Shown piece after piece: positions 1 through 64,000 of a stretch of 64,000 nucleotides of DNA (position 1 is its first letter; each line of letters opens with the position of its first letter). Position numbers and translations under genes: made by a program. This DNA is from Nannobrachium achirus (Eukaryota; Chordata; Actinopteri; Myctophiformes; Myctophidae): NCBI GenBank assembly GCA_963921795.1, contig OY997661.1, forward strand, positions 40,096,622 through 40,160,621, in the 5' to 3' direction. Below the pieces are notes generated by a model that was not told the origin of the DNA, searched no databases, and was given only the letters and a program-made list of their open reading frames with translations.

Positions 1-239
1 CCAGCTAACTTTCTAAATCAGACTTTGCCCTCAGAGCGCACACACAAGCTGTCAAAAACACAGACTGCATGACTGACTGGTTGGGATTCATTCAAACAAA
101 CCGCTTAGAATAGTTTTTTACTTTTAAATTTAAAGAATTCACAGCAGACTATGCAGATAATTTACTCATGTGCATCATGAAAAGTTCAAAACAATATATA
201 TATATATATACTGTAGTAGTGTAAATATATCTTACTGTA

Positions 240-1345
240 CATTAATAATAATAATATCTGAAATGTATATAGTGCTTTTCTGAGTACCCAAAGACGCTTT
301 ACATGGGGCAAAAAGAACAAATTAAACAACTTTATTAAAGATTAAAAAAAAAACACTAAGACTAGGGAATAAAACCATTTAAAAACAATTAAACATAAGG
401 TAGATTAGCTGGGGAAAGCAATATGGAATAGGTGGGTTTTGAGGCTGGTTTTGAGGTTTTGGGGAGTGCATTCCAGAGGGTTGGGGCAGCAAAGGTCACG
501 GAGGACTAGAGCATTCACCAAGTACTTGAATATTCGAATATCAAAGTCACTATTCGACGTTGTTCACCGAAGTCGAATATTCGCTTCTTTTTAAAAAAAA
601 AAAATTCTCTTTAAAAAATATATAGTTCATAAAGCTTGGCTACTAGATAGGAAGTCATAAGAATGAGTTGTCAATGCCCCTGGTGGATGAATTTATTAAT
701 GCTCTATACCAGGGGTTCTCAAACCTTTTTAGGCCCTGACCCCCAAAATAAACATATTTGAACTGGGGACCCCCACCCTGACAAGCACTTGGAATTGTAG
801 GTATTACATTTAATGTGATTCGGTTCCGCAGATAAATATGTTGCGAGGCGTTGTGAGCATGTAGATCTGCTATTTTCACAATGTTTGCCTCTTGCTTACT
901 TAATATTTGACAGTTTGACCAGTCCTGTTGAATATTCGACTATTCGTATACTTTGAGGTCGAATACTTCGAATACTAAAAATCACTATTCGTGAATGCCC
1001 TACGGAGGACAGGTGTAATATGGTCTCTCGAGTGGGTACTGGTGAGCAGGAGGGCAGCAGAGTTCTGGACATATTGAAGTTTATTGAGGACTTTGGAGGT
1101 GGTGCCGTGGAGGATACTGTTGCAATAGTCGAGGCGGGATGTGATGAAAGCATGAATGAGTGTTTCAGCTGCAGAGAGTGTCAGAGAGGGGCAATGTTCT
1201 TGAGGTGGAACAAGGCAGTTTTGGTCATTACAGTTGTTGCCCCTGTTGAAGTACTTAGTAGCATGTTGTATGGACCCACTAGCACTTTGACATGGCAGCT
1301 TTGACACTGTTAGGATTCCTTGTTTCAAAGCACAATGACATGGCT
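240..1345 (-). mobile_element. LINE (L2/CR1-like) 3' fragment split by a hAT insertion
   Basis: On the minus strand, 1328 to 1011 encodes LTLSAAETLIHAFITSRLDY then CNSILHGTTSKVLNKLQYVQ and SRDHITPVL. This is the reverse-transcriptase thumb region typical of L2/CR1-group LINEs. The frame resumes at 498 to 400 with SVTFAAPTLWNALPKTS, the family's C-terminus. A 3' tail with the motif AGCGCC/AAGACGCTTTACA-like lies at 260-305. The gap is exactly the hAT element 507-1002. The 5' part is missing, as usual for LINEs. Confidence 0.8.
507..1002. mobile_element. hAT-type element with perfect 8-bp TSD
   Basis: Termini are TAGAGCATTCAC and GTGAATGCCCTA. The TSD CGGAGGAC is at 499-506 and 1003-1010. It sits inside the LINE at 240-1345, so it is younger than that LINE. 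It carries a nested partial copy of the CAGTGGTT hAT family (about 709-925) with half of the hairpin module at 836-881. Confidence 0.85.
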
Positions 1346-1859
1346 ATTTATGGACCCTGCAATTCTTAGTGGCGTGTAACAATGTCAAGGCTTAGTGGAG
1401 TTTGTGGTCTTTGGTTCATGATGACTGTGAGTTAATTACATTGTTATCCAATTCAGCATTATGCAATGAATGATTTAATTGACTACTTTTGTGTACAATG
1501 TTGCAGAAAGAGATTTTAATTTTGAAAAATGTGACGGGAAATGTGTGCGTGCGTGACAGGAAATGTGTGCGTGCATGCATGCGTTTTGGGCAATGACATA
1601 AGGTTATGGGTTTTTGTGCTACAACAACCAGTTTTTATGCTTAGGCAATAAAAAAAAACTTTGATGAATACTTCCCTCTGTTATGGTAAAGTGGTGCACT
1701 TGCGTTGGTCAACGTCAGTGTTCCAACTGGAAGAGAATGAGCTTTGAGAACAGCTGCACTGAAACATTATTAGCCCAGTGTTTTTGTGTCACTCTCTGTA
1801 TTGCTGTTAGCACTTAGGGAGTTTATCCTCTCCCATCATTTGGAGAAGATAATCTAACC
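1331..1859. other. No gene seen
   Basis: Non-coding sequence with a short imperfect repeat of GACGGGAAATGTGTGCGTGC near 1530-1590. Nothing else recognised. Confidence 0.6.
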
Positions 1860-2268
1860 CAGTGGTTCTCAACCTTTGGGTCGGGATCCCCAAGGGGGTC
1901 CCCACATTATTTTAGGGGGTCCCCAGATGATTAACTTAATGTGCAACACTGTTTTCTCACTCAACAGTAAACACACCAACATAAAGTTTAAGTGTATAGC
2001 ACATTTCTAAAGTGACAATTTAGGGACTTTTTAATACCTCTGAAATGACAAATTAAACATTGGCCTAATTATCAAATATTAGAGGCAGAAATTGTGAAAA
2101 TAGACGATCTACATGCTCACAACGCCTCGTGTTGCGAGGCGTTGTGAGCATGTACTATTTTCACAATAAAACCGTGTTATACAAAATGTAATGCCTCAAC
2201 TCTTAGTGCGCGTCAGTTCAAATATGATTATTTTGGGGGTCGCGGCCTGAAAAGGTTGAGAACCTCTG
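1860..2268. mobile_element. hAT-type MITE (CAGTGGTT family)
   Basis: The ends CAGTGGTTCTCAACC and GGTTGAGAACCTCTG are flanked by ATCTAACC (1852-1859) and ATCTAACA (2269-2276), a 7/8 TSD. It contains the hairpin module at 2094-2167. It ends about 30 bp upstream of the splice acceptor of the SDR exon. Confidence 0.8.
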
Positions 2269-2299
2269 ATCTAACACTCTCGTCCTTTTCCCCTGCCAG

Positions 2300-2526
2300 T
2301 GGAGGTGGTGATGAAAGAGAAAGTCACCCAGATATCCGACGGGGACCTGATGAAGGTGGTCAGCTGCATGGAGCACGCCGTGTCGGCGGTCCGCCCGCGC
2401 ACCCGCTACTCTCCCGGCTTCGACGCCAAGCTGTTCTGGCTGCCGCTGTCCTACATGCCCAGCTGTGTCACAGACTACATAATGCTGAAACAGCAAGTTC
2501 CCCTGGCCCTGGAGTCTGCCCAATGA
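2300..2526 (+). CDS. Last coding exon of an SDR retinol dehydrogenase / 17-beta-HSD6-like gene (partial)
   Basis: A CCCCTGCCAG acceptor at 2290-2299 is followed by an open frame of 75 residues ending in TGA at 2524-2526. The peptide contains HAVSAVRPRTRYSPGFDAK followed by LFWLPLSYMPSCVTDY. This is the C-terminal signature of the SDR9C group (RDH16, RDH5, HSD17B6, DHRS9), NAD(P)-dependent enzymes of the endoplasmic reticulum that oxidise or reduce retinoids and steroids. The Rossmann fold and the YxxxK active site lie in earlier exons, which are not visible between 1 and 2299 and so should lie left of the window. A hAT-type insertion (1860-2268) ends about 30 bp upstream of the acceptor, and another (2542-2723) lies just 3' of the stop. 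The subfamily member cannot be settled from this exon. Confidence 0.85.
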
Positions 2527-2541
2527 AGACCTAGTGTAGAT

Positions 2542-2723
2542 CAGTGTTTCTCAAACCTTTTACATTTTAAGGTCTTCCCCGTAACTCTGACAGTATACAA
2601 ATGGAACCAGTGTCCATTTGTAGTGTCCATTTGGTTCTGTGAAGAGTTAGAGACTTGTATGGTCAGTGTAGATCCCCATGAAGGAACCCACAGAGTCCAT
2701 GGAATCCACTTTGGGAACCACTG
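2542..2723. mobile_element. Short hAT-type MITE in the SDR 3' UTR/flank
   Basis: The ends CAGTGTTTCTCAAACC and TTTGGGAACCACTG are flanked by GTGTAGAT and GTGTAGTT (7/8). It is 182 bp and related to the copy at 5267-5635. Confidence 0.75.
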
Positions 2724-3279
2724 GTGTAGTTGACTATTAACTACTTTAGACCACTGGTAATTTTTTACTGCCTCTGTTTTACGTTCTAAAGTCCTTGTAA
2801 CGGATCGATTTTTAAAAAATATGTTTCCTTCTTTCTTTACCAAAGTCGTTGTCCAAATGCACAGTTTTATAGAGCACAATAATGCATTAAAACTCTGACG
2901 TTAAATAGTGTCACATTGTCTGTGATTTGATTCCATCAAGGCTATTGAGTTTCGGTGTTACACAGTGCTATTGTGCAACTAATTCCCTCTATATGAGCAA
3001 AACGAAAAGAGACGTTTTCAAGGTTAACTTATCTATGGGCCAATAGAAGTCTGTCGGATCTAAGTGTCTCAGCCTTGGGACGGTGATAAAGGTCAAGGAT
3101 TATACTTACCTAATGCACAATAAAGAGCGAACCCACAATGCCATGCTACCAGTAGGGTAGTCACAACATTTTTGTTGACGATTAATTGTCATACAAATAT
3201 GTGCAATTAATAATTGTAACAGGCTCAATTGTTGGACAGGCGACAGCCAAGGTATTGGGTCAAAAGTTGTCTTTATATC

Positions 3280-3778
3280 CAGGGTTCCCACGGTCATGAA
3301 ATTCCTGGAAATATTATCCAGTACTGGAAAAGTTTTGGAATTGATCAAGGGTCCTGGAAGGTCCTGGAAAAAATAGCTATGCATTGTCTTTGGTTATTGA
3401 TTTTGTTAATAACTCTGAAATGACAAATTAAACATTGGCCAAATTGTCAAATATTAGAGGCAGAAATTGTGAAAATAGCAGATCTACATGCTCACAACGC
3501 CTCGCAACTATTTTCACAATAAAACCGTGTTATAAAGAATTCCTCAACTCTTAGTGCTCGTCAGGGTGCCGGGGTCTCCAGTTCAAATATGATTATTTCG
3601 GGGGTCATAGCCTGAAAAGGTTGAGAACCACTGGCATACACTACCTGTCTTTGGGCATTGCGCATAGGAGTAAGCGACTCGTTATTGAGCTGAATTATTG
3701 TTATATAGTCCTGGAAATCGGTTTAAATATTCTGGAAAAGTTTTGGAAATGAATTGGTAAAGATGTGTGGGAACCCTG
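3280..3778. mobile_element. hAT-like element (CAGGGTTCCCAC ends) carrying a nested MITE
   Basis: The ends CAGGGTTCCCACGG and GTGTGGGAACCCTG are inverted. A CAGTGGTT-family fragment (about 3400-3633) is nested inside it, ending GGTTGAGAACCACTG and carrying half of the hairpin module at 3468-3515. The flanks share TATATC but no clean 8-bp TSD. Confidence 0.6.
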
Positions 3779-4649
3779 TATATCTATGTGACCACACACT
3801 GTTTGTCATACCTTGGCGTAATAATGTGGTAGACCTGTTGCCACACAGACAATCTGGCTAACCGTCGTCAAAGTAAAGGGAACACCCTCTCTGTCTGTTC
3901 CTTTGACTTGCTCAGCATCAGAGTCTGTCTTGATAGGTTACCACACAGATAACAAATAACATAAAAGGGCAGACACTAGACTTGTCTTGACAGATGTGTA
4001 CTCACACACCTAGCTCATGGTCTAATTATGGGGTCCCACAGGATAAACATGGAAATATGACATTTTTGTTCATTTTATCCAACTGTTTTTTATAAATGAA
4101 GATGAATGGGAATATTCGAATGAATATGCAAAATATTAGCGATTATCTCAAATAATTAGGATCTGGCATTATGTAATGATTAATCATTACATACCTTGGT
4201 GTAATAATGTGGTAATTGCGACAGGCAGGCCTAGCTACCAGCCCACAATACCATGCGAACAGTCAATACCTTGCAACCAACATCCCACAATCAACACTAT
4301 GGTAATCTCTCAAGAACAGATTCCGAGCAGCTTCAAAGGAGGAAGAATGTTGGTACCATGCAACCAGCAACACTATCATGGTATCAGCCTACAATATCAT
4401 GTAAACAATCCACAATACCATGCAATGGTTTCATGAGGCAACCAGCTCAGGAACTGATTAACGAATATGTCGATTAGCATGAGAAAATTCCTGCATTCCT
4501 TCCTTGTACCGAGTGGTGAATATATAGGAATAGTTAGATATAGGCTACAAATTATAGAATGTCAGAAGATACATGTACATTATACCACAATTAATAAATA
4601 GCAATAACTTGACTTTTTTACATTTTAAACATGAAAAGCCCTTGTGCAG
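3779..4649. other. No gene seen
   Basis: Non-coding sequence. ACAATACCATGCRA-like phrases recur at 4245-4430 as a degenerate repeat. ACAATCTGGCTAACCGTCGTC near 3848 resembles a segment inside the composite repeats at 42.8 and 50.4 kb. Confidence 0.5.
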
Positions 4650-5032
4650 GGTTTCCATGAGATTTCAGGCCGTGACCCCCCAAATAAATTTTAACTGGGG
4701 ACCCCCCAAGAGCACTAAAAGTTGAGGAATTACAAAATGTACACGGTTCTATTGTAAAAATACATATATTTGACAATTTGGCCAATGTAGTTTGTCATTT
4801 TAGAGGTAATAACACTCAGGATGCCAGAGGTTTCCATAAATAATGGCGATTGACTGCCATAATCAAATCAATGTTATTTACCTGAAATGTGTAGATACCC
4901 CTATACACTTGAATATTATGTTGGTTTGTTTAAAGTGAGAAAACAATGTTGCACATTAAGTTAATCATCTGGGGACCCCTCAAAATAATGTGGGGACCCC
5001 CCTGGAGTTCCCGACCCACACATTGAGAACCA
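4650..5032. mobile_element. hAT-type MITE (CAGTGGTT family), worn
   Basis: It starts CAGGGTTTCCATGAG, continues TTTCAGGCCGTGACC, and ends ATTGAGAACCACTG. The body matches the other members (TTGTTTAAAGTGAGAAAAC, GGGGACCCC stretches). No TSD is recognisable and the hairpin module is absent. Confidence 0.6.
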
Positions 5033-5266
5033 CTGTATTAGAATACCAAACTCTCTACTCAGGCAGGAAGGGTCTGTCAGTGTATTATTTTTAGATGGCT
5101 TCTGTTCCTGACACTTCTCTTCCGAGCCCATATTAAAGCAACTGTTATCTACCAGGCAGTCACTGAACTGTTGCTTTCGTTTAGTAAATGTTTACTTTAT
5201 AAACCCAAAAGCCTGACAGACAGGGTTGCAAATTAGCTTCTGGCTATGAACGGATATGCAATGAGG

Positions 5267-5635
5267 CAGTGTTTCACAAACTCACATTTCAAGGTCTCTG
5301 CTTAAAGGAGCTATAGTCAACTTTTTCATTGTAGGGCCGACACTGTTTACATTCTAGTCTAGACTAGGATGTAAACAAAGTGTCGGTCTGACAATGGCCA
5401 AAATGATTATTTTACGCTTTTTGTGGTCATTTTTGAATAGAAACACATATGAAGCTTATTTTTTTATAAAATATTTTCGAAACATTTTAGCATCCGTTTT
5501 TCAAGAAAAAGTTGACTATAGCTCCTTTAACTCTGATGTCCATTTGTACACTGTCAGTTACAGACTTGTAAGGGTCAATTTAGGCCCCCAAAAAGGAACC
5601 CACACAGTCCCTGGAATCCACTTTGAGAACCACTG
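5267..5635. mobile_element. hAT-type MITE with perfect TSD and a nested element
   Basis: The ends CAGTGTTTCACAAAC and TTTGAGAACCACTG are flanked by CAATGAGG on both sides (5259-5266 and 5636-5643). A second element (5306-5526) is inserted within it. Confidence 0.85.
5306..5526. mobile_element. Foldback MITE flanked by TTAA
   Basis: Inverted ends AGGAGCTATAGTCAACTTTT lie between two TTAA sites (5302-5305 and 5527-5530). The core contains an inverted GCCGACACTGTTTACAT / ATGTAAACAAAGTGTCGG pair (about 5336-5388). The TTAA flanks suggest a piggyBac-like origin; this is inference. Confidence 0.65.
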
Positions 5636-5643
5636 CAATGAGG

Positions 5644-6276
5644 TGTTCATTTTACATGCAACCATGTGCAGCATTTGAATCAGACAAATAAAATGCAAGT
5701 CTTCATACCAAACACAACTTTCATATGCATATTTGTCAGGCACTTCCGACAACACTTGTCCCATTGACCTTTGCTCACAGTTATAGGGTTTGGCTGCCGT
5801 TTACAGCCACCAAGCTTTCAAAATTGAAATGCAGTGCTCTAAATTGTGCCATCGAAGAAATATAACATAGGCCCTTTTTACAATGTGGGGTAATTTGATG
5901 GGTGCAGTTAAATGCATCCTTCTTGTATGCTGCAAAAGGAAAATATAAACACATGCCTTAAATCAATCTCTGGATACAGAATGGCTGATAAGCACGTTAC
6001 ATTTAACACTTTTAAAGACTTACCTTTACAAAATAAATGACAAACCCCATATTTAATTGCAGTTTTATTTTATCACTTCATTGTGACAATCAAGCTGCAA
6101 CACAGTACAGGTAGCTGAACATTACGCAAGCGCCATCTTGTGGTCAAAAGTGGACGAGCACATCAGCCATTTCACGAGAAAGCCCATTATGAACAAGGAA
6201 CAAGACTTTTCTTCGCTACAGTGGCTCTATAAAGCCTTAGGAAATATACAGTTGAGTCGTTGTAATAAAGACAGAC
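5644..6276. other. No gene seen; downstream flank of atp5f1b
   Basis: AT-rich non-coding sequence between the MITE at 5267 and the atp5f1b polyadenylation signal. Confidence 0.6.
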
Positions 6277-6282
6277 TTTATT
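6277..6282 (-). terminator. atp5f1b polyadenylation signal AATAAA
   Basis: AATAAA on the minus strand, about 150 bp past the atp5f1b stop codon. This spacing fits the short 3' UTR usual for this gene. Cleavage would fall near 6250-6265. Confidence 0.6.
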
Positions 6283-6430
6283 CCATCTAGGAAACATTAA
6301 ATAACTTTTTTCGTTGACAACAAAATATTCTGCAGTGGGACCTGTTTTAAACCAAGTGCGGGACTGTTCATTAACCTCTTCCAAGAATTCCTCATCTCCC
6401 CCCCCCAGGACAATTATTTGGTGTGGGCAT

Positions 6431-13213
<6,783 letters not shown>

Positions 13214-13440
13214 GTTTAAAAGATGGCTGAAGGTGGATAGAGACGGCTGAACGGGAGGCTTTATAATGACTGGCCGGGGAGGCGACACTGAGCATGCGCC
13301 GATACGTCAAGGGCGGCGTTTTGAGGGGAGAGTTTTTTTTTGCAGGTCTTTCAGTCCGAGTGTATCGTCAAAAAAGCAACTGGGTTAAGGCAGCGGAAGC
13401 TTGTGATTGGCTGCGCGGAGGTGACCGACGAAAGTCAGGG
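13214..13440 (-). promoter_or_regulatory. atp5f1b promoter region
   Basis: A GC-rich stretch without a convincing TATA box precedes the start codon. It has an inverted CCAAT element (GATTGG, 13406-13411). A GCGCATGC-like core near 13292-13300 resembles the NRF-1 site (GCGCAYGCGC), a known regulator of nuclear OXPHOS genes. Another GCATGCGCGCG run sits in intron 1 near 13076-13086. The upstream part overlaps the left arm of an inverted repeat at 13327-13389. Site assignments are inference. Confidence 0.4.
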
Positions 13441-13802
13441 GGACGGAGATACACCTGAAAAAAACGATTATTTTGTGTTCACATTTTAATATTTACGTTT
13501 AGAAATTCCCCCTGGCTATGATTTGTTTTATAGATCTGATAACTTGTCATTTGTGTTTGTGTTGTACTGTACAGTAGGCCTACTGTATTGTCTGTTTCGT
13601 ATTTGTCTTGTTAATTGTATGTCGTGATGTTTGAATAAAGGTGTATTTAAAAAAGAAAACTAACCTTAAACTAACGCTGTAGAATGCTAACCTGCCGACG
13701 CTGGTGAATGTTAAACTGGTCGGACCAACGAGTGCTTAACCCAGTTGCTTTTTTGATACACTCGTCTCGGACTGAAAAACCTGCAAAACATACTCTCTCC
13801 GT
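13327..13802. repeat. Inverted repeat flanking the atp5f1b upstream region
   Basis: 13327-13389 and 13734-13802 are inverted copies (about 62 bp). They share TTGCAGGT, TTTCAGTCCGAG and AAAAAAGCAACTGGGTTAAG. The right arm has a few extra bases in the middle. The 345-bp interior holds the inverted CCAAT element. It may be the terminal arms of a worn transposon. Confidence 0.7.
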
Positions 13803-14389
13803 GCTCGTGAAGTAGGTTTGTGTTGTGCGCATGCTCCGTGCGGCACAGCTGACATTCTGTCCTCTGGTAAATGGTTTTGTACTATTTTGAGTTTTACACT
13901 TGACTACATTATTGTTGAACCTCTGAACATGTGTTGGTCTAACTAACACAAAGTTTACACGTTTCCTCTATGTGCTTTTGTTTCTTTATTCTTTCAGGAA
14001 GGAGGATACTGTTGTTGTGAGTGAGTGGAGTGGCCCAAAAGTTTGCCCCCAAAAAAGTGCACAATGAGAACACTGTGTTCCATTTTGGTGGTGTGAAGCT
14101 GTAATGGTGATTTTAAGTCTGAAAGAATGTAATTTCCCCCACGTCTTAATTGGCTCATTAAGCAAAGATGCACCGAGACTGAATCCCACACACCAGTTGC
14201 AGAAGAACTACTAAAATGGTGCCTTTGCCATAATAAGGTATGATGCCATGTCACTATTGTTTTTTTTTTTTTTTTTTTTGCCATCACCACTTGGACACTG
14301 TGTGTCACGTCATTAGGCTATATGTATTGTATTGTTATAGCCTAATAGGCCTATCGTACTGACGATTTTGATATCTACAATGACCCAAT
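13803..14389. other. No gene seen
   Basis: Non-coding; a T-run of about 19 at 14261-14279. Confidence 0.6.
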
Positions 14390-15030
14390 TCACTAGTTTG
14401 CAAATCCCGCCCCATTCTGCCCTGTTACTAGGCTGGGACATTAACCCTGGGCAGATTGTTTTTATAGTGGCAGTGAATGGGATTTTTTATTTTTTCATAG
14501 CCTCATTACAGCTATATAAAGTACCAAAGGAAAAACATCTACGTGATATTAATAAAAAGGGAAGAAAAAGGTACAGTAATTACATAGCAAAACAGTAATT
14601 TTCCCCCGAAAATATATGTTTTAATTAGTTTAATCCTCTGGATCAGAGAGAATAGAAATCGCGCATTGCATCTTGGGTAGGAAGAGGAGAACTATAATCT
14701 GTTCTCCTCCAACATCTCCTCACATAATAGGCTGGCTTTTCGTAATTCTGCCCATTTAAAATATATGTACCCAAACGTAACAAGTTAGACCATTGATAAG
14801 GTCCATGTGAACTAGTCTGTTGAAGCTTATTCATTACAATGATCGCAAACGCTATGGTCGCGACTCGCGAGCGGCCTGGCCGTGCTCCGCAGTGCGGACA
14901 GCCGGTGAAAGACGGCTCCCACTTTATCCGACTGCAGAACTCCACCCCCGCTTGCAAAAAGTGAATGTATTTTTCTGGTTGGCCAGTCAGGGAGTCTCAT
15001 GGACCAATCAGAAGGCTGACAAACGGTGAA
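14390..15030 (+). repeat. Dispersed repeat, copy 1 (unknown family)
   Basis: About 640 bp that reappears in inverse orientation at 62515-63360. Shared landmarks are CAAATCCCGCCCCATTCTGC, CATTACAGCTATATAAAGTA, CCCAAGATGCAATGCGC-like text and GGCCAGTCAGGGAGTCTCA. No open frame is conserved between the two copies, so a coding role is not supported. Confidence 0.7.
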
Positions 15031-15059
15031 TTCAACATAACTCCTTTGGTGCACTACAC

Positions 15060-15575
15060 CAGGGGCGTCACAAGGGGGAGAAAGTGTGACTGAGTTACTA
15101 GGGCCAAAGGTGGAGGGCCCTTCATTATTTGATATACTTTAGCTGTTGAAAAATAGCAGATATAGCTATTTTTGAAAAAGTCGTGAAAATGTGTGCAAAT
15201 CTTTGAATATTATGTAGGCCTATTTTTAAGCGAACATTTGTAACTCAAATTGTGCTTCTGGGGGGTCCCTGGAACTAAATATTTTGAGATGGGGGTCTGT
15301 GGCCAAATACATATCATTTTGGGGGTCCTTCACATGAAAAAAGTTTGAGCACCACTGACAAAGAAAATCACGATTTTTTCAAAAATAACAGATCTACAAG
15401 CTCGCAGCACAGCACTCGGTGCAGCGCTGTGAGCTTGTATATCTGCTATTTTTCAATAGTTAAAGCACAAAATAATGCGTCCCCAGTCTAAATGAGTAAA
15501 CCCCCTTCACCTATGAAGAACATTCATGGGGGGCCTGCTGTGAATCATTGTACCCAGGGCCCAGAATTTGGTGCA
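15060..15575. mobile_element. CAGGGGYGTCRC-family hAT-type element, right end lost
   Basis: It begins CAGGGGCGTCACAAGGGGG and runs through a degenerate hairpin (15148-15180) and a full hairpin module (15375-15465) to GGGCCCAGAATTTGGTG. There it is replaced by the microsatellite block, so the right terminus is missing. Confidence 0.7.
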
Positions 15576-15600
15576 CAGACTGCACACAGACACAAGCACG

Positions 15601-15790
<190 letters not shown>

Positions 15791-16172
15791 GTTGTTGGAG
15801 ACAACTAACAATTTTCATCTGGGTTTTGACAAATTTCGATTCTAACTAGTGTGGTGTTAAGAGTTAAGACCTCAACTGAGCACATGTTCTGTGCAGCTCA
15901 AAGGCTAAAGCTAAAACTGCCCAGGTCAGGGGTTCCATTCCTGAGTGACAGTTTATATGCGAGAGCTTCTGTGTACTCGGATTAGATTATCTGCGTCGCC
16001 TAATATCAGGCCTGATCAAACTGACTGGAAAATATTTCCTTTTAATTCATAGACATTTACAGGGAATTGGCAATTGGCAAACTATAAGCACAGACCCTTA
16101 AAGACTGCTTACTGCCTTGTGGGTTCGGGACGGGTACCAGTGGGGTCACACGTAGCCTTCCTTTGCACCAGA

Positions 16173-17711
16173 GTAGGGGGAGAGTGGGTGAGAGTGGTAA
16201 ACTGAGACACGTTTTACATTTGCTCCCCTCTAGGCGAACTAAAAGATATATCAGTAAAAATGTACACATTTCCCAGTAATGTGGGATGTTTCCTAACAAT
16301 GAAAGTTATCAGAATGTATTCAAGACAAAAGGCAGTGAAAATATGATTGTTTTATAAAAAGTGGTCTTGTGTCTCACTTTACCCCAGCAGTAAACTGAGA
16401 CCAACCAGAGAAACAGCGGCGGCTCCAGAGAATTGTGACTGGGGGGGCTATGGGGGAGCTGACTTTTTTAGAGCGGGGGCTCATTCATTTTGGCAACAAA
16501 CAATAACTAATAGTACTAATATATGACAAACGTGATTCACTCACACCTAGGTTATGGATAATTGAACAGACCAGATCATTGGAAGTTTCCAGCTACAAAT
16601 CTGAGGACTGTAGGTGATCGGATAGGGTTTTTGTGAGGCTGAAGATGCTTTCCAGCATAAAAAGTATGATTTTATAGCATGGTTTACATAGAAGGCAGTC
16701 AATTGTCTATCACATATTCATATACATTTTATTTATTTATTCCTTAAATACTTTTCATCAGTATTGGGTTTGTGGGGTGTCCTTGTCATTTCCACCCATG
16801 AGTCAAATAATTTGACACATGGGCAGAAAAAGAAAAAACCCTATAAAAAATGTATAAAAGGGTTTACCAAACTTTTCTCAGTTGATCCTTATGTAATTTT
16901 TCCTCTAGAATGCATTTCTGCAAAGTATATTGTTGTATATTGTTGTGCATAACTAATTAGATCATTAGCCTATTTAGTCAAATATGCTAATTGTCTCATT
17001 AATGATGGACAATACAAAAAATATATTGCAGAAATGTATTCTACATGGAAAAATACATAAGAATCAATAGAGAAAAGTTTGGTACACCTTTCATCAGGAT
17101 TTTTACAGCTTTCCCCCTGTCTATCATGTTGGGGTAATGTGAAATAGTGTCTCACTTTACCCCACAGCCACGTTTTGGGAACAAGGACATCTCTTATCAA
17201 TTCAGGGTAATCTTCAGCTAGCATCTATCACATGGATTTATAATAATAATAATCTTTATTGTCCCCGAAGGGAAATTTGTCTTCACAGTCTGTTCAAACA
17301 AGAAACAACACAACCACATAACAACACAAACATATCACAAAGACATCAATAGTACCCCACTATACACAGAAAAACCCTCTTAGCGACGGGGGCGATTGTT
17401 TATAAGTTGGTAGTTCATCAACATGTATGATATAAAATGTTCTTCCTGCATCAATTTGCTTTGACACAACAGCTGATTATGTTGACAGCAAGAAAATGTA
17501 CTTTTACTTGAAAAAACTAAACAAAACAAAACAAAATTGGGAAAAAAGCATGTTTACCCACAACACTATCAGGTCCTCTCCTTCATGGCAAGGGGGGAAT
17601 TCAAGGGTCTTGAAAATATAATGGTCACATGACCACAAATGTGTTCCATAGATACAGGGGGTGTCTCAGTTTACCCGGTGTCTCAGTTTACCCCGATCGT
17701 CTCTCCCCTAC
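16173..17711. mobile_element. About 1.5-kb element with TAGGGGAGAG..GGTAAACTGAGACAC inverted ends
   Basis: The left end GTAGGGGGAGAGTGGG, then GGTAAACTGAGACAC, is mirrored by GTGTCTCAGTTTACCCC and TCTCTCCCCTAC at 17670-17711. Inside, about 130 bp at 16838-16965 is inverted at 16975-17105. A LINE-tail-like segment (CTTTATTGTCCCCGAAGGGA) lies at 17250-17290. No transposase frame survives. Confidence 0.6.
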
Positions 17712-17955
17712 CTTTGTTTTATCCTCCATTTTATTACTTAATGTTATTTTGCAGACTCATAATACATAATAAACTGTGGTTCTGTTAAAGTTACAGTCGA
17801 TGACTTGACCAACTCACTCCTGCAAGTTGAACTGCACCAGCAATGCGTACTAGGTTAGTATTTTGATGTTATCTGATATTACTGATGCGCCCAGAATCAT
17901 GGGGGCCATTGAGGGGGCAGCATATCCAATATATAAGTAGAGGCCAGCCCAGGAC

Positions 17956-18440
17956 TCAGGAGTGTCGTTTCTTTCGTATAGGTGAGCAATCTAGCAATCT
18001 CGAGTTCTGTATCAGCTGCAGGCAGGATATGGTTTTCTTGCTAAGACCAGAGTAGAGGGAGTTGCAGTAATCAAGGCGTGATGATATGATGGCGTGAATT
18101 ACCTTTTCGAGATCGGCGGTTGACAGCAATGACTCGATTTTTGCAATGTTCCTCAGCTGAAAGTAACAGGATTGGACAACTGTTGTTACATGTTTGTTAA
18201 AGGAGAGGTCGGAGTAAAAAATCACACCCAGATTACGGGCTGCAGGTGTGACATTTGCAGAGAGGGGACCAAGTTGTGAGTGGAGGCCGGGAGAGAGTTG
18301 AGTACTTGAGTTGGGGGGACCGAATAGAATAATTTCAGATTTTGATTAATTTAGTCGAAGTAAATGTTGGGTCATTGATGTCGACAATACAGGCTACATT
18401 TTGGTTCATCCAGTGTTTGATGTCAGCGAGACAGGCTATG
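17956..18440 (-). mobile_element. LINE (L2/CR1-group) reverse-transcriptase fragment
   Basis: On the minus strand the text reads NLGVIFYSDLSFNKHV, CYFQLRNIAKIESLLSTADL, KVIHAIISSRLDYCNSLYSG and SKKTISCLQLIQNS, the diagnostic end of the reverse-transcriptase domain. Upstream, 18340-18430 gives ACLADIKHWMNQN in another frame. Both ends are truncated. Confidence 0.8.
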
Positions 18441-18456
18441 TTGCAATATTACTTTA

Positions 18457-19160
18457 ATTGCGACCGTAGGTCGCATCTTACTACAGAAAGCTGCTCGAGG
18501 TGTCCGTGCGTCAGTCCGTCACACGTCAGTCCGTCACACCTCACACGTCACACCTTTGGCCTGCTCATATCTCGGCCACCGTTGGCCCGATCCATGCCAA
18601 AATTTCCACACAAACTCCTTGCCTGCCAAACTACAACCTCCAAGGACCCCCGGAGTTCCAGGGACCCCCAGGTCCCTGGGGGACCCCCAGGTGTAAAAAA
18701 AATACCAAATGTGCAAAAATGACCAAATGACCACCCCAACGGAGCTGCTCACGGGGAATTCCTGGGGACCACCCACTCCTGGTGCTCCAGAACGGATGCA
18801 AAAGTGGTGGCGCCCCCAGTGGAGGACCCCCTGCCACTGCAGCTCACATAAAATGCCGTAACTCAGGCTAGGAGCGTCCGGGAGAGCCGGGGCCAGTACC
18901 TATTCGTCCGCCAAGGCAACGCGGACAGCCCACCCCTCATTTCTCACATGGCCCTCTTCTAGCGCCACCTACAGGCCGATTTTTAAAACACATTTTTGGC
19001 CACTGCTCCTACAGTTTTGGCCCGAAAATCACTACACAGTATGTCTACACTCATGTCATCAACATGGATCAGGAAGTTTATGGAATAAAAAATGTTTGCC
19101 CTATTTGTGGAGATAAGTGACCTACGGTCGCTTATCTCCCGATTAGGGAGTCTTACTGGT
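18457..19160. mobile_element. GCGACC-hairpin family element, long copy
   Basis: It starts with TTGCGACCGTAGGTCGCA and ends CTTATCTCCCGATTAGGGAG then TCTTACTGGT. The interior shares CCATGCCAAA, CTCCTTGCCTGCCAA and AGGGACCCCCAGG with the shorter copy at 58530-58839. A hairpin GGAGATAAGTGACC..GGTCGCTTATCTCC is at 19109-19139. The family was not identified. Confidence 0.6.
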
Positions 19161-19374
19161 ATATATTACTATGCTATGCTACAGTATATTATGTTACTTT
19201 TCATACTTGAGTTATTATTCACAAACACGCTACAGTTCAAAGGACTTGGCATAATATGGAAGAGGTTAGGCTAATAGAATAGAATACCACAATAATTATA
19301 TTGGTGTTACAATTATATTTTAGCATGCTGAATTTTAAAGCAGCACTATGTAACTTTCCTTTTCTACCCCAGAT

Positions 19375-19450
19375 TTGAACCCGATTTCCTGCGCAAGTGC
19401 TGATATTGCTACCATTGAGCTGATAGAGCCTGCCTGCTTGCTCAGGGGAT
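19375..19450 (-). repeat. tRNA-like (SINE head or tRNA relic)
   Basis: On the minus strand an A-box-like CAGCTCAATGGTAG is followed about 35 nt later by a B-box-like GGGTTCAAATC. The spacing and order match an internal pol III promoter. The stems do not pair well enough for a functional tRNA, so a tRNA-derived SINE is more likely. Confidence 0.45.
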
Positions 19451-19623
19451 GAATTGAATCTTGACCAATAGGTCAAAATTCTTCTCAGATCCTGTGCCTA
19501 GGTAAGACATGAGCTTTGACACAACCTAAATGTCTCAATCGAAGAGCAGGGAGACAAAATACAACCACCCCAATAAACAAGTTGTATTGTATTAACTCAT
19601 TTCCTGCGATCCCCGTCGAAACC

Positions 19624-19663
19624 GAAGATTTCCCGCTGTACAGAGGTACAGCGGGAAATCTTC
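19624..19663. repeat. Perfect 18-bp-arm hairpin
   Basis: GAAGATTTCCCGCTGTAC and its exact complement are separated by 4 nt. It sits in otherwise unassigned sequence. GATGCCCGAGGAGCCCGAAG follows. Confidence 0.8.
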
Positions 19664-20640
19664 ATCTGCGATGCCCGAGGAGCCCGAAGATTTAATTAGC
19701 TTTAATCATTATGAAACGATTAAAAGTATGGTCGCTGTATATAGCCGCTTCGGAGACTTTAGGCCCGCCCCCTATAACTGTATCCGGTCGTATTTCCCGT
19801 TTGGACCGGATCTAGGTTTCCATATCCGGTCTGACGTCCAATCGCAGCTCCTGCAGGGCCATAGAATGGTCTGTTTTCCACACGTTTTTTTTTATTTTGT
19901 AGCTGTTTGATTCCTCTACCCGCCTCAGCCTGGCATATGATCCGCGCACATATCGTCTGCTATGTGCGCGAACGTGCCCACGTGTTACCATAGTTCACAG
20001 CTGGCTGTCTCCAATGTTTTTTCATGTAAACACTGGCGGATATTAAAGCAGGGATACAGTCTCGCAATGGATATGTCTATTTCAATGGGGTTTTTTTTAT
20101 TCGAAAGCTGTCACCGATTCTACACGTCTACTAGATGAGTTGCGCACAGATCGTGCACGATGCGTGCGCGTGCCCACATTAAAAGGTAAGGACAATTTGG
20201 CAGCTGCTAGTACAGCTATGTTTAAAATGACAGCAAAATTGTTTACATACTCAACCATACAGATAGGGGGGTTATATTGTGGCTTTAATGGTATGATGAA
20301 ACACAAACAACTCTCTTATAAGCCACAGGTAATTCATTTTGAAGAATCAAATCAAAATCTGTATGGGGAATGCCTGAAAAAATACATAAAGAGTGCATGA
20401 ATTTGGTTGAAGCTTGACATTTTATAATTTGTAAAAGTTATGTTTTATTAATTCATTTTTCATTAAGGTAATATACTACTTTAACTGGTGGGTGTGCACA
20501 AGATAAAATCAAACCTGGTTCGAAGTGGAGCGGTGAATTTAAGCAGTTCCAGGTCTATGTTTTAGATTCAATCAATCCACTTGTGTTTCACGTAACTGTG
20601 ACTGCTCCTCCACTCCACTTCTGCTGCGGTGAACAGTAGT
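19664..20640. other. No gene seen
   Basis: Non-coding. Short open frames here show no recognisable family. Confidence 0.5.
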
Positions 20641-20642
20641 CT

Positions 20643-20800
20643 ATGTTAGAGATGGGTCGTTCGCGAACGAATTGAGTCCTTTGAGCGGCTCTTTGAAATG
20701 AACGATGGGATCCGGTTCGCACTATAGGGAGCCGTTCCGAACGGCTCTTTGAAACGAACGGATCCCAGAGAACCGGCTCACTTCAAAGAGACATAAATCC
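20643..20800. repeat. hAT-like AGAGATGGGTCGTTCGCGAACGA repeat (partial)
   Basis: It starts TTAGAGATGGGTCGTTCGCG and contains inverted GCCGTTCCGAACGGC and AAACGAACGGATCCC. This resembles a common teleost hAT-like repeat, but the right terminus could not be found. Confidence 0.45.
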
Positions 20801-20869
20801 CATCAGCCTCCATGCATCCGGGCGGAGGGGAACTCAATTCGATAGGTACCGAAATGTTGTGTAACTGCT

Positions 20870-20877
<8 letters not shown>

Positions 20878-20900
<23 letters not shown>
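20878..20900 (+). repeat. (GT)n microsatellite
   Basis: About 11 GT units. Confidence 0.8.
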
Positions 20901-21491
20901 GTAAAATCGCGCATGCGCAGATCCTCTTCAAACTTGACTGGACAGACTTGTACTAGTGAGGACAGACTAGTGAGGACAGACACACATTACTGCCTATAGC
21001 GGAGCTGCTGTGTTTCACACACCGCTCCAATAATGTCCTAACAATGGGCTTTGTCCACAACACACTTAACACCCATACTTGAATCACAATGTTCTACAGA
21101 TGTCAGTCCACCATGTTGCCACTAGAGTGTGCTGCTGCTACACTAAAAAGAGTGCTCCATGGATTGGGAACTGGTTGGGAAGATGCCTGGTAAGTTTATT
21201 TGTATAGCACATTTCATATACTGTACAAAGACTAATTGTGTTACATAAAGCATAAAAAGGAAATAATTAGACATTTTAAAAGAAATGGAAAATAAAATAC
21301 ATACATTAAGTTCTATTATGGTTGTATTTATTCTCACACTCTCAGCAATAGGCCTAAACCATCATCAGGTGTGTGTGTGTGTGTGTGTCATAGTGCGTTT
21401 CCCTAACCTATTTCTGGCACAAACATCTTGTCATTCAGTATAGGAACCCAGTCCACCTCTATATGAAACCGTTTCTACCAAACACCACAAT

Positions 21492-21763
21492 TAGGGATGT
21501 ACCGATACCACTTTTTTGCTGACCAAGTACAAGTACGAGTACTTAATTTGAGTACTTGCTGATACCGAATACCGATACTGTAAGTTAAGTTTCTGTAAAA
21601 GTGCTTAAATAGTGTGTGGCGCTCCAAAATAAAATGCTTTAAATAATTATGTTGTCATGCCTATTGTGAGAGAAGGTGAAAACACCGTGAGCAATATCGG
21701 ACGAGTACGAGTACAGCAAAATCGATGTGTACCGATACTGGGGGTACCGATACCGCATCCCTA
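21492..21763. mobile_element. hAT-type MITE (TAGGGATGTACCGATACCAC ends)
   Basis: The ends TAGGGATGTACCGATACC and GGTACCGATACCGCATCCCTA-type are flanked by ACCACAAT (21484-21491) and ACCACAAC (21764-21771). 272 bp. Confidence 0.8.
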
Positions 21764-21771
21764 ACCACAAC

Positions 21772-22375
21772 ACACTATCTGAAAGTAGTAAAATCACCAT
21801 TTTGCCTCAGAGGAAAAATGTGTAACGGCAGAAGTTACTATTCTCAGTGAGCGACGACATAAATTTCGCCTTCGAGAAAGAGAACAAAAGTTTTGAACTT
21901 TAGATTTAAAAGGAGTCTGAGTTACCGCAAGCCTTGTATCCTCTGGAAGTTCCAACTGCGTGGCATAATAACTAAAAGCTGCCTCACCGTGATTTGTTTC
22001 AGCTCTGGGAACAGTTAGTACTGTAGACCGGTCCCGGATGACCTGAGCTTTCTTCAAGGTTCATAATGTAAAACAAAGTCAGAGGTGTACTGTATTTTGG
22101 CCCTAAAAGACTGAGTGATTTAAGACCATCACCAATATTTTTGTATCAATTCTTTCTGTTTTGTGGCTTTGATGCCTTTATTGATGGTACAGTAGGGAGA
22201 GAGACGGTGAGTGACACGCAGCAAAGGTCACGGACGCGTCATGCATCAGAGCCTATGTGGTATGCGCATGGACCGGTAGGCCAGCCCAGCGGGTGCCCCT
22301 TTCATCAATTCTATGACTTACTGGGAGCCATGTACAAAGACCTGAGATGTGGTGTCATGTGTTCAGCTTTCTTAG
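21772..22375. other. No gene seen
   Basis: Non-coding sequence without a recognised repeat. Confidence 0.5.
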
Positions 22376-22383
22376 TTCTAGAT

Positions 22384-23263
22384 CAGTGGTCTTCAACGTT
22401 TTCAGGCCAAGGACACCTTAGTTGAGAGAGAGATGAAGCAGGGACCCCCACAACCTTTTTCAGAGATCCCATATAGTTTCATCGTTTGACAGCACAATCA
22501 GCAGTGTATTTTGGATTCGTGTCAATTTGTGTTTTCAGATATTTAACCACTTGAACCGTCAATACTTAATAAACTTGACCTTTCACTCTGTACTTGGTCT
22601 GCTCTTTTTCCCCTCTACACCAAACCTCCAAAAAATAGCAGATCTACAAGCTCACAACGCCTTGCGCTGCGAGGCTCTTTGAGCTTGATCAGCTATTTTC
22701 GGCTAAAGTTCTCAGAATATGGACACTAGGGTTCAAATAGTCTGGGATCACTTCACTTTTCGGGGTTGTAACCGTCTGGAGCGGAAACCACAACACGTCA
22801 TGTTGTAGTCCCTAAAGGACTACAATTTGCCGGAACTATCAAACCGGATTCAGTTTTAACCCAAAATGATTCCCCTGCGCTCAAGGACATACTTTTAGGG
22901 CCTACTTAATGAACTCCTTGATGCGGAGTAGTTTTGCTTTTGAAAACATCGTTTGGTATATGCATCTTTTAGTCCAACTCGTAGCAACTGGCAAGACTAC
23001 GCAAGGCTAAAAGGGATTGGGGAAACAAACAGGGGGAACAAAATCAAACCAACGCCGCTTCTTCTAGTGGTTTCCGCACTTTAGGCGGAAACCAAACGGC
23101 CTGTTGTGAACGAACACCAAAAGCCTGGTAGGCGAGTTTAGGGTTCAAGTGGTTAATATAAAAAAGGAGAAAAAAGGTTTCTATCACACAAAGATTTGGA
23201 GGACCCCCTGTAGTGACTCTGAGGAGCCCCTAGGGGTCCCGGACCCCCTGTTGAAGACCCTTG
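22384..23263. mobile_element. hAT-type element 1 of a tandem pair (shared TSD)
   Basis: The ends CAGTGGTCTTCAACG and GTTGAAGACCCTTG lie between TTCTAGAT at 22376-22383 and 23264-23271. It carries a nested TTAA-flanked element at 22547-23152. Confidence 0.85.
22547..23152. mobile_element. Nested TTAA-flanked element with a hairpin module
   Basis: The ends CCACTTGAACC and GGTTCAAGTGG are bounded by TTAA (22543-22546 and 23153-23156), suggesting a piggyBac-like MITE. It includes the hairpin module at 22631-22700. Confidence 0.65.
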
Positions 23264-23271
23264 TTCTAGAT

Positions 23272-23757
23272 CAGTGGTTCTCAAACCTTTTACGCCAAGT
23301 ACCACCTCAGAAAATATGTGTCTCTCCAAGTACCACCATATATGTTAAAATACAGGTGCGTAGACACACCCCGTATGCACAGTTAACACAGGAGGCCAAT
23401 TTATTCCTTGCATTAATTTTTCATTTTTGTTGCATTTCTAAGCCAATAATTTGATGACCAGGTCATCAAACAGATTTATCTATTTGTGAACATCCCATGC
23501 AAACTGATGATATTTCTAATGTGATTAATCCGTTCTCAAATCCTCTATTAACGGCTAGGTGTGGCCTCATGCTCATTTCAGCACAGCCAGAGAGCCTATT
23601 TCAATCAACTGTTTGGTCAGAAGAACTACCTGTAGTATAATATAAATATTTAACTCCACTTATGTATTTTTTCTTATTTTTGGGAAACTCCTGAGTACCA
23701 CCAGAGGGGTGCCCATGTACCACCAGTGGTACACGTACCACAGTTTGAGAACCACTG
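23272..23757. mobile_element. hAT-type element 2 of the tandem pair
   Basis: The ends CAGTGGTTCTCAAACC and AGTTTGAGAACCACTG lie between TTCTAGAT at 23264-23271 and 23758-23765. The interior differs from element 1 (CAAGTACCACC..GGTGGTACACG). Confidence 0.85.
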
Positions 23758-24121
23758 TTCTAGATAGAACTCCAGCAGCTGCTTTTCTGAATGAGCTGTA
23801 GCTAGCTGTCTCGTAGATATTTTGGCAGACCTGATAGTCCTGAGTCTTGTTTGGACATGAATCCTCCCATTGCTACATTTTAAAGATAGCAATTGGCTGA
23901 CTTTGGTATTGACTTAATGCGGATATTAAAATGTTGACCTGAATCCATAATTACATCAATAATTCTGGTTTGGCCTTTAGCATTCAAGGTGAATCAAGGT
24001 GAGCTCTCTAGTCTCTAACATACAGTATAGTCGTTCTTCCGTGGCACCAAGTACACTTACCTAAGTTTTGTCTTTGGACCATAGGACCATAGTCACAGTG
24101 AATTATAATAATAATTATATA

Positions 24122-24765
24122 ATTGCAACTGAAGGTCGCAGTTTACCATGAGAAATGTCACAGCTTGTCTCCGTGTGTGTACACATTTTTACGGTCTATG
24201 GGTTTGCTGCTCTGACATCATGCTCTGATGTCACTGTGATGACACATTCGGCACATCTTGTCCACGTATCTGTGTATCTCTGAAGGTCACGCCTGACACT
24301 GTAGTTCCTTTGACACATCACTGTGACATCACAGGTGATATCACAGGTGACATCACCTATATAAAAGTCCATATATGGGTATTCCCCAGAATCCCTTTTA
24401 TGCCCATATATGAAGATCCATGATGTCATTGATATACATCACTGGCCAGATGGCCAAGACATTGCCCATATCTGTGTGGCCGGTTCAGATAGGGATCTCC
24501 ATGTATGGGCATACAAGGGATTGTATGCTGTGATGTCATGGGAACCACTCTAACAGAATCCCTTTTATGCACGAAGATCACTGATGTCATCAATATTAAG
24601 CCCGTATTTAACTTCATATGGGAATGCCATGTCTGTGTGGCTGGTTCAGGCAGTGATCTCCATTTATGGGCATAAAAGGGATGTACTATATACAGTACAT
24701 GGATCTCCATATATGGGTACCAGGGGTCTCCATATATGGGTAACTTGGCATGGCGAGGTCGCATG
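24122..24765. repeat. CCATATATGG-rich degenerate repeat tract, cluster 1
   Basis: After an ATTGCAACTGAAGGTCGCAG hairpin-like start, the tract repeats phrases such as TCCATATATGGG(C/T)AT, TTATGCCCATATATG and TGATGTCA at irregular spacing on both strands. The same phrases cluster beside the TRIM genes at 43-48 kb. Confidence 0.6.
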
Positions 24766-24819
24766 TCGCCCTGAGGTGTCTTACTAGTAATAACTAGTCC
24801 TTGTGCCCGTGGGTGTGCA

Positions 24820-25345
24820 CAGTATATGAGGGATTGAATGTAGGAGTCTCAGAAGTTATGTTGGAGTGCCTGTGCGTGTATATGGGGCAGGTGAAGGAGC
24901 CGCAGCACTGGATGTTGATGGGTGAGGGTCACCTTCAAAGACGGCATGTTATTTTCTGCTGCAGATGGGCTTAAGCTTTTCAAGCTCTTTATTGTGGAGG
25001 GATGTGGTTTTAGAATGAGTAGATGTCATCCTGTCCATGCGTCGTTGTGTTGTGTACTGAGGTGAAAGTATCGCTGGCTATATCAGATTTGGGCAGTGTT
25101 TAGTATCAGTGACGTCAGTCTTTTCCAAATATGGGCTGACTGATGTCAGTAATGTCAGTTAGTGATGTCAGTCAGTGTTGTTAGTCATCTCCAAATTTGG
25201 TCACTGTTTGCATATGAGGGATTGAATGTAGGAGTCTCAGAAGTAATGAACATGTGGCTGTTACACATGTAATGGCGGCAGTATCAGTGATGTCAGTCAT
25301 CTCCAAATTTGGGCACTGTTTAGTATCAGTGATGTCAGCATGCGA
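24820..25345 (+). repeat. Degenerate tandem repeats
   Basis: TATGAGGGATTGAATGTAGG and AGTCTCAGAAGT recur at 24825 and 25213. CATCTCCAAATTTGG, CACTGTTT and GTATCAGTGATGTCAGT recur at 25100-25340. Confidence 0.7.
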
Positions 25346-25676
25346 ATTCCGGACAGACAGACATTCGGTAAATTAATAGTTAGATTAGATAGATGTAAAT
25401 TTGAGTTTTGTCAGTATAATTATGGCACATTATTTGTATAATCCCTAATGGGACCATGCATGTAAAACGTATAGGCATATTAAGGAAATATATCTTATGA
25501 ACTAGCAGCTGAAACATGCAGTACTACCGTCGAAAGCAACATCTATGACATCTACTTAAAATAATTTGTGGATTTGTGTTCGGCTCTTACCGGTGTGTCA
25601 GGAGGCACCCAAAAGAGTTCAGCGAGTTGCACAAAGATTCTTGACTATATGGTAACAGATGTAGATAGTCATACAC

Positions 25677-26141
25677 CAGGGTTCCCCAATAGGCGGCCCG
25701 CAGGCCATTTGCGGCCCGCGGGGGGCTACTGTCTGGCCCCCACCAACCCCAGTAATAATGGTGGTATAAGAGCAGCAACAACACTAGTATATCGTCGTTG
25801 TCAGGTGGACACCTCGTATCTCCAAATTTGTACGTTCTTTCGCAAATCATACAAGGCCGTCGCACAAAAGTAGTGAAAACAGCAGATCTACAAGCACACA
25901 ACGCCTCGCACCGCGAGGCGTTGTGTGCTTGTAGATCGGCTGTTTTCACTAGTTTAAATAATTTTTAAAATAATAAATTCAAAACGAACGGTTTTGGACA
26001 TACAAGATTTTCACCCGTCAACGACAAAAACTGTCGCTGGAGTAGCGGGCACGCCACCGTTGCCCCTTGCAATGTTGTGGCCCTCGGCTTGGTACCCTAG
26101 ACATAATTCGGCCCTTGGGGAAAACTAATTGAGGAACCCTG
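25677..26141. mobile_element. hAT-type element (CAGGGTTCCCCAA ends), perfect TSD
   Basis: The ends CAGGGTTCCCCAATAGGCGG and AATTGAGGAACCCTG are flanked by TCATACAC on both sides (25669-25676 and 26142-26149). The GGCGGCCCGC..GCGGCCCGCG text is typical of this hAT group. A family-D element (25789-26027) is nested within. Confidence 0.85.
25789..26027. mobile_element. Family D MITE (TATCGTCGTTGTC ends), copy 1
   Basis: The inverted ends are TATCGTCGTTGTCAGGTGGA and CACCCGTCAACGAC. The centre is a full hairpin module (25872-25952) with the arms GATCTACAAGCACACAACGC and complement. Other copies are at 29212, 34211 and 49228. Confidence 0.65.
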
Positions 26142-26422
26142 TCATACACCGTCCTTAGCTTGACTCCGGAGTAGGCTAAGACTCTTGCATCAGCTGTCCC
26201 ATTAGAGATGATTAATTTCAAAGTTAATAGGTGTCAGGTGGAATGCTTATTGAGGAAGTGTATAGCGTAGGTGAAGATACGGTTTGATCCGTGTTCAGAG
26301 CGGGTGCAGAGCATGCTGTTGAGCATTCAGGGCAGTATCACTGACCTAACATTAATTAAACACGGCCTCTTCACTGGGAAGTGTCCACTTCATAACACAG
26401 ATGAAAAATGTAATCTCACCAA

Positions 26423-26912
26423 CAGAGGCGTCACAAGGGGGGGAAAAGTGGGACTAAGTTACTAGGGCCCAAGGTGGAGGGGCCTAAATTATTAGCTATC
26501 GAAAAATAGCAGATATACAAGCTCACAGCGCGGCACTGAGTGCCGCGCTGCAAGCTTGTAGATCTGCTATTTTTGAAAAGTTGGGAAAATGTGTGCAAAT
26601 CTTTGAATATATGTATTTTTTAAGCGAACATTTGTAACTCAAATTTTGATTCTGGGGGGTCCCTGAAACGAAATATTTTGAGATGGGGTTCTGTGGCCAA
26701 ATACATATCATTTTGGGGGTCCTTCACATGAAAAGGTTTGAGCACCACTGACAAAAACCTTAGAAGGATTTGAAATATTCAAAGACTTTTTCAATAGTGC
26801 ACAAAATAGTGTGTTCCCAGTCTAAATGGGTTAAACCCCCTTCCCCTATGAAGAACATCCATGGGGGGCCCGCAGTTGTACCCAGGGCCCAGAATTTGGT
26901 GTGTCACCCCAG
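26423..26912. mobile_element. CAGGGGYGTCRC-family hAT-type element, perfect TSD
   Basis: It is flanked by CTCACCAA at 26415-26422 and 26913-26920. One hairpin module is at 26500-26580. 490 bp, no coding capacity. Confidence 0.85.
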
Positions 26913-26920
26913 CTCACCAA

Positions 26921-27560
26921 TCACCAATACCCTCCATCTTCCTCTGACTTTTTAATTAGATTTTCACAGAAGCGGCTCCTCCTAAATAGTACGAAGAGAT
27001 ATTGATTCCACATCACTTTCTGTTTATTTGTACGTGACCAAAAACAGCAACAACACAAAACATAATATGTGACTTGAATTATGATGTGCAAATAAGCGAC
27101 TCTTTTCTGACGGAGGAAATCTGTACGTTCTTATACAGACATGTTTGTTTTCTGGGTTGAATAGCCTATTGTCTATTTACATTTTTGGACCAAAATGAGT
27201 TCCATGCTCTGGACGCTCCAGGCTGCATATGAGTACTGTAGATTGCTTCCATATTAAAAATTCCAGAGATGGTTTTGTCTGGTAGTCGATAAAACGTATT
27301 CTCTGAAGTTTTGTTTTATTTAATCTCAGAGGTATAGCACTCTTGCAGCTTACCTTAAAAAAGCTGCAGGCATTTTACTCGCTCAGTAGAACAATTGCTT
27401 TTATCTCATTAATCAATGCCAAAGTAAAATCACTGAATGTAAACTAAACCGTTATAAGCATAACAGTTAATAGATACTTTTTATAAGTGTAGGCCTATGC
27501 ATTATTTTATTGCTGTTGTTTTTGTGTGTCCATCCTCCTCCTCAATTGAAAATCTATCCT
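26921..27560. other. No gene seen
   Basis: AT-rich non-coding sequence. Confidence 0.5.
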
Positions 27561-27564
27561 GTGA

Positions 27565-28145
27565 GGTGTTTGTACTTTACTTGAGTATTTCCAGTAGTCA
27601 GTACTTTTACTTCTACTCCACTACATCTCAAAGGCAAATATTGTACTTTTACTCCACTACATTTATTTGAAAACTTTAGTTACTAGTTACTTTGCAGATA
27701 TAAATGATTATGTTATAAAACTTACATTAAACCACTTTAGCCCTATTCTATCCACAACTTTCCAACAGAAAGAAGGTGAGCGGCATTTCCGGCGTCGCAG
27801 CCGAGTGTGATCTACAAGCTCACAACGGTTGCATCTGCGACGCGACGTGAGCTTGTATGTCTGCTGTTAACCGGAAGTGTCCCGCAGATAATGCTACAGT
27901 AAAGTCTTGTGGAAACAGGTGGATACCTAGGCTAGTGCGGCGTGTTGTGAGCTTGTAGATCTGCTAGTTTCAAACATTTTGTACTTTTACATTTGGTACA
28001 TTGACAAAAATTTTAAACCAGTACCTTTATACTTTTACTCAAGTACATTTTGTATTAGAGACTTTTACTTGTAACGGAGTATTTCTATATTGCAGTATTG
28101 ATACTTTTACTTGAGTATAAAATGTGTGTACTTTTTCCACCACTG
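27565..28145. mobile_element. hAT-type repeat of the CAGTGGTGGAAAAAGTA class
   Basis: The right end is GTACTTTTTCCACCACTG. The body is the typical ACTTTTACTC(C/A)A repeat text. The left terminus is not recognisable. A diverged hairpin module sits at 27811-27880, with a further half at 27940-27970. Confidence 0.65.
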
Positions 28146-28518
28146 ATTCTAAACAGCACAGCCTATGTAGTGCTTGTTTCAAAACCACCGGCTTTATTAT
28201 TTCTTTTGGAAGAGACTATTTGATTTAACAAGCCCTGGCTTCTCTATTACCCGCAGATGGCAATCTGCATGCATGCACAGTACATCTTTGCTAGTCTGTG
28301 TTTGTCTGGGAAAACATTTGCACATAGTTCAGCTGAGCATCATTAACATGTCAGGAATGTAGGGGCCTTGACGAATGAGCCCCTCGACACGGGTCGGTGC
28401 TGTTTGGTGCTTTGTGGTATTCATTGTTGTGTGTGTCGGTAGGGTAGGGGTGGAGAAGTTTTGGGCAAAGCACAACATGATCAATGCAACAAGACAACAC
28501 AGAATGAGTCCCAGACCT

Positions 28519-29092
28519 CAGGGGTGTCGCAGCAAATGCTGGGCCCTGGGTACAAGAATTCACTGCGGGCCCCCCATGAATGTTCTTCGTAGGGGGAGGG
28601 GGTTTAACCCATTTATTTAGACTGGGAACGCGTTATTTTGTGCTTTAACTATTGACAAATAGCAGATATACAAGCTCGCAGCGCGGCACAGAGCTTGTAG
28701 ATCTGCTATTTTTGAAAAATCTTGAAAATGTGTGCAAGTCTTTGAATATTTCAAAGGTTTAAAAAAATATATATGTTTATATGTCAGTGGTACTCAATCC
28801 TTTTCAACTGAAAGACCCCCAAAATGATATGTATTTGGCCACGGACCCCCCATCTCAAAATATTTAGTTCCAGGGACCCACCCCCAGATGCAAATAAAAC
28901 CCAACATATATTCAAAGATTTCCACACATTTTCACGACTTAAAAAAATAGCAGATCTACAAGCACTCTCTGCCGTGCTGTGAGCTTGTATATCTGATATT
29001 TTTCAACAGCTAAAGTTTAAAATATTTAAGGCCCCTCCACCTTAGGGCCCTAGTAACTCAGTCCCACTTTCCACCCCCTTGTGACACCCCTG
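28519..29092. mobile_element. CAGGGGYGTCRC-family hAT-type element, perfect TSD, two hairpins
   Basis: It is flanked by CCAGACCT at 28511-28518 and 29093-29100. The ends are CAGGGGTGTCGC and GTGACACCCCTG. Hairpin modules are at 28654-28725 and 28944-29005. 574 bp. Confidence 0.9.
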
Positions 29093-29211
29093 CCAGACCT
29101 CGCTGCTGCTTTTAGCTCTTCTCTTGTCATGCTGGCGCTTATGAGATTTTTTGGATCACAGGAAAACTGTGCAACGGGGCCTCTGATCCTTGCATTCTAC
29201 TCTTGTTACAG

Positions 29212-29498
29212 TATATCGTCGTTGTCGGGTGAAAACCTTGTATGTCCAAAACCGTTCGTTTTGCATTTATCATTTAAAAATGATTCAAACTAGTGAAAAC
29301 AGCCGATCTACAAGCACACAACGCCTCGCGCTTGTAGATCTGCTTGTAGATCTACAAGCAGATCTACAGCTTGTAGATCTGCTGTTTTCACTACTTTTGT
29401 GCGACGGCCTTGTATGATGAAGCAGGGCTTTACTTTGCGAAAGAACCTACAAATTTGAAACTTGGAGATACGAGGTTTCCACACGACAACAACGATAT
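29212..29498. mobile_element. Family D MITE, copy 2, with a rearranged hairpin
   Basis: The ends are TATCGTCGTTGTCGGGTG and CACGACAACAACGATA. In the centre (29293-29395) the arm phrase GTAGATCTGCTTGTAGATCT is repeated several times, as if the hairpin tip had been reiterated. Confidence 0.65.
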
Positions 29499-29795
29499 GG
29501 AATCTAAAACACAACAGATGCCACTAAAAAGCGAGGCAAAAAAAGAGCCGGTAAATGAAGAAAAGTCGAACAAGTTTGATCTTTCATTCATTTTAACGGC
29601 TGGTTCGAAGCAAAGGAAAGATTTAAGAGAACTCAGTCTGAATATTTTTTTATTGTAGTAGAACACTGCAGGAATTTGGTTATGATGCCAGATGAAACAT
29701 GGGAAAATATAAACGTACGACACAACGGACATGACAGAACAATGCCACTACAAAACAAACATCAATGTGCAAATGATTAACATTGTGCACATGAC

Positions 29796-30365
29796 CAGGG
29801 GTGTCGCACCAAATTCTGGGCCCCGGGTACAAGGATTAACTGCGGGCCCCCCGTGAATGTTCTTCATAGGGTGAGGGGGTTTAACCCATTTAGACTGGGA
29901 ACGCACTATTACGCCTTATTTTGTGTGTTAACTATTGAAATATAGCAGATATACAAGATCTGCTATTTTTGAAGAATTGGGAAAAGTATTAGAATATTTC
30001 AAATTCTTCTGAGGTTTTTTGAAAAACCTATGTTTCTATGTCACTGGTGCTCAAACATTTTCATGTCAAGGACCCCCAAAATGATATGTATTTGGCCACG
30101 GACCCCCATCTCAAAATATTTAGTTCCAGGGACCCCCCCCCCCCCCCCCCCCCCCAGAAGCAAAATTGGAGTTACAAATGTTCGCTTAAAGAAATACATG
30201 TATTCAAAGCTTTGCACACATTTTCAAGACTTTTCATAAATAGCAGATCTACAAGCTCACAGCGCGGCTCTCGGCGTCGCGATGTGAGCTTATACATCTG
30301 CAATTTTTCACTAGCTAAAGTATAAAATAATGAAGGCCCCTCCACCTCGGGCCCTATAGTAACTC
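29796..30365. mobile_element. CAGGGGYGTCRC-family element, right end lost
   Basis: The left end CAGGGGTGTCGCACC is intact. A short hairpin lies at 29938-29975 and a full one at 30232-30312. A run of about 23 C lies at 30131-30153. The right end stops at GTAACTCAGTAAC without the GACACCCCTG terminus. Confidence 0.75.
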
Positions 30366-31154
30366 AGTAACTTTAAGAATATAGTCCTGGGCTGTCTCTG
30401 TGTTTTATTTATGGTTATGGATTAGGATATCTATTATCCATATCTAGTTTTTACTTCAGTTACTCACGGACAAGATACAAGATACGGACAAGATGTGCTG
30501 GTTTTCATAGTTACGGTCGCAGTGAACTTACACCAGGCCGAAGGCCAGAGCCAAACATTATGCTTTCACCCAATGTCAAATTCTGACTATAAGCTATCCA
30601 TCGCGGTGTAGTCTTTTTAAGTCATAAAACTACAACATTACGTCAATACTCGCGGTGAAGAGCTATCCACCGCGAACCCCGACACATCTCTCTGTTTTTA
30701 CTATCAGACAGATCGGCCCATCACCTCGTTCACTGATTGGTCCATGAGCGCAATAGATAGGAGGGGACGGGGGGGATTAACACCTCCACTTTTTTTGGGT
30801 GGAGGGGATATCCCCCCCAGTCAAAAAGTCTGGATTAAAACTCTTTTTCCCCCAATAATAATAATTATTATTATTATGTTTATTGTGTCTAAAAACGTAA
30901 AATTACTGCTGGAATAAAACCAATGAGCGATACAATTTAAATAATTGAGGGTTCCTATATTATATACTCACCCCTTATAAAGCTAAAATGGTTTCTCCTG
31001 CTTTCACGTTGTTTTGAGACCTATAGTAGCTTTGCGGTTTGTGTGTCCGCTTGCATCATGTTATGGTTGTGAAACTTAGGTGTGCTATAAAGGATAATTA
31101 TGATCATCTGAAGTAAATGGAAAAGTCTTTTCATTGGTCCTGCAAACATAATAT
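30366..31154. other. No gene seen
   Basis: Non-coding. It includes GCTATCCACCGCGAA phrases (30595-30670) that are echoed at 33440-33510. Confidence 0.5.
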
Positions 31155-31370
31155 CAACTCTCAGGTTCTGTTCGCCCCACCCTCCCCCGGTCCTGACTGT
31201 AAAGCAGCTTCTTCAGCACACAACAGCATGCATTGAACAGAGCCAGGGAAAAAAAAAAAAAAAAGACTGCAAACCATAAGATCAACTTTCAGGTTCTGTT
31301 CGCTCCACCCTCCCCCGGCTTCTTCCACACACAACAGGCATTGAACAGAGACAGGGAGAGAGAGAAAAAA
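31155..31370 (+). repeat. Tandem duplication, about 130-bp unit
   Basis: TCAGGTTCTGTTCGCCCCAC at 31161 recurs as TCAGGTTCTGTTCGCTCCAC at 31289. Both are followed by CCTCCCCCGG, ACACAACA and CATTGAACAGAG. Confidence 0.75.
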
Positions 31371-33180
31371 AGACGTAATGTAACATAGAGCAGCATGTTT
31401 CATTACTGTAAACTGAGAGGAGAGCTTGACTGTTTACATTCAAGGAAGCAGCTGATGTCTGTGGGTAAGCATGCAACAGAAAATCTTCTCCCCTCTTCCT
31501 TCTTCCTTCTTTATCCAACACCATTAAGCAATAAGCATGGATAACGTAAACGCAAGTGCAAGTGTTCGAAACACCTGTTTGCTAAGTTCTGGAAGGAAGC
31601 ACTCCCAAACTAGTGACATGATCAGTTGATCACAATCACATCACGTTATGAATGTATGTAGGTTCCCAAATTGTGAAAAGTGAAAAATGGTTTGGTTTGT
31701 TGCAACAATGACTAGTTATCTAAAGTATGGTAATAGTGTCAAGTAGTGTGAGGATTAATGTTAGAGTGTTTGTGTTTGAGCGCCTCAGTTTGGCCGCTGC
31801 AGAGTTCATGTGCAACCTCTTCCAGAGAGATAGATGGAGATACTAGAAACTAAACTGCTGGATGTCCCTAGTAATAACAATAATTGTATAATATCCCATC
31901 ATCATCTATCTAGTAGTCATATGATTATGTCATACAATATTAACAATCTAGGCATCACAATATTTTTGTTTCAGTCAGTCACAGTATTATTGTTTTGTGA
32001 ACTCCCAAAATGTTCACAGGATCTTGCTGTAGATTAAACGCACTGACTGACTTTGCTGTTAAAACAATGTGCATACACACAGTACACACAAGAATGTCAT
32101 GTTATGCCATTCTCATATAGCCTTATATGATCTAGCCTGTTATACAGTAGATGTATTCTCAGATCATTATAGCTAACCCTTGTTTTCCATAGCTTAGCTA
32201 ACTAGCCAAAGTTCTGATTGCATGCAGACTCATTTTTGCATGTAGGCTAATCATTTTCATACTTCACCCAATCTGAATAGTCCTATACTGCTTATTTTTC
32301 CTCCTATTCTATTTCCTATGTATAGCCTATATGCTTCACTCCTCATGTGCATTTGCTTGAGCACTGCTGCTATTGATTAGTGATTGTATATTCTGCACAA
32401 CACCTGCACATATTTAAGCTGCTACTAAAAATACAATGTAGTGTTTTATTGTTATACTGTTTTATATTGGCTTGCATGGGAGGCTGGGCTCAAGTCAGAG
32501 TTCTGGTGTCTCATTCACGGTGGTCTGCACTTTCTATTTCATGGGTGGATTATACTGCATTAATAATACAGTAGCTGTATCTGAGTGTGCATGTAATGGA
32601 TGATTATGTGTAGTGATCATGGTTAGATCAAGCTAGAATTCCTGGACTTTGTTTCAAGAGCTAGCATTGTCAAATTGTTACACCAGGTACCACATGTTTG
32701 TTTATAGCCTGCTTAGGCTACAATAGTAAAACTAAAAGAGTGAGAAAACATGGTAAATGGTGTTACAATTTGACAAATAAGGTGAACATGATTGCTGAGG
32801 CGATCACGGCTACCGTATCATTGTGAGACATGTCATTCAAACAGTAACAAAGTGTTCCCGGTTGGCCGGTTCTCCGCTTGCATGGGGGGGCCCATACAGA
32901 TTTCTGGCCTAGAGGCCCAGAATTGCTAGTGACGCCCCAGCCCCCAGTGTTCAGGTCCAAGAAAAAGCCGCAAATATGATCGATTATACTGTACACACTG
33001 AGTAGTTCTCATTTCAAGGCGTATTACTGCCCTCTAGAGGCACAGTCCCACCAGTGCAGTGCAGTCGGCAGCTCAGCTCAGCTGTTCTGAATGAGTTTAA
33101 TTAATGCTACGCGATAGTGACAAGCAGGCAGGCAGTGGCCTGCCTGCCTTGAAATCTGCGTAAAACAACGGTGTAATTCA
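31371..33180. other. No gene seen
   Basis: AT-rich, mostly unique-looking non-coding sequence. Confidence 0.5.
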
Positions 33181-33429
33181 GCTCAAGTGGAGGGGATATG
33201 TCCCCCCCTCCTCGGGGCAAAAGTGGGGGGGATATCACCAAAAGTGGGGGGGGTACCCCAAAAATTTTCGCGCGCGCTATGCGCGCGCACATACCTCACA
33301 GATATGTCCCCTTCACTTTTAAAATGCCTCTTGCGCCCCTGGATTGGTCGATCTAGACCAGTCAGTCACAGTGATAGGACTTCACCGTGACTGACTATGA
33401 TGGCCTCCACTTGTTTTCTCACGTGGATA

Positions 33430-33515
33430 GCTGACCACCTAAAATTTGCGGTGAATAGCTCTTCACCCACCTAAAATTTGCGGTGAATAGCTCTTCACCC
33501 TGGACTCTGATAGAG
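33430..33515 (+). repeat. Short tandem duplication (about 33-bp unit)
   Basis: CACCTAAAATTTGCGGTGAA followed by TAGCTCTTCACC occurs twice in direct succession. Confidence 0.85.
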
Positions 33516-34067
33516 GCTTTTACACAGCCCTTGGTTGGCCACTGGGCATACCACACACTTCATTTTATGACTAAAACCAATCTGTTAATACAATTCAACA
33601 AGAAGCCTACGTCTGCAGCTGCAGCATAAATGTAGACCGTGATGTTGGGTAGGACCCATACTGGTTGACAAGTAACCCTGCCCAGAACTCTTAAGCCCAG
33701 TATCACCCCTGGACAAGCGGAAACGGTAGATATTTGGTCCAGCCTGCGCGGCATAGCCCGTGTTCGAATCCCAGGTGTTAAAGTTGCATTTACCTCTCTC
33801 TGGCAGGAGAGGACATTAAACTAATGGATTGCAGGCAGCTTTAACCGGGTGCAACACAGTAGAAGTCACAAACAATTGCTATTTTCAAACGTGCACATGT
33901 TTTCACACTAAAAGCACATCAGGCTTCAGAAGTGTTATGTAGGAAGACATTTCGACTCTCTAACCCCACAACAAACACCCTGCCTCTAATACACTCACAA
34001 ATGTTTTCCACTCCAAAGAAAACACCACACGTGTGCATCATAATGTTGCCTCTTATTGTCCTAGATA

Positions 34068-34624
34068 CAGGGACGTGCTGGCCATTGGGAAAAGCGGGAC
34101 AACTCCCGAACGGCCGGTTCATTCCCGGCCGGTCCAGGCCTGCCATTAGGAAAAAATTAAAAATAAAATGTCTGCCATCGTTCCATTTTGGGGGCTGGGC
34201 GGCCACCAAAGTAAATCGTCAATGTCGGGCAGAAACCTTGTATCTCCAAGTTTCAAATGTGTAAATCTTTCCGCAAAGCAAAGCCCTGCATCATCATACA
34301 AGGCCGTCGCACAAAAGTAGTGAAAACAGCAGATCTGTGCGAGGCGTTGTGTGCTTGTAGATCGGCTGTTTTCACTAGTTGAAATCATTTTTAATTCATA
34401 AATACAAAACAAACGGTTTTGGACATACAAGGTTTCCACCCGACAACGACGAAATATAACTCATGTACAGTAATTGGCCCACTGGCTTGTCACTTGTCAT
34501 GATCTGAAATGGCAAATCTTTGAGTAGCAGCAGCGATATAGAGAGAGATCTCTCTCTATAGCACGCAATGAGGGCCTCTCCAACTCTTTTTCCCGGGCTG
34601 AATCAGGGGCCCAGCACGTCCCTG
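34068..34624. mobile_element. hAT-like element (CAGGGACGTGCTGG ends) with unusual long flanking repeats
   Basis: The ends are CAGGGACGTGCTGGCC and GGCCCAGCACGTCCCTG. A 34-bp direct repeat with two mismatches flanks it (34034-34067 and 34623-34656), far longer than a hAT TSD. Family D copy 3 (34211-34455) is nested within. Confidence 0.7.
34211..34455. mobile_element. Family D MITE, copy 3
   Basis: The ends AAATCGTCAATGTCGGGCAG and CCACCCGACAACGACGA surround a hairpin module (34318-34385) with one shortened arm. Confidence 0.6.
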
Positions 34625-35063
34625 CACCACAATGTTGCCTCTTATTGTCCTAGATACTTTATATTTCAGCAGCTTTTACAGAATCTCTCGGGACAGCTTG
34701 TCAGCAGACAACCTTTAACCTTCTCCACAGACACTCCATTCAAGAAACACATTTTTTTCCTCCAGCGAAACATGTTTTTGGCAAGCACATCAAAGGTGAA
34801 TATATATAGAACCGGTTAATTAGCGAGAGATTGCAAGCTTTGGCATGGGCTGTTAGTGAAGGCTCACAGCACAATACGGAAAACACGTTAAGTGGTACCA
34901 GGTCAAAAACACCGTAGTAGCTATGGGAGTTGCAAATAATGTGGGTTATGTAAGCAATTTACCCCGAGTGAGAGGACATTATGCTCTCACTAGAAAAATA
35001 TTGTTCCTTCGAAACAATTGTGGGCTCGCTTCAAGCCAGAAAACAATGGCTATAAAAGCACAA

Positions 35064-37780
35064 AATGTCAAGATCGCAGGCAGTGCTCTCTTTGACGTTA
35101 CTGACGTCAAAGATTGGTCCATTTTGTTCCAAAAATGTGTTATGCAAAAGTTGACCCGCTGGTGGCGCTATAACAGGCCAATGTGAGAAGGTTGGTATCT
35201 GTTCCTTGACCTATCGGGAATGTGCTTGCAAGATTTCACGCACATCCCAGGCTGTGTTCATGATTTGAGGTGTTTTTGGCTTTGGACACTTTATCGCTGC
35301 TTGCAGCTATATTTATTATTATTATTTTATAATTTTTTTGTGTGCACTTCATAGGCATGTTAGATAAAGGTCCTTAGATTGCGTGTAGAATGTTTCATGC
35401 AAATTGCAAAAAAAATCCTAGAATAAAAACAGGTTTAAGCGTTTTACAAACTGCTCAAAATTATATAGCGCCCCCCTTTGGCCATTTGGGGTAAGATTGG
35501 TTTCAGTGATATTTGAACTAACCCTCTACACTATTTTGTCATGAAAATGTGACTTTGCATGTATGTTTTAGAGGCAGAAGAATCATTTGCATAAAAATGC
35601 AATATTGTTTGAATTATTTAAAAAAGCATGTTTCAATGTTAAAGAAATCCGATCTGACAGATCTTTAGATATCGGTCCAAAGTTCACGTAAAAAAAAGTT
35701 TTGTGCACGTGACGCGAAAATTCCAGAATAAAAGCGGGTTTACGCGTTTTACAAACTGCTCAAAATGGCGGAAAATCGAAGGGCGGAGCTTACTTAACAA
35801 CGACACAGATGTCTTCCGCTTGAGTCAAAGCACGCGTGTAACAAGTTGCATGTCTTCAAACGAAACGAGTCAAGACTTATGTCCGTTTGAAGTTTGAATT
35901 TTCAAACGCTTCGTATAGCGCCCCCCTTTGGCCAATTGGAATAAGATTGGTTTCAGGGATATTTGGACTAACCCTCTACATGTTTGCCAAATGCCATGAA
36001 AGTAACACTTTGCATGTTTGATTTAGAGGCAGAATAATAATTTGCATAAAACCGCAATATGAATTGAATTATTAAAAATTAATGGTTTAACGTACAAACT
36101 TCTCACCACATAGACTGTATAGGTATTGGTCCAAAGTCCATGTGAAAAAAGTTTTGTGCGCTTAACTCAAAAATCCCAGGAGGAGATAGATTTTTACTGT
36201 ATTTCATATAATTCAAAATTGTGGGAGACCTAAAGGTCAGAGGTCAAAAGTCAGAGGGTAAAAGTTGTTCGGCATGAGGAGACGCATACGTGTATACAGG
36301 TTTCATGGCTGTATGTATAACACAGCATGAGCTATACCCGTTCAAAGATCGTACTTTCGAAGGCTTCCTACAGCGCCACCATTTGGCCGATTGCTGTAAA
36401 AAGTAATAGCACACTTCCCCTTAAATGTCAAGATCGCAGGCAGTGCTCTCTTTGACGTTACTGACGTCAAAGATTGGTCCATTTTGTTCCAAAGATGTGT
36501 TGCGCAAAAGTTGACCCGCTGGTGGCGCTATAACAGGCCAATGTGAGAAGGGTGGTATCTGTTCCTTGACCTATTGGGAATGTGCTTGCAAGATTTCACG
36601 CACATTGCAGGCTGTGTTCATGATTTGAGGTGTTTTTGGCTTTGGCCACTTTATCGCTGCTTGCAGCTATATTCATTATTATTTTATTTTTTGTGTGTGT
36701 GTGCACTTCATAGGCATATTAGATAAAGGTCCTTAGATTGTGTGTAGAATGTTTCATGCAAATTGCAAAAAAAAATCCTAACGGGTTTAAGCGTTTCACA
36801 AACTGCTCAAAATGATATAGCGCCCCCCTTTGGCCAATTGGGGTAAGATTGGTTTTAGTGATATTTGGACTAACACTCTACATATTTGCCAAATGCCATG
36901 AACATGTTACTTTGCATGTATGATTTAGAGGCAGAAGAATAATTTGCATAAAACTGCAATATTCATTGAATTTATTTAAAAAAGCATGTTTCAATTTTAA
37001 AGAAATCCGATCTGACAGATCTTTAGATATCGGTCCAAAGTTCACGTAAAAAAAGTTTTGTGCACGTGGAGCGAAAATTCCAGAATAAAAGCGGGTTTAC
37101 GCGTTTTACAAACTGCTCAAAATGGCGGAAAATTGAAGGGCGGAGCTTACTTAACAACGACACAGATGTCTTCCGCTCGAGTCAAAGCACGCGTGTAAGC
37201 AAGTTGCATGTCTTAAAACGAAACGAGTCATGACTTATGCCCGTTTGAAGTTTGAATTTTCAAACGCTTCGTATAGCGCCCCCCTTTGGCCGATTGGACT
37301 AAAATTGGTTTCAGTAATACTTTGACTAACCCTCTACATCTTTGCCAAATGCCATGAACGTGTAACTTTGCATGTATGATTTAGAGGGCGAAGAATAATT
37401 TGCATAAAACCGCAATATTGATTGAATTATTAAAAAATTATATTTCACTTTAAAAGAAATCTGGTTGATCAATCTGACCGTATTGGTCCAAAGTTCATGT
37501 GAAAAAAGTTTCGTGCGCGTAACGAAAAAAACCCAGGAGGAGATAGATTTTTACTGTTTTTCATATAATTCCAAATTGTGGGAGATCTAAAGGTCAAAGG
37601 TCAAAAGTCAGAGCGTAAAAGTTGTTCGGCATGAGGAGACGCATACGTGTATACAGGTTTCATGGCTTTACCTCAAACACAGCATGAGCTATACCTGTTC
37701 AAAGTTCGCACTTTCGAAGGCTTCCTACAGCGCCACCATTTGGCCGATTGCTGTAAAAAGTAATAGCACACGTCGCCACA
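35064..37780 (+). repeat. Tandem duplication of a 1,359-bp unit
   Basis: ATGTCAAGATCGCAGGCAGT at 35066 recurs at 36425, and the order of all later phrases is the same in both units. Smaller internal repeats carry TATAGCGCCCCCCTTTGGCC, GATTGGTTTCAG and TTTAGAGGCAGAA two to three times per unit. TGGTGGCGCTATAA text also occurs at 59850. Short open frames are not conserved between units, so it looks non-coding. Confidence 0.85.
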
Positions 37781-37933
37781 GTAAGCTGAACACATTGATG
37801 TTTTTATTTTCATTTTCTCACTAAGTATGTAGGAGTAGAAAGGAACCGAAGTTTTTTGATACTTGCACTGACTGCCTGCCTAGTATAGAAATAATGACAA
37901 TATCTAAAGTGTGCTCGCCTTATAGGCGAGCCC

Positions 37934-38009
37934 ACAATAATGTCCGCAGTGAGGGTGTTATCGGACGAGGCGCAGCCGAGTCCGATAACACCCTCACTCA
38001 GGACATTAT
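37934..38009. repeat. Long hairpin within a foldback repeat
   Basis: GTGAGGGTGTTATCGGAC (37949-37966) and its exact complement (37980-37997) surround a 13-nt loop. AATGTCC / GGACATT flank them. CTACCACTTTTT at about 38050 and AAAAAGTGGTAG at 38558 suggest wider inverted ends (about 37905-38590). Confidence 0.7.
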
Positions 38010-38597
38010 GAGAGCATAATGTCCGACCCCGAGTGGTAAATAGCTTTTCTACCACTTTTTCCCGTATACATGAAAGAAAACACATAGTTGTAACTTGCAA
38101 GGATCTTAAGTTACAATCATTATTGCCTATAAAACTTCCGCGAGACAGCAGATAGTTCCACAAACAACATCTTCTACTCACCAACAGATGGCGCCAACTC
38201 CATACTAATCCATGCGTCTAGCTTACAGCTAAGCTAACGTCAGTTAGAAGTACCGTTCCGGCCGTAAATAGAGGCTGTTCGCTTCCAGAAAGGCATAGGT
38301 TCAGAGAAAAGGGGCTTTAAAGTTGGCGGATTGCATTGGATCCAAATAAATCGGCGACTATAGCATGCACGTTAGTAAACATAGGACCGTTGCCACCGTC
38401 ATTTGTTGGTTGGGGGAAAGGTGTTCCGACTACCTCCTGAAGTCCCCGGATGTACACTGAGGCGCATTGATCTCGGACACACAACTTTGCGGCAGTTGTC
38501 CTCTCATAACCTCCGGAATTTAGCCAATCAGAATCCAGTATTTGAACACGTGACTAGAAAAAGTGGTAGAAACAGTAGATACTACTGGGCAAAGCTC

Positions 38598-39055
38598 ACT
38601 TTTTTTCTTTTTTTTTTTTTTTTTCATTAATATTTTTATTGGAAGTTTAGGCAAGAATGAAAGAAAGGATCCCATTTTTGGGGGAATGTAGTTAGATTAC
38701 CTTTAGTTGAATATCTAATCCTTTCCAATTTTAAGAAGGACATCACTTCTCTCAGCCACTGGGTACTAGAGGGTGGTTTAGTGGATTTCCATTGGAGAGG
38801 GAGATGACGTCTGTCTTCGGGGACACCAAAGATAGCAGTGTGTGGAGAGATGTCTACAGGGATTGTGCAAATCTTGGACATTGCATCAAAGTAGTTTTTT
38901 TCCAGAGGTTAACCAAGCGTGGACATGAAAAAAAACATATGTGTTAGATTACAGGGTGAAAAATGACATCTGTCACAACTATCCGTCACAATAGGATATA
39001 TTTGCAACAGTTTTGCTTTGGAGTAATGGATTTCTACAGAGTACCTTGAATTGTA
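38598..39055 (-). mobile_element. L1-like LINE 3' end with poly(A)
   Basis: Minus-strand text SKAKLLQIYPIVTDSCDRCH, then FSPCNLTHM, is the C-terminal cysteine motif of L1-clade ORF2. It is followed by MSKICTIPVDISPHTAIFGV and a 3' tail of about 18 A (T-run at 38604-38625). A one-base length change in a T run near 38935 shifts the frame. The 5' part is missing. Confidence 0.75.
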
Positions 39056-39064
39056 TAAGGGTGA

Positions 39065-39095
39065 GAGATAGATAGATAGATAGATAGATAGATAT

Positions 39096-39154
<59 letters not shown>
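39065..39154 (+). repeat. (GATA)n microsatellite
   Basis: About 22 GATA units with one interruption. It is followed by CTTTATTATCCCAAGGGGG, a LINE 3'-end motif, so it is probably the tail of the next LINE fragment. Confidence 0.95.
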
Positions 39155-39430
39155 CCTTTATTATCCCAAGGGGGAAAATTAGTTGCCCAGAGGCAGCACA
39201 GCAGTATAAGGTTATTTACAAAGTTACAGAGAAGTATGAAAAAGAAAAAAAGAAAAAACAAGAACAGAGTACAGTAAGTACAGTAAGAGCAAGGTACAAC
39301 AGGAAAGGGAACGAATAATATATTATATATACATAAAGTGTCCTAAAGCACGACTATCAATATAATACAGTGCCCAAATCAAAGTGACCATAACAGTCAA
39401 TGCTAGTTAGTGCAACAAGTATCTCTACAT
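39155..39430 (-). mobile_element. LINE 3'-UTR-like fragment
   Basis: CTTTATTATCCCAAGGGGG, GTACAGTAAGTACAGTAAG, and CAAATCAAAGTGACCATAAC / CAGTCAATGCTAGTTAGTGC match text at 52500-52560 next to the LINE there. This suggests a common family. Confidence 0.5.
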
Positions 39431-40043
39431 CATGTCAAACACAAGCAGAAATACAAAAAAAAAAAAACTACTAACACAACCTAATAGTTCTGTGTCCAAA
39501 GGTCAGAGCGATAAAAACATGTGTGAAGGTACTCAAAGCAGCATCCCACCAACTGTCATCAAATGTCAGTCCCAATTCGGCTTCCCAGGCCTCCCTGGTT
39601 CTATTAATGGGAGTATCGTCTGAGGACAGGAGTCCATTATAAATTCACTTCTGGTGCTGGTAGGTAACTGTAAATACTGTTCATAGCGTTCAAAAGAAAA
39701 ATGACAAGGCATTTCAGTTTGCAAATGAAAGAGTCCTTTGTTGAAGCCAACTTTAAGCGTTCATGTTGTGGCACACACGGGTCATCGTAAGGTGTTCAGG
39801 GTTTGCTTTGGCCTCACAGGGTGCCAGGTAGGCAAGGTTTGTTTGCCATAAAGGACAATTCAATGAATGCCTGAAAGTTTAAATATATTCACTAGAAATT
39901 ATTTGTCCAGACGCTATAAACCCCATCTTTTATACAATGTACACGGCACACCGGTTAAACACTTCAAGATTATTTGCACATTTATATTCATTAATTTAAC
40001 AAATGGGTAAATTAACCCTGGGAATGTTACTGTGTACTGCAAC
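39431..40043. other. No gene seen
   Basis: Non-coding sequence. Confidence 0.5.
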
Positions 40044-40593
40044 CAGGGGCGTCACAAGGGGGGGGGGGGGGGGAGGAGTGGGACTGTGTTACTAGGGCCC
40101 AAGGTGGAGGGGGCCTTAATTATTTTATACTTTATCTATTGAAGCATAGCAGATATACAAGCTCACAGCGCCAAGCTGCGAGCTTGTAGATCTGCTATTT
40201 TTGAAAAGCTGTGAAAATGTTTGCAAATCTTTGAATATATGTATTTTTAAGCAAACATTTGTAACTCAAATTTTGCTTCTGGGGGGTCCCTGGAACTAAA
40301 TATTTTGAGATGGGGGTCCGTGGCCAAATACATATCATTTTGCGGGTCCTTGACATGAAAAAGTTGGAGCACCACTGATGTAGGAACATAGGTTTTTCAA
40401 AAAAACTTAGAAGGATTTGATATATTCAGACATTTCACGATTTCTCAAAAATAGCAGATCTACAGGCTCGCAGCGCGGCACTCGGTGCCGCGCTGTGAGC
40501 TTGTAGATCTGCTATTTTTCAATAGTTAACGCACAAAATAACGCGTATAATGCGTTCCCAGTCTAACCCCCTCCCCCTATGAAGAACATTCAT

Positions 40594-40624
<31 letters not shown>

Positions 40625-40668
40625 GAATCCTTGTACCCAGGGCCCAGAATTTGGTGGTGACACCCTTG
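40044..40668. mobile_element. CAGGGGYGTCRC-family element with two hairpins
   Basis: It has CAGGGGCGTCAC..GTGACACCCTTG ends. CTGCAAC is shared by the flanks (one base offset from an 8-bp TSD). Hairpin modules are at 40138-40208 and 40440-40530. Long G runs are at 40061-40074 and 40596-40618. Confidence 0.85.
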
Positions 40669-40849
40669 CTGCAACTGTCAGCTCTCCTTTATATCAGAAT
40701 GTTATGGAAACTTGTCGGGACACAGATGAGCTACTGTTAGCTCTTTTGCTTTCGTTGCTAGGGGTAATCTAATGGAATTACAAGAGCGCGATGGAAGAAG
40801 TGGATAATGGAGGAGATGGTTAGTCATTCGCCCCAGTCACTCACGTCGC

Positions 40850-41430
40850 CAGGGGCGTCGCACCAAATTCTGGGCCCTGGGTACAAGGATTCACCGCGGG
40901 CCCCCCTATGAATGTTCTTCAGAGGGGGAGGGGGTTTGACCCATTTAGACTGGGAACGCACTATTACGCATTATTTTGTGCTTTAACTATTGAAAAAAGC
41001 AGATAAACAACTTGAAGATCTGCTATTTTTTTTAAATTGTGAAAATCTGTGTGCAAGTCTTTGAATATTTCAAATTTCAAATGTTTCTATGTCAGTGGTG
41101 CTCAAATTCTTTCATGTGAAGGAGCCCCAAAATGATATGTATTTGGCCACGGACCCCCATCTCAAAATATTTCCTTCCAGGGACCCCCCCAGAAGCAAAA
41201 TTTGAGTTACAAATGTCTGCTTAAAAAAATACATATATTCGAAGATTTGCACCCATTTTCACGACTTTTCAAAAATAGCAGGTTTACAAGCTCACAGCGC
41301 GGCACTCGGTGCCGCGCTGCGAGCTTGTAGATCTGCTATTTTTCAATAGCTAAATAATGAAGGCCCCAACCACCTTGCGCCCTGGTAACTCAGTCCCACT
41401 CCCCCCCCCCCCCCCTTTGTGACGCCCCTG
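40850..41430. mobile_element. CAGGGGYGTCRC-family element, perfect TSD, two hairpins
   Basis: TSD CACGTCGC at 40842-40849 and 41431-41438; ends CAGGGGCGTCGC and GTGACGCCCCTG. Hairpins are at 40990-41035 (short) and 41268-41350 (full). 581 bp. Confidence 0.92.
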
Positions 41431-41899
41431 CACGTCGCTCACGTCTGCAGAGCTGTGACTTCACATCCAAGGAACATGCATTATCTTGTGAAAACAGTGG
41501 TTAGGCTTCAGTTCACCGGAAAGGTACCAGGAAGGGTGGGGGGTGGGGTGGGGAGGTCCAGGGTGGGAAGGGGGGTATCAAATGGGTAAGTGGAGGCTTC
41601 CACGATGCCATAAAAATGAAGAGTATTTCCGTGGGATTTCTTTGTGTACGTGTGTTTTTATGACACCCATCTGTTGGCAAGATCACTATTAAAAAGAAGA
41701 AAACACCTCAGGGTGCAAACCTAGCTCTGGTCCATATAGCGTTAGTGGAGTTCTCCCTAACGCTATGTTCCTCTACCTCCCACATCCTTGGCAAATCCAG
41801 AAAGACCCGTCGTCTGGTCCGAAAATAACAAAAACTGTTTTGCCCCTCGCCAAACCAAAGGTATCAGTGGACAGTTGAAAGCTTACTCTAGTACTTAGT

Positions 41900-41955
41900 T
41901 GGAGTTGGGCCTGTGGAAAAGGGGCTTAAGCCCCTTTTCCACAGGCCCAACTCCA
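41900..41955. repeat. 56-bp perfect palindrome
   Basis: GTTGGGCCTGTGGAAAAGGG and its exact complement meet at GGGGCTTAAGCCCC with no loop. It is formed by two head-to-head ends of the AAGCCCCTTTTCCAC repeat. Confidence 0.9.
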
Positions 41956-42474
41956 CACCACTCCACACCACACCGCCCACTTGTGCCAGGTTTTCCACTA
42001 CAAGGACCTGGGTAGAGTGGTGTGAAAGTGGTACTAAACGGGGTACTAAAAAGTATCCACTCTAGAGTAGATCTGAGCTAGGCCACACAGGGCCAAACAC
42101 ATCATAATGACTGATCACTCACTGGCTTTTCATTTAGAGTACCATGATATAGTTGTAATACATGATAATAGATTCTATTGTGTTATAACCACTATTATAA
42201 TCTATTATAGTGTATTATAATTATCATAGTAATACATTAATACTTTATAATGTATTATAATCACAGTTATAATCCATTATAGTGGAATATAATTAGGATA
42301 GTTGTAATACAAATTTATATTGTATTATAATCACAGTTAAAAGGGTCAATTTGTTTCTTACCGATAGGGGTACTTTTGTGTAATGGAAAATGTAGATATT
42401 TTTATGTGGTGCGGTGTGGTGTGGTGTAGTGTGGTGTGGTGTGGTGTGGTGCTAAAACTGCAGTCGAAAAGGGG
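41928..42474. mobile_element. AAGCCCCTTTTCCAC-family foldback MITE
   Basis: The left end AAGCCCCTTTTCCACAGGCC is mirrored by GCAGTCGAAAAGGGGCT on the right. The interior has the CCACACCACTCCACACC / GGTGTGGTGTGGTG inverted runs typical of this teleost MITE. A partial copy lies at 49665-49735. Confidence 0.65.
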
Positions 42475-42639
42475 CTATTGTGAGCTTGTAGGTCAGCTAT
42501 TTTCACAAACGTTTGACACATTTTTTCAAAACTTTAATACTTCAACTTTGGCATTGCATTTGCAAAAAAAGAAATGCTTTATGTAAACCTGGACAGCGCT
42601 TTCCTAATGATAAAATATCATTATAAAATTCATTATTTT

Positions 42640-43070
42640 TTCATTCATTATTTTATGCTTTAACTATTGAAAAATAGCAGATATACAAGCTCACAGCGCG
42701 GCACCGAGTGCCGCGCTGCAAGCTTGTAGATCTGCTATTTTTGAAAAATCGTGGAAATTTTCATTTTGACCTGATTCTATAAGTGTCTTTTGAATCCTTC
42801 TAAGATTTTTGGAAAAACCCTATGTTTCTATGTCAGCAATCTGGCCAGCCATCGTCAAAGAAAAGGTCCTTTTCACTTAACTGGAGCTCACTTAGTCTGT
42901 TCTTGAGAGACTACTATGTCAGTGGTTCTCAAACCTTTTCATGTCAAGGACCCACCAAAATGATTTTTATTTGGCCACAGACCCCCATCTCAAAATATTC
43001 ACTTCCAGGGACCACCCAGAAGCAAAATTTGAGTTACAAACGTTCGCTTTGAAAATACATCTAAGGTCAT
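42640..43070 (+). mobile_element. Composite hairpin/hAT repeat, left copy flanking the TRIM cluster
   Basis: CTTTAACTATTGAAAAATAG leads into a full hairpin module (42668-42752). Then comes CAGCAATCTGGCCAGCCATC text and a CAGTGGTTCTCAAACC hAT-like segment. The same order occurs inverted at 50200-50640. Confidence 0.75.
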
Positions 43071-43273
43071 TATAAAATTCTGTCACTATACAATGCAATG
43101 AGAGAGAGTATGTATGATCAATATCACATCGGGTTGTGATCTATAAGCTCATTTACACGTCACATTGTGAACGTTGTGAGCTTGTAGATCGGCTACTTTT
43201 GCTTTTGTGTGACACTACTATGATGAAGGGCATAAATGCATGAAAAAACTAATGAAATGTGGAGATACAAGGT

Positions 43274-43446
43274 CAGGGGTGTCGCACCAAATTCTGGGCC
43301 CCGGGTACAAGGATTCACTGCGGGCCCCCCATGAATGTTCTTCATAGGGCGAGGGGGTTTAACCCATTTAGACTGGGAACACATTATTTTGTGCTTTAAC
43401 TATTGAAAAATAGCATGCAGACAAACAAGCTCACAGCGCGGCACAG
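43274..43446 (+). mobile_element. CAGGGGYGTCRC-family element, 5' part only
   Basis: CAGGGGTGTCGCACCAAATT to the first hairpin arm (43400-43446). It is cut where the CCATATATGG repeat unit begins. Confidence 0.7.
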
Positions 43447-43800
43447 ATATGGGCTGGTGAGGTCAGACTTAGTGTGATGCGTAGGTTATCTCCATATATG
43501 GAGATTCAACTTCAATGAGTAACCATGGCAAACTGTCAACTGATAAGGTCTGAGTCGAAGAAATGCTTCTTTCCTGGCAATAATTTTCCCTTTATACTGT
43601 ATGGCTCGTTTGTGTATTGTATGACATCACGCCACATCATCGGCTGAGGACTGTGTGATGTCATCATATCTCCATGTATGGAGACATAAGTTGCTCATGC
43701 CCAAATATGGGCTGGTGAGGTCAGACTTAGTGTGATGCGTAGGTTATCTCCATATATGGAGATTCAACTTCAATGAGTAACCATGGCAAACTGTCAACTG
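43447..43800 (-). repeat. Orphan copy of the TRIM upstream module, with a 97-bp direct duplication
   Basis: 43545-43770 matches 45993-46275, the region upstream of the frameshifted TRIM gene. It includes the same order of GTATAAAG-type box, TGACATCACGCCACATCATC and CCATATATGG. The segment GGGCTGGTGAGGTCAGACTT to CAAACTGTCAACTG is present twice (about 43450-43541 and 43707-43800). No TRIM frame follows it. Confidence 0.7.
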
Positions 43801-43846
43801 CCCGTATGTCTTGATAATTGGTAAAACAAACTTTTGGCCTTTTTGT

Positions 43847-43877
43847 GGAGATAAGCGACCAACGGTCGCTTATCTCC
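43847..43877. repeat. GCGACC-family hairpin, short copy
   Basis: GGAGATAAGCGACC, AAC, then the exact complement GGTCGCTTATCTCC. It is followed by CGATTAGGGAGTCTTACTGG as in the copies ending at 19160 and 58839. Confidence 0.8.
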
Positions 43878-43895
43878 CGATTAGGGAGTCTTACT

Positions 43896-44255
43896 GGTAA
43901 TTAGAGCCAATATATTTTATTAGACAGACCGCACGTAGCGGCAGTTACCATCGATGCCGGTGCCAGATAATGTATTCGCTTTCTGCTATTCTGTATTCTG
44001 TCTCAGCCACCACCGCACGGACGGGCAGTTTACCGCTACGGGACCTGCCGGTCCGTGCGGCGGCCGCCGGTCCTACTGGCGGGACTGCTGGTCCTATCGC
44101 CGGCGATGCAGTGCAACTGCTGGTCGAACTAGCGGTCGTGCGGCAGTGTCTGCCGCTGCAGTTCCGCGGCAGGTGACGGTGCCAGAGAATGTATTCGCTC
44201 TTTTTACTATTCTGTCTTTGTTTCTGTCTAATAAAATATATTAGCTCTAATTACC
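43896..44255. mobile_element. Foldback MITE with a GC-rich core
   Basis: The inverted ends are GGTAATTAGAGCCAATATAT then TTTATTAGACAGA, mirrored at 44213-44255. The core (about 43935-44185) is strongly GC-rich (GGCGGCCGCCGG, CGCCGGCG), unlike the AT-rich arms. No conserved frame. Confidence 0.7.
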
Positions 44256-44436
44256 AACACATTATTTCTTATTATGGCTTTATTCTGTCTTATTATGTCT
44301 TATTATACTGTAAAAGTACTGTAAAAGAGGATGGGACCGACATTTCTCTACTACAAATCCATGTTTTGAGTGGTCTCCTGTAATATTGTAATATTTAGAA
44401 ATATGGACTTTTGATATTCCATAAAAATTCAAAATT

Positions 44437-45712
44437 TTAACAAAAAAAGATAAGACATGGACTGAAGAATGGAAAGAGTTTCTCAGTGAAGGAGCAGCCA
44501 GTGAAAGAGTAGAGATGAACTCTGGCCTCCACATCATGAAAGGAGACCAGACCCTCCTCATAATCCACAAACACTCCCACTTTCTGGACCTTCTCTCTTA
44601 CAGGGAGGAGGACATCAGGGTCCGCATGAGCCCAGTACTCATTTCCATTCCTCAACCTTATAGTCCAGAAACCATTGTTGGGACTCAGATTTTTTTCACC
44701 TTTCCTGTTGATGGACTCTCTGGCCACTCCTAAAATCCACTCAGTCTTCCCTGTAACCTGAACCTCATAGAAAAACCTTCCTGAGGAGAAGCTTTGTTTT
44801 CCTAAGACATTGAAGACATTGATATATCTAGAGAATCTCTTTGTGTTGTCAGGGAGATTCTTCCTTGCGTTTCCATGACTCACTTGTTTTCCATCCTTAG
44901 ACAGGATGAGGTAGCGATTTGCTGTATCAGGATCCAGAGTCACATCCACCTCATATTGCTGGATCCTCCTCAGCTCAGCATCACACAGCTTCTTCTCCAT
45001 CTCTTGACTGAGTGTCTTCTCCAGCTGAGCCACAGCTGTCCTCACTGTCCCCACATGTGGAGAGTGGAGACTGATGGACATTGACCTTTGTCCAGTCCTT
45101 GGTGGGTCTCCATCCAGTGTTATTGGATGGGAATTTCTGAACGGGTTGGTCTTCAGAGTGTGAGATCTGTTTCAGATCAGAGCTTCTCTTCTCCAACTGA
45201 GTGATTTCCTCTTGCAGTTCTTTAATGAAGCCTTCAGCCGGTTTCTCTGTTGTTTTCTGCTTCTCTTCAATCACATCAATGAGCTCAGCCTGGCTTCTCT
45301 CAATACAGCTGATCAAAGCAGTGAAGACCTGCACACTGTCTGCTCTCTCTCTGTCTGCGTCTTTCCTGCTGAGCTCTACTGAGTGTTGGATCTGGTGAAT
45401 CTTCTCTTGTCTCTCCTGGATCATCTGCTGAACCTCAGCCTCTGTCTTTGCTTCGAATTCTTCTTTCAACTTGTGACTCCTGAACTGTTGAACCATCTCG
45501 GAAAACAAAGTATTGACAGATACCTCTGGTCTCCTATCGAAGGTTCTGTTACATAGAGGACACTTACACACATCACTGGTGTCCCAGTAATGTGTGATGC
45601 AGGCTTTGCAGTAGTTGTGTCCACATGAAGTGGAGACTGGATCAGTGAACACCTCCGTACAGATAGAACACAGGAAGTGATCTTCAGACAGCAGACTGCT
45701 GGCAGAGGCCAT
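44437..45712 (-). pseudogene. TRIM-like gene copy A, frameshifted (RING / coiled coil / PRY-SPRY, no B-box)
   Basis: It reads from MASASSLLSEDHFLCSICTE (start 45712) through a C3HC4 RING and a coiled coil. The frame breaks at 45061-45067, where a 7-bp tandem insertion (AGTGGAG) is present relative to copy B. The PRY-SPRY half continues in another frame (ELRRIQQYEVDVTLDPDTAN to VGVFVDYEEGLVSFHDVE). It ends FFSPCLIFFC, lacking the NDGGRNSAPL tail of copy B. RING-SPRY proteins of this fish group are putative E3 ubiquitin ligases of innate immunity. With the frameshift the copy would yield a RING-coiled-coil protein of 243 residues, so it is either a pseudogene or a truncated product. Confidence 0.8.
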
Positions 45713-45992
45713 TTCTACACACTGACAATCAACGTGAAAGTGTTAGACGATTTTGGCATCTTGTTACTGCAGTAGGCCCTATTCCCGGGTTTCGGCACCA
45801 TATAAAATAGCTACTAAAGAGAGACTGGTTTCTAGGGTTAGGACCCGCCGCAGTGGTGTCCGGTTAGAACTTAACCGAGATGCCTTGAATCGTATGAGAG
45901 GATCTGAAGTCTTGCTGGGAGAACTAGCCGAGTATCTTGAGATGGTTGTAAGTGATGATAAGCTATAGGCTTCGGTGATCCTGGCGGTAAGG

Positions 45993-46290
45993 GCTGAGTC
46001 GAGGAATGCTTCCCTCCCTGGTGAGAATTGCCCCTTTATATAGGGCCCGCCTGTGTACTGTATGACATCACGCCACATCATCAGCTGGGGACTCTATGAT
46101 GTCATCGTATATCCATATATGGCCATCTCCGTATATATGCCACATCATCAGCTGTGGACTCTATGATGTCATCGTATATCCATATATGGCCATATCCGTA
46201 TATGGACATATAAGTCGTCCATGCCCAAGTATGGGCCGGTGAGGTCAGACCCCGTGTGATGCGTGGGCTATCTCCATACATGGAGACTCA
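45993..46290 (-). promoter_or_regulatory. Upstream module of TRIM copy A
   Basis: CTATATAAAG (46034-46043) is followed upstream by TGACATCA / TGATGTCA sites and CCATATATGG palindromes. The same arrangement is found at 43545-43770. The TATA-like box is about 320 bp from the ATG. Function is inferred from layout only. Confidence 0.4.
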
Positions 46291-46487
46291 GCTGAGAGCC
46301 TTCGCAACAGTGTATTTATTTTGTCTTCTCTTTCTTTTTATCTTTACCTTTATATTCCTTTTTTCCCCGTTTTTTGTCTGTTTAATTTTTTGGTTCTTAG
46401 TAATGTATTAAAGGAGACAACTTCATGATTTTCTTGAAGTCAGAGAGGGGATAAGTTCCATCTGGACAAAGTTTAGGAACCCCTGGT

Positions 46488-47819
46488 CTAATCTATGTGA
46501 TTGACAGGAGAGATGATCAGAGGAGCAGAGTTTCTACCACCATCATTAGGCTCAGGACCGAAGAATGGAAAGAGTTTCTCAGTGAAGGAGCAGCCAGTGA
46601 AAGAGTAGAGATGAACTCTGGCCTCCACATCATAAAAGGAGACCAGACCCTCCTCATAATCCACAAACACTCCCACTTTCTGGAGCTCCTCTCTTACAGG
46701 GAGGAGGACAGGAGGGTCAGCAGCAGCCCGGTACTCATTTCCATTCCACAACCCTATAGTCCAGAAACCATTGTTGGGACTCATGATTACACCTTTCCTG
46801 TTGATGGACTCTCTGGCCACTCCTAAATCCCACTCAGTCTTCCCTGTAACCTGAACCTCATAGTAAAACCTTCCCGAGGAGAAGCTTTGTTTTCCTAAGA
46901 CATTGTCATATCTAGAGAATCTCTTTGTATTGTCAGGCAGATTCTTCATTATGTGCCATAATGCCATAAACGGTCCTACGTTTCCACAACTCACTTGTTT
47001 TCCATCCTCAGACAGGATGAGGTTGGGAGGTGCTGTATCAGGATCCAGAGTCACATCCACCTCATATTGCTGGATCCTCCTCAGCTCAGCATCACACAGC
47101 TTATTCTTCATCTCTTGACTGAGTGTCTTCTCCAGCTGAGCCACAGCTGTCCTCACTGTCCCCACATGTGGAGACTGATGGACATTGACCTTTGTCCAGT
47201 CCTTGGTGGGTGGAGGGGTGTTGATGGATGAGATGTTGTGGAGGAGGTGGAGGTGGTCTTCAGTGTTTGAGAGCTGCTTCAGCTCAGAGCTTCTCTTCTC
47301 CAACAGAGTGATTTCCTCTTGCAGCTCTTTAATAAAGCCTTCAGCCTGTTTCTCTGTTGCTTTCTGCTTCTCTTCAATCACATCAATGAGCTCAGCCTGG
47401 CTTCTCTCAATACAGCTGATCAAAGCAGTGAAGACCTGCACACTGTCTGCTCTCTCTCTGTCTGCATCTTTCCTGCTGAGCTCTACTGAGTGTTGGATCT
47501 GGTGAATCTTCTCTTGTCTCTCCTGGATCATCTGCTGAACCTCACCCTCGGTCTTTGCATCAAATTCTTCTTTCAACTTGTGACTCCTGAACTGATCGAC
47601 CATCTCAGAAATAAAGGTATTGACAGATACTTCTAGCCTCTTGTCGAAGAGTTTGGCACACAGTGGACACTTACACACATCACTGGTGTCCCAGTAATGT
47701 GTGATGCAGGCTTTGCAGTAGTTGTGTCCACATGGAGTGGAGACTGGATCAGTGAACACCTCCGTACAGATAGAACACAGGACGTAATCTTCAGACAGCA
47801 GAATGCTGGCAGAGGCCAT
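46488..47819 (-). CDS. TRIM-like E3 ubiquitin ligase copy B, intact, no B-box, intronless
   Basis: A single open frame of 443 residues. The RING is C15-x2-C18, C30-x-H32-x2-C35-x2-C38, C51-x2-C54 (C3HC4). A coiled coil follows directly at about 90-190 (VQQMIQERQEKIHQIQHSVE), and PRY-SPRY (B30.2) covers about 253-435 (VTLDPDTA, WTIGLWNGNEY, VGVFVDYEEGLVSF). Related fish TRIM proteins (TRIM16/21/39-like) carry a B-box between RING and coiled coil. Here only about 10 residues (VDQFRSHKLK) separate them. Residues 281-291 (VGPFMALWHIM) are absent from copy A. The family ubiquitinates targets bound by SPRY; the substrate is unknown. Tandem duplication with copy A is clear. A TATA-like box lies upstream at 48033-48042. 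Confidence 0.9.
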   Translation of the reverse strand: MASASILLSEDYVLCSICTEVFTDPVSTPCGHNYCKACITHYWDTSDVCKCPLCAKLFDKRLEVSVNTFISEMVDQFRSHKLKEEFDAKTEGEVQQMIQERQEKIHQIQHSVELSRKDADRERADSVQVFTALISCIERSQAELIDVIEEKQKATEKQAEGFIKELQEEITLLEKRSSELKQLSNTEDHLHLLHNISSINTPPPTKDWTKVNVHQSPHVGTVRTAVAQLEKTLSQEMKNKLCDAELRRIQQYEVDVTLDPDTAPPNLILSEDGKQVSCGNVGPFMALWHIMKNLPDNTKRFSRYDNVLGKQSFSSGRFYYEVQVTGKTEWDLGVARESINRKGVIMSPNNGFWTIGLWNGNEYRAAADPPVLLPVREELQKVGVFVDYEEGLVSFYDVEARVHLYSFTGCSFTEKLFPFFGPEPNDGGRNSAPLIISPVNHID

Positions 47820-48032
47820 TTCTACGAGGGTGAGGATAGAAGATCACTATTGTGACTCTTCTGGTGAATGTGTTCGATGTTCGATGTTCGATGTTCGCTA
47901 CAAATCCAACGTTAAGCGGTGAAGAAGATGTGAAAGCTCAAGGATTCCTCTAGCAGGTGGTGAGTAGTCCACTAGGGGGCGATGGTGCGTCGGTACGAGC
48001 TGGTGAATGGTGTTCTCTCAGTGTGGACTCTA

Positions 48033-48042
48033 CTTTTATACC
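48033..48042 (-). promoter_or_regulatory. TATA box of TRIM copy B
   Basis: GGTATAAAAG on the minus strand, 214 bp upstream of the ATG. It is preceded by two TGATGTCA (CRE-like) sites near 48068 and 48137. This implies a start near 48005 and a leader of about 185 nt. Confidence 0.5.
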
Positions 48043-48224
48043 AGGCTCTGTGCATCGTCACTGTGATGTCACTATGCCGACAAGCCACGCCCACACACAG
48101 AGTACCGCGTCAGCCATGCCCAAATAAGGAGTCCTGTGATGTCACACCGGTCCCCGCGTACACTGATCGGCCGTAGCCATAGCAACCCAAAATCAACAAA
48201 CTGATTTCTAATGGAAATCTATGA

Positions 48225-48660
48225 GATGAAATCTCCATATATGGGCATACATGGCACACAAAGTCATATAGATCCTTAGATCTCTATATATGGGCATAAA
48301 GGATACACACTTAGACACAGATATACTTCCATATATGGGCATAAATGGGACAGACACATATGTAAAGAGATCTTCATATGGGCATCAAGGGTACCCAAAT
48401 AGACACAGATACAGAGATCTCCATATATGAGTATAAAGATACACATATAGACACAGAACAGAGATCACCATATATGGGCATAGTACCGACAGACACTTAG
48501 ATACAGAGAGCTCCATTTATGGGCATAAGGGGTACACACTTCACAGATAGAGATCTCCATATATGGGCATAAATGGTACCGACAGACATATATATACAGA
48601 GAGCTCCATTTATGGGCATACACTCAGTGGTACAGAAATACAAAGATCTCCATTTAGGGC
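48225..48660. repeat. CCATATATGG minisatellite-like tract, cluster 2
   Basis: At least ten units of about 40-60 bp carry (A/G)AGATCTCCATATATGGGC, then ATAAA, and ACAGACAYA / GACACAGAT spacers. The units are degenerate. The core CCATATATGG fits the CArG-box consensus CC(A/T)6GG. Confidence 0.8.
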
Positions 48661-48782
48661 CTTTCTGTGTGGAGTTTGCATGTTCTCCCCGTGTCAAAAA
48701 AAACAAAAAAACATGCAGTAATCCTGGTCTCTATACTGCCTCCCCCTGGTCAGACGGGGAATCTAAAATAGCTAAAATAATT

Positions 48783-48854
48783 GTGAGCGTGTAGATCTGC
48801 TATTTTCACAACCGTGTTATACAAAACGTAATGCCTCAACTCTCAGTGCTCGTC

Positions 48855-48939
<85 letters not shown>

Positions 48940-49018
48940 GGGGGGGGGGGGGGGGGGGGGGTCCCCAGTTAAAATATGCTTATTTTGGGGGTCAGGGCCT
49001 GAAAAGGCAGAGAACCAC
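48783..49018 (-). mobile_element. CAGTGGTT-family MITE remnant containing microsatellites
   Basis: Half of the hairpin module (GTAGATCTGCTATTTTCAC) is followed by family text, then (GT)n at 48857-48938 and a run of about 22 G. It ends AGAGAACCACTG at 49007-49018. Confidence 0.65.
48857..48962 (+). repeat. (GT)n plus poly-G
   Basis: About 41 GT units, then a G homopolymer. The exact lengths are likely uncertain in the assembly. Confidence 0.9.
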
Positions 49019-49227
49019 TGGTCTAGATAAGGTGTGTTGTGACGAGGGGCCCATTAGCCCCCCCCCCCCCCCCCCCTCAAAGGACAGATGGATGGTTGTG
49101 TGTTGTGGGGCCCCCGTTGGGGGGCCCGTTGGGGGGCCCCCAGCGCGGCTCCTCTGAGGGGAAACAAACACACTGAAGTGAGAAAAGCTTTTAACTGAAA
49201 GGTTCTGCTGGGAACGCATTACAACCA

Positions 49228-49379
49228 TCTGCACACAACGCCGTTGTGTGCTTGTAGATCCGCTGTTTTCCCTACTGTTGTGCGACAGCCTTGTATGATG
49301 AAGCAGGGCTTTACTTTGCGAAGAAACGTACACATTTGAAACTTGGAGATACAAGGTTTCTTCCCGACAGTGACGATAT
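49228..49379. mobile_element. Family D MITE, copy 4 (right half)
   Basis: GTTGTGTGCTTGTAGATCC, CTTGTATGATGAAGCAGGG, then CCCGACAGTGACGATA. It matches the right half of copy 2. Confidence 0.6.
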
Positions 49380-49409
49380 TTATGTGTGCATGTGCCTTCA
49401 CCCTTCCCA

Positions 49410-49422
49410 CCCCCCCCCCCCC

Positions 49423-49453
<31 letters not shown>
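49410..49453 (+). repeat. Poly-C run
   Basis: About 42 C with one T. Homopolymers of C or G also occur at 30131, 40061, 40596, 41399, 48940 and 49058, always inside or at the edge of these repeats. Confidence 0.9.
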
Positions 49454-49459
49454 ACTGTG

Positions 49460-49650
49460 CTTTGAATATTTCAAATCCTTCTAAGGTTTTTTGGGAAAAA
49501 AAACGATGTTTCTATGTCAGTGGTGCTCAAACTTTTTCATGTGAACGAAATTTTCATAAAAAAATAGCAGATCTACAAGCTCGCAGCGCAGAGCTTGTAT
49601 ATCTGCTATTTATTGATAGTTAAAGCACAAAATAATTAAGGCCCCCTCCA
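49460..49650. mobile_element. CAGGGGYGTCRC-family fragment with hairpin
   Basis: GTCAGTGGTGCTCAAAC text is followed by a hairpin module at 49558-49620 and AAGGCCCCCTCCACC. No termini. Confidence 0.6.
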
Positions 49651-49739
49651 CCTCCTTGTAGTGGAAAACCTGGCACAAGCGGGCGGTGTGGAGTGGTGTG
49701 GTGTTGGGCCATGTCAGTGGAAAAGGGGCTTTAGTACAT

Positions 49740-49930
49740 TTACTTACCATTTTTAGGTACTTTTACTACATGTATGTGTTTCCACTTTTCAACAAATTCT
49801 CCAATACCTCATGGGCAAATATTGTACTTTTCACTCCACTACAATCATATGAAAACTTTAGTTACTAGTTACTTTGCAGATTTAGATTATCATTACAAAA
49901 TGGCAGATCTACAAGCTCACAGTGTGTTGC
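49740..49930. mobile_element. ACTTTTACTC repeat fragment ending in a half hairpin
   Basis: The text GGGCAAATATTGTACTTTTC and TTTAGTTACTAGTTACTTTG matches 27640-27700. It ends with GGCAGATCTACAAGCTCACA. Confidence 0.6.
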
Positions 49931-50199
49931 GAGTGGAGTCAGTGGACGCGGTCTGAGCCCCCCACCACACGATTAAAATACATTTCTAGGGTAAAATGAA
50001 AAATATTCTACCGGATGGAGACCGGTTTTTCACTATTTGTCGTCACCATCAAGGTGCCAACTCACTAGGGTTAGGGTTAGGACCGAATTACACAGAGCAT
50101 TAGTCTCGTTGGGTGTTATTCAACTCTGCGACGTTGGAAGCGCTGTTTTGTAAAAACAGTCTTCAACCAGGAAGAGTGTCTCCATCCGGTGGAATATTT

Positions 50200-50640
50200 T
50201 GTCTTTGAATATAATGTATTTTTAAGGAAACGTTTGTAACTCAAATTTTGCTTCTGGGTGGTCCCTGGAAGTAAATATTTTGAGATTGGGGTCTGTGGAC
50301 AAATACATATCATTTTGGGGGTCCTTCACATGAAAAGGTTTGAGAACCACTGACATAGTAGTCTCTCAAGAACAGACTAACTGAGCTCCAATTAAGCGAA
50401 AAGGACCTTTTCTTTGACGATGGCTAGCCAGATTGCTGACATAGAAACATAGGTTTTTCAAAAAATCTTAGAAATATTCAAAAGACACATAGAATCGGGT
50501 CAAAATTCTAATTTTCCAGATTTTTCAAAAATAGCAGATCTACAAGCTTGCAGCGCGGCACCGAGTGCCGCGCTGTGAGCTTGTATATCTGCTATTTTTC
50601 AATAGTTAAAGCGTAAAATAATGATACACAATAATGTGTA
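50200..50640 (-). mobile_element. Composite hairpin/hAT repeat, right copy flanking the TRIM cluster
   Basis: Inverse of 42640-43070 with the same internal order (hAT-like segment, AGATTGCTGACATAG, full hairpin at 50525-50610, CAATAGTTAAAGC). The loop of its hairpin is inverted relative to the other copy. Confidence 0.75.
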
Positions 50641-51252
50641 CCCGTTCTGAATGGGTATCTCTTCAGGGCTGCATACTGTTCATTTACACCAGGTTTCATG
50701 AAAATCGGCAAATCCGTTCTTGAGTTATTTTGTTCACACACACGCACACGCACGCACACATGCACGCACACACACACACGCACGCACACGCACATAAGGG
50801 AGTGATTACAATACCCTGCTATGCATTGCTGAGGGCATTTTGCTGAGGGCATTTTCAAATAAAAATGCAATCAATATTTCCATATTATACAAGAGGATGC
50901 ACTAATTGTGCTATTATGTGATATTATCTTTTTGCAGGTTGCAGCCAGATTTGTGTAATGTGAAGTGCACAGTACACACGCCATCCTCAAGGTGTTGATT
51001 GTTATAACGCTTCAGAACCTGTCTGTCAAACGCCGCGAGCACGCCAGGAAATGGAGGAAGAACATCCAAGCCAAAGGCATTTTCTTTTCGATTTGTCGGG
51101 ATTGGGACATCTGGGTTTTTATAAGGTCCATGGCACATCACATCATTTTAACTATCCTAAAGTAGGACTGTCATCTAAAGGGGTACTGTCACTTTAAAAA
51201 GTAATCTTAAAATGAAGTTAATATGTTTATGATGTCATGTGAGAATGCACAA

Positions 51253-51317
51253 TTACTGTATAAGGCTTATACAGTAATAATTTGATTCGCTTATACTATA
51301 AGCGAATCAAATTATTT
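51253..51317. repeat. Two adjacent hairpins
   Basis: ATTACTGTATAAG..CTTATACAGTAAT is followed directly by AATAATTTGATTCGCTTATA, one base, and its exact complement. Confidence 0.85.
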
Positions 51318-51789
51318 GACTGTACTTAGACTACTTACTGTAGTGGTCAGCTGTTGTTGGGGGGCGAGGGTCAGATTACACTGTGACATGAGTTTCAGAC
51401 TATTTCAGACCGTTTTCAGAGAGACCACGTGACCTACTGTATCATACTATTGTAATTTCGGGGCGTGTCAGCAGGCCTTTAACAATGAATTTATTGCACC
51501 AGTCACACTATTGGCTTAAACATAATATTATTTCAGCATACTGTATGTCTTGAGTGACTTGTAAATGTCTAGCTAAATAACAAAGCACTTCATTGCTCTT
51601 CTTTACGTTTGCCATGCGCCCGTGAATTACACAAACTGTTTGATGTATTTGTGATAATAGCTCATCAAAGCAGGAGCTTTCACAGCAGAGGAAAAATCTG
51701 CTTCTCATTTAAAGCTTTTCAGTTGCTCATGAGACGTAAGGGAGCCACACTTTTGTTTCTCATGTGTGCTTCATTAGAAGATCAGATAT

Positions 51790-52180
51790 TGCTCTCCTTG
51801 AAGCTCCTTGTAGATCCTAAAGGTGCTTTAGGATCTTTAAGGAGCTTCTCATTTGGAGCCATGTTTGAGAAGAATTTGAGTATCTTATTCTGAGATTACA
51901 GGGAGTGAGAGACGAGATGTAGGGGAGCACTCTCTATTGACTCATTAGTGTATCCTATATTACTCTCATATTGAGCCAAATATGAGAAATAATTGAGTAG
52001 CTTTATTTGAGATGATAGGAGCAATAAATGAGACATAGGTGAGAGCTCTCTGATGGCTCATTTAAGTCTCTTAACTGTGACCCAAGATTCTTACTTTGAG
52101 CCATTAATGAGCAATAATTGAGATTTAATTACCCAGAACCTTTTTTTCTCACTTGGAGCTGTAAATGAGATACAGTATAC
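51790..52180. repeat. TGAG-rich degenerate tract, copy 1
   Basis: A palindrome-like GAAGCTCCTT..AGATCCTAAAG / CTTTAGGATCT..AAGGAGCTTC at 51800-51849 leads into a stretch where TGAG or CTCA recurs every 15-30 bp (GAGCCATTAATGAGCAATAA). A similar tract is at 60300-60690. Confidence 0.55.
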
Positions 52181-52229
52181 ATGCAGATATTTTTGATATA
52201 AAAACAATACAATAATTTCCTTCAATAAA

Positions 52230-53270
52230 ACTTTATTTAATTTCCTTCAATAAAACTTTATTTTCTGTAAGGTGGCTGAAGATGAAGTGCTTTTAACAGT
52301 AGTCTTTTAAAAGACTACTTTGGAAAAGGTTTGGGTTGTGTATTTACCTTGCCATGATGTAACTCTAAGGTGGCCAAGAAAACAATACATTTTAGTTATA
52401 CAACAACCCAAACTACGACCAAAGTGGTCTTTTATTCCAAATAAAATAAAAACAAACATCACAGTTCCTCCCCTTACTACTCATGAATGCAGTGCCAAAC
52501 AAGAAAGTGACCCTAATCAAATCAATGTGACCAAAACAGTCACTGCTACTTAAGTCAAATACATGCAAAAAAAAAACACATGCAATAATACTTAACTAAT
52601 TAAATGCGCACAGCTTAAAAGTTCACTTAAGAGTGCAAAGTGCCCATTGGTCAGTGCAAAAAGCAGAAGTGACATGTACTCCCAGCAAAACCGGACAGGA
52701 ACAAACAGTCAGTGATAACTATTCCAGTTATAAGTTACAGTTGTCCTTACCAAACGACCGTTGTGTTTCATTGTATAATGTGAGGACAACATTCACGAAG
52801 GACTGCCAGTCTCTCACGTCTCCGTCCTGGGTAGATGAATCTATCTGTTCCTCTGTCTCTTACTCCAGTATCCGAGGATCTCGGGTGGGAGTTCTTAAAG
52901 ATTGTATTAAGTTTCCTGCACCCTGGCCAATTCCTCCACCCCTGCAAGGAGAACCCAACAACGGTGTCCGCCTTCCTCACCAGTCTGTTGAGGTTGAAGG
53001 TGTCACCCGCTCAGTTGTTCCTCCCCAGCACGTTATTCCAAAGAAAACTGCTCCACTTGCCATACCAGATTGGTAGAACATCTGTAGCATCCTGTTGCAC
53101 ACGCCAAACGATCCCGTCTTCTCAGGAAGAGCAGGCTGTTCTTACCCTTCCTGTGAATCGCCTCTGCGTTGTGCGACCAGTGTTTCCACGGACACCGCCT
53201 TCCATCCAGCTTCGGTGCCATACCGTAAGACATAGTCTGCAGACAGGGAAGATGAAATTAGCTATATAAG
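52230..53270 (-). mobile_element. Degenerate LINE 3' region
   Basis: The minus-strand text KLDGRRCPWKHWSHNAE, NSLLFLRRRDRLA, VRKADTVVGFSLQ (offset frames) and HPRSSDTGVRDRGTDRFIYP follows the order of the C-terminal tail of CR1/Rex1-type LINE reverse transcriptases (LYFLRR, RKA..VG, R.R...R). Frames change at least twice. The 3' UTR phrases match 39290-39430. Confidence 0.55.
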
Positions 53271-54017
53271 CACAGTCAACATGTTTTCCCCACGCCAGTG
53301 ATGTCGTTCGAACCTTCTCTCAGTCAGTGGGGGAAAATAAAAGATACAATGTTACATTAAACCCTGAGACACAATCTCTTCCATTGAAATAACCAAAGAG
53401 TTAATGATCGTTTCGGCCTACACCTGCCACTGTTCAGCGACTGTTGCAGCGCAGCTATCTACAAGACTCTTATTAAGAAGGACCCAGAAGGGGCACTGTT
53501 TGATGTAAAGTCATCAACAAAACTTCCAGCTAAACCTTCAGTTTTAGAGGGGCTTTCAACAGGATAATCACAAGGTTTGTGTGCTTTATTAAGATACCAA
53601 AGTACCAAAGAAATTAGAACAACCAGGCTGACCGCATTTAAGACAAAGTGTCTTTCCTGAACAAAGTCTGTGGATTAACTTCAAGTGCGTTGTTAGTGAG
53701 TTGGCATTGGCCTGAGGGACTTTACAAATAAAACAAAACATCTCAGTATCAAATCAGTGCATCATCAGAGCACTCAGATAACAATATACTTTTCAGTATT
53801 AAAATTCAGTGCAGCATCAGAGCCCTCAAAATAAATCTTCTCAGTTTAGCATCAGAACCCTCAAAACCATCTCAAAAGTATCAGAAATCAGTGCAGAATC
53901 AAGAGCCGGGAGTCTCTGGTAGGGGACCCAACCGGTAGGAGACAATATAATCTCAAAAGTATTAAATAAATAAAAACAAAATAAAAATAATAATCAGTGC
54001 AGCATCCGAGCTCTCAT
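53271..54017. other. No gene seen
   Basis: Non-coding. CAGTGCAGCATCAGAG phrases recur at 53750-53890. Confidence 0.5.
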
Positions 54018-55737
54018 TTATTTGACCCTGGGATTGACCTTGGTGGTAGCAGCATCTATCTGGTAAACAGCACTTTGCAAGAAGTGGTAGACATTAGCCA
54101 GATCCCGGTTGTACGAGGTAGCGAAGACGAAATGATTTTTAAAAAGCGTGTCGAAAGAGGCAAGGGAGTCTGGTGACTTACACGGGATTGCACGTTTGTC
54201 AATCACAATGAAGTATTTGTGTATGGTACACCTCTGGGTCCCCACAGCCAGTAGATAGGGTTGACGACTCTCGTGATGCTGTCCAGATGCCCCTCGACAC
54301 TGGTCCCAGTCTGTGACAAGAGAACTTCATTAGTCATGTTATTACAATTAATATGTTTGCAGTTTAGAGCCCCAACTTTATGAGATAGCCACCAGAATCA
54401 CTTCTTGCCACAAAATGCAACCAACAACATTCTGCCTTATCTTTATTCTGCTAAATGTAAAATAAATAAACATATTCATATCGGTGTATCTCAGGCTGAT
54501 GGGGATAGATCTGTGGGGGGCGAAAGCAGACAATTATCACAGGGCAGTCGCTGATTACAGATGAGCATGGTTATCGCATGATTTCACAAAAGTATAGTTT
54601 TAAGGGTGACTATTAGGGACAGAACAGTGAGCCATCTTAAACTTTAATTGAACTATAACCTTACCTAGATGAACTTCACAAGGTGGTCAATGGCTTGTCG
54701 GGCTGAGAGCTTCCCTGGTCTCTTGTTGCGGCCTTGAGGTGAGGGTGGCATGAGGTGGATAAGGCAAGATGGAGGACATCTCACTGTCCCATCCTGAAAA
54801 TACAAGGGAGAGAAAAAAACCCAGACATTTTTACTAAAATCTCTTCATTTTGGTTTCGAAACCAATTCCCTCTTCCATTAGTATTAGTCATTTAATTCCA
54901 GCATACCATTTTCCAGTTGTCCTGTTGGGATTCAGCTTTATGAAGCAGATCTTCAAGGTCGCCTGTCTGGGTGAGGCCATGGCTTTGTTCAAGGACTTTC
55001 TGCCTGTAGCGAGTAGGCCCCTTTTCCAGGAACTTGGAAAAGGGGCAGCGATGCAGCGATGTCATCACCAAACATCAGACTGAAATTCTGCTCCATCTGC
55101 AGACAAGATGGAATACAGACGACAACATGGCATACATTTTTAATAGGTTCACCTTATGACCAGGGCTGTGATCTGTTTAAAGTCATTTCAGTTCATTTCA
55201 GTTCGACTTTAAGGCAATACATACCATTCCCGCAATGTCAAGAAATCTTGGAAAGGTGGTGAATATTTCAGAGGACTTCACTGGGTCATGAACCATTGCT
55301 TGGCGATGGGTGAAGGTGTGTTTCATCTTCTCCTCGACGATTGCTTCATCAGTTGTATGGTTCATCAGTGCGATGGCCTCACAACACTGGGTTTTGACAG
55401 GGGATTCTGACACTCTGTAATGATCCTCTCTCCTCCAGGTTTGGCCATCAGAATGTTTTCAATCATCTAAGTGGGAGGGGGGAAAAGGGGGGGACAGGGA
55501 TTTGGTGGCCAAATATATTTACAGTAGCACAAATGTAAACCATGCCCCCCATACTTCTCCGCAATTGTACTTTGCCATTTACCCCCCTGCTGCCCCCTTT
55601 ATCAGAATCACCATCTTGATCTCCATTTCAAACAGTCATCTGCAAATCTTACCTGAGCGAGATGAGTCAGGTCAGCTCTGTTCCTTTGGGCAGGACACGG
55701 CTGCAAAATGGTGGTGTCATCAGTCCCCATTGTCTGC
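54018..55737 (-). pseudogene. Broken multi-exon gene of an uncharacterised teleost family (SAMD3-like group)
   Basis: Spliceable minus-strand pieces follow the order of a large fish family often annotated as uncharacterised or SAMD3-like. They are MGTDDTTILQPCPAQRN (55737-55656), IENILMAKPGGERII (about 55468-55424), DEAIVEEKMKHTFTHRQAMV to FTTFPRFLDIAGM (55414-55225), MEQNFSLMFGDDIAASL then LEQSHGLTQTGDLEDLL (55096-54907), MPPSPQGRNKRPGKLSARQA (54793-54665), and RQPYLLAVGTQRCTIHKYFI then LANVYHFLQSAVYQIDAATT (54310-54018). Most junctions have GT-AG signals. The reading frame is interrupted in the 54907-55096 exon, and a TAG precedes the last donor. The first intron region lacks the domain usually found after the PGGE motif. 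Function of the family is unknown to me. Conclusion: a decayed copy. Confidence 0.6.
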
Positions 55738-55976
55738 ACTGGAGCTGAGAAAGGCTAGTTTCAGTGAGCCTCACTGAATCTAGCATGTTGACATAACAGG
55801 AGTGATTATAATAACATGTGATTAGCAAGAGGGGATCATTTGTGTTAAGAGTAATGTAAAAGAGATATTATAAATAAATATTGCGTGCCGGATCAAACAA
55901 CATGAAGTGCTTTTGCGCACTGCTGCCAGTAGCCTACTTATTTAGCGTCTGGTACTAACTCTGCTGTCACGTACTG
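55738..55976. other. No gene seen
   Basis: Presumed 5' flank of the broken gene; no promoter element recognised. Confidence 0.4.
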
Positions 55977-56404
55977 CAGTTGTTCTCAAACTTTTCAGGC
56001 CGCAACCCCAAAAATAATCATATTTTAACTGGGGACCCCCCACCCTGACGAGCACTAAGAGTTGGGACAGTACATTTTGTATAACACTGTTCTATTGTGA
56101 AAGTCTAGCAGATCTACATGCTCACAACGCCTCGCATTGCGAGGCTTTGTGAGCATGTAGATCTTCTATTTTCACAATCTCTGAGTCTAATATTTGATCA
56201 TTTGGCCCAATGTTTAGTCTGTCATTTTAGAGGTATTAAAAAGTCCTTAAATTGTCACTTTAGAAATGTGCAAATACCCTCTATACACTTAAAGTTTGTT
56301 GGTTTGTTTACTGTTGAGAAAACAATGATTAGCCAATCATCAGGGGACCCCCCAAAATAATTTAGGGACGCCCCTAGGGGTCCCGACCCAAAGGTTGAGA
56401 ACCA
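55977..56404. mobile_element. hAT-type MITE (CAGTGGTT family) with full hairpin
   Basis: The ends GCAGTTGTTCTCAAAC and AAAGGTTGAGAACCAC are present. The hairpin module is at 56098-56178 (arms GATCTACATGCTCACAACGC and complement). The interior aligns with the copies at 1860 and 10531. Confidence 0.75.
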
Positions 56405-56509
56405 CATTTCTAATACCTCAAAAGAACAGGGGAACAAAGGAAAGAAAAGACTGTTATAACATTAAAAGTAAACAAATTATATAAAAACTGGTCAAACGTT
56501 GCCCAAATT

Positions 56510-56657
56510 GTCAAATGATATAAGAGGCAACAATTGTGAAAATAACAGATCTACAAGCTCACTGCATTCCAAGTGCTTGTCAGGGTGGAGGGTCCCCAGT
56601 TCAAATATGACTATTTTGGGGGGTCCCCAGTTCAAATATGATTATTTGGGGGGCTTA
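56510..56657. mobile_element. CAGTGGTT-family fragment
   Basis: GTGAAAATAACAGATCTACA (half hairpin), then AGTTCAAATATGA repeated twice in tandem (56610-56645). Confidence 0.6.
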
Positions 56658-57142
56658 AGTGGTTAACAGTCAACAGGATCACTGATTACATTAATTATGA
56701 GAAGCAGTGTTCTTGGTGACATCACCACCAACAAGTGCCACAGGATATAAATAACAACAAGTGGGCTTGAGACCAGTATATTATACCAAAACTTCATAGG
56801 ATAGACCAAGGATATTCTCCTCAAAAATATAAAATAAATAAAAAATACCAACAGTACAAAGGCAGGGCCCTTAGCCAATGAGGCTAAGGGCACAGGGGTA
56901 TATATTTGTGCCCATATGAGCCCACACTGTTTTGTATGAACAGTATTTCTAGTTAAGAACTGGTTCTCAAACTGTTTTTTTATTTAAAGGACCCCCTGTT
57001 TTTAGTATGCATATGGCCATGATCCCCCATCATCCATAACTCCCCTAGAACTGTACAAATGGAACCAGATGGACCTGTTAGGGTTAATTTGGTTCCATTT
57101 GTATACTCTACTACCATTGCTAGCTAACATTAGCCACAAATA

Positions 57143-58005
<863 letters not shown>

Positions 58006-58009
58006 GATC

Positions 58010-58090
58010 AGGGGTCTTCAACAGGGGGTCCGCGACCCCTAGGGGGTCCGCGGGGATACTGCAGGGGGTCCCCTAAAAAAGGGGGGGGGG
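58010..58090. mobile_element. hAT-like left end (CAGGGGTCTTCAACAGG)
   Basis: CAGGGGTCTTCAACAGGGGG followed by GGTCCGCGACCCC is a common hAT-like terminus; no matching right end was found. Confidence 0.45.
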
Positions 58091-58529
58091 AAATAATAGG
58101 ATATATATAAATATATAATTTATTTTAAGAAAGAAAAAAAAGAAAAAATATATATTTTAATAGCATTATTATTATAGCAGTATTGAATGCACAATGTGAT
58201 TTTACACAATTTTATACATAAATATACAATATATGTTGTAGCCCCCTTCCCTACCCTACAAGGTATCTCAGTTATAACTATTATAATTATAATAAACATA
58301 CTATAAAGTGTTAGGCCTATATACATCATTGGAAAAAATACTATTTTTGTCAATACTGCATGTAGAAATACTCTGTAACAAATCATTCTAAATTTACTTA
58401 AAGTACAAAACTGTTGGTATGAAAATGTATTTAAAGTGCAAAAGTAGAAAGTACTCATTATGCAGAATCTTTGAAAAGAGCAGATCTACAAGCTTACAAT
58501 GGCATTGGTAACATTTTTGAGAGGCCATT

Positions 58530-58839
58530 TTTGCGACCGTTAGGTCGCAGTTACTATCAAAACCTTCACTGGCAGTCTGTCTGCCTGTCCGTCTGTCCGT
58601 CTGTCCGTCCGTCCGTCCACATCACGGCACACCACACTTTTGCCCTTCTCCACAACCGTTGCCCCTATCCATGCCAAACTTTGCACACACACTCCTTGCC
58701 TGCCAATCCACAAGCTCCACCCCTCCAGAGACCCCTGGAGCTCCAGGGACCCCCAGGGACCCCCTGGCGCCACTGCCAAAAAGTCAAAAGTAGCCGATCA
58801 TACATGTGCTTATCTCCTGGTTAGGGAGTCTTACTGGTA
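58530..58839. mobile_element. GCGACC-hairpin family element, short copy
   Basis: It starts TTGCGACCGTTAGGTCGCAG and ends CTTATCTCCTGGTTAGGGAG then TCTTACTGGT. The interior GTCTGTCCGTCTGTCCGTCC is a short tandem run, followed by text shared with 18500-18680. Confidence 0.65.
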
Positions 58840-59136
58840 TTGTTCTGCTCCAGGATTCTGGCTACCCCCCCTAAATCACATGCGCTGAGTCAGAATATGC
58901 AGGTTTTATTCCAATGCGCAAACAGGAAGTGTCTCAAAACTGCCACTTCCTGGTGTGTTTTGGGTATTACGAGTTGGTAGGTGCTCCGATATATTTTTTT
59001 CTCATGTCTGCATGTCATTTTAAGCCTCAGGTCGACATTCAGTAACCCTAATATCCTATCGTGATTTTATAGTAATTCAAAGGAGGCTAACCCTAGTTTA
59101 ATCCTAGGAATGTCGCACAGAAATAAAACACACCTC

Positions 59137-59502
59137 CACGTGTTCGTCTCGGTGAGCTATTCAACATACTAAAAGATGCGCCCTTGACACATGATGGTTT
59201 CGGACTTATAACACGAAATAGCTAACCCTAGGGTCAGCTATTTCGCGTTATAAGTCAAAGACGATGCGACATCAGACCTTGGTTCCGAGATATGTTGTAG
59301 AGCTCTCCGAGACGAACGTGTGGATGTCTTGGTTATCCTCCTACGACCTTTCTTCCCTGGGATCTCCAATTTGACTAAGGGTCATAGAGTCTATAAACGT
59401 TAGAGCACATTGAATGCCAGGCCAGAGAAAGCTATCTCCTCACAGGAGTGTCTGTGTGGGATGAACCTTATACTGGCGTGTTCAGCTCGCAGAGACGAAC
59501 AT

Positions 59503-59544
<42 letters not shown>

Positions 59545-59645
59545 CTCCTCTATACGACACTCCTGTGCCGAGAGAACGGCCCCTAAAGTTAGAATTAGGG
59601 TTAGCCCTCTAGGGGTCATACATCAACGCGTTCGTCTCAGCGAGC
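59137..59645. repeat. Four dispersed GTTCGTCTC.G.GAGCT units and a hairpin
   Basis: CGTGTTCGTCTCGGTGAGCT (59139) recurs inverted at 59301 (AGCTCTCCGAGACGAACGTG) and 59482 (CAGCTCGCAGAGACGAACAT), and direct at 59628 (GCGTTCGTCTCAGCGAGCTG). Between them, 59203-59256 is a hairpin with 21-bp arms and one mismatch (GACTTATAACACGAAATAGC). A (GT)n run sits at 59503-59541. Confidence 0.75.
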
Positions 59646-60299
59646 TGATCAAGAATCTTTTTGCCATGTGTCTGTGCGTCCCCTAGAACCCGAGCTAGCT
59701 CTTTTAGAAGGGTTAGAAATCGACTAAAGCATTTTTACGTGACGGGATAAGACTAAGAAAGATCTAACTGATCAGTCTTGATCACATGACTAGCGATTTG
59801 TGTGAAATTTGAAGGAGTAATATAAGAAAATATGTATTACGTAAGTCGGCCTGCTGGTGGCGCTATAAAAGGCATGTGACAAATGTAGGGCAAAGTTGAA
59901 GTTTTAGTCATGCTGCATAAATTGTTGAAACTCATGTAGTAGTAATAATATCTTAAAATGTAACTAACTTATAATGGTTATCCCCCAAATTAGCATTCTA
60001 TTGATGCAGACCCTTAGTTTTCATTAGATAACGTTTCTGTAAGTTCTATACTTTATCTTAATAAACTATCTGATACATTGCTTTTAACATTCTTAAATTG
60101 GCATGAGATTGGTTCTGTATGTGATAAAATTGAGACATAATTTATCTAATTGTTGGTATCATTCGAGAGCTTGTACTAGCTAGAATGATATATACTTAAG
60201 ACTTTCTGAATATGCTATAAATAAAGCAAGTGAATTAAAATGAGCATTAAACACAAATGCATGATCAAATGAGAATGATTGAAGACTGCATCGTTTATA
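59642..60299. other. No gene seen
   Basis: Non-coding. CTGCTGGTGGCGCTATAAAA at about 59850 matches the duplicated unit at 35156 and 36515. Confidence 0.5.
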
Positions 60300-60690
60300 G
60301 CTATATACTGGCCAATCTGAGTCTTTAATGTGACTTAAATGAGATAATCTTGAGAGCTCTTTTACAGCTCAACAGTGGTCATTCTGAGACAGACCTGAGA
60401 TGTAACAAAAAGCCTTAATTGAGCTTTAAATGAGATTATATTGAAAGCTATTTTTTATATCACTTGGAGCTAAGTTTGAGACGCAACAATCCAGATGAAT
60501 TGAGCAATATTTGAGACATTATTGAGCTCTCCTGTATAGCTCATCAGAGCTTCCATCTGAGGCATGTTGCTCCCCAGAAATAGAGGAGAAACAGGAGCAA
60601 TACCTGAGATCTCCTTTTTGTATCACCTTGATCTCATTTGTGGCTTGAGAAACAAAAGAGCAATAGATGAGGGCTCAATCATGGATTCTG
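60300..60690. repeat. TGAG-rich degenerate tract, copy 2
   Basis: Phrases such as CTTAAATGAGATAATC, TTAATTGAGCTTTAAATGAG, AATTGAGCAATATTTGAGAC and CACTTGGAGCTAAGTTTGAG recur. The style and several phrases match 51890-52180. Confidence 0.55.
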
Positions 60691-61145
60691 CTTTCCTCTG
60701 GGAGAGGCCCAGAGTCAACTCCTCCAAATCCCTAGTGTAAAGTCGTGGCTAAACTAATACTATATAAAAGTGACAGTGATAATTCCCACAGGATAAGTAC
60801 TTGCTGTGTTCTCCCCACTTCACTACAAGACAGGGTTTGGAACGCAGCCAAATTTAAGGAGGTCTATCTTTCAGGGCAACATTCTTGGATGACAGCCCGC
60901 CTGTGGTCGCGTTATGCCTCTGAGTATGGAATACAGTCGACTATAAAAACACGCACATGTCATTCTTGCAACAGAGCTTTACAGTAGCAGACAGAGAGGG
61001 ACCACAGGCTTTTGAATTGCTCTGATCCAAAGCCAGGTTTCATATAAAATATTCTTGATTCGCATATTTTAAACTCTTGAGTCCTAAAAGCCTGATAAAT
61101 TGTTTAACCACTTAATAACACCCAATATACTTTGTTGTACATTGA

Positions 61146-61232
61146 CAGCGAAAATCGCCAATCTACAAGCTCACAATGTGTCGCAATGCAACACGCTGTG
61201 AGCTTGCAGATCTGCTATTTCCGATAGATGTT
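61146..61232. repeat. Hairpin module, diverged standalone copy
   Basis: CCAATCTACAAGCTCACAAT, a GTCGCAATGCAAC centre, then CTGTGAGCTTGCAGATCTGC. It is not inside any recognised element. Confidence 0.75.
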
Positions 61233-61465
61233 CACCTATATTTTTGGTCTAATATTTGTCTATTTTGTCTATGTTTGACAATTAATAGGATAGAATAGGG
61301 ACATTAGTATGTGGTTCAATAAGACTCAGAAACAGGTTTATTCATCATACTTTTACCGCAACTACAGGTGTGATTTAATTCAGAAGAAGCAAAATGGCCT
61401 GTTTGAATAGTTAAAGAATGTAATTTGACTATCTAATTTAACTGCGTTACTGTCTAATAGGCCCA

Positions 61466-61800
61466 TTGTGGTGCCACTACCCAACAGCTGTTAATCTGAC
61501 TGTGAATTCAAACATTATTCCATTCGGCAGATTCGAGCAAGTCATCGCAAAGACCACAAGAAAAAAAAGAACGTACTATTTCAAGGATGAAATCGATCTT
61601 TTTTTGGGTCAGATGCGGCCGTTGTATAGTCTTCAGGGAACGTGTTTGTTGTTTTGTGAGACTGCGTTATATGATTTCCCAGGTGAATGGGTACACCTTC
61701 CGCAGGTTTTTGCCTTCGGGTATTCGTTCTCTAGCCGCCCCTCTTTCAAGGTTCCTGGACTTGTCTGGAGGAGAGACACCTGGAAAGCCATTTCCATGCA
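61466..61800 (+). mobile_element. Possible LINE endonuclease-start fragment
   Basis: FKDEIDLFLGQMRPLYSLQG then TCLLFCETALYDFPGEW resembles the start of CR1/L2 LINE endonucleases (LRSLQGTSVLFFTETWL). The match is short and imperfect. Confidence 0.3.
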
Positions 61801-61995
61801 CTGTAGCAAGAAGAAGAAGAAGAAAAAAAAAAAAAAGATACTCCAGGTTACTGTAATGTCTTGTGAGGAGAACTGGAGATTGCCCAGGTTCTCTCTCGGC
61901 AAGGCTGGGACCGAAGCTGCCAGGCAGGGACGTGCAGAGAATGTTAGAGAGGCAGGGGCTGACATTTCTAAAAGGGCCTTTTGGTGGAAATATTG

Positions 61996-62042
61996 AAAAT
62001 AGCAGACCTCAACTCAGCTTGGAGGTCGGCTATTTTCGGTGC
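61996..62042. repeat. Shortened hairpin module
   Basis: GAAAATAGCAGACCTCAACT and CTTGGAGGTCGGCTATTTTC form a shorter stem with changed but still paired inner bases. Confidence 0.7.
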
Positions 62043-62514
62043 GTGATACCACACTGAACTAAAGATAATCAAGTGAATAGCAGGGGCATAGTTCAGCCGA
62101 TTTAAAATTACTCCAATACGGAACTAACTAGTTGCGCTGTTTCCCCCCCGCCCAATCGCAAAAAGAATTGTTCTTCATTGGACCCCATTCATTTTCCCCT
62201 TTCGTTTTCTAACCTTAATTAACATTTTCATATCGCTATCGCTAGTTGCACGTGACCGTTGGCAGCCAATAGCATCCTCTGGTGCCTTTACAATCTATGA
62301 TGGCAACACCCATGCCAAGGACCCATATTGTGTCATTTGCGCTGCATAGAAACCAATGGCTTCGCTTTGTCCATATCTTTTATACAGTCCATGGTGAATA
62401 CTGGAGGTGTGGCGTAATTCTACACAGAGATGCTGCTTTCAAGTTCAGGAGAGTTTGGACAAGGCAATTCTCTTGAATGCTGCCTTCAGGTATGGCAGGG
62501 AAAGAGTGCATTTG

Positions 62515-63360
62515 CAATAGACCGTTTGTCAGCCTTCTGATTGGTCCCTGAGACTCCCTGACTGGCCAACCAGAAAAAAACATTCACTTTTTGCTATCGG
62601 GGGTGGAGTTTGTGCAGTGGAGAATGTTGCTTCAGCCTTTCAAAAACTGTCCGCAGTGCGCGACACGGAGATCGGCCGGTACGGTGATAGCGACGGCAAG
62701 CGTCAAGCGATCTCGCTCATCATAACGAATAAGCTTCAACAAACTAGTTCACATGTACCTTATCAATGGTCTAAGAGTCACGATTGGGTACATATAATTT
62801 AAATGGGCAGAATTACGAAAAGCCAGCCTATTATGTGAGGAGAAACATTCTCTCTGTCCTCTTCCTAGTACCCAAGATGCAATGCGCTTCTCTTTCTATC
62901 TCTGATACAGAGGATTAAACTAATTAAAACATTTATTTTTCGGGGGAAAACTACTGTTTTGCTATGTAATTACTGTACCTTTTTCTTCCCTTTTTATTAA
63001 TATCACGTAGATGTGTTTTTTGTGGTACTTTATATAGCTGTAATGAGGCTATGAAGGGAAAAAAAATCGCATCCACTACCACTATAAAAGAATCTGCAAA
63101 GAGGATTCTGTCCCACTGGGATTAAACAAATTAAAACATATATTTTCGGGTAAATCCCCTGTTTTGCAATGTAACTACTGTACCTTTGTCTTCCCTTTTT
63201 ATTAATATCACCTAGGTGTTTTTCCTTTGGTACTTTATATAGCTGTAATGAGGCTATGAAGGGGAAAAAAAAAAACCATCCACTTCCACTATAAAAAACA
63301 ATCTGCCCAGGGTTAATGTCCCATCATAGTAACAGGGCAGAATGGGGCGGGATTTGCAAA
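62515..63360 (-). repeat. Dispersed repeat, copy 2, with internal duplication
   Basis: Inverse of 14390-15030 (GACTCCCTGACTGGCCAACC at 62550, GGCAGAATGGGGCGGGATTT at 63337). A segment of about 195 bp with TTTTATTAATATCAC and TGTAATGAGGCTATGAAGGG occurs twice (62920-63075 and 63115-63270); copy 1 has it once. Confidence 0.75.
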
Positions 63361-64000
63361 AGGGTTTATTCTTTCACCATAGTAAAAACTGCATTCATGG
63401 TCTGGAGAGAGGGCACTTTTTACAGACGGATAAAAGGGCAGGGGCTCAAGCCCCGTTTGATGTCTATGTGTGCCAGGGCATCAGGCAAGAACCAACAAAG
63501 CCCTGTTATGTGATTTCAACGTGTTGTCGTAGTATTAAGAATAATTACCGCGACTGCCTGCAGCTCCACTTTTTATACATCTGTTTTTACAAAGCAAAAG
63601 TTAACTAAATAAGAATGACATTCCTCTAAAAATGAAAGGGGGAAAAAACATTGGTTGGTCTTGTCATAAAGCTGTTCCACCCTCTCTCCTCTCTCGGAAT
63701 CAAGGAGTGTCTGTCTCTCCGGCCATCCCTCCCTTCCCATCTACTCCTCCTTAAAACGGGAGAGAGTTTGAAAGGAGGCTGGTCCGTCCCCTCATTTACT
63801 TACTTTACCTAAAGGATGTCTTTCATTGAAGCTCGCTCGAGGAGTCCAGTGTGAGTCAGAACATAGGCTCTACTTGTGTTGAGTCACATTGTTGCTGATC
63901 AGTACCGGCCTGGTCAATACATAGCTTATCAATACCCAATCGACACTTACTTACCTTGGCCTGCAGACTTGTGTCACTGAGGAGGAGGCAACCACTTGAT
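63361..64000. other. No gene seen
   Basis: Non-coding to the window edge. TCTCTCCTCTCTCGGAATC text near 63680 is pyrimidine-rich; no exon recognised. Confidence 0.5.

Follow-up and report, generated by a model that had tools for sequence, protein, structure and literature searches.

A palindromic hairpin module within several kinds of small transposon-like repeats of Nannobrachium achirus

Does one hairpin recur inside transposon families with different ends, and if so, how did it get there and what keeps its arms paired? The question is raised by a 64,000-nucleotide stretch of the Nannobrachium achirus genome (the window), for which an original prediction reported about 35 copies of such a stem.

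One module in several hosts

Searching the whole window on both strands with the arm AGATCTACAAGCTCACA gave 6 exact matches, and 27, 42 and 46 matches at up to one, two and three mismatches, compared with means of 0, 0.05 and 0.3 at one, two and three mismatches in 20 dinucleotide shuffles. The 46 matches merge into 32 loci, 19 of them in families A and B. Because a covariance model adds a weak hairpin at 61995 and, in family A, three tip-deleted copies (15149, 29938 and 40992), the predicted copy number is fair. All 11 full copies named in the prediction match this model; ten do so by construction, since they were among the 13 hairpins used in building it, and the eleventh (2096-2162) is independent of model building and matches with E 4e-12. 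The bounding box described for the stem is present, but its exact form GAAAATAGC occurs just 10 times in the window because family A mostly carries AAAAATAGC.

The module is a palindrome of some 70-odd letters, with a stem of about 35 bp and a loop of 3 bases, and its carriers are small transposon-like repeats of several kinds, which confirms for this window the core observation of one module in hosts with different ends. The stems fold as had been stated, with z from -4.5 to -16.2 and energies from -20 to -72 kcal/mol in 8/8 hairpins tested; the weakest of them is 7745-7815, which 1 of 200 shuffles equalled.

Family A is a hAT-type MITE with CAGGGGYGTCRC ends. Its element A5 (40044-40668, plus strand) harbours two hairpins in inverted orientation: a left one lacking 12 bp of its tip (40142-40202, plus; covariance model and copy alignment) and a right one with the loop TCG and arms that agree at 33/35 positions (40447-40519, plus; fold, covariance model and arm comparison). 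Element A6 (40850-41430, minus) is flanked by the 8-bp target-site duplication CACGTCGC, matching at 8/8 positions in the duplication search, and the covariance model detects its left hairpin (41271-41343, minus) and its right hairpin, which has lost the tip (40992-41030, minus). The same model recovers the right hairpin of A1 (15381-15453, plus), the left one of A2 (26502-26574, plus), whose right counterpart is lost, the partly deleted right and left hairpins of A3 (28655-28713 and 28943-29003, both minus), the left one of A4 (30236-30308, minus), the right one of A7 (42670-42742, minus; loop TCG) and a tip-deleted hairpin in a family A fragment (49560-49613, plus). A 48-bp tip deletion has cut down the left hairpin of A1 (15149-15173), and the right hairpin of A4 is likewise tip-deleted (29938-29970). 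Arm comparison placed the right hairpin of A8 at 50527-50599 (plus; loop CGA), and the arm search found a half-hairpin adjoining a right-end fragment of family A (43401-43447, minus; arm match at 43419). By eye, CTCACCAA and AGGTCTGG flank A2 and A3, respectively, on both sides; the duplication search itself found none for A2 or for B5.

Family B, a hAT-type MITE with CAGTGGTT ends, is represented by element B2 (1860-2268, minus), which has a duplication matching at 7/8 positions and a hairpin with one arm short of 6 bp (2096-2162, minus; covariance model). The hairpin of B6 is full-length (56101-56173, plus; fold and covariance model) and that of B5 has lost its tip (10653-10697, plus; covariance model). 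Single arms remain in B1 (841-877, plus; arm search), B3 (3471-3515, minus; arm search), B7 (48764-48807, minus; arm search and covariance model) and a decayed B copy termed D1 (56530-56565, minus; arm search and profile match).

In family C, pairing of the C1 hairpin (25875-25947, plus) continues outward to 25867-25955. Element C2 (29213-29498, minus; duplication search) has the TIR TCGTCGTTGTCG and TA on both sides, and its hairpin tip is replaced by arm copies, alternately reverse-complemented. The covariance model also located the hairpins of C3, with one arm mostly lost (34322-34373, plus), of C4, damaged (49217-49270, minus), and, together with the profile, of C5, diverged but with a C-like flank (43129-43200, minus). 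Element F (7618-7929, plus; duplication search) reads TAAGGTTGTCAC.../...GTGACAGCCCCA, with 9/12 TIR positions matching, the 8-bp duplication TTGGGGAT intact at 8/8 and the hairpin in mid-element (7749-7809, plus; covariance model); a TIR combined with an 8/8 duplication arose at 0/200 block-shuffled sites and at 8/300 random real places. Element T (22547-23152, plus; duplication search) has TTAA outside both of its TIRs (CCACTTGAACC, 11/12 positions), carries its hairpin at 22631-22700 (plus; covariance model) and is enclosed by a CAGTGG hAT-type element (22384-23263) with the 8-bp duplication TTCTAGAT.

Copies of family K, the ACTTTTACTC repeat, one of which ends in ...CCACCACTG at 28145, hold one arm each at 27946-27965 (plus; arm search and profile), at 49898-49921 in a truncated copy (plus; profile) and at 58475-58500 in copy E10 (minus; profile); no target-site duplication was found around the K copies E6, E7b and E10. 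The copy with the 27946 arm includes a second hairpin without a delimited host (27803-27868, plus; covariance model); equally without one are a full hairpin at 61150-61222 (plus; covariance model) and a half hairpin at 42473-42505 (plus; arm search). Duplications were thus found for five hosts, the hAT-like A, B and F, which combine short TIRs with 8-bp duplications as non-autonomous hAT elements do, and the non-hAT T (TTAA) and C (TA). A Pfam scan of 6 of the 26 listed window ORFs yielded no transposase domain.

Shared descent of families A and B

The inner segment of A5 (40206-40383, plus), read on its reverse strand, and the left end of family B are homologous by flank and profile comparison, and the hairpin lies behind the homologous stretch. 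Smith-Waterman z values were 6.6-10.5 in 6/6 comparisons of the left inner flanks of A5 and A6 with B2, B5 and B6. A profile of the A inner segment matches 7/8 B-family copies with E values from 2.7e-7 to 0.09; B4 scores best, in a different part of the profile from the other B copies. Conversely, the B-left profile matches 7/8 A copies among the matches listed (E 9e-4 to 0.023). Because neighbouring sequence is shared together with the hairpin, the presence of the module in both families is shown to be due to descent, a B-type end forming part of the composite A. The description of the hosts as unrelated families therefore fails for A and B. For C, K, T and F no convincing shared flank was found: neither the C and K flanks, compared as profiles, nor the T and F flanks, compared as single sequences and as targets, revealed convincing homology to A or B, and so descent is shown for A and B only.

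A single ancestral hairpin-bearing element for all hosts, whose ends and flanks were later replaced or diverged, is an extension of this kinship that we hold to be rather unlikely. Besides the homology of A and B, it is favoured by CAGTGG-type ends in B, at the inner end of A, in K and in the element around T, by hairpin-to-end distances of similar range, and by a weak flank similarity between the left side of A6 and F, which at z 4.4 is the best of the remaining cross-family comparisons. It is opposed by the flanks of C, K, T and F and by the outright different TIRs of C, T and F. On the account favoured below, the likeliest routes by which C, K, T and F would have acquired the module are old common ancestry, the sequence around it having since turned over while it stayed 84-175 bp from an end in the 11 distances measured, and template-switch copying between elements. 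It is improbable, in our estimate, that a single palindrome of about 75 bp travels between hosts of hAT, TTAA and TA type with their different ends, whether as a passenger that template switching at the hairpin copies from element to element and that is no transposon itself, or as a shared end-proximal signal exploited by different transposases.

Paired arm changes and proposed template switching

Among five hairpins, one per context, 9 pairs (10 cells) have changed on both sides, a count that 0/500 shuffles equalled and that fell to 1-3 pairs when the register was slid by 1-3 columns. When six A hairpins are compared with C1, 8-10 of 35 positions differ per arm, 6-7 of which are matched both-arm changes. 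The family-specific paired arm bases that had been claimed are thus real; in a count over 13 sequences, further pair types did not exceed shuffles (16 versus 16.6). Such changes were seen between families, and none in 15 comparisons of six hairpins within family A, 3 of these 15 being between identical arms, so that homogenisation is not caught among young copies. The right hairpins of A7 and A8 are identical at 70/70 arm bases and their loops, TCG and CGA, are exact inversions of each other, which constitutes a single event. Beyond the stem, 5 further contiguous bases pair in 2/3 B copies and 8 of 9 further bases in 2/3 C copies, whereas outward pairing in 7 A hairpins is merely scattered.

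Multiple compensatory changes, stem extension and inverted loops are described as footprints of template switching in PMC8794818, and arm homogenisation with spacer inversion in PMC8604942; the hairpins treated there resemble the module in these features but belong to RNA genes and yeast coding genes, rather than to a module that transposons repeat many times within one window. We accordingly favour, with a judgement evenly balanced for and against, a palindrome that is inherited with the elements carrying it and whose symmetry template switching maintains. The module would be an old palindrome in the interior of small DNA transposons that are non-autonomous and in many cases hAT-type; because each kind of host is mobilised through its own ends, which differ, the hairpin would be copied along without movement of its own. 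During replication, template switching may let one arm template the other, so that the hairpin is occasionally re-perfected, extended or inverted in active masters; this would produce the paired arm changes between families, the stem extensions peculiar to B and to C, the exact loop inversion of a single A copy and the C2 tip of reiterated arms. After insertion each copy would decay, with the tip prone to deletion. Of the readings offered originally, repeated re-templating fits best. Selection on masters to keep the arms paired would leave an identical between-family pattern.

Selection is central to the proposal, in our view improbable too, that the hairpin is a putative cis-acting site, recognised as DNA or cruciform by a BED-domain hAT transposase or a host factor, that aids several families and whose pairing is kept by selection on master copies. 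The between-family changes would follow from it, hosts with flanks that cannot be aligned have similar arms, the hairpin lies 84-175 bp from an element end (11 distances measured), and PMC4763223 and PMC10368747 have hAT transposases using terminal and subterminal repeats and BED domains. Yet the host ends differ, two hosts are of TTAA or TA type, and in T the model locates the hairpin near one end only. The hairpin is somewhat better conserved than the rest of the element (0.920 versus 0.854 in A, 0.791 versus 0.721 in B, 0.828 versus 0.805 in C), and the A right hairpin exceeds all 270 hairpin-free windows in preservation, which could reflect selection; this excess is inconsistent elsewhere, windows preserved as well as the hairpin numbering 129/288 for A left, 14/199 for B and 28/31 for C. 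At the level of copies the suggestion that the fold is kept is not supported. Hairpin gaps of at least 6 bp occur in 16/26 copies, a modest excess over backgrounds of 0.25-0.58 among copies that are related, and an imperfect hairpin has spread, since the left hairpin of A2 and the right hairpins of A7 and A8 have three arm mismatches in common.

Mobility of the hairpin, known systems and meaning

A tiny palindromic transposable element inserted separately into host families and unique sites, much like the mobile foldback raised as a possibility in the original prediction, is doubtful. Its model would be the MITE Made1, the source of hsa-mir-548, which according to PMC1784062 is likewise palindromic almost to perfection, at about 75-80 bp and with a few central bases; Made1, however, is itself the mobile element, derived from mariner ends that nearly abut, whereas the present palindrome sits inside other elements. 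That C, K, T and F share the core and not the flanks, and that a few places (27803, 42473 and 61150) have no delimited host, would suit such an element. Repeats of at least 4 bp were nevertheless found at the hairpin ends in 1/17 cases versus 51/218 controls (mean length 2.8 in both), giving no target-site duplication directly at the palindrome, which speaks against a Made1-like MITE. Outward pairing varies by family, and the window contains no clean empty site: where the hairpin is missing, in B4 and on the right of A2, it looks deleted, with an outer-arm remnant left behind. Retention as a candidate source of miRNA-like or siRNA-like RNA is highly improbable, for although fold size and energies suit a miRNA precursor and stem length and fold resemble Made1/hsa-mir-548 as covered in PMC1784062, the window has no Rfam family besides UnaL2 at gathering score, and a loose threshold applied to 40000-41500 gave 17 matches to many families, all below their cut-offs.

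The hosts resemble vertebrate non-autonomous hAT MITEs in TIRs such as CAGTGGTT and CAGGGGYGTCRC and in the 8-bp duplications of A6, F and the element around T, but differ in the internal hairpin common to families with different ends. We know of no description of such a shared hairpin; the six arm strings were absent from the paper texts searched, and term searches of titles and abstract starts found no description of one. SINEs with the central domains V, Deu or CORE also combine one conserved module with different ends, but those domains are non-palindromic retroposon bodies.

Should the module indeed cross from family to family with no duplication to mark it, replication errors at palindromes can move sequence between transposons, which would help to explain composite MITEs. 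With dozens of palindrome copies in hosts of differing age, nature offers a test of template switching against selection as the source of paired stem changes, a matter usually argued from RNA genes. At the margin of the set, the site at 33878 is an isolated 9-mer with no hairpin, and the weak relative at 61995-62037 (plus) has the outer box of the module around a different centre.

Hairpin copies and their host elements

The arm sequence AGATCTACAAGCTCACA matches the window 46 times at up to three mismatches, compared with 0.3 times per dinucleotide shuffle (n=20), and these matches merge into 32 loci. A covariance model built from 13 hairpins gave 83 matches at E ≤5 on both strands of the window. 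Those at E <0.01 lie in 28 places and include all 11 full copies named in the original prediction, 10 of which had helped to build the model. All eight hairpins tested fold better than their shuffles (z from -4.5 to -16.2). The underlying observation is real and well made, and its interpretation was in part a misreading. Outside the 32 loci, three tip-deleted A copies and a weak hairpin at 61995 were found. A nested palindromic element at 59106-59353 has an inner hairpin (59193-59266) that is a weak model match (E 0.005) and bears a GAAATAGC box.

A loose-threshold Rfam search of positions 40000-41500 returned below-cutoff matches only. The 17-base arm pattern hit five IMG/VR loci, none with a hairpin, which we take as chance; four further IMG/VR patterns gave no loci, and GTDB pattern scans gave zero and two bacterial loci. 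Six arm strings are absent from the text of the searched literature; titles and opening abstract lines on fish or hAT hairpin MITEs name nothing on this module, and neither does the excerpt of PMC7786948.

Assignment of the 32 loci to hosts by self-comparison, sequence reading, alignments and flank profiles placed 12 in family A (end CAGGGGYGTCRC) and seven in family B (end CAGTGGTT), both hAT-type MITEs, five in the TA-flanked family C (TCGTCGTTGTCG) and three in the repeat family K (ACTTTTACTC, one end CCACCACTG). The hAT-like single element F and the TTAA-flanked element T hold one locus each, and three loci (27808, 42479 and 61159) are without an assigned host. Target duplications are complete in A6 (CACGTCGC, 8/8) and F (TTGGGGAT, 8/8) and reach 7/8 in B2; C2 is flanked by TA and T by TTAA. 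The duplication search covered 15 sites and found none at A2, B5, C3, the K sites E6 and E10, or the unassigned sites E2 and E8; by eye, 8-bp duplications are visible at A2 and A3. F was overlooked by the exact-seed search for terminal inverted repeats (TIRs), because its TIR matches at just 9 of 12 positions.

A TIR with an 8/8 duplication surrounds 3 of 10 hairpin places, compared with 8 of 300 places drawn at random from the real sequence and none of 200 block-shuffled sites, and two of these three are outer elements of T and C1. T is nested in a CAGTGG element with an 8/8 duplication (TTCTAGAT), and C1 in a hAT-like element at 25677-26141 with TIR CAGGGTTCCCCA and a perfect 8-bp duplication (TCATACAC); since these duplications belong to the outer elements, we rejected them as marks of T or C. 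Two further candidate hosts were discarded on reading: the match at E4 (duplication 7/8) has ends unlike any known end, and that at the K site E7b joins pieces of other repeats. The motif TTAACCACTT, found at 61104 and 56655, may mark more T copies; B sequence adjoins the copy at 56655, and the possibility that the motif itself is a decayed piece of B was judged by eye. Within B5, a 150-bp tandem duplication at 10700-11000 (98.7% identical) is probably younger than B5 itself. A block flanked by CTGACATAG repeats is present in A7 and A8 (in A8 at 50359-50444, 86 bp long) and absent from A1-A6, which could be due to an insertion or to loss between these repeats.

Flank homology between families A and B

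A elements have two hairpin sites, inverted relative to each other, and some copies do not retain both intact. Read on the reverse strand, the segment from the left hairpin to the centre opens with CAGTGGT and aligns with B's left end. In pairwise comparison of flanks (16 hairpin sites, 480 comparisons), the inner flanks of the left hairpins A5L and A6L matched B2, B5 and B6 in six of six cases (z 6.6-10.5). With flank profiles built from two to four copies each of A, B, C and K, the A-inner profile matched 7 of 8 B-family copies and the B-left profile 7 of 8 A copies, in each case among the matches listed. The profiles bear out the pairwise result in both directions, and A is thus a composite in which a B-type end is followed by the hairpin. 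Between this end and the hairpin there are 122-124 bp in B copies, compared with 175 bp in A5, and the flanks of the right hairpins A5R and A8R have no B match among the matches listed.

The original prediction of unrelated host families consequently fails for A and B, which share flank homology along with the hairpin and jointly account for 19 of the 32 loci. On present evidence we keep C, K, T (E1) and F (E3) as putatively separate contexts because their flanks, like that of E2, have no convincing similarity to A or B, nor do C and K flanks as profiles. The other cross-family scores among the 480 comparisons are at most 4.4, except for E7b-E6, both K; the next best, A6L-F (z 4.4) and E2-E6 (z 4.2), were put down to chance. 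To our knowledge, K-like repeats of other teleosts usually lack the hairpin; SINEs that share a central domain offer a comparison, with one conserved module in families whose ends differ. What makes the case interesting is the module's route into C, K, T and F.

Paired arm changes and proposed re-templating

The claim that both arms change together between families is borne out. In a set of five hairpins, each from a different context (A5R, B6, C1, E1 and E2), 89.5% of cells are paired and both sides have changed at nine pairs, compared with a shuffle mean of 3.5 (0 of 500 shuffles as high); sliding the registers leaves 1-3 pairs. The 13-sequence alignment is 91.1% paired, likewise with nine such pairs (2 of 500 shuffles as high), and has 16 further pair types versus 16.6 in shuffles. 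Arm-by-arm comparison of eight hairpins revealed that each of six A hairpins departs from C1 at 8-10 of the 35 positions in an arm, 6-7 of these being matched double changes, and that the six have no such change among themselves in 15 comparisons, three of which involve identical arms. We read this as coupling that arose in the lineages leading to the families, with resident copies decaying arm by arm.

The right hairpins of A7 and A8 are identical at 70 of 70 arm bases, and their 3-base loops are exact reverse complements; in the adjoining flank, 23 of 313 aligned bases are mismatched. Among 17 hairpins analysed for outward pairing, A has scattered pairs only; contiguous pairing extends over five bases in B and eight of nine in C, in two of three copies each, this limit being due to poor boundaries (the B6 box is damaged and C3 was set one base off). 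In C2, the tip is replaced by arm copies in alternating reverse-complement orientation. Two papers describe traces that template switching leaves: several compensatory changes together, extended stems and loop inversion (PMC8794818), and arm homogenisation and spacer inversion (PMC8604942). Most of the observations would be explained by a palindrome that the host elements inherit and carry along, and whose pairing template switching has restored in active lineages.

Alternatively, and this is the main rival reading, master copies may be under selection to keep the fold. Hairpins of one family are preserved somewhat better than the remaining element sequence (26 copies; the fragments A7b and C5 and the A7/A8-only block were left out). 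None of 270 hairpin-free stretches of equal length is as well preserved as the right hairpin of A; for the left hairpin of A and the hairpins of B and C, the corresponding counts are 129 of 288, 14 of 199 and 28 of 31, and the extra conservation is not consistent. Gaps of at least 6 bp occur in 16 of 26 hairpins versus 0.25-0.58 of stretches of that length; the excess, modest and among related copies, fits palindrome instability. The idea of a tiny mobile foldback finds no support in the window: direct repeats at the ends of 17 hairpins are no longer than in mismatched controls (mean 2.8 versus 2.8; at least 4 bp in 1 of 17 versus 51 of 218), and the hairpin-less B4 and right side of A2 retain outer-arm remnants and look like deletions.

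Other features of the window

The window contains TRIM/SPRY genes, an UnaL2 LINE 3' element and dense nested short repeats, and on these features it is probably teleost DNA. Two adjacent TRIM genes (RING, coiled coil, PRY-SPRY) are 89% alike; that at 46488-47843 is a single open frame, and that at 44437-45742 is split into two overlapping frames. A 1.36-kb tandem duplication (35063-37777, 90.7% identical) has more repeats inside. Long inverted repeats at 9359-9602 (82-bp arms) and 16841-17108 (91-bp arms) are possibly further foldback or MITE copies. At 41900-41955, a perfect palindrome with overlapping 31-bp arms consists of two back-to-back GGAAAAGGGGCTTAAG-type ends, and similar motifs occur near 42470, 49719 and 55013.
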